This document shows positions 1 through 23,983 of a DNA stretch of 23,983 nt, in pieces. The position numbers and the translations under genes were made by a program. The notes under the pieces are model-generated. The model made no database searches and was not told the origin of the DNA. It saw nothing but the letters and a program-made list of their open reading frames with translations. The number at the start of each line of letters is the position of its first letter. Positions within the stretch are counted from its first letter, which is position 1. The stretch covers positions 1 to 23,983 of IMG/VR virus record IMGVR_UViG_3300044800_000429; one strand, 5' to 3'. The DNA is from a virus.

Positions 1-663
1 TTAATCAAACCCGTACATTTTTCTGATCTGCTTTCTCTCATTCTCACAATCTTTATTGAGGCTCTCAAGGTCGTGGAGGATATCGGCCCTACTCGAAGAA
101 CCCGGGAAATTCCTTCTCCACTGACGATCCAGTTCATCTCTCTTCTTTTGGCACCTCTCGTCAAGCTCAGCGACCGCCTCCTTCATTCGGCGATAATTTC
201 GATCCCGTATCGCTTTTTCTTCACGCTCGACTTCGCTCTTTACTTTCTCATCCGTATCGCTGGCAGCGCGGTTTTCGCCTTCTCCTTCCTTCTCCCCCCT
301 GATCTGCCTTCTAAGTTCGACGCCGTTCAAAATGATCGTATAATCATTCTTTATCTCTAGGGGCATCCTTATGACCTTTCCAGTCTTCTCGGTAAGTTTA
401 AGATAAAATTGCCCATCATTGCCCCACACCTCATATCTCCCGCAAGAGGTGGTCAAGGAATCACGCGTCTCCCCACCGCAGTACTGGTCACCCCTCCCAA
501 AAATAAAGAGGATAACATTTCCATTGGCTCGCCTCGCCGACGCCCAATGCCCGCCATCGCGGCAGAGAAACGTCTCGGCACTTCCCTCTCTATCGGCAGA
601 GAAGTTGGCCTGGCTTGCGAGGGAAATGCTCACCACCATTAGCACAGCCATCCCTATTCTCAT
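1..663 (-). CDS. Secreted hypothetical protein co-transcribed with the repressor
   Basis: 220-residue protein of unknown function. The N-terminus (MRIGMAVLMVVSISLASQA) looks like a cleavable Sec signal peptide, so export is likely. The mature N-terminal half carries four Cys residues (roughly positions 34-74), which could form disulfides. From about residue 120 the protein is very rich in Glu, Lys and Arg and reads as a charged coiled coil. The start overlaps the stop of the repressor gene by four bases (ATGA), so the two are translationally coupled and the gene would be expressed in the lysogen. That position, outside the lytic operons and with the repressor, is typical of a lysogenic-conversion (moron) gene; this role is inference. 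I recognise no family. The stop codon lies at the very edge of the window. Confidence 0.8.
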   Translation of the reverse strand: MRIGMAVLMVVSISLASQANFSADREGSAETFLCRDGGHWASARRANGNVILFIFGRGDQYCGGETRDSLTTSCGRYEVWGNDGQFYLKLTEKTGKVIRMPLEIKNDYTIILNGVELRRQIRGEKEGEGENRAASDTDEKVKSEVEREEKAIRDRNYRRMKEAVAELDERCQKKRDELDRQWRRNFPGSSSRADILHDLESLNKDCENERKQIRKMYGFD

Positions 664-1220
664 TTTAAATCACCCTCCTCAAGGTCTGATTCTTTTTGGT
701 CCATAGCCCGCAGAAAGGCTTCAACATTGGACTCCAGCCCTACCACAATCCAGTCGATTCCACTGTCGAAGATTTTCAGGACCTTATTAATGAACTCTCT
801 TTTGCGGGCATTCTCTGGAAGTCGCTTCTCGAATTTAGCATTTGGAGGCTCGGCGACCAGGGTCCAGTCTTTTTCTCTCTTACCATAACGATGTTCTCCG
901 GTCAAAATCAAGGTGGCTACGATGCGGGTCTCGACTTTTTCAATCACATTTCCCGGAACTCCTTCTACCATGAGAGCCCTTTCTATCTCGTCCAACTGAT
1001 GGGAAACTACTTTGCGGATGATCGGGTATGCCGCTGACCCAAATTTTTTTTCGAGCCTCCTGCAGAACTCAAGGGATGGACTCTGCCTCCCCGTTACGAG
1101 GTTGGAGATATATCCTTGCTCGAACCCTCCCAACATATCTCCAAACTTCTCTTGGGTGAGCTTTCTTTCCCCTAAAAATTGTTTAATTAATTCGCCTATT
1201 TCCCTGAAATCGTCATTCAT
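660..1220 (-). CDS. Phage repressor, HTH XRE/CI-like
   Basis: 186-residue regulator with an N-terminal XRE-type helix-turn-helix at about residues 20-62 (LTQEKFGDMLGGFEQGYISN, then a recognition helix region ending near RQSPSLEF). It is divergent from the early operon and is the expected lysogeny repressor, equivalent in position to Mu c. The rest of the protein (about residues 70-186) matches no family I recognise, and I see no clear LexA-type Ser/Lys autoprotease signature. I chose the ATG at 1220 (MNDDFREIG). The reading frame stays open further upstream to 1280, but those codons would run across the promoter/operator region. There is no good Shine-Dalgarno before this ATG. Its stop overlaps the start of the downstream secreted protein. 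Confidence 0.85.
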   Translation of the reverse strand: MNDDFREIGELIKQFLGERKLTQEKFGDMLGGFEQGYISNLVTGRQSPSLEFCRRLEKKFGSAAYPIIRKVVSHQLDEIERALMVEGVPGNVIEKVETRIVATLILTGEHRYGKREKDWTLVAEPPNAKFEKRLPENARKREFINKVLKIFDSGIDWIVVGLESNVEAFLRAMDQKESDLEEGDLK

Positions 1221-1233
1221 AGTAAAAAAACTA

Positions 1234-1262
1234 TTGACAAGATATAGTAAATTTGCTATATA
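1234..1262 (+). promoter_or_regulatory. Early lytic promoter (sigma70-like)
   Basis: A perfect -35 hexamer TTGACA (1234-1239) is followed after 17 bp by TATATA (1257-1262). Transcription would start at about 1269-1270, only one or two bases before the ATG at 1271, so the first transcript may be leaderless. The promoter faces the transposase operon and overlaps the operator-like inverted repeat at 1243-1260. Confidence 0.75.
1243..1260. promoter_or_regulatory. Inverted-repeat operator candidate
   Basis: TATAGTAAATTTGCTATA is symmetric at 16 of 18 positions (TATAG-n-AAATTT-n-CTATA). It covers the spacer and the start of the -10 of the early promoter. It is followed by an overlapping perfect 10-bp palindrome, GCTATATAGC, at 1255-1264. 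Both lie between the two divergently transcribed HTH genes, the expected place for binding by the repressor or the Ner/Cro-like protein. Occupancy is inference. Confidence 0.6.
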
Positions 1263-1270
1263 GCTATACC

Positions 1271-1480
1271 ATGACATCAACAGAAATAAAAATTCTACTT
1301 TTAAGAGATGGAATAACTCAAACCTCCATCGCTAAAAAAATCGGCGTCACCCTCGGTTTCGTCAACCAAATAATAAACGGACAGCGCCGTACAAGGCGCG
1401 TGAGGATGGCCATAGCCAAAGCCGTTGGGAGACGGGTCGAGGATCTATGGCCATCCAAGTCCTTTAAAAAAGCTGCTTAA
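1271..1480 (+). CDS. Small HTH regulator, Ner/Cro-like
   Basis: 69-residue DNA-binding protein consisting almost entirely of a helix-turn-helix (TQTSIAKKIGVTLGFVNQII, about residues 17-36) and a basic tail. It is the first gene of the early operon and divergent from the repressor, the place of Ner in Mu and Cro in lambdoid phages. It probably shuts down repressor and early transcription. I chose the ATG at 1271. The frame is open to a TTG at 1253, but that lies inside the promoter. No Shine-Dalgarno precedes the ATG, and the predicted transcription start almost coincides with it, which suggests leaderless translation. Confidence 0.8.
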   Translation: MTSTEIKILLLRDGITQTSIAKKIGVTLGFVNQIINGQRRTRRVRMAIAKAVGRRVEDLWPSKSFKKAA

Positions 1481-1520
1481 TCACTCTATAAATTTTTTTG
1501 GCTTTTTGCAATAGCAAATT

Positions 1521-1973
1521 ATGGGAAAGAATTGCCATCCTAACCAATTTTCGCTCCTCGATTTGCTCAAGGATCTCCGGCCAAAAGACACTGAATTTTC
1601 ATCATTTAATATAGACCTTCGTTTCCGCAAGGCCCTCCACGATGCCATAAAATCATCCCATCTCTCCCGCGAGCAAATTGCCATGAAGATGTCTGAACTC
1701 CTCGGAAGAGAGGTTACCAAGGACATGATCGACTCCTGGACGGCCGAGAGTCGCGAGGGAATGAACAATATCTGGGCCGTGAATCTTCCGGCCTTTTGTC
1801 ATGTGGTCGAATCCATAGAGCCCTTGAGGATCCTCGCAGATTTAAATGGTTGCTATGTGATCCAGGGCCCGGAAGCTCTCGATCTGGAATTAAAGAAAAT
1901 ATGGGACCAAAGAAAAATCCTGGACGAGAGAGAACGGTCCATCAAAATACATAAACAGGGGATGGGTAAATGA
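1521..1973 (+). CDS. Hypothetical early protein upstream of transposase
   Basis: 150-residue soluble protein of unknown function between the Ner-like gene and the transposase. Residues about 30-75 (FRKALHDAIKSSHLSREQIA, then KMSELLGREVTKDMIDSWTA) read like a helical HTH-like domain. The C-terminus is a charged helix (about residues 118-150). Proteins of similar size and position occur in other Mu-like phages, so a role in transposition or early control is plausible but unproven. The ATG lacks a strong Shine-Dalgarno and follows a T-rich stretch and a small TTTGC/GCAAA hairpin at 1505-1518. The stop overlaps the transposase ATG by four bases. Confidence 0.8.
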   Translation: MGKNCHPNQFSLLDLLKDLRPKDTEFSSFNIDLRFRKALHDAIKSSHLSREQIAMKMSELLGREVTKDMIDSWTAESREGMNNIWAVNLPAFCHVVESIEPLRILADLNGCYVIQGPEALDLELKKIWDQRKILDERERSIKIHKQGMGK

Positions 1974-4318
1974 AGCAACTTTTCACAACGGACGAGGCGA
2001 TCAAGATCCTCGGGATCTCATACCACGCACTCATTAAACGGTTTCAACGCGGGAAAATTGAGGGCGAGTTTATTCCAGGAAACCGCGGCGGCAAATCCGG
2101 ACAGATCCTTAAGGTATGGATTGATGATGATCTGGATTCCCACTTACGCGAGAAAGACAAAAAAGAAAAAGACCGCACCCGCATCCACCCCATACCGGTT
2201 CGTTACGGGGTAAACCGCGGCGAACCCGGGTGCCATGTGGTCACGCAAATTGTGAATGGAGAACCGATGAACCCAACAGGGTGTCACCAAGGGTTGGTCA
2301 TGAGCGATCCGACTTACCGTGCGAATAGGATCTGTGACCCTCTCCCGTTGGAGCGGGGAGACGGGCGAGAGTGCGACGCGAGCACGGACCCGACACCCGA
2401 TAATATAAAACAGGAGCAAGACCCGGAAGATCCCGCGCGCCAGTGCGCTCCAGCGACGCACGGGATCAATCTTCCGGCGGTCCTGGATTCCAACTTTCGC
2501 AGGAATGACAAATCCCTCCGTATTGCCAACCTCCGGTTCGCCCTGATCCAGGCATTTAATGAAGAGGCCGCGAAGAATCACCGGCCGCGCAAAGAAATCA
2601 TCAACAGTTTTCTCGTTCGCTACCACACAGGGCTTCTCCTCCCAGACATCCACGCAGAACTTAAAAAAATAAAACGCTCCACATTATATAACTGGCTTCA
2701 ACTTTACGACCAGGGCGGCCTCGATGCCCTCGTCCCGCAATACGGCGGCCAGCAAGGCTCGAACATCCTCCCGGGCGAAAAAGACTTCCTGCTAAAATTC
2801 CTTCTTAACCAAAATCAACCCAAAATCTCCGACGGCATCAGGGAATGCAAACGCTATCTTGGTGAATACTCCACCACTGGACCTTCGGCACTCAGGCGAT
2901 TTATCAACGATTTCAAGACGAACCATCACGACACCTGGACACTCAAACGAAAAGGCGAGAAAGCATGGAACGATGAAGACGCGCCCTATCAGGACCGCGA
3001 TCCCATGTTTCTCAACGTCGGCGATGTCATCGTTGCCGATGGCCACAAACTCAACCTCCACGTTATCGACCCCCTCAACGGGAAAAAACGGCGCGCCGTG
3101 CTCGTGCTCTTCTGGGATTGGAAAAGCACTTATCCTCTCGGATGGGAGATCATGTTCTCCGAGAATATTCAATGCATTGCCGTGGCGCTAAGAAACGCCC
3201 TGCTTACCCTCGGAAAAATCCCCGGAAACATATATATAGACAACGGCCGGGCCTTCCTCGCAAAAATCTTCACCCGAAAAATTCGAATCGAAGAGACCGA
3301 GATCCCCGGCATGATCGCACGGTTAGGTTCTCAATACCGCAGGGCCATGCCTTATCATGGCCAGTCGAAGCCCATCGAACGCTTCTTCCTTATTATTAAT
3401 GATAGACTCGAGCGGCGCCTGCCCTCCTATACCGGCGCTTCTATTAATGATAAGCCGGCCTACCTGCTTAGAAATGAGAAACTGGCAAGACAACTCCATG
3501 ACGACTGGGTCCCCACAGTCGATGACGTATTCAACATCATGCTTCAGTGGAGGGAGGAATATATCGATGAGCCAAGGCCACGCCGCCAGGGACTAACGGC
3601 AAGGCAGATTTTTGACGATGGCAAGGGCGCGGGCCTCGATCCGAAGGCCCTTTGCTTCCTGATGATGGCGGTGGAGGTCAAGAGGGTTAGCCGCAGCCGT
3701 TTCACCTTTGCCGGCATCGATTGGGAAGGCCCCTGCATCTATGGATATAGAGGGAGAATTCTGATTCGTTATTCTCTTTCCGATTTCAGCAAAATCTACG
3801 CCTTCGATACAAATGATCGTTATATGGGAGAGGTCACGCAATGCGGCAAGGCCGATCCCATCAAGGACTGGCAGGCGGCCAAACAAATTGTTGCTGCGAG
3901 AAGGAAACTCAAAAAACATACTAAAGAATTTGCCGCATTCCTCGTCGAGGGCCGCAAAAATCCCGATCTCATTGATTACATCGAAGCCGAGGAGGCAAAT
4001 CAGCCCCAGGCCAAGAAGTTTTTGCCTTTCGTTGATTCAAACGCGGCAGAGTCCGCTGAAGGGGCAGGCACGGGGACTTCCAATCAGGAGGTCCCCGCCC
4101 AGCCTGATATGCGCCCCCGCTGGAAATATGATTACGAGAAATATGACTGGCTCATGGAGCAGGCAACGTTGACGACCGATGACCGCAAATGGATTGAGGA
4201 TTACAGGGTCAACTCATCACTATACAAACATTTAGTATTCAAGGACGCCGAAGAATTAGACCGAAAAACGATAGGGGGTACTAATGAGAGATCACTTCGT
4301 AGTGACCAAATCGATTAA
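1970..4318 (+). CDS. Mu-type DDE transposase (MuA-like)
   Basis: 782-residue DDE recombinase that would carry out integration and replicative transposition of the phage. Residues 1-60 are a Mu-type winged-helix DNA-binding domain (TTDEAIKILGISYHALIKRF). A second helical DNA-binding region lies at about 185-265 (KRSTLYNWLQLYDQGGLDAL). The catalytic RNase-H-like core follows, with likely catalytic residues D357 (VIVADGHKL), D424 (IYIDNGRAF) and E470 (SKPIERFF). The D-D distance of 67 equals that of MuA (D269-D336); the D-E distance of 46 is shorter than in MuA (56). The C-terminus should contact the MuB-like ATPase. Residues about 65-180 are a low-complexity, Pro/Gly/Asp-rich linker whose DNA consists of palindromic repeats; see the repeat entry and finding. 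The start overlaps the preceding stop (ATGA). Confidence 0.95.
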   Translation: MKQLFTTDEAIKILGISYHALIKRFQRGKIEGEFIPGNRGGKSGQILKVWIDDDLDSHLREKDKKEKDRTRIHPIPVRYGVNRGEPGCHVVTQIVNGEPMNPTGCHQGLVMSDPTYRANRICDPLPLERGDGRECDASTDPTPDNIKQEQDPEDPARQCAPATHGINLPAVLDSNFRRNDKSLRIANLRFALIQAFNEEAAKNHRPRKEIINSFLVRYHTGLLLPDIHAELKKIKRSTLYNWLQLYDQGGLDALVPQYGGQQGSNILPGEKDFLLKFLLNQNQPKISDGIRECKRYLGEYSTTGPSALRRFINDFKTNHHDTWTLKRKGEKAWNDEDAPYQDRDPMFLNVGDVIVADGHKLNLHVIDPLNGKKRRAVLVLFWDWKSTYPLGWEIMFSENIQCIAVALRNALLTLGKIPGNIYIDNGRAFLAKIFTRKIRIEETEIPGMIARLGSQYRRAMPYHGQSKPIERFFLIINDRLERRLPSYTGASINDKPAYLLRNEKLARQLHDDWVPTVDDVFNIMLQWREEYIDEPRPRRQGLTARQIFDDGKGAGLDPKALCFLMMAVEVKRVSRSRFTFAGIDWEGPCIYGYRGRILIRYSLSDFSKIYAFDTNDRYMGEVTQCGKADPIKDWQAAKQIVAARRKLKKHTKEFAAFLVEGRKNPDLIDYIEAEEANQPQAKKFLPFVDSNAAESAEGAGTGTSNQEVPAQPDMRPRWKYDYEKYDWLMEQATLTTDDRKWIEDYRVNSSLYKHLVFKDAEELDRKTIGGTNERSLRSDQID
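2334..2509. repeat. Palindromic repeats inserted in the transposase gene
   Basis: Three palindrome-like blocks lie inside the transposase linker. At 2338-2372, CCCTCTCCCG and a GC-rich hairpin end in CGGGCGAGAG. At 2425-2475, GGAAGATCCCG pairs with CGGGATCAATCTTCC across a GC-rich loop. At 2482-2509, CCTGGATTCC pairs with AGGAATGAC, the widespread GATTCC/GGAATGAC-type bacterial intergenic repeat. All stay in frame. The family likeness of the third block is from general knowledge of such repeats; the blocks themselves are read directly. Confidence 0.6.
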
Positions 4319-4958
4319 GAAATTTCAGGATGGCATCGATCATATCAATCATAAACTCAAGGGCGTCGAGCGGATGCTCCTCGCAACCGGCGAGCCTGGT
4401 CTCGGAAAGACCGAGGCATCGATCCGGTACTGCGCCATGAACGGCGCGGTGCTGATTCGCACTCTCGAGATGATGACCGGTCCCTGGCTGCTCCGGACCA
4501 TCGTCTCCGAGCTCGGGGGATCCCCGTATCACCGATCTGACAAAAATTTCGAGCTCATCAAGCAACTCCTCGCGAGCAAACCCCGAACAATCATCTTTGA
4601 CGAGGTTGACCGGTTCACGCGGAAGCCCGATATCCTCGAGACACTTCGCGACATCCACGACATCGCCCATTGCCCAATGGTCTTCGTGGGTGAGGAGATG
4701 GCGGACAAAAAACTCATGAACAATCGCCGCCTCTACCGCCGCTTCGTCGAGATCGTGCGTTTTGAAAAACTCGATACTGAAGGGGTCAAGAAATTCCTCG
4801 AGGAAATGAGCACGGTCAAATACCAGAACGATGCGGTCGACCAGATCGCCAAAGACAGCAACGGCAAAATCTCAGAGATCATCACCATGATCCACCACTC
4901 AGAAAACTGGGCGAGCCGCAACGACGCCAAAAGTATATCCGCAAAGGATTTGAGATGA
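4284..4958 (+). CDS. MuB-like AAA ATPase, transposition target activator
   Basis: 224-residue P-loop ATPase that in Mu-like phages binds target DNA and activates the transposase. Walker A is GEPGLGKT (residues 36-43) and Walker B is IIFDE (103-107). A VFVGEE segment near residue 133 and the Arg-rich NRRLYRRF look like sensor and arginine-finger regions. Mu B is about 312 residues with an N-terminal HTH of about 60 residues; here the protein starts directly at the ATPase domain, so that HTH is missing. The gene starts inside the 3' end of the transposase gene (35-bp overlap), behind an AGGGGG Shine-Dalgarno, in the usual A-B coupling. Confidence 0.9.
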   Translation: MRDHFVVTKSIKKFQDGIDHINHKLKGVERMLLATGEPGLGKTEASIRYCAMNGAVLIRTLEMMTGPWLLRTIVSELGGSPYHRSDKNFELIKQLLASKPRTIIFDEVDRFTRKPDILETLRDIHDIAHCPMVFVGEEMADKKLMNNRRLYRRFVEIVRFEKLDTEGVKKFLEEMSTVKYQNDAVDQIAKDSNGKISEIITMIHHSENWASRNDAKSISAKDLR

Positions 4959-5437
4959 CCAGCCGGAAGCAGATCATCAAGGACACTATCTTAAAGCGCC
5001 GGGGATTCTTTTCGCTCGACCAGATCGTTTTTGAAACTCATTATCCCCGCAACGCCGTCAGAGACATCCTTGCCGCCTTCGTCGCGGAGAGGGTGATCAC
5101 CGGCTCCATTGGCCGCCGGCCCAGAGGGGCCTCTGGCCCGGAGGGCTGCCCCGGAATATATCGGGTGAACCAGTCAGAGGAGGGCGAGGGGATCGCACTG
5201 AATCGGATGTGGAAAGTCATTCGTTACAAGGGAATATTCGAACTGGCCGATCTTATTAAACTGGCAAATGTGAAACGTGAGACGGCGCGCTCATTCATTA
5301 AGACGCTTCGAAAGGGCGGATTCATCAACCCGAGCAAACCCACGGGTCGAGGGGTTTTCTGGACGCTTGTTAAAGACCCTGGACCGAGAAGGCCGTATGT
5401 GGGAGACCAGGTGAAACGCAAAACGCATAGCGCATAG
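4955..5437 (+). CDS. Winged-helix DNA-binding protein with embedded repeat
   Basis: 160-residue protein that looks like two winged-helix modules: residues about 5-55 (GFFSLDQIVFETHYPRNAVR) and about 85-145 (FELADLIKLANVKRETARSF). Between them the segment GRRPRGASGPEGCPG is encoded by a copy of the GC-rich repeat (5111-5150), so the linker was built by a repeat. The last codons (KRKTHSA) come from an ACGCATAGCGCATA-type microrepeat. It is coupled to the ATPase gene by an ATGA overlap and belongs to the transposition/early operon. A regulatory or replication-accessory role is likely; I cannot name a family. Confidence 0.8.
   Translation: MTSRKQIIKDTILKRRGFFSLDQIVFETHYPRNAVRDILAAFVAERVITGSIGRRPRGASGPEGCPGIYRVNQSEEGEGIALNRMWKVIRYKGIFELADLIKLANVKRETARSFIKTLRKGGFINPSKPTGRGVFWTLVKDPGPRRPYVGDQVKRKTHSA
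5111..5150 (+). repeat. GC-rich hairpin repeat, copy 1 (in CDS)
   Basis: It begins GGCCGCCGGCCCAGAGGGG and continues CCTCTGGCCCGGAGGG. It lies in frame inside the wHTH gene and is translated as RRPRGASGPEG. The same sequence returns almost unchanged at 22432-22468 and 17339-17375. Confidence 0.85.
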
Positions 5438-5441
5438 GGCA
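5417..5441. repeat. Tandem GCATA microrepeat
   Basis: AAACGCATAGCGCATAGGGC contains three imperfect GCATAG units. It spans the last codons of the wHTH gene and the gap to the next start. Confidence 0.5.
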
Positions 5442-5448
5442 TAACGAA

Positions 5449-5619
5449 ATGAGAGTAAAAATTTTAGATCAGTCAATTTGTTTGCTCGGAGAGGGTAATG
5501 AGGTTTTAAAAATTCTCAAGCCAAAAGAGGTCTTGGTGCTCATAAAAGATTTACAACGTTCGCTATTTGACTATAAAAATTTAACGGGCAAAAAGATTGA
5601 CGAACCGCAGTGCTATTAA
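5449..5619 (+). CDS. Small hypothetical protein (56 aa)
   Basis: Short open frame starting MRVKILDQSICLLGEG and ending KKIDEPQCY. It has normal amino-acid composition and a good fit between its neighbours: it starts 11 bases after one stop and ends 10 bases before the next start. The middle (EVLKILKPKEVLVLIKDL) reads as amphipathic helices. No family is recognised. The Shine-Dalgarno is weak and partly in the GCATA repeat, so the start is less sure than the frame. Confidence 0.55.
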   Translation: MRVKILDQSICLLGEGNEVLKILKPKEVLVLIKDLQRSLFDYKNLTGKKIDEPQCY

Positions 5620-5629
5620 GGAGGCAATC

Positions 5630-5836
5630 ATGCAAGTCCGAAATACTTCAAGAATCGTAAATACGCCAGAACAAATTGTGCGAGAGTTTCGGATCAGAGA
5701 TCGCGGGGTAAGGATTGAATTTCCCGTATCTAAAGAACCTGTGTCAAAACTCGAGCGGGCGATTCAAATATTTCTGATCTTCGCCTTTGGCTATGGATTT
5801 GGGTACCTTCATCATTTTCTCGTCACGGCCCGATAG
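5630..5836 (+). CDS. Small membrane-anchored hypothetical protein
   Basis: 68-residue protein with a soluble N-terminal part (about 1-45) and one hydrophobic C-terminal segment (AIQIFLIFAFGYGFGYLHHF), presumably in the inner membrane. The ATG at 5630 has a strong AAGGAGG Shine-Dalgarno, which overrules an earlier TTG in frame. No known family; a middle-operon gene of unknown role. Confidence 0.7.
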   Translation: MQVRNTSRIVNTPEQIVREFRIRDRGVRIEFPVSKEPVSKLERAIQIFLIFAFGYGFGYLHHFLVTAR

Positions 5837-5888
5837 AAACGAAGTTTCACACGGGCCACGGCGAGATGACACTATACAGATGTTTAGT

Positions 5889-5924
5889 GGCTTCCGGCCC
5901 GTAGGGCCTACGGCCCGGAGGGAG
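5889..5924 (+). repeat. GC-rich hairpin repeat, copy 2 (upstream of start)
   Basis: It consists of GGCTTCCGGCCCGTAGGG followed by CCTACGGCCCGGAGGGAG. It ends in a GGAGGGAG Shine-Dalgarno seven bases before the ATG at 5932. The halves GGCCCGTAGGGCC and CTACGGCCC are partly self-complementary. Confidence 0.85.
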
Positions 5925-5931
5925 ATAAGTA

Positions 5932-6195
5932 ATGGAAATCAAAGGAGCGCTCACGATGGCGAAAGACGAGGGACGAGAGACGAGAGACGAAGGGCGTGAG
6001 GATCTCCGGTATTATCTCTCCTGTCCGCTGCGGAAGGGTCACCCTCGAATCGCAGTGACGGTCTGCCATAAACAAAAGTGCCTCTGGTTGACGACCGACG
6101 GCGGGAAAATGAAATGCGGTTACGGCGATCCAAATGCCAGTGTGGGCAATCGCCCCAAAATCAAAAAAATCTCACGTGATGACTTCCGGCCCTGA
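5932..6195 (+). CDS. Small Cys-containing protein with repeat-derived ends
   Basis: 87-residue protein. Residues about 30-60 carry CPL, CHKQKC and KMKC cysteines, a possible zinc knuckle. The N-terminus KDEGRETRDEGRED is encoded by a tandem GACGAGAGACGAG microrepeat. The C-terminal FRP and the TGA stop come from the next GC-rich repeat. The ATG at 5932 has the repeat-borne Shine-Dalgarno; an alternative in-frame ATG at 5956 has its own AAGGAG and would shorten the protein by eight residues. Function unknown. Confidence 0.65.
   Translation: MEIKGALTMAKDEGRETRDEGREDLRYYLSCPLRKGHPRIAVTVCHKQKCLWLTTDGGKMKCGYGDPNASVGNRPKIKKISRDDFRP
5957..5999. repeat. Tandem GACGAGR microrepeat (in CDS)
   Basis: Imperfect units of GACGAGAGACGAG lie near the 5' end of the small Cys protein gene and encode DEGRETRDEGRED. 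This type of short tandem repeat is usually intergenic. Confidence 0.6.
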
Positions 6196-6231
6196 GGGCC
6201 TACGGCCCGGCCTCCGGCTCGGAGAGAGGGA
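6182..6231 (+). repeat. GC-rich hairpin repeat, copy 3
   Basis: CTTCCGGCCCTGAGGGCC is followed by TACGGCCCGGCCTCCGGCTC and GGAGAGAGGG. It supplies the last codons and TGA stop of the upstream gene and a purine-rich stretch ahead of the next gene. Confidence 0.8.
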
Positions 6232-6245
6232 GTGATCTAAAATCA

Positions 6246-6280
6246 GATGGGGAGATGGGGAGGTCGGGAGATGGGGAGTG
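6246..6280. repeat. Tandem GATGGGGA microrepeat
   Basis: Units of GATGGGGAGATGGGGAG, then TCGGGAGATGGGGAG. The repeat contains both candidate ATG starts (6247 and 6271) of the zinc-ribbon gene. Confidence 0.6.
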
Positions 6281-6435
6281 TTCAAGAAAGAGTCCAGGAA
6301 TTTTTAGAATCGTGGCGACACGTCGCCGCGGTGGAGACTGCATTCTGCTCATGTTGCGGAACAGAACTCTCGGATGGAAATTTCGCCCTGATCGATGGGA
6401 TACTTTATTGTTTTAAATGCAGGCCGAAACCATGA
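6271..6435 (+). CDS. Zinc-ribbon microprotein
   Basis: 54-residue protein with two Cys pairs, CSCC near residue 26 and CFKC near residue 48, the classic four-Cys zinc-ribbon layout. The N-terminus is helical (VQERVQEFLESWRHVAAVET). The ATG at 6271 has GGGGAGG seven bases upstream. An in-frame ATG at 6247 would add eight residues read from the microrepeat and has no good Shine-Dalgarno. The stop overlaps the next start by four bases. The role is unknown; small zinc ribbons in phages are often nucleic-acid or protein adaptors. Confidence 0.7.
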   Translation: MGSVQERVQEFLESWRHVAAVETAFCSCCGTELSDGNFALIDGILYCFKCRPKP

Positions 6436-6752
6436 AAGTAAAAATCCACGGACCCGAAAGGGAATGGGGCGTCATCAGGCAGGGGATCTTCTGGATGGTC
6501 TTCTGTATTCTCCTTATTCTGGCCTCTTTTGAGTCGGGATGGATCCTCAGAAATCTCCAGATAGATGACACACAAAAGAGGGTCCTGAAATTGGAGAACA
6601 AATTCACGGACCACGACGGCCGGATCACCGTTTTAGAAGGCCGCCGGCCTGGCTTCCGGCTCGGGTTCCACCCCAGAGGAGGTTCCACCCCGGAGGGAGA
6701 GTCCTCCAACTCGGAGAGAGAGGCCTCTGGCCCGGAGGGGAAGAGAAAATGA
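6432..6752 (+). CDS. Membrane protein with repeat-encoded C-terminal tail
   Basis: 106-residue protein. A single hydrophobic segment (GIFWMVFCILLILASF, about residues 18-33) is followed by a short coiled coil (DDTQKRVLKLENKFTDHDGR), much like small phage inner-membrane proteins. From about residue 70 to the end the sequence GRRPGFRLGFHPRGG, then STPEGESSNSEREASGPEG, is a translation of the GC-rich repeat array (6640-6741). The original protein probably ended near residue 70. Both ends overlap neighbours by four bases (ATGA), so expression is coupled. Confidence 0.7.
   Translation: MKVKIHGPEREWGVIRQGIFWMVFCILLILASFESGWILRNLQIDDTQKRVLKLENKFTDHDGRITVLEGRRPGFRLGFHPRGGSTPEGESSNSEREASGPEGKRK
6640..6741 (+). 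repeat. GC-rich hairpin repeat, copy 4 (array in CDS)
   Basis: About five degenerate units in a row: GCCGCCGGCCTGG, CTTCCGGCTCGG, GTTCCACCCCAGAGGAGG, TTCCACCCCGGAGGGAGAG, TCCTCCAACTCGGAGAGAG and CCTCTGGCCCGGAGGGG. Most units form a TCC/GGA-type mini-hairpin. It encodes the C-terminal tail of the upstream membrane protein, and its last unit provides the Shine-Dalgarno for the ATG at 6749. Confidence 0.85.
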
Positions 6753-6886
6753 AGAGGACGATAAAGGACTTTTTAGGGCGATTCTGGAGAAAACATATCA
6801 TTGATGACTTCCCTTATCCGGATGTCTGTTTCGATTGTGATCTTCCCGATTGCAAAGGATGCGTTAATAGACATGGAACTAAATAA
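6749..6886 (+). CDS. Cys-rich microprotein (45 aa)
   Basis: Very short gene, MKRTIKDFLGRFWRKH at the start and CFDCDLPDCKGC near the end. Four Cys in two CxxC pairs suggest zinc binding; the N-terminal part is a basic amphipathic helix. It starts in an ATGA overlap with the previous gene behind a GGAGGGG Shine-Dalgarno, and its 3' end overlaps the next gene by 14 bases. Tight packing and coupling support it as real. Function unknown. Confidence 0.65.
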   Translation: MKRTIKDFLGRFWRKHIIDDFPYPDVCFDCDLPDCKGCVNRHGTK

Positions 6887-7265
6887 TCTCGAATCAACCA
6901 TTTTGCGCCTTCTCGAAGCCCATCAGGGCAGAGACTTTACTTGTTCGCGAGGGAGACTCGTCGAGAAGATCAATAATGGATGTGCCCCTCCCGATCAGAT
7001 CAACGAGCGCGAGATCCGGCGGGTCATCAAACACCTGGTCGAATCTCATGGTGAATGGATCGGCTCCTGTTCAAGGGGGTACTTCATGATCCAGACCGAT
7101 GAGGAGCTCCTGGCCGCCTGCAAATACTATCACGGCTATGCCATGAGTCTTCTTCACGTCGAGGCAAAACTGAGAAAAACGAGTCTGGCAACGTTGTTAG
7201 GGCAACTGTCAATGGAATTCGCCCCGGTGGAATACAAAGCCGATTCCACGGGGCAAGGAGGTTAA
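6873..7265 (+). CDS. Hypothetical winged-helix-like protein
   Basis: 130-residue protein. Residues about 1-70 (NLESTILRLLEAHQGRDFTC, then EREIRRVIKHLVESHGEWIG) read like a winged-helix domain, with the wing at about SCSRGYFMI. A helical tail follows. I chose the ATG at 6873 (MELNNLEST). A longer in-frame start at 6801 would overlap the Cys-rich microprotein gene over most of its length. It directly precedes the Gam-like gene. The role is probably DNA binding in the early/middle operon; no named family. Confidence 0.7.
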   Translation: MELNNLESTILRLLEAHQGRDFTCSRGRLVEKINNGCAPPDQINEREIRRVIKHLVESHGEWIGSCSRGYFMIQTDEELLAACKYYHGYAMSLLHVEAKLRKTSLATLLGQLSMEFAPVEYKADSTGQGG

Positions 7266-7266
7266 C

Positions 7267-7785
7267 ATGACACTCACTGAAATTGAACTGTTGGCGAGGA
7301 ATTTTTCTGATGCGAGATTAAATCTCAAAGAGGGTCTGGATGAACTCGAGACTGAGATCGCGGTTGTAAAGAAGCGATATCTTCCGGCGATCCGCCGTGC
7401 CGTGGAGAAGGCAGCCCAGAGGCACGAGGCACTCAGGGCAGCCGTCGAAGAAGCCCCGGAATTATTTCAGAAACCTAAGACCGTGATCTTTCACGGTGTA
7501 CGTCTTGGCTATCAGAAAGCCAGGGGCGAGATCACGTGGGCAGATACCGCCCAGGTCATCAAACTCATCAAGAAAAATTTCCCCGATCAGGTCGAAACGC
7601 TCTTAAAGATCGTCGAGACGCCGATTAAGACCGCACTGGCCCAGCTTTCGGTTGCGGACCTGAAAAGGATCGGAGTGACTGTGATCGAGACGGGCGATGA
7701 GATCTTTATCAAACCCACGGATTCCGAGATCGACAAACTGATCAATGCCCTACTGAAGGATGAGGAGTTAAACAAGGCCGCATAA
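7267..7785 (+). CDS. gam: Mu Gam-like host-nuclease inhibitor
   Basis: 172-residue member of the phage Mu Gam family, Ku-like proteins that bind double-stranded DNA ends and block exonucleases such as RecBCD. The long N-terminal helical region (about 15-65, LDELETEIAVVKKRYLPAIR) is followed by the typical FHGVRLGYQKARGEITW segment (about 75-92) and a C-terminal region with LKRIGVTVIETGDEIFIKP. Length and motif order agree with Mu Gam (174 residues). A strong AAGGAGG Shine-Dalgarno precedes the start. It sits directly before the GemA-type gene, in the middle operon. Confidence 0.9.
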   Translation: MTLTEIELLARNFSDARLNLKEGLDELETEIAVVKKRYLPAIRRAVEKAAQRHEALRAAVEEAPELFQKPKTVIFHGVRLGYQKARGEITWADTAQVIKLIKKNFPDQVETLLKIVETPIKTALAQLSVADLKRIGVTVIETGDEIFIKPTDSEIDKLINALLKDEELNKAA

Positions 7786-7786
7786 A

Positions 7787-8236
7787 ATGCCAATCCAAAA
7801 ACTTCTCGCCAAAATTCATATCGCCAAAAAGGAACTCGGCCTCGAGGACGAGATCTACCGGGACATCCTCTATCGGAAATTCAAAGTCACATCCTCCAAG
7901 GCGCTCTCGGACAGCCAGGCCCTGGTGTTGATCAACCACTTCAAGAATGTTGGATGGGTCCCGAAATCGAAACCTAAAAAATATGATGATCTTCCCCCTC
8001 GGGATTTGTACGATGCCAGTCCTGGACAACGTCGGTTAATCGAGGTCCTCTGGCATGATCTCTATCGAGGTAATGAGGAGAAAAAACACCTCCGGCAATT
8101 CCTCTGGAATCATTTCAAGGTTTCCGAGGTCAGATTCATCCGGGATAAGGACCTTGCCCATAAAGTGATCGAGGCGCTCAAACAAATGAAGAAAAGAAGA
8201 GGGGTTAGTGAACAGAGAAAAGTATCTTCTAACTGA
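7787..8236 (+). CDS. GemA/gp16-like regulatory protein
   Basis: 149-residue protein of the Mu gp16/GemA (DUF1018) family, recognised from the N-terminal block LLAKIHIAKKELGLEDEIYR and following residues, and from SPGQRRLIEVLWHDLYR (about 82-98). In Mu the product has been reported to affect host gene expression and DNA topology. It lies one base after the Gam-like gene, the arrangement seen in other Mu-like phages. Its 3' end overlaps the next gene by 29 bases. Confidence 0.88.
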   Translation: MPIQKLLAKIHIAKKELGLEDEIYRDILYRKFKVTSSKALSDSQALVLINHFKNVGWVPKSKPKKYDDLPPRDLYDASPGQRRLIEVLWHDLYRGNEEKKHLRQFLWNHFKVSEVRFIRDKDLAHKVIEALKQMKKRRGVSEQRKVSSN

Positions 8237-8792
8237 AGAAGAACTTAAAATTATTCGGGATTTTTACGATGGGACTACCATCAAGACGAACAAGATAATG
8301 CGACTGTTCGGCCACAAATATCCCCGCTGGTATGTTAAAAGGAAGGCCCAGGAGATGGGTCTTGCCCGCCTTTATAAGCAACCCGACTGGAGTGAAGAGG
8401 AAGTTTCATATTTACATAAATACTTTCCCTCAAAAGGATTTGTTGCCATCCAGAACGGCCTGAAAAGGATCAACGGAGGAATTCTGAGATCTGTAACCGC
8501 CATTGTTTTGAAAAAAAGGAGACTCCATATCAACAAAAGATCCGATGGGTTCACAATGCGCATGGTCGAAGAGATATTCGGGACCAATCATCACAAAATA
8601 GAGAAGTGGGTCCGCCTTGGATGGCTTCAGGACGGCCGCAAGGGGACCGAACGGACAAAAGTCCAGGGCGGGGACATGCACCATTTTAAATCAGAGAATC
8701 TCAGAAATTTTGCGATTAATTATCCCGAGGAGATCGATATTCGAAGAGTTGAAAAATGGACTTTCATTCAAATCGTCGCCGGCCAGATGTGA
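8208..8792 (+). CDS. Putative DNA-binding protein (SANT/HTH-like)
   Basis: 194-residue protein. The N-terminal half has two helical repeats that look Myb/SANT- or HTH-like (LTEEELKIIRDFYDGTTIKT; then DWSEEEVSYLHKYFPSKGFV). The C-terminal part, with MRMVEEIFGTNHHKIEKWV followed by RLGWLQDGRKG, resembles a MerR-type HTH. Such proteins follow GemA in several Mu-like phages and may be regulators. The start is a GTG with an AGAGGGG purine stretch upstream, overlapping the gp16-like gene. No catalytic motif seen. Confidence 0.75.
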   Translation: MNREKYLLTEEELKIIRDFYDGTTIKTNKIMRLFGHKYPRWYVKRKAQEMGLARLYKQPDWSEEEVSYLHKYFPSKGFVAIQNGLKRINGGILRSVTAIVLKKRRLHINKRSDGFTMRMVEEIFGTNHHKIEKWVRLGWLQDGRKGTERTKVQGGDMHHFKSENLRNFAINYPEEIDIRRVEKWTFIQIVAGQM

Positions 8793-8804
8793 TGGAGGTT
8801 GACA

Positions 8805-9029
8805 ATGCCTTTGTGTAAAAAATGCGGTGTGAAGATCGAAAAGCCCTATAGATATTGTGATCCCTGCAACGATGAGATCGCGGCTTCGCAGGGCCAACTG
8901 CTTCGACGGGGAAGAGTGATTGAGAGACGCCTCAAGGCAGAAGCCGACGAATCCGGCAATCCGAAAATCTATCGCGCCGGTGAATGCAGTCAGGATTTCC
9001 TTAAATCCCTGATTCCTGGTAGAATATAG
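8805..9029 (+). CDS. Zinc-ribbon protein
   Basis: 74-residue protein with CKKC at residues 5-8 and CDPC at about 21-24, a zinc ribbon at the N-terminus, followed by a charged helix (GQLLRRGRVIERRLKAEADE). The ATG at 8805 has GGAGG upstream; a TTG two codons earlier is less likely. It is the fourth of five small Cys-pair proteins in this operon. Function unknown. Confidence 0.7.
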   Translation: MPLCKKCGVKIEKPYRYCDPCNDEIAASQGQLLRRGRVIERRLKAEADESGNPKIYRAGECSQDFLKSLIPGRI

Positions 9030-9049
9030 GCCCGAAAGGATAGGAAAAG

Positions 9050-9400
9050 ATGAAGATCATATTTAATAAGAATGAGAAGAAATTGATAAATCAAGGCACC
9101 AACGCCGAGAATTACATTAGATTTCTATTACTAAAATCCAGCAAACCATTGATTGAAGGCAGGGAAGTTGAAAGTTCGGCCACATGTGAACACTGTGACG
9201 AGATATTCCTCATTTCCAATTTTAAGAAAAGAAGGTTTTGCGGTATCAAATGTGCATGGAGGAATCATGCACGATTGGCCAGAGAGGAACTCAGAAAGGA
9301 TCCTGTAAGATATTTAGAGTATCTTGATAAGCAGAGGTTAATAATGCGGAAACAATACAAAAATAAAAAAAGAATAAAACCCAAAGGGCAGGGAAAATGA
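9050..9400 (+). CDS. Zinc-finger hypothetical protein
   Basis: 116-residue basic protein with CEHC (about 47-50) and CGIKC (about 64-68) separated by a short basic loop, a likely treble-clef or zinc-ribbon fold. A Lys/Arg-rich helical tail follows (RKDPVRYLEYLDKQRLIMRK). This looks like a nucleic-acid-binding protein. It is more AT-rich than its neighbours, perhaps a more recent arrival. The stop overlaps the next start by four bases. Confidence 0.7.
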   Translation: MKIIFNKNEKKLINQGTNAENYIRFLLLKSSKPLIEGREVESSATCEHCDEIFLISNFKKRRFCGIKCAWRNHARLAREELRKDPVRYLEYLDKQRLIMRKQYKNKKRIKPKGQGK

Positions 9401-9579
9401 CCCTTGACCAGGCCCGAGAAATCATTGAGGAGATTCTCTTCAGGTATGGCATTGAACATTGCGAATCCGTCGAGAAACGAAAGGATGGCAAGATTCATTT
9501 CGTAAGTTGCACTATTAAATTTTTAATCGATGGGAGAGAGCAAACTCCTGGCCCAAAAAAAGCCTTGACAAAGAAATAA
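9397..9579 (+). CDS. Small hypothetical protein (60 aa)
   Basis: 60-residue protein, MTLDQAREIIEEILFRYGIE then CESVEKRKDGKIHFVSCT. It has an alpha-beta pattern and two Cys. It is coupled to the zinc-finger gene by an ATGA overlap and is the last gene of the early/middle operon. Its 3' end contains the -35 of the next promoter (TTGACA at 9565-9570). No family recognised. Confidence 0.65.
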   Translation: MTLDQAREIIEEILFRYGIEHCESVEKRKDGKIHFVSCTIKFLIDGREQTPGPKKALTKK

Positions 9580-9594
9580 TAAGTCTGATATATA
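9565..9594 (+). promoter_or_regulatory. Promoter for the RHH regulator gene
   Basis: TTGACA (9565-9570) is followed after 18 bp by TATATA (9589-9594), within a run of alternating AT. Transcription should start near 9602, giving a leader of about 19 bases to the ATG at 9621. The hexamers match those of the early promoter. Confidence 0.6.
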
Positions 9595-9620
9595 TATGCT
9601 GAACGGTTTAAATAGTATAA

Positions 9621-9773
9621 ATGGCTCTAAAAACCTATCCCATGCGCGTGGAAGAACAAATCTGGAGGCAAGCCAAAGCAAAGGCGGCCCTCGAAGGGAT
9701 CACGCTCAGGGAGGCCATCGAGAGGCTTTTAAAAGAATGGATTGATGAAAAGATAAAGATCGAGGAAAAATAG
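9621..9773 (+). CDS. Ribbon-helix-helix transcription regulator (50 aa)
   Basis: 50-residue protein starting MALKTYPMRVEEQIWRQA. The short strand (LKTYPMRV) followed by two helices (EQIWRQAKAKAALEG and TLREAIERLLKEWIDEK) is the ribbon-helix-helix (Arc/CopG) fold, with the polar strand residues facing the DNA. It has its own promoter and is followed by a terminator, so it forms a one-gene unit between the early/middle operon and the lysis/late genes. That is where Mu carries its middle and late activators; a role in the timing of late expression is inference. Confidence 0.7.
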   Translation: MALKTYPMRVEEQIWRQAKAKAALEGITLREAIERLLKEWIDEKIKIEEK

Positions 9774-9798
9774 ATTCCGGGTCATGCCCGGAATGACA
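9774..9798. repeat. GATTCCGGGTC/CCGGAATGAC palindrome
   Basis: GATTCCGGGTCATGCCCGG followed by AATGAC forms a near-perfect hairpin (ATTCCGGG / CCCGGAAT). It belongs to the widespread CATTCC-type intergenic repeats and starts directly at the stop of the RHH gene. Confidence 0.7.
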
Positions 9799-9821
9799 GA
9801 ATAAGTAGCAGGTACGGGAAG

Positions 9822-9874
9822 AACCCGACTTGTTGTTTCGTGCTAAGCGCGATTCTAACATGTCGGGTTTTTTT
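9822..9874 (+). terminator. Rho-independent terminator
   Basis: AACCCGACTTGTT pairs with AACATGTCGGGTT (12 of 13 positions) around a 22-base loop and is followed by TTTTTTT. It ends transcription of the RHH gene and probably of the early/middle operon, ahead of the lysis cassette. Confidence 0.8.
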
Positions 9875-9885
9875 ATGGGCAGAAA

Positions 9886-10278
9886 ATGATCATACTTCGC
9901 GATCCACAATTATTGAGTCCTCCCACACAAATTTTGTGGCAGAAACAGCAGAATATCATCCTGGAACACCGGCTGCCGATAAAGACCTTCGAGACCAAAA
10001 GACCTCCCGAAAGGCAAAAAATCATGTTCGAAACCGGCGCGAGCAAAACGATGGATTCGAACCATCTCGACAAGGGTGGGGGGGCCGAGGCCTGGGACGT
10101 GGCAGAGTGGATTAACGGCGACTGGAGTTGGAAGGACATTTTCTGGTTTCAGGTGCTGGGGATTCTAACGGTGAGCCTCATCAAGGGGATCCGATGGGGC
10201 GCGGACTGGAATGGAAAGAATTTTTGGTTCGACGAGAATTTCAGAGACTATGGGCACTTTGAGAGGATAGAGACATGA
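9886..10278 (+). CDS. Endolysin, M15-family peptidase
   Basis: 130-residue zinc peptidase of the M15 (VanY / L-Ala-D-Glu endopeptidase) type, the enzyme that cuts the peptide stems of peptidoglycan for lysis. The fold is recognised from FETKRPPERQKIMFETGASK (the FETKR-PERQ block near the start), SNH (H60), AWDV (D71), WGADW and DYGHFE (H124). H60, D71 and H124 would bind zinc; D121 is the likely general base. The H-D spacing is longer than in the common SxHxxGxAxD motif because of the KGGG insertion. There is no signal peptide, so a holin is needed. It is the first gene after the terminator, and its stop overlaps the next start. Confidence 0.85.
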   Translation: MIILRDPQLLSPPTQILWQKQQNIILEHRLPIKTFETKRPPERQKIMFETGASKTMDSNHLDKGGGAEAWDVAEWINGDWSWKDIFWFQVLGILTVSLIKGIRWGADWNGKNFWFDENFRDYGHFERIET

Positions 10279-10538
10279 CAGAAAAACTCGCTCAACAAAG
10301 GATCGATGCCGTGTTGAAAGAGGAAGATACCCTGGACCGGGTACTGGCGGCGCAGAATCAAAAAATCAGGGAATCGATCGGGAACTATAAATTCTGGCTT
10401 GCCATCGAGCTGCGGAAGGCGCACCAGGAGATCTTCCGGCTCGTCGAGGAAAGAGACCTCCTCATCAAAGAGAATTTAAAGATGAGGAATCAATTATTTC
10501 ACATCAAAGATTCCTTTAAAGCCGCCGGCCAGGAGTGA
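10275..10538 (+). CDS. Hypothetical coiled-coil protein of the lysis cassette
   Basis: 87-residue, highly charged and almost entirely helical protein (LEER/RKAHQEIFRLVEERDLL pattern), probably a coiled coil. There is no convincing transmembrane segment, so it is not a standard holin or Rz. The start is in an ATGA overlap with the endolysin gene. The last residues (AAGQE) and the TGA stop lie in a copy of the GC-rich repeat. Confidence 0.7.
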   Translation: MTEKLAQQRIDAVLKEEDTLDRVLAAQNQKIRESIGNYKFWLAIELRKAHQEIFRLVEERDLLIKENLKMRNQLFHIKDSFKAAGQE

Positions 10539-10557
10539 CCTCCGGCCCGGAAGGGAG
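10521..10557 (+). repeat. GC-rich hairpin repeat, copy 5
   Basis: GCCGCCGGCCAGGAG, then TGACCTCCGGCCCGGAAGGGAG. It contains the stop of the coiled-coil gene (10536-10538) and ends in AAGGGAG, the Shine-Dalgarno for the ATG at 10565. Confidence 0.8.
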
Positions 10558-10564
10558 AAACTCA

Positions 10565-10735
10565 ATGAAATTCGAAACCGTCTTTGGGAATGATAAGAAC
10601 TGGGTCATCATGGCCGTCTTCGGCATCACGATCTATTCGCTTTATATGCTCGGGATCAATGCCAAAGAGATAGCGACAAATGCCATCTCCGGTTTGATGG
10701 GAATCGCAGTCGGCCAGTGGGCGGCAAAGGCTTAA
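10565..10735 (+). CDS. Small membrane protein, holin candidate
   Basis: 56-residue protein with one clear hydrophobic segment (WVIMAVFGITIYSLYMLGI, about 13-31) and a second weaker one (ATNAISGLMGIAVGQWAA). Size, membrane character and position two genes after the endolysin make it the best holin candidate here. I chose the ATG at 10565 because of the repeat-borne AAGGGAG; an upstream GTG at 10535 would only translate the repeat. Confidence 0.65.
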   Translation: MKFETVFGNDKNWVIMAVFGITIYSLYMLGINAKEIATNAISGLMGIAVGQWAAKA

Positions 10736-10739
10736 GCAA

Positions 10740-11453
10740 ATGAGTATCGAATCCAAACTCGACCAGTTGTGGGCAAACTCCCCGATCATCGAGATAGATG
10801 ATTTGTTCAAGGGCCTCTTCGTCTCCGATCTCCATACGGGGGTGAAGGACCAGGCAGATGACTTTCAGAAGAATGAAACAATCTTCCTAAGAGTAGTCCC
10901 GGATTACAAAAAACGAGGATTTAAGATTTTCGGTTTGGGAGATCTCAAAGACCTCTGGGAAAATTCTAACCTTGCAAAAATTTTAGAAACGTATCCCTGG
11001 CTTCGTTATATCTTTGATGAGGAAATCGTAGGCAACCACGATCAAAAACTTATCCTCCCCCAGTCCTATATTCTCTTCAATAAAAAATCGGGGAAGAAAA
11101 TCCTTCTCGTTCACGGCCATCAGGGAGACTTCTTTAATGATGAGGCGTACCCTCTCGGATGGTTTTTCACAAAATACATCTGGCGAAATCTTCAGATGAT
11201 CGGCTTCAAGGATCCCACCACGGCGCAGAAGGGTAAAAACCCCAAGAAACACGAACTGACAAGGATGGCCTTTCATGACTGGGCGTGCTCGAGAAAACAA
11301 ACGGTTATCTTCGGGCACACTCATTTTGCGGAATCCGATCCCCCGTATTACTGGAACTGCGGAACCTGGGTCGGTGATGGCGGCCAAGCGGTGGAAATAG
11401 TGGACGATCGAATATCGCTCAAAACCTTTGGGGCGAAAGGAGGAATTGTATGA
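10740..11453 (+). CDS. Calcineurin-like metallophosphoesterase
   Basis: 237-residue phosphoesterase with all family motifs in order: SDLHTG (about 29-34), GLGDLKD (about 65-71), GNHD (about 100-103), VHGHQGD (about 125-131) and FGHTH (about 191-195). These form the two-metal site. The layout is closest, by eye, to LpxH-like UDP-2,3-diacylglucosamine hydrolases and related phage enzymes. The substrate cannot be read from sequence: nucleotides, lipid A precursors or a phosphorylated protein are all possible. It sits between the holin candidate and a lipoprotein and is translationally coupled to the latter. Confidence 0.88.
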   Translation: MSIESKLDQLWANSPIIEIDDLFKGLFVSDLHTGVKDQADDFQKNETIFLRVVPDYKKRGFKIFGLGDLKDLWENSNLAKILETYPWLRYIFDEEIVGNHDQKLILPQSYILFNKKSGKKILLVHGHQGDFFNDEAYPLGWFFTKYIWRNLQMIGFKDPTTAQKGKNPKKHELTRMAFHDWACSRKQTVIFGHTHFAESDPPYYWNCGTWVGDGGQAVEIVDDRISLKTFGAKGGIV

Positions 11454-11839
11454 GAATTAAGTTATTCGTGCTTATGATCGCGATTATTCTTCTTGCGGCT
11501 GGTTGTGCCGGCATGAGAGGAGACATCGTCAAGATTACTGAAGAGGATAAACTAAACGCTGAGGTTTCTCGGACAGCGGCTAAAAATCTACTCTCTACCT
11601 GGTCTATCAATAGCGGTTTTGTCCGAGGGTCTCTCGGGTTGGAAAGAATGTCTGCCCTTCCCGTGGGAGTCGTCAAGGCGATGGATGAATTGGATGTTTT
11701 AGCGTCCAAGACAACCTGGACTGATTTTGACCTTGGGTATTCCCTTGGACTAAGGGTCAGGTTGCTATCAGAAATCGTGGCGCAGGCATTAAAATTGTAC
11801 GCTCCAGAAGTTATGAAATATATTCCAATGGCGTTTTGA
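11450..11839 (+). CDS. Lipoprotein
   Basis: 129-residue protein with a lipoprotein signal peptide: basic MRIK, a hydrophobic core, and lipobox LAAGC with the lipidated Cys at residue 19. It would be anchored to a membrane facing the periplasm. The mature part is mostly helical and matches no family I know. It has a strong AAAGGAGG Shine-Dalgarno and overlaps the phosphoesterase gene by four bases. An Rz1-like spanin or a superinfection-exclusion lipoprotein are possible roles, but it is longer than typical Rz1. Confidence 0.8.
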   Translation: MRIKLFVLMIAIILLAAGCAGMRGDIVKITEEDKLNAEVSRTAAKNLLSTWSINSGFVRGSLGLERMSALPVGVVKAMDELDVLASKTTWTDFDLGYSLGLRVRLLSEIVAQALKLYAPEVMKYIPMAF

Positions 11840-11901
11840 ATTTAGAAAATTTTGAGTGTTAACAGGGGCAAAATTTAAAGTGAAAGGAAGTGATATAGAT
11901 T

Positions 11902-12282
11902 ATGGCAGTAGATCAAAGTGAAACTTGGTTTGCGAATATCAAGACACTGTTTGACAACTTTCTTCAGGAATCCCTCACTGATATTCGAGAGAAAAGAACT
12001 TTCTTCTCGAAGTTAGTGAGTGATGCCCAGCAGCACGATAATACCCGACAGACCGTTGCGAATCAAGCCTTACAAAATGCTGTGGAGACAGCGAACATGG
12101 TTTCGAAGCAGGCCATCCGTCATAGTGATATTGCTGTTGACCAAGAATGGAATCCGGTGCAACAGGCGGCTGGAGATGTGCTCACGGCTCGTTCAGTTAC
12201 TATTGATGATGCAAGCTTAAAGGCGATTGGAGCGATAATCGCTTCCGCTCTTGCAGATGCCTTAGCGAAGAAGGCAGCATAA
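11902..12282 (+). CDS. Hypothetical helical protein
   Basis: 126-residue protein, mostly amphipathic helix with many Gln, Ala and Asn (KLVSDAQQHDNTRQTVANQA region) and a hydrophobic Ala-rich C-terminus (AIGAIIASALADALAKKAA). Heptad-like patterning suggests oligomerisation. It is preceded by AAGGAAGTGAT and a gap of about 60 bases with no other signal. No family recognised; it lies between the lysis cassette and the packaging genes. Confidence 0.7.
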   Translation: MAVDQSETWFANIKTLFDNFLQESLTDIREKRTFFSKLVSDAQQHDNTRQTVANQALQNAVETANMVSKQAIRHSDIAVDQEWNPVQQAAGDVLTARSVTIDDASLKAIGAIIASALADALAKKAA

Positions 12283-12322
12283 AAAATAATATTAGCATGC
12301 CCCTGCTAACATTCAAAAATAT

Positions 12323-12370
12323 GCCGCCGGTTCGGGTTCCACCCTGGTGGAAGGTCCCCCCCGGCGAGAG
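12323..12370 (+). repeat. GC-rich hairpin repeat, copy 6
   Basis: GCCGCCGGTTCGGG, then TTCCACCCTGGTGGAAGG and CCCCCCCGGCGAGAG. The middle unit is a clean hairpin TTCCA/TGGAA. It lies ten bases before the ATG at 12380. Confidence 0.75.
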
Positions 12371-12379
12371 AAGAAATAA

Positions 12380-12700
12380 ATGGAACACTGGCATATCATT
12401 CTGATCACGACCGGGGTCCAGATCATCATCGGATTCTTCATCATGATCATCGCCTTTCTGTTGAAGCGCTCGATTGTTCAGATCGATAAGCGAATGGAAG
12501 ATGGGGACAAAAAATTCGATGGAATCTGCGCCGACATCGTCGAACTCCAAAAGATCCGGGGGATGGACCGCGAGTATTTCTCCAAGGAATATGTATCGAA
12601 GGACGATTTCATCCGGGACATCCGCGCTCTCGACGTGAAAATTGACGGGGTTGCAGCGGACGTGAAGGAACTTCTGAGGTCTCAAAAGGAGAAATCTTGA
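12380..12700 (+). CDS. Membrane protein with coiled coil, Mu gp25-like position
   Basis: 106-residue protein: an N-terminal transmembrane segment (IILITTGVQIIIGFFIMIIA, about 6-28) followed by a charged helical region (about 32-106). Small proteins of this shape (DUF2730-type) precede the terminase genes in Mu-like phages, so it is probably the gp25 equivalent; the family call is by position and shape only. Its stop shares one base with the next ATG. Confidence 0.7.
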   Translation: MEHWHIILITTGVQIIIGFFIMIIAFLLKRSIVQIDKRMEDGDKKFDGICADIVELQKIRGMDREYFSKEYVSKDDFIRDIRALDVKIDGVAADVKELLRSQKEKS

Positions 12701-12999
12701 TGGCAAAATATACGAATAGAAGTCTGAGACGCGACATTCTTCGCACCCTTAATTACGTTCCCCTCACGCCTTTCCGTGCCATCGCAGTCCTGAACGCCTT
12801 GAGGCCGACCGGCTACGACGATCTTACCACAGCGACCCTGGAGGGACAGATCAACTATCTGGTGGAAAAGGGATACATCAAGAAGAAGACGGCGAAAAAC
12901 GAAATCCTCGGAGAAGAGATCGAACTCATACAGATCACGGCCAAGGGAATCGACCTTCTCGAAGGCAACTGTTCGGACGTTGGAGTGGCATGTGGCTAA
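12700..12999 (+). CDS. Winged-helix protein, Mu gp26-like position
   Basis: 99-residue protein with a winged-helix pattern: RDILRTLNYVPLTPFRAIAV helices, a recognition-helix region (TATLEGQINYLVEKGYI) and a beta wing (ELIQITAKGIDLL). It precedes the small terminase, the place of gp26 in Mu-like phages. The ATG at 12700 is chosen over the TTG one codon upstream because AAAGGAG is well spaced. It probably binds DNA or is an accessory packaging factor. Confidence 0.75.
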   Translation: MAKYTNRSLRRDILRTLNYVPLTPFRAIAVLNALRPTGYDDLTTATLEGQINYLVEKGYIKKKTAKNEILGEEIELIQITAKGIDLLEGNCSDVGVACG

Positions 13000-13561
13000 A
13001 AAAGCTTCCAGCCCGGAGGGGCTTCCAGCCCGGAGGGAGTATTCCTTCGAGATCGTCGACAAATGTGAGGGCCTTTACGTCCAGGAAGAGAAAAGCCTCG
13101 AGGCCGTAGCGAAAGAAAGTGGCGTCTCGGTACCGCAGATTCAGAGATGGGCGAAGAAATACGAATGGAAAAAGAAGAAAGAAGAATTCAGACAGAGATC
13201 GATGAAGGCCCAGGAGGAATCACGCGCCCTGATGCGCGAAGAGATCCTTCTCGAAGACCTGGTCCACCAGCGCGACCTGATGAAGAAATTTTTCGAGGGC
13301 AAGGAGATCATGGAAAAGGGCGATACCCAGATGATGTACGCCTATACGAACGTGACCGATTCCATTTGCAAGATCCTGGCCGATATGAGGAAGCGAGATG
13401 AGTCACTCCGCAACGCTAAAAAGATTGATCGGCCTCAAATATTTTTGGAATTTATGCGCGATCTCGTTTCGTTTCTTAAAGATCATGATCCGTCTGCGCT
13501 TACGGCACTGGAAAAGAACTTTGATGAATTCATAGGATTCGCGAAGACGAAGTATTCTTAG
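12992..13561 (+). CDS. Terminase small subunit (Mu gp27-like)
   Basis: 189-residue protein. An HTH (LEAVAKESGVSVPQIQRWAK, about 37-56) is followed by a basic patch (KKYEWKKKKEEF) and a long helical region, the layout of terminase small subunits and Mu gp27/DUF1804-type proteins, which recognise phage DNA for packaging. The start is most likely the GTG at 12992, overlapping the previous gene by eight bases. The first residues after VAKK (ASSPEGLPARRE) are the translation of two tandem copies of the GC-rich repeat, so the natural N-terminus was extended or replaced. Confidence 0.8.
   Translation: MAKKASSPEGLPARREYSFEIVDKCEGLYVQEEKSLEAVAKESGVSVPQIQRWAKKYEWKKKKEEFRQRSMKAQEESRALMREEILLEDLVHQRDLMKKFFEGKEIMEKGDTQMMYAYTNVTDSICKILADMRKRDESLRNAKKIDRPQIFLEFMRDLVSFLKDHDPSALTALEKNFDEFIGFAKTKYS
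13004..13039 (+). repeat. GC-rich hairpin repeat, copy 7 (tandem, in CDS)
   Basis: Two near-identical units GCTTCCAGCCCGGAGGG(G/A) in direct tandem. They lie at the 5' end of the small terminase gene and are translated as ASSPEGLPARRE. Confidence 0.85.
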
Positions 13562-13579
13562 AGGGGAAAGAAAGAGTCC

Positions 13580-14230
13580 ATGAAAAAAATCAAATTTGGG
13601 AGATTGTATAAACCCGATCCAAGAGACAATAAATTTTTGATGAAACCCAATCTGAAGAAGGCCGCATCGATCTCCTATCGATACTGGTCTGTCGGGAATC
13701 CTCTTGATCAGGGTGCCACTCCTCAATGCGTGGCCTATGCGGGTTTCAAGTATCTCACGGCTGGCCCTGTCAAGAATGTTAAACTCCCATTTACTCCCTC
13801 TCAGCTCTACAAATTTGCCCAGGAGAACGACGAGTGGCCAGGAGAGAATTATGACGGCACGAGTGTCAGAGGACTTTTCAAATATCTCAACAAAACCGGT
13901 TACGTCCCAAAATACGAGTGGACTTTCGATGCGAATGTCCTCTCGGCTTTCATTCTCACGATAGGTCCTGTAGTGGTTGGGACAGATTGGCTCTCGAACA
14001 TGATGGACTGCCCCAAGAGTGGGATTCTCAAGGTTTCAGGAAGCGTAGAAGGAGGGCATGGATATGTCCTTCACGGCTATAACCAAACAAAGAAATTATT
14101 CAGGATGATAAATTCTTGGGGAGATTGGGGCCAGAACGGGAAGGCATGGATTCATCTCGAAGATTTTCAAGGATTACTCGGAAATCAAGGCGAGGCTTGC
14201 ACGGCGACAGAGGTTCTTCTGAAAAAATGA
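13580..14230 (+). CDS. Papain-like cysteine peptidase (C1 family)
   Basis: 216-residue papain-fold peptidase. The active-site residues are all present: oxyanion Q44 in LDQG, nucleophile C50 in PQCVAYA, H160 in EGGHGYVLHGYN, and N178 in INSWG followed by the usual GxxG region (WGQNGKAWI). There is no signal peptide and only a short N-terminal extension instead of a long propeptide, so it would be cytoplasmic and probably constitutively active, or act on a phage protein. It lies between the two terminase subunit genes, where Mu has none. The substrate is unknown: head maturation, host takeover and counter-defence are all possible. Confidence 0.88.
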   Translation: MKKIKFGRLYKPDPRDNKFLMKPNLKKAASISYRYWSVGNPLDQGATPQCVAYAGFKYLTAGPVKNVKLPFTPSQLYKFAQENDEWPGENYDGTSVRGLFKYLNKTGYVPKYEWTFDANVLSAFILTIGPVVVGTDWLSNMMDCPKSGILKVSGSVEGGHGYVLHGYNQTKKLFRMINSWGDWGQNGKAWIHLEDFQGLLGNQGEACTATEVLLKK

Positions 14231-14240
14231 TTTCTATTTT

Positions 14241-15926
14241 ATGAAAAAATCACCGGTCACCGAAAAGAAGTTTGACTTAGAGATCGAGGCGATCCGCGCC
14301 CTGATCCAGACCTCTGCGAAACCCTTCCCGGATGACAAGAAAAAGCAGGAGGAAAGGATCAGTAAGGCCTCCGGCGATCTCGAATTCTTCGGACGCACCT
14401 ACTTCCCGCACTACATCGAGGCGCCATCATCGGCCTTTCATCACTACATTTGCGACCGTTATCCCGCAATGATCCTGCGGTCCATCGATACAGTCATGGG
14501 TGACAGGGAGGCCGATGCCGCCCCCCGGGGCAATGCGAAGTCCACATGGGTTGACCTCGTCCTGGCACTCTGGTGTGTCGCCTTCAAACTACGCCATTTT
14601 ATTCTCATTGCCAGTGATACGGCCTCGCAGGCCGAGGACTTCATTCAGTTCCTCAAAGCAGAGATCGAAGTCAACGAGCGTCTTGCTCAGGACTTTCCGA
14701 GAATCTGCGGCCAGGGGCCGATCTGGCGGGTCGATACCATCATCACCCGCAGCGGCGTCAAAATCCGGGGAGTGGGCGCCGGACAAAAACTCAGAGGCAT
14801 GCGCCACGGATCTAAAAGGCCCGATCTCGTCATTGGCGACGATCTCGAAAACGATGAGGCCGTGGAATCTCCGGATCAAAGAAAAAAGATGGAGCGCTGG
14901 TTCTTCAAGGCCCTCATGAAGATCGGCCAGAAGAACACGGTCTATATCGTTCTCGGCACCATTCTCCATTATGATTCGCTTCTCAATAATCTCCTTAACA
15001 AGCCCGGGTGGAAGGGGAAGAAGTTCAAGGCCGTCATAAAATATTCCGAATCGAAACTATGGGAAAGATGGGAAGAGATCTTCGTCGATATCTCCATCGG
15101 CAAAGAAGAGGCCGAGGCGGCGGCTGACAAGTTTTTTGCCACCCATAAAATCGACATGCTCGCAGGCGCGGAGGTCCTCTGGCCCGAGGTAGAGGATTAT
15201 TATTACCTCATGAAAATGCGGATCTCCGATGGACCCGCCTACTTCGAATCCGAGAAACAGAACGAGCCGATCAACCCCGAAGACGCCGTCTTCCTGGAGG
15301 AATGGATTACCTACTGGGATGACGAGAATCCGGATCTTGCAGATGTCGGTCATTACGGTGTTGTCGATCCTTCTCTTGGAAAATCATCGAAGACCAGCGA
15401 CCCCTCGGTGATTGTCGGCGGCAGAACAAAAAAACTCGGAGAGGGGATGATCATTTATCTCGATATCGGCGATGTCGAAAAAAGACTTCCCGATAAAATC
15501 ATCGACAATATCCTCGCCTACCATCAGCGCGATAAATTTCACGCCTTCGGAGTGGAATCGACACAGTTTCAGGAATTCTTCAGGACCACACTCGAAAAAG
15601 AGGGCCATAAAAGGAACTTAACGATTCCTACGATCGAGCTTCAGGTCCATAAAGATAAAGACCTCCGGATTCTTACGCTCCAGCCCTGGATCAAGAACGG
15701 CTGGATCCGTTTCAGAAAAAACATGCGCGAGTTGGTGAGGCACTTCATCTATTACCGGCCGAAGGGGAAAGGCGGACACGATGACGGCCCCGATGCGGTC
15801 GAACAGTTAAAAACCATGATCGAGAGCCGAGTCGGCCCGATCGAATACCGGACGACAGGAGTGAAGCGGGAATCCACGAGAATGGGTTCTTATGTGCCAT
15901 CCTCTGCCAGGGTTGAGGGATATTAA
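14241..15926 (+). CDS. Terminase large subunit (Mu gp28-like)
   Basis: 561-residue packaging motor. The ATPase domain has a Walker A-like APRGNAKST (about 94-102) and Walker B DLVIGDDLE (about 195-203). The C-terminal RNase-H-like nuclease has D376 (VVDPSLGK), GVEST near residue 437 and the HDDGPDA motif (D514/D515, D518). It couples ATP hydrolysis to filling of proheads and makes the packaging cuts. Length is in the range of Mu gp28 (551 residues). It follows the papain-like peptidase gene by ten bases. A perfect stem-loop follows the stop codon directly. Confidence 0.93.
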   Translation: MKKSPVTEKKFDLEIEAIRALIQTSAKPFPDDKKKQEERISKASGDLEFFGRTYFPHYIEAPSSAFHHYICDRYPAMILRSIDTVMGDREADAAPRGNAKSTWVDLVLALWCVAFKLRHFILIASDTASQAEDFIQFLKAEIEVNERLAQDFPRICGQGPIWRVDTIITRSGVKIRGVGAGQKLRGMRHGSKRPDLVIGDDLENDEAVESPDQRKKMERWFFKALMKIGQKNTVYIVLGTILHYDSLLNNLLNKPGWKGKKFKAVIKYSESKLWERWEEIFVDISIGKEEAEAAADKFFATHKIDMLAGAEVLWPEVEDYYYLMKMRISDGPAYFESEKQNEPINPEDAVFLEEWITYWDDENPDLADVGHYGVVDPSLGKSSKTSDPSVIVGGRTKKLGEGMIIYLDIGDVEKRLPDKIIDNILAYHQRDKFHAFGVESTQFQEFFRTTLEKEGHKRNLTIPTIELQVHKDKDLRILTLQPWIKNGWIRFRKNMRELVRHFIYYRPKGKGGHDDGPDAVEQLKTMIESRVGPIEYRTTGVKRESTRMGSYVPSSARVEGY

Positions 15927-15927
15927 T

Positions 15928-15948
15928 GATCTCCTCAAAGAGGAGATC
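15928..15948 (+). promoter_or_regulatory. Perfect stem-loop after the large terminase gene
   Basis: GATCTCCTC-AAA-GAGGAGATC: nine perfect base pairs with a three-base loop, two bases after the terminase stop codon. There is no following T-tract, so it is not a standard terminator; it could be an mRNA-stability or processing element. Confidence 0.6.
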
Positions 15949-15950
15949 TG

Positions 15951-16040
15951 ATTAGACAGATTCAAAAAGAGAGATTTCACAAATTTTTATTTAATCGGCG
16001 TAATCATTTTTTTTTAATCAGTGTAATCAACGAACGGAGT
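15951..16040 (+). repeat. ATTACACAG-type repeat, copy 1
   Basis: Starts ATTAGACAGATTCAAAAAGA and contains GATTTCACAAATTT, TTAATCGGCGTAATC and GTGTAATCAACGAA. It belongs to the same family as 20381-20462 and 23689-23770. Its 3' end (ACGGAGTGAG) runs into the Shine-Dalgarno and start of the portal gene. Confidence 0.8.
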
Positions 16041-16045
16041 GAGTG

Positions 16046-18247
16046 ATGGTGGTCAATCGAGCCAAAAAGAAGCCAATCACCGACGAGATCGCAACCGTAG
16101 AGAAGGACATCTTCCAATATTATTTGGGAAAAGTCCTGATGAACCCCGATACGGTACTCTCTTCGGAAGCCAGGGGCGATGGCCTCAAACTCTATGAGGA
16201 TCTCGAGCGCGACGACCGGGTCTTCTCTGAAATGCAGAAGCGAAAGTTGGCCGTGGTGGGTAAAGAGTGGGAAATCGAGCCTGCGAGCGAGGATGCGCAG
16301 GATGTAAAAATAGCGGAGTTCGTCGAGAATAATTTCAAGGAGATCAAGTTCGATCGCGCCTGCGAGGAGATGCTCGATGGTATTCTCAAAGGTTTTAAAC
16401 CGGCAGAAATTATGTGGGACTATTCCGAAGGCGACATCTGGATCAAGGAATTTCGAGGACGCGATCCCCGCCGCTTCACGTTCGATACGCAAAATAATCT
16501 TCGTCTTCTCACCTGGGCGAATATGATCGAAGGCGAAGAGATTCCAGAGCGGAAGTTTCAACTCTTCCGATTCGGAGAAAAAAATAATAATCCTTTTGGC
16601 ACGGGCCTTGGGAACAAACTTTACTGGCCGGTCTGGTTCAAAAAGAACGGGGTGAAATTCTGGGCGATCTTTCTCGAAAAGTTCGGCCAGCCCACTCCCT
16701 GGGGAAAATATCCATCCGGCATCGATAAGGCGCTGCAGGACAAACTTCTCGATGCGATCAAATCCATGCAGACCGACGTCGGGATCATCACTCCGGAAAA
16801 TATGAGCATCGAGCTCCTTGAAGCCGCGCGCACGAGTAATGTTGATAGTTACGGGGTGTGGGGCGATTTCTGGAACACCGCCATCACGCTCGTCATCCTC
16901 GGCCAGACGGCCACGACCGTCGGCACTCCCGGAAAGCTCGGAAACGAAGCGGCGCGATCCGAGGTGCGGCAGGATTATATCAAGGCCGATGCCGACAGGC
17001 TCAGCGAGTGGCTCAACGAGCAATCGATCAAGTGGTTAGTCGACTATAATTTTCCTGATGTAAAAAAATATCCCAAATTCTGGAAGCGCACCGAGCTGGA
17101 GGAGGATCTCAAGCCTCTTGCCGAGCGCGATCAGATCATCGTTAAAAATATCGGCGTGCCGGCAACGAAAAAATATTTCTACGACACCTACGGGATCCCC
17201 GAGCCTCAGGCCGACGAGGAGTTGGTGACCGTCCCACAGACCCCCAATCCTTTCGGCCAGCCTCCCTCCGGGGCGGAACCCCCTCCGGGGTGGAGCCCGG
17301 CGCCCCTCGGATTCGCCGAGAGAGGATTTGGGAGATTGGCCGCCGGCCCTGTAGGGCCTCTGGCCCGGAGGGGATTTAGGAAGATAGGGAGAAAAAAATC
17401 ACCCCATCACGAGTCACGAGTCACGAGTCACGAGTCACGTTTTGCTGAAACCGATTGGGTCTCCTGGTATATCGATCAACTCGGCCCTTCACTTAAAAAC
17501 ATCAAGGCCGATGCCCTGGCAAAGATCGAGACCTATTTGAGATCTCAGTCTTCTCCCCCGCCGGAGGAGGAATTTACTTCCACCGTCCAGGGGATTCTCG
17601 GCGATGCCTATCAAAATATCGACAAGGTCGCCGTGGCCGAGGCCGTGACCGGAATCTATCAGGCGGTGAAGGGCATTGAGGCAGCGGTCGGGTTCGGAGG
17701 CGCAGATGTAAGAGCCATCAATTTTCTTTCGAGCCTCGATCATTTCTATCTCTCGAAATTTATCGAGAACCCGGATGCCCAGGCTGCGCTCACGGATTTT
17801 TTAAAGACGCGGTACCTCGAAGGAGGGCAAGGTCTATTCGGGGCCGGAGATCCGGCGGCGATCGCAGAGATGAAAAATCTCCTTTCCCAGAATTTGACGG
17901 ACCTCGAAGGATATCAAATCAACCGGATCGTTGACACGGGTGTGGTGAAAATAAAAAACTGGGCGCATGTGTCTCAGTTCAACGATGCGGGCATTGCGGA
18001 GATCGAAATCGTCGAGCCAACGATGGAGTGCCCCTTCTGCGCCATGATGAACGGGAAGATCATCCAGGTCCCCGTGGCCTACAAAAATATGATGGATCAG
18101 GCGAATATGACGGACGAGGAGTACCAGCAATTTTTACAGGATAATCCCCCGGAGTTAGACGGCATCGAAAATTATGTGGATCAGGGAATGTTACCTCCGT
18201 ACCATCCTCACTGCCGGGGTCTCATTATAAAGAGGATCGTCGCCTAA
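16046..18247 (+). CDS. Fused portal (DUF935, gp29-like) and MuF-like minor head protein
   Basis: 733-residue fusion. Residues 1 to about 395 are a DUF935/Mu gp29 portal protein (FQYYLGKVLMNPDTVL; GFKPAEIMWDYSEGDIW; EKFGQPTPWGKYP; a helical stem and TYGIPEP end). The portal is the DNA channel at one capsid vertex. Residues about 470-733 are a MuF/gp30-like minor head protein, ending in the typical ECPFCAMMNGKII and PPYHPHCRG motifs. The approximately 65 residues between are low-complexity and come from the GC-rich repeat (PPSGAEPPPGWSP; GPVGPLARRG) and a CGAGTCA tandem repeat (HHESRVTSHESR). Mu has two separate genes here. The ATG at 16046 follows a GGAG at the end of a repeat; a GTG one codon earlier is possible. 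It overlaps the next gene by one base. Confidence 0.9.
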   Translation: MVVNRAKKKPITDEIATVEKDIFQYYLGKVLMNPDTVLSSEARGDGLKLYEDLERDDRVFSEMQKRKLAVVGKEWEIEPASEDAQDVKIAEFVENNFKEIKFDRACEEMLDGILKGFKPAEIMWDYSEGDIWIKEFRGRDPRRFTFDTQNNLRLLTWANMIEGEEIPERKFQLFRFGEKNNNPFGTGLGNKLYWPVWFKKNGVKFWAIFLEKFGQPTPWGKYPSGIDKALQDKLLDAIKSMQTDVGIITPENMSIELLEAARTSNVDSYGVWGDFWNTAITLVILGQTATTVGTPGKLGNEAARSEVRQDYIKADADRLSEWLNEQSIKWLVDYNFPDVKKYPKFWKRTELEEDLKPLAERDQIIVKNIGVPATKKYFYDTYGIPEPQADEELVTVPQTPNPFGQPPSGAEPPPGWSPAPLGFAERGFGRLAAGPVGPLARRGFRKIGRKKSPHHESRVTSHESRFAETDWVSWYIDQLGPSLKNIKADALAKIETYLRSQSSPPPEEEFTSTVQGILGDAYQNIDKVAVAEAVTGIYQAVKGIEAAVGFGGADVRAINFLSSLDHFYLSKFIENPDAQAALTDFLKTRYLEGGQGLFGAGDPAAIAEMKNLLSQNLTDLEGYQINRIVDTGVVKIKNWAHVSQFNDAGIAEIEIVEPTMECPFCAMMNGKIIQVPVAYKNMMDQANMTDEEYQQFLQDNPPELDGIENYVDQGMLPPYHPHCRGLIIKRIVA
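17259..17306 (+). repeat. GC-rich hairpin repeat, copy 8a (in CDS)
   Basis: GCCTCCCTCCGGGGCGGAACC and CCCTCCGGGGTGGAGCCCGG units. It is translated as PPSGAEPPPGWSPA in the portal-MuF linker. It closely resembles 21339-21382 upstream of the capsid gene. Confidence 0.8.
17339..17375 (+). repeat. GC-rich hairpin repeat, copy 8b (in CDS)
   Basis: GCCGCCGGCCCTGTAGGG, then CCTCTGGCCCGGAGGGG. It is translated as AAGPVGPLARRG. It lies in the same linker, 30 bases after copy 8a, and is nearly the same as copies 1 and 11. Confidence 0.85.
17407..17441. repeat. Tandem CGAGTCA repeat (in CDS)
   Basis: Four units of the 7-mer CGAGTCA/CACGAGT (CACGAGTCACGAGTCACGAG...), translated as HESRVTSHESR at the end of the portal-MuF linker. 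Confidence 0.8.
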
Positions 18248-18699
18248 TGGAGTTAAAAGTAACCGTAAAAATCGAAGGCACGCTTCTGAAAAAACTCATC
18301 GAGAATCCGGGCGAGGTGAGCCGGAAAATGCTCTGGTCAGGGATGACGAATCTCGTTGAAGAGATCGAGGCCCGGGCGGTGAAGGAAATTCCGGTCAAGA
18401 CCGGGAATCTCATTCACTCGGTCACCAGCACCGTCTCCGCCGACGGCAAGCGGGGCGAGATTAGGGCGACCGCCAAATATGCGGGTTATGTCCACGAGGG
18501 CACCGGCCTCTTTGGTCCTTTCGGAAAGAAGATTTTCCCGACCATAAAAAAGGCCCTATTCTGGCCGGGGGCGGCGCATCCGGTCAAATCAGTCAAAGGC
18601 CAGAAGCCGAACCCATTTTTCACCAGGGCGCTCCAAAAAACAAGGCCCCAGCAGATCTTCGAAGCCGGCGTCTGGGGATATCTGAAACAGATTGGGTGA
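18247..18699 (+). CDS. HK97 gp10-like / virion morphogenesis protein
   Basis: 150-residue protein of the HK97-gp10/Mu G-type tail-completion or neck family. It is recognised from IPVKTGNLIHSV (about 55-66), RATAKYAGYVHEGTGLFGPF (about 76-95), a KALFWPG segment and the PNPFFTRALQK ending (about 119-130). In this family the protein sits at the head-tail interface or acts in tail completion. It starts one base inside the end of the portal-MuF gene, matching the Mu order F-G. Confidence 0.85.
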   Translation: MELKVTVKIEGTLLKKLIENPGEVSRKMLWSGMTNLVEEIEARAVKEIPVKTGNLIHSVTSTVSADGKRGEIRATAKYAGYVHEGTGLFGPFGKKIFPTIKKALFWPGAAHPVKSVKGQKPNPFFTRALQKTRPQQIFEAGVWGYLKQIG

Positions 18700-18702
18700 T
18701 GA

Positions 18703-18948
18703 ATGAAACTGAAAGGCATACTAAAACCCGAGGAAGTGGCCGAAATATTCGGAGTGAACGTTGAAACGGTTTTGGGATGGCGCGACATTGGGATGCCTTC
18801 GATTAAATTGGGCAAGATGATCTTAATTTCTGAGGTTGGATTATTGAAATGGCTGAGAGGTCTTGAAAAAACCCAAAACGCACAGAATGCGCCAGGACAA
18901 GAGTTCTTCGGTAAACCCTTAGGGGAGGTTAGACCCCCTAAATCTTGA
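18703..18948 (+). CDS. HTH protein (MerR/excisionase-like, HTH_17 type)
   Basis: 81-residue protein. Residues 5-55 (LKPEEVAEIFGVNVETVLGW, then a short wing SIKLGKMILISEVGLLKWL) form a MerR/Xis-type winged HTH. The C-terminal 25 residues are polar and probably disordered. A DNA-binding protein between gp10-like and protease/scaffold genes is out of place among virion genes; it may regulate late transcription or be a recent insertion. The start follows the previous stop by three bases. Confidence 0.75.
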   Translation: MKLKGILKPEEVAEIFGVNVETVLGWRDIGMPSIKLGKMILISEVGLLKWLRGLEKTQNAQNAPGQEFFGKPLGEVRPPKS

Positions 18949-18954
18949 CCGAAA

Positions 18955-19018
18955 TGGAGGGTGTTTCAAAGGTGTTTTGAGGGTGTTTCGAGGGTGGATT
19001 GAGGGTGGTTTGTTTGGG
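18955..19018. repeat. Tandem GAGGGTGTTT-type repeat
   Basis: Five or six degenerate units: GGAGGGTGTTTCAAAGGTG, TTTTGAGGGTGTTTCG, AGGGTGGATTGAGGGTGG. It fills most of the gap between the HTH gene and the protease gene. The gap also has CCCTTTCGACAGACTCAAGG, which resembles a common CCCTTCGACAxGCTCA repeat. Confidence 0.7.
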
Positions 19019-19064
19019 TAACACAAAGGTCACTGACCCTTTCGACAGACTCAAGGAGGTTTTT

Positions 19065-20378
19065 ATGGATTTGATCGAGATCTTTAAGGCTGGCACTCAT
19101 ACCGACTCAAACGGTCAGACCCGGGAGTGGACGGAAAAGGACCTCCAGGAGATTGCATCATTATATAATCCTGCACTCCACGAGGCCCCGGTTGTGATCG
19201 GCCACCCCGAGACCGATTCCCCGGCCTATGGCTGGGTCGAATCCCTGAAGGCCGAAGGAGGGAAACTCCTGGCCAAACTAAAAGATATTGCCCCGGAATT
19301 CAAAAACTGGGTCAAACGCGGACTATATAAAAAGGTTAGCGTCGCTCTTTATCCCGACCTTGGACTCAGGCATATCGGATTCCTCGGGGCAACCCCGCCC
19401 GCAATCAAAGGACTTAAACAGGCGAGTTTTTTGGAAAAGGCAGCCTGGATCATTGTGGAGGATATCAAAATGGCAAACCAATCAACAGAAAAGCAGGATC
19501 AAGAAGCGCGCTCGAAAAAATATAACATTGCCATCAAGGACGGCGGCCACGTCACCAAACCCGGGGAATGGTCGGGCGTTTCGGATGACGATTTTCTTGA
19601 CCCTGTCAATTATCGTTATCCATGCCCGAATGCAGATCAGACCAGGGCGGCTGCATCTTACTGGGGCCATCCCGACAACCAGGCGCAATATTCAAGCGAA
19701 GAAAAGGCGTTAATCAGTAAGCGCCTTGCGGCTAAGGAGAAACAATACAGTATTGGTCAACCACAAAAACAAGGAGGTACGAAGATGAAAGAATTTTTTG
19801 AAAAGATGAAGGCCCTTTTCACCGAGGCCGAGAAAGAACTCACTCCGGATCCCAACCGGAAATTCACCGAGGCAGACATCCAGGCCGCAGAGAAACGCGT
19901 TAAGGATGCAGCCTTCGCCGAGACCGAGAAATTGAAAAAGGAAAAGGGCGAGGCCGAGGCAAAGGTGAAAAAGATCGAGGACGAAAAGCGAAAGGCCGAG
20001 ATCACGGCCTTCTGCGAAGGGCTTTGCAAAGAAGGAAAACTCACGCCAGCACTTCGGAAGATCATCGAACCCATCATGGTCAGCGTTTCCGAGAGTGCCG
20101 AGCTCATCGAGTTCAGCGAAGGCGTGAAAAAATCCCGACTTGAGGGGATCAAAGATTTTCTCACCGAGATCCCGAAGGTCGTGACCTTCAAAGAAGTCGC
20201 CGGAGTCGCGGGTCCGGGAAGCGGTGGATCGGCAGCCGAGAAACTTTCGGTCCTGGTCAAGACGAAGATGGAAGCGAAGAAGGATCTCTCTTACGGCCTT
20301 GCTTTTTCAGAAGTGCAGAAAGAGAATCCCGAACTGGCAAAAGAGGCATTAGCAGAAATCAGACCCAAAAAGGAATAG
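19065..20378 (+). CDS. Mu I-like prohead protease with scaffold domain
   Basis: 437-residue protein. The N-terminal domain (about 1-130) matches the Mu gpI protease: AGTHTDSNGQTREWTEKDLQ and HEAPVVIGHPETDSPAYGW; such proteases mature the prohead and remove the scaffold. A second domain (about 145-215, IAIKDGGHVTKPGEWSG; DPVNYRYPCPNADQTRAAAS) looks like the DUF6582-type module often found in phage proteins. The rest (about 240-437) is a charged coiled coil typical of scaffolds. The ATG at 19065 has AAGGAGG upstream. Two in-frame internal starts are visible: 19785 with AAGGAGG (see nested entry) and, weaker, 19471 with GGAGG. Confidence 0.88.
   Translation: MDLIEIFKAGTHTDSNGQTREWTEKDLQEIASLYNPALHEAPVVIGHPETDSPAYGWVESLKAEGGKLLAKLKDIAPEFKNWVKRGLYKKVSVALYPDLGLRHIGFLGATPPAIKGLKQASFLEKAAWIIVEDIKMANQSTEKQDQEARSKKYNIAIKDGGHVTKPGEWSGVSDDDFLDPVNYRYPCPNADQTRAAASYWGHPDNQAQYSSEEKALISKRLAAKEKQYSIGQPQKQGGTKMKEFFEKMKALFTEAEKELTPDPNRKFTEADIQAAEKRVKDAAFAETEKLKKEKGEAEAKVKKIEDEKRKAEITAFCEGLCKEGKLTPALRKIIEPIMVSVSESAELIEFSEGVKKSRLEGIKDFLTEIPKVVTFKEVAGVAGPGSGGSAAEKLSVLVKTKMEAKKDLSYGLAFSEVQKENPELAKEALAEIRPKKE
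19785..20378 (+). CDS. Nested in-frame scaffold protein (Mu Z-like)
   Basis: 197-residue protein read from an internal ATG in the same frame as the protease. A perfect AAGGAGG lies seven bases before this ATG (MKEFFEKMKALFTEAEKELT), much stronger than chance inside a gene. In Mu the scaffold gpZ is produced from an internal start of gene I, and lambda Nu3 within C is similar. The product is an almost purely helical, Lys/Glu-rich coiled coil (AEKRVKDAAFAETEKLKKEK), ending in EIRPKKE. It would assemble the prohead and be cleaved by the protease. Confidence 0.75.
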   Translation: MKEFFEKMKALFTEAEKELTPDPNRKFTEADIQAAEKRVKDAAFAETEKLKKEKGEAEAKVKKIEDEKRKAEITAFCEGLCKEGKLTPALRKIIEPIMVSVSESAELIEFSEGVKKSRLEGIKDFLTEIPKVVTFKEVAGVAGPGSGGSAAEKLSVLVKTKMEAKKDLSYGLAFSEVQKENPELAKEALAEIRPKKE

Positions 20379-20380
20379 AC

Positions 20381-20462
20381 GATTACACAGATTAAAGAGC
20401 CAGATTTCACAGATTTTAATCGGTGCAATCTCGGTTTTGAAATCGCTGTAATCAGCGAAGCA
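20381..20462 (+). repeat. ATTACACAG-type repeat, copy 2
   Basis: GATTACACAGATTAAAGAGC, GATTTCACAGATTTTAATCG, then GAAATCGCTGTAATCAGCGA. It occupies the whole gap between the scaffold and the first cement-like gene; a strong AAAGGAGG follows directly. Confidence 0.85.
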
Positions 20463-20475
20463 AAGGAGGAAAATC

Positions 20476-20865
20476 ATGTCATGGGAAAAATTAGGCTTAG
20501 TTCTTTCGTTTCCCGCTGATGAAGACCTGCGGCTTTATCAATATTGCGGTGTCGTCATGACGGCAACCGGCACGGTAAGGCTATCCAATGCCATTACGGA
20601 TATCTGCATAGGGATTTTGCAGAACACACCCAACACTGGTGAAGAGGCCGTGGTAGCCATGATCAGCGGAGGAGGCATTTCAAAATGTGCCCTCGCAGCC
20701 ACCCTGGCAAGGGGAGTTCTTGTCGCCAATGAATATGTCGGCGCGGCCGACAATGGAAAATTGAAAGCAACCCCAGCCACCGCTTACACGGTCGGGATTC
20801 TTCTCGAAGGCGGGGATGAAGACGAACTCGGGTCAGTCCTTCTTGGGAATGTTGCCGTAATTTAA
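20476..20865 (+). CDS. Capsid decoration/cement-like protein, paralogue 1
   Basis: 129-residue protein with a small beta-rich fold pattern, similar to the DUF2190-type capsid cement proteins found between scaffold and capsid genes of many tailed phages (IGILQNTPNTGEEAVV; the AYTVGILLEGGDEDE ending before VLLGNVAVI). It starts MSWEKLGL behind an AAAGGAGG. A paralogue of the same length follows. It would bind the outside of the capsid shell. Confidence 0.75.
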   Translation: MSWEKLGLVLSFPADEDLRLYQYCGVVMTATGTVRLSNAITDICIGILQNTPNTGEEAVVAMISGGGISKCALAATLARGVLVANEYVGAADNGKLKATPATAYTVGILLEGGDEDELGSVLLGNVAVI

Positions 20866-20882
20866 GGCAATGACCTAAGGAA

Positions 20883-20921
20883 AGGCCTCTGGCCTGGAAA
20901 GGCCTCTGGCCCGGAAGGAGG
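20883..20921 (+). repeat. GC-rich hairpin repeat, copy 9 (tandem)
   Basis: AGGCCTCTGGCCTGGAAA and GGCCTCTGGCCCGGAAGGAGG. Two units in tandem, the second ending in the Shine-Dalgarno for the ATG at 20927. Confidence 0.85.
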
Positions 20922-20926
20922 TTATC

Positions 20927-21316
20927 ATGGCTTGGGAAAAAAACCAGATATGTTTATCTTGGCCGGCGGCAGCCGATCTCAGACTCCATCAATTTAAGGC
21001 TGTGGTCTTAGGCGCCGCTGGGACGGTGAATCTCCCCATGACAGACGTCACCCAGAAGGCCATAGGAATCCTACAAAACCAACCAAATCTTGGCGAGGAA
21101 GCGGTCGTGGCAGTCTTGGGAGTTTCCAAGGCAATAGCCAATGCGGCCATCAATGCAGGAGTCTTGGTCTCACCCGAATGGGTTGATGATGTGGGAGATT
21201 CAGGGAAAGTAGGAGCAACCGTCGCGACAGCTTACACTTTGGGAATCACTCTCTCGCCGGCAGATGCAGAGGATGACGTTATCAGTGTTCTCTTGGGGAA
21301 CATAGCGGTCATCTAA
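20927..21316 (+). CDS. Capsid decoration/cement-like protein, paralogue 2
   Basis: 129 residues, the same length as paralogue 1 and aligned along its whole length with it: MAWEK vs MSWEK, the shared IGILQN, GEEAVVA and the SVLLGN(I/V)AVI ending. The DNA has diverged well beyond a fresh duplication. Either the two decorate different capsid sites or one has a new role. It is separated from copy 1 by a GC-rich repeat that carries its ribosome-binding site. Confidence 0.75.
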   Translation: MAWEKNQICLSWPAAADLRLHQFKAVVLGAAGTVNLPMTDVTQKAIGILQNQPNLGEEAVVAVLGVSKAIANAAINAGVLVSPEWVDDVGDSGKVGATVATAYTLGITLSPADAEDDVISVLLGNIAVI

Positions 21317-21338
21317 AATTTATCTAAAAAACTAAAAA

Positions 21339-21424
21339 AGGCCTCCCTCCGGGGTGGAACCACTCCGGGGTGGAACCTGGCCTGGAAGGGCGCCGCCCTG
21401 GAAGGGTTCCGCCCTGGAAGGAGG
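21339..21424 (+). repeat. GC-rich hairpin repeat, copy 10 (array)
   Basis: Units GCCTCCCTCCGGGGTGGAAC, CACTCCGGGGTGGAACC, TGGCCTGGAAGGG, CGCCGCCCTGGAAGGG and TTCCGCCCTGGAAGGAGG. The last unit ends in AAGGAGG, the Shine-Dalgarno of the major capsid gene. The stems vary in both arms (TTCC/GGAA). Confidence 0.85.
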
Positions 21425-21432
21425 ATTTTAAA

Positions 21433-22413
21433 ATGCCACAACCAGCACCGAAATCAGGAGTTCCAACGATACTCCAAAACGTGAGTGTGCAGTATAGGAA
21501 TCCGATCTATGTAGCGGATCGGGTTTTTCGAATGATCGACAATTGCCCTCCGGAAGCCAAGATCGCCCGTTATCTCAAGGGCGCCTGGTTTCGCGATGAG
21601 GCAGGGTTGAGAGGACCCGGAGGCGAGGCAAGAAGGGGCGGGTATCCCGTCGATTTTCTCGATGTGATCCCCAAGGAGTATGCCTTCGCGAAAGAAGTCA
21701 CCGATGAGGATCGGGATTTGGCTTCTTCTATGGGCGGCCCTCCGCTTCAACCTGATATGGATGCCATCGCCTTCGCGACAGACAAGATCCTGATGAAGAG
21801 AGAGATCCTTTGTCAGGACATCATCGACACCACAGTGTGGTCAGGTGTGGCAGCGACCGGAGAGGATGCCGCAGGTTTATGGGCTGTCCTGGATGCGACA
21901 AATACCCTTCTACTCGATGTGGAGGCAAGAAAGGTCACCATTCAATCGGCAACGGGATTAATGCCAAATTGCCTACTGATGGATAATTTGACCTACTCTG
22001 CCGCCAAACAAGTTCCTATGATTCTTGATTTGATCAAATATACCCAGAAAGGCGTTTTGACCACGGACCTCCTGGCTTCTATCCTTGACCTTGAAGAGGT
22101 CATTGTTGCCCCGGCGATTTACAGTTCGGCAAAAGAGTTGAAGACCGGCCTTGATTTCACGGCGGCCCAGATCTGGGCGACCACAACGGGTCATGGAATG
22201 GCTTTTCTCTTCTATCGGCCACCGGTAGCAGGGTTAAAACAACCTGCAGCAGGATATATCGCGAGGTCAAGTCTTTTCCCTGGAGGCGTGAGGGTTGAGA
22301 CTTGGAGAGAAAATTCAAAGCATCAAGATGTCTATGAGGCCGCAGAAAAGATTCACACCCTGGCAACGGGTCTGGATCTCGGCTTTCAATGGCACGATAC
22401 ATATCTAACGTAA
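21433..22413 (+). CDS. Major capsid protein
   Basis: 326-residue protein at the major capsid position, after protease/scaffold and cement genes and before the gp36-like connector. It starts MPQPAPKSGVPTILQNVSVQ and includes an RNPIYVADRVF segment and the DFLDVIPKEYAFAKEVTDED region expected of an HK97-fold N-arm/E-loop protein. The assignment is by position, length and general character; I cannot assign a precise family. The AAGGAGG comes from the repeat array. The frame is open upstream to 21370, but that part only translates the repeat and is not used. Confidence 0.82.
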   Translation: MPQPAPKSGVPTILQNVSVQYRNPIYVADRVFRMIDNCPPEAKIARYLKGAWFRDEAGLRGPGGEARRGGYPVDFLDVIPKEYAFAKEVTDEDRDLASSMGGPPLQPDMDAIAFATDKILMKREILCQDIIDTTVWSGVAATGEDAAGLWAVLDATNTLLLDVEARKVTIQSATGLMPNCLLMDNLTYSAAKQVPMILDLIKYTQKGVLTTDLLASILDLEEVIVAPAIYSSAKELKTGLDFTAAQIWATTTGHGMAFLFYRPPVAGLKQPAAGYIARSSLFPGGVRVETWRENSKHQDVYEAAEKIHTLATGLDLGFQWHDTYLT

Positions 22414-22431
22414 AAGAAAAATAGGGAGATA

Positions 22432-22468
22432 GGCCGCCGGCCCAAGAGGGCCTCTGGCCCGGAGGGGA
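22432..22468 (+). repeat. GC-rich hairpin repeat, copy 11
   Basis: GGCCGCCGGCCCAAGAGGG, then CCTCTGGCCCGGAGGGG. It follows the capsid stop and is not directly upstream of a start. It is joined to a small TGGGGAGAG/TTCTCCCCA hairpin (22471-22492). Confidence 0.85.
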
Positions 22469-22505
22469 GATGGGGAGAGTAAATTCTCCCCAAAACCCCC
22501 AAGGT

Positions 22506-22560
22506 GTCATTCTGAGCGGAGCGAAGAATCTCTGAGATCCTTCACTTCGTTCAGGATGAC
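22506..22560. repeat. 55-bp GTCATTCTGAG palindrome
   Basis: GTCATTCTGAGCGGAGCGAA, then GAATCTCTGAGATCCTTCAC, TTCGTTCAGGATGAC. The two halves are complementary over most of their length. This is a well-known kind of intergenic repeat in diverse bacteria. It lies between the capsid gene and the gp36-like gene. Confidence 0.85.
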
Positions 22561-22582
22561 AATATGGTAAGAGAGGCGCAAT

Positions 22583-23029
22583 ATGCCTTATTCACTTAAA
22601 GCCGATCTCTTAACCGAGATCTCCGAAGAGGAGTTGATCGGCCTCACCGATGATGAAAGCGCCGGCATTGTCAACGATGACCGTGTGACCACGGCCATTG
22701 CCGATGCCGATGCGTTAATCGATTCCTACTGCGGCCAGGTCGAGACCGTCCCGTTCACCACGGTCCCGGCCATCATCAAAAAACATTCGGTCACGATTGC
22801 AATCTATAATATTTACTCCCGGCGATCGGTGGCCCCGGAGGTCCGGAAGGACAATTATAAGGATGCCATTTCGCATCTCAAAGATATCGCCACAGGCAAA
22901 GCGACGATCGGCGCGACGACCGAGGCAGATTACGAAGAGGATCCTCAGTCGTCTCACACACTGGAGGACCGGATATTTACGAAAGGCAAAAAGAGCGACG
23001 GCTCAAGTGGAAGTCTGGATAATTATTGA
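22583..23029 (+). CDS. Head-tail connector, Mu gp36-like (DUF1320)
   Basis: 148-residue protein of the DUF1320/gp36 family: MPYSLKADLLTEISEEELIG, the TTAIADADALIDSYC block (about 36-50), VPAIIKKHSVTIAIYNIYSR and the C-terminal RIFTKGKKSDGS. In tailed phages such proteins extend the portal ring toward the tail. It lies directly after the capsid gene as in Mu. The start follows AGAGAGGCGCAAT; the Shine-Dalgarno is moderate. Confidence 0.85.
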   Translation: MPYSLKADLLTEISEEELIGLTDDESAGIVNDDRVTTAIADADALIDSYCGQVETVPFTTVPAIIKKHSVTIAIYNIYSRRSVAPEVRKDNYKDAISHLKDIATGKATIGATTEADYEEDPQSSHTLEDRIFTKGKKSDGSSGSLDNY

Positions 23030-23042
23030 AGGAGGTAAAAAA

Positions 23043-23678
23043 ATGAAAAAGTTAAAGTTCTATGTACCATTGATGGTTTTAATTCTTGCGATCGGTTACT
23101 GGGGTCTCTTCTCCCAGCCGATCATAGACCATAAGCCCGTTCTCCGATATCCGCACGTCGTCCTCAAGGCGAATGTCGATGTTCGCGAGATCGGGTCTAT
23201 GGATTTTCGCTGCTATGACGAGAACGGAAAACTAAAATGGGAAGAGCTCGATCGGCAGAACAATCTCGGCGATGAAGGCGAGTATATGTTTCTCGATGTG
23301 GTCCTCCGGGCCGGATCAGCGCCGTCAACCTATTATTTGCGACTCTATAACGCCACGCCGACCGATACGAGCAATCTCACATCGATCTCCACTTTGGAGC
23401 CAACGGTAGCCGGCACAACTGGCTATTTTGCTCAGACAGTGGCAAGAAACACCACTGGCTGGCCGACGCTGGGGCTCGATGCGGGCGATTACCAGGCCAC
23501 GTGCGCCACTCAGACATTCACTGCCACGGGCGTGGGGTGGGGGCCGGTCACATACTGTGTGCTGGCAACCTCGACCGATTCAACCGGAAAACTCGTCTCC
23601 TACGTGGCATTGAGCCAATCAAGAACCCTGGCAATCGGTGAGAGCCTGCAAGTGACGTATAAGTTGAAGTTGCAATAA
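23043..23678 (+). CDS. Signal-anchored beta-rich hypothetical protein
   Basis: 211-residue protein. Residues 4-24 (LKFYVPLMVLILAIGYWGLF) form a signal peptide or membrane anchor behind two Lys, unusual in a virion operon. The rest is Thr/Ser/Gly-rich and beta-strand-like (YYLRLYNATPTDTSNLTSIS; VTYCVLATSTDSTGKLVSYV), reminiscent of tail or appendage proteins. AAGGAGG precedes the ATG at 23043, which overrules a longer frame reaching into the gp36-like gene. Exported phage protein or virion protein: undecided. Confidence 0.75.
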   Translation: MKKLKFYVPLMVLILAIGYWGLFSQPIIDHKPVLRYPHVVLKANVDVREIGSMDFRCYDENGKLKWEELDRQNNLGDEGEYMFLDVVLRAGSAPSTYYLRLYNATPTDTSNLTSISTLEPTVAGTTGYFAQTVARNTTGWPTLGLDAGDYQATCATQTFTATGVGWGPVTYCVLATSTDSTGKLVSYVALSQSRTLAIGESLQVTYKLKLQ

Positions 23679-23688
23679 AAAGAGAATG

Positions 23689-23770
23689 ATTACACAGATT
23701 AAAGAGCGAGATTTCACAGATTTCTTTAATCGGTGTAATCATCTTTTTAAAATCCATGTAATCAACGAAG
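23689..23770 (+). repeat. ATTACACAG-type repeat, copy 3
   Basis: GATTACACAGATTAAAGAGC, GATTTCACAGATTTC, TTAATCGGTGTAATC, then ATCCATGTAATCAACGAAG. It fills most of the gap between two genes of the structural operon and shares its orientation with the other two copies. Confidence 0.85.
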
Positions 23771-23812
23771 ATAAAACGATATTATCTCAGTCCGATTGGA
23801 GAGAATTTTTAA

Positions 23813-23983
23813 ATGGGTTTACCCGCAATTGACAATTTTGATAGGGATTCATCAATTCCGTTAAGTGGCTCTTGGGCAACCGCAGGCACTTTAAGCCAAA
23901 TGCAGGGGGCCAATAATCATGCCTATGGGACGGGTGCTGATTCAGCGGCATATTGGACAGGCGACACTTTTGCCAACGATCAA
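23813..23983 (+). CDS. Structural protein, N-terminus only (partial)
   Basis: 57 codons up to the window end, starting MGLPAIDNFDRDSSIPLSGS. The pattern IDNFDR...W, with AAYWTGDTFANDQ, resembles the start of LamG/concanavalin-like domains seen in phage appendage proteins. It is preceded by GGAGAG. The gene continues outside the window; the assignment is tentative. Confidence 0.6.
   Translation, partial: MGLPAIDNFDRDSSIPLSGSWATAGTLSQMQGANNHAYGTGADSAAYWTGDTFANDQ

Follow-up and report, generated by a model that had tools for sequence, protein, structure and literature searches.

A 16-nt palindromic unit in a Mu-like phage belongs to a probably mobile micro-element family shared with Desulfobacterota and Patescibacteria

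Short palindromic repeats are common in bacteria, and it has long been asked how the ones that lack a transposase move. Rickettsia palindromic elements (RPEs) are palindromic insertions tolerated in frame in protein genes; they are longer than the element described here and restricted to Rickettsiales. The small dispersed repeats of cyanobacteria are very small and are thought to be mobile without an enzyme of their own, and we know of none that splits a Shine-Dalgarno (SD) sequence. Our element shares in-frame palindromic insertion with the RPEs, but is 32-33 nt long and lies mostly elsewhere; with the cyanobacterial repeats it shares a tiny size and presumed mobility without its own enzyme, but sequence and hosts are different. 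RPEs are mentioned in PMC3767692, and the cyanobacterial repeats are cited in PMC3116915. REPs of the GTAG type have a GTAG tag, a stem of usually 6-9 bp, a loop of 2-3 and a linked RAYT, are extragenic and present in high copy number, and rarely form head-to-tail dimers (PMC3733652, PMC3116915); some REPs insert inside palindromes (PMC3733652). The GC clusters of yeast mitochondria (GC42) are GC-rich palindromes of ~40 nt that target AG (PMC4478555). They share with our element a dinucleotide target, empty sites, merging of units, exchange between species and the lack of a known mobiliser (PMC4478555), and by analogy we regard them as its nearest parallel in behaviour. They differ in that they reside in organelle DNA, have another sequence and no SD link, and target AG where our element uses G or GG.

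The window, the whole stretch of DNA that was analysed, is a virus record of 23,983 nt without a host genome. Its genes are those of a Mu-like phage (Table 1); adaptors are also among the phage genes. An earlier note made from the letters of the window had described GC-rich hairpin units at eleven loci, singly or in arrays, and we find them at all eleven, with a spacing of 16-17 nt. At up to 3 mismatches, the 16-mer GCCTCTGGCCCGGAGG matches 14 times in the window against 0.18 expected, a count reached in 0 of 100 shuffles. The unit of ~16 nt reads CC-(loop NNN)-GG-CCC-GGAGGG, with the stem completed by G or GG from the target or the preceding unit, and in its usual mobile form two units are joined head-to-tail over 32-33 nt, CCGCCGGCCCNNNNGGGCCTCTGGCCCGGAGGG. 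Copies in host chromosomes, by which we mean Desulfobacterota MAGs, are 33-34 nt long including the first G and read GCCGCCGGCCC-NNN(N)-GGGCCTCTGGCCCGGAGGG (68 distinct copies); they consist of two units of 16-17 nt, and in each unit a purine tail follows a short stem closed by a triloop. The units had been thought to lie always in the transcribed orientation, which is not so: four strict minus-strand units, at 17266-17298 and 21347-21378, face forward units in both places.

Table 1. Copies of the element and phage genes in the window
Feature	Position	Strand	Setting
33-nt element, 2 units	5113..5145	+	in frame in regulator gene (ORF 4955-5437)
2-unit element	5890..5922	+	9 nt before ATG 5932 (uncertain; 5956 likelier by L006 homology)
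48-nt (3 x 16) insertion	6182..6229	+	3' end of ORF 5932-6195
Several-unit array	6641..6740	+	lengthens C-terminus of ORF 6417-6752; last tail GGAGGGG is the SD of ATG 6749
2-unit element	10522..10554	+	tail GGAAGGGAG is the SD of ATG 10565
Degenerate array	12323..12369	+	precedes ATG 12380; no clear tail supplying the SD
Two identical 17-nt units	13004..13037	+	N-terminal coding part of DUF1804 gene (ORF 12980-13561, PF08822)
Two reversed units	17264..17298	-	linker of portal gene (ORF 16043-18247)
33-nt element	17340..17372	+	portal-gene linker
Two units (17 + 16 nt)	20886..20918	+	within SD of ATG 20927: GGAAAGG[...]AGG
80-nt (5 x 16) array	21342..21421	+	in SD of major head protein gene (ATG 21433)
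Two reversed units of head-gene array	21347..21378	-	other units of the array forward
33-nt element	22434..22466	+	purine-rich intergenic tract
Transposase	1970-4318		phrog_310
MuB/TniB-like ATPase	4284-4958		
Gam	7267-7785		
Terminase	14241-15926		
Mu portal	16043-18247		
Head protein (major head protein gene)	21433-22413		ATG 21433

The hairpin proposed for the unit holds for GGGCC-TCT-GGCCC (stem 5, triloop), which is backed by covariation, but the CGGAGG tail lies outside the stem. Units such as GGCC-TCT-GGCC, GGTT-TCG-AACC, AACC-TCT-GGTT and GGGT-TCC-ACCC illustrate the compensatory changes; the covarying stem is 5 bp long and its outer pair is often broken. A count over 37 distinct units found 31 cells in which both sides had changed, where shuffling gave 10.0 +/- 2.3 (0/500) and slid structures gave 7 or fewer; because these units were picked by hand with their loops and tails in view, the count speaks for the stem without amounting to a blind test. 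When 65 distinct units were picked by array spacing with no stem required, 45 formed at least 3 of 4 pairs (31 expected; maximum 39 in 1000 shuffles). Pairing of the CCTC and GAGG arms is energetically possible, but the loop and tail columns are nearly invariant and lend it no covariation support. The constancy of the tail and of the left G is partly a product of construction: the CGGAGG tail was part of the pattern by which the loci were gathered, and junctions were sought only where a G came first. The empty sites are unaffected by this.

A terminase search yielded 75 viral relatives, L198 being the nearest by terminase (93%), and L373 is about 80% identical to the window over 2.9 kb of the early region. 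Precise empty sites occur in sister phages, where the earlier note had proposed to look for them, and likewise in host palindromes and CPR orthologues. They support its suggestion of a mobile mini-element; orthologous empty sites with precise junctions are what a GC-cluster-like palindromic element should show. The site of the 48-nt insert is empty in L373 (CACGTGATG|GAGTGGTC) and in L006 (CGAGATG|GAGTGATC), and the junction in the window reads CACGTGATG|GAGTG. In the regulator gene the insertion comes after ATTGG, and the product reads GSIG-RRPRGASGPEG-CPGIYRV where sister phage L373 has GSIG-HPGIYRV; a few residues differ just upstream in L373, and the net length difference is 18 nt. Also missing are the array before ATG 6749 from L373 (GAGGGGCCTCCAAGGAAGGGGAAATGA), the element before ATG 10565 from L198 (AACAAAAGGAGACCCTCATG) and L373, the DUF1804 tandem repeat (100% match between its units) from L198 and L248, and both sets of portal-linker units from L198, L263, L253 and L199. 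These last four phages have other repeats at the portal linker where the window has its reversed units.

The sizes of the inserts are about n x 16: 16 (L200), 32 (L198/L379, CPR, host), 33, 48 and 80 nt. The series is clearest at the head gene, where L004 is empty (AAAAAAGG|AGG), L200 holds 16 nt (AAAAAAAGG[CCACTGGCCTGGAAGG]AGG) and the window holds the full array (AAAAAAGG[80 nt]AGG). L004 likewise has an unbroken AAAGGAGGT at the site before ATG 20927, and L379, the L198 contig, carries exactly 2 x 16 nt before another ATG (AAAAGG[CCGCCGGCCTGGAAGG][CCTCTGGCCTGGAAGG]AGG). The inverted composite at 17260-17301 and 21333-21388 matches an array elsewhere in L373 at 88-90%, and composites therefore move as blocks.

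Host chromosomes show the same two states. In 390 kb surveyed of G001 (Deltaproteobacterium RBG_16_49_23), palindromes such as CCCCTCTTT...AAAGAGGGG have either an empty loop of 3-4 nt (43 cases, three families) or a loop of 35-37 nt with the element (11 cases); a few have other lengths. Empty loops read GGA, GGC or the reverse, and the insert comes after GG, so filled sites continue with A or C. The flanks of the element are complementary over at least 8 bp in 72% of host copies against 5.8% of random places; the value was 43% when partners were swapped among copies, which share repeat families. Phage L009 has a host-type palindrome with the element inside. Many host copies travel inside larger repeats of ~100-170 nt, and BLAST of orthologous host loci mostly returned composites; since they move in this way, host copies are not all independent insertions. 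In CPR, one gene (L052) is filled as AGAAGG[32 nt]AGGTGAACAAGATATG, the right flank beginning AGGTGA, and 17 relatives (49-74% identity) have unbroken purine-rich SDs. SD sites make up only 0.4% of RG dinucleotides, and 9/21 CPR elements lie at SD cores, as in GAAAGG|AGGTGAAAATTATG. A preferred short target is thus common to phages, host repeats and CPR orthologues: insertions usually follow G or GG, at SD cores and hairpin tips.

We read the element as a non-autonomous, mobile palindromic micro-element, similar to REPs or GC clusters, and from the sequence comparisons we give this reading a probability of about 0.7. Such an element would insert in one orientation after the G or GG of a purine-rich or hairpin-tip target, typically the loop of a host palindrome (TTTGG|A/C) or an SD core (AAGG|AGGTGA). 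Each unit ends in GG and so would allow further units, giving arrays of n x 16 nt. Where an insertion splits an SD, the CGGAGGG tail restores one beside the start codon, as follows from the sequence, because the element ends in GGAGGG; the rebuilt SD would work, the interrupted gene may keep working, and insertions would thereby become tolerable in gene-dense genomes such as those of phages and Patescibacteria. We infer single-stranded DNA as the substrate. As mobiliser, both an HUH/Y1-type transposase acting in trans and template switching during replication would fit.

The alternative that survives best concerns this mobiliser and overlaps with the micro-element reading. Replication error, and not enzyme-driven transposition, may have copied units from near or distant hairpins by fold-back or template switching at short GG/CC matches and built the arrays on the spot. 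This is a possibility to be taken seriously, if with odds below even. In keeping with it, growth is quantal (n x 16), some arrays are inverted, both junctions carry GG, insertions fall at hairpin tips, and no transposase was found. Against it, one and the same dimer of 32-33 nt, identical in its inner sequence, recurs at many unrelated sites and across phyla; this calls for a source to be copied and, for single insertions, excludes slippage that is purely local. A bolder version, which we offer only tentatively, is that a self-healing 32-nt palindrome targets the SD core (AAGG|AGGTGA), rebuilds the SD with its own tail, and is passed among phages, Desulfobacterota and Patescibacteria by a mechanism unlike any known for bacterial repeats, possibly transposase-free single-strand template switching.

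Membership in the REP family of the GTAG/RAYT type is unlikely. With REPs and REPINs the element shares short hairpins with covarying stems, a GGAG-like tag, dispersed high copy number in some hosts, frequent pairing, and occasional location within palindromes, which some REPs are reported to show (PMC3733652); 9/9 genomes tested have Y1 transposases, and the triloop fits. On the extragenic, high-copy character of REPs the signs are mixed, with 62 exact copies of the 14-mer CTCTGGCCCGGAGG in G001 (reversed control 0) but copies inside genes in the phage. The second hairpin is preceded by varying bases (ATAG, AGAG, CGAG, AAGAG, TGAG and AGAGC among 68 host copies) and no GTAG is conserved beside the hairpin, the stem of 4-5 bp (covarying stem 5 bp) is shorter than that of REPs, the standard dimer of 16-nt units is head-to-tail, and copies occur in phages, inside genes and in SDs. 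None of 30 RAYT (PF01797) loci in nine genomes is flanked by units within about 1.5 kb; one lone unit-like match lies ~1 kb upstream, on one side only. By location, RAYT was thus rejected as the mobiliser. We also rejected an autonomous element bounded by two copies, as the genes between neighbouring copies are ordinary or housekeeping genes.

The units had also been described as lying just ahead of seven start codons, in several cases with the 3' arm serving as SD, and as a possible portable translation-start module. The SD is clearly taken from the element at only four starts (6749, 10565, 20927 and 21433). ATG 5932 is doubtful as a start because alignment with the relative L006 points to 5956, a start with its own SD, and at starts 6271 and 12380 the adjoining bases are not the unit's tail. 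The loci away from starts lie inside coding sequence (5113-5145, 13004-13037, 17264-17372), at a gene 3' end (6182-6229) or between genes (22434-22466). We scored an ATG 2-20 nt downstream in the element's own versus the opposite orientation; a version that also counted GTG/TTG was dropped for its high background. The association is strong in CPR (9/27 own, 0/27 opposite; background 0.065), modest in phages (7/29 versus 3/29; background 0.105) and absent from Desulfobacterota chromosomes (2/86 versus 8/86; background 0.102), where copies sit at the tips of other palindromes and not at starts. Placement is therefore random with respect to start codons in host chromosomes but not in CPR, and the SD link is confined to compact genomes, a matter of target and tolerance.

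A module in which hairpin and SD are selected for raising or regulating downstream translation, and spread for that reason, is accordingly improbable. The four phage genes and the CPR elements exactly at the SD in the correct orientation, together with the strong structure in the head-gene leader, speak for it, but host copies precede an ATG less often than background, sister phages and orthologues manage without the element, and other copies lie within coding sequence or at 3' ends. Moreover, the strongest leader pairs the SD instead of freeing it: the head-gene leader is predicted to fold as one long hairpin (-66.2 kcal/mol, z -5.5) with the SD paired, and the array may for this reason lower initiation. 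Most other leaders in the window fold no better than shuffled sequence of equal composition. A role in translation starts is supported only as a consequence of insertion, and our best reading is that the micro-element is a passenger and not a dedicated translation module.

Copies occur throughout the phage, as the earlier note had it, but the family has also spread in host chromosomes and in other bacteria. At least 115 stretches were found when 84,980 species genomes were scanned, and the search outside this contig returned copies in Desulfobacterota, Patescibacteria and other phages; the element is not phage-specific but is shared by certain Desulfobacterota, their phages and some Patescibacteria. 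GenBank phages gave no match, plasmids nothing beyond one weak partial match, and Rfam 0 matches above the gathering score in the window. Literature searches by sequence string returned only unrelated animal and plant subjects, and those by concept returned papers on REPs, REPINs and GC clusters, with this micro-element family not among them. Lone matches in high-GC genomes (Streptomyces, Pseudonocardia and others) were set aside, as the rest of the element is missing and they look like chance. Assembly artefact or contamination can hardly account for the family: most records are metagenome assemblies, but these are independent, each copy has different neighbours, flanks are single-copy with alleles differing by exactly the insert, and CPR copies have a variant of their own (CCACCGG) and sit in native, AT-rich surroundings.

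Because its empty sites are clean, its unit size is fixed, its target is defined and it has a way of surviving inside the ribosome-binding site, the family makes mobilisation and the effect on translation directly testable, and one micro-element common to phages, Desulfobacterota and Patescibacteria bears on gene exchange with poorly known candidate phyla. Within the phylum of G001, 27/395 genomes have any copy and few have several; five MAGs related to G001 hold 5-18 copies of the 14-mer (18 in G002, 12 in G003). The element is present in 6/82 genomes of the Levybacteria order, and two Levybacteria carry 6 copies of the 14-mer each.

A linker within the portal protein gene carries short repeats or palindromes, the set of which differs from relative to relative; in the window and in four related viruses (L198, L253, L263 and L199) the reading frame runs on through them. 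The portal-gene linker appears to be a site where host repeats settle. Within reading frames of the window there are also tandem repeats with a seven-base unit (TCACGAG, CGAGAGA).

A second dispersed repeat, with the pattern GATTACACAGATTAAAGAGC...TTTAATCGGTGTAATCA...GTAATCAACGAAG, is present in three copies. A related sequence precedes an ATG in the sister phage L373, and the repeat may be another start-lodged one. Upstream of the head protein gene lie two neighbouring 129-aa genes that appear to be duplicates of each other; only the second has the GC-rich hairpin element in its Shine-Dalgarno sequence.

Repeats and paired genes in the window
Feature	Position	Remark
Portal protein linker	17240-17440	
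Seven-base tandem repeats	17407-17439 and 5960-5990	
Second dispersed repeat	15966-16034	gene start directly downstream
Second dispersed repeat	20381-20460	gene start directly downstream
Second dispersed repeat	23688-23769	gene start directly downstream
First 129-aa gene	20476-20865	
Second 129-aa gene	20927-21316	
Palindrome-like repeat	22503-22563	GTGTCATTCTGAGCGGAGCGAAGAATCTCTGAGATCCTTCACTTCGTTCAGGATGAC

The palindrome-like repeat looks like a host intergenic repeat type. Numerous copies and variants of the hairpin unit, in both orientations, were found in a GC-rich (67%) viral contig, L005 (IMGVR_UViG_3300042196_000313), which probably comes from a different host group.
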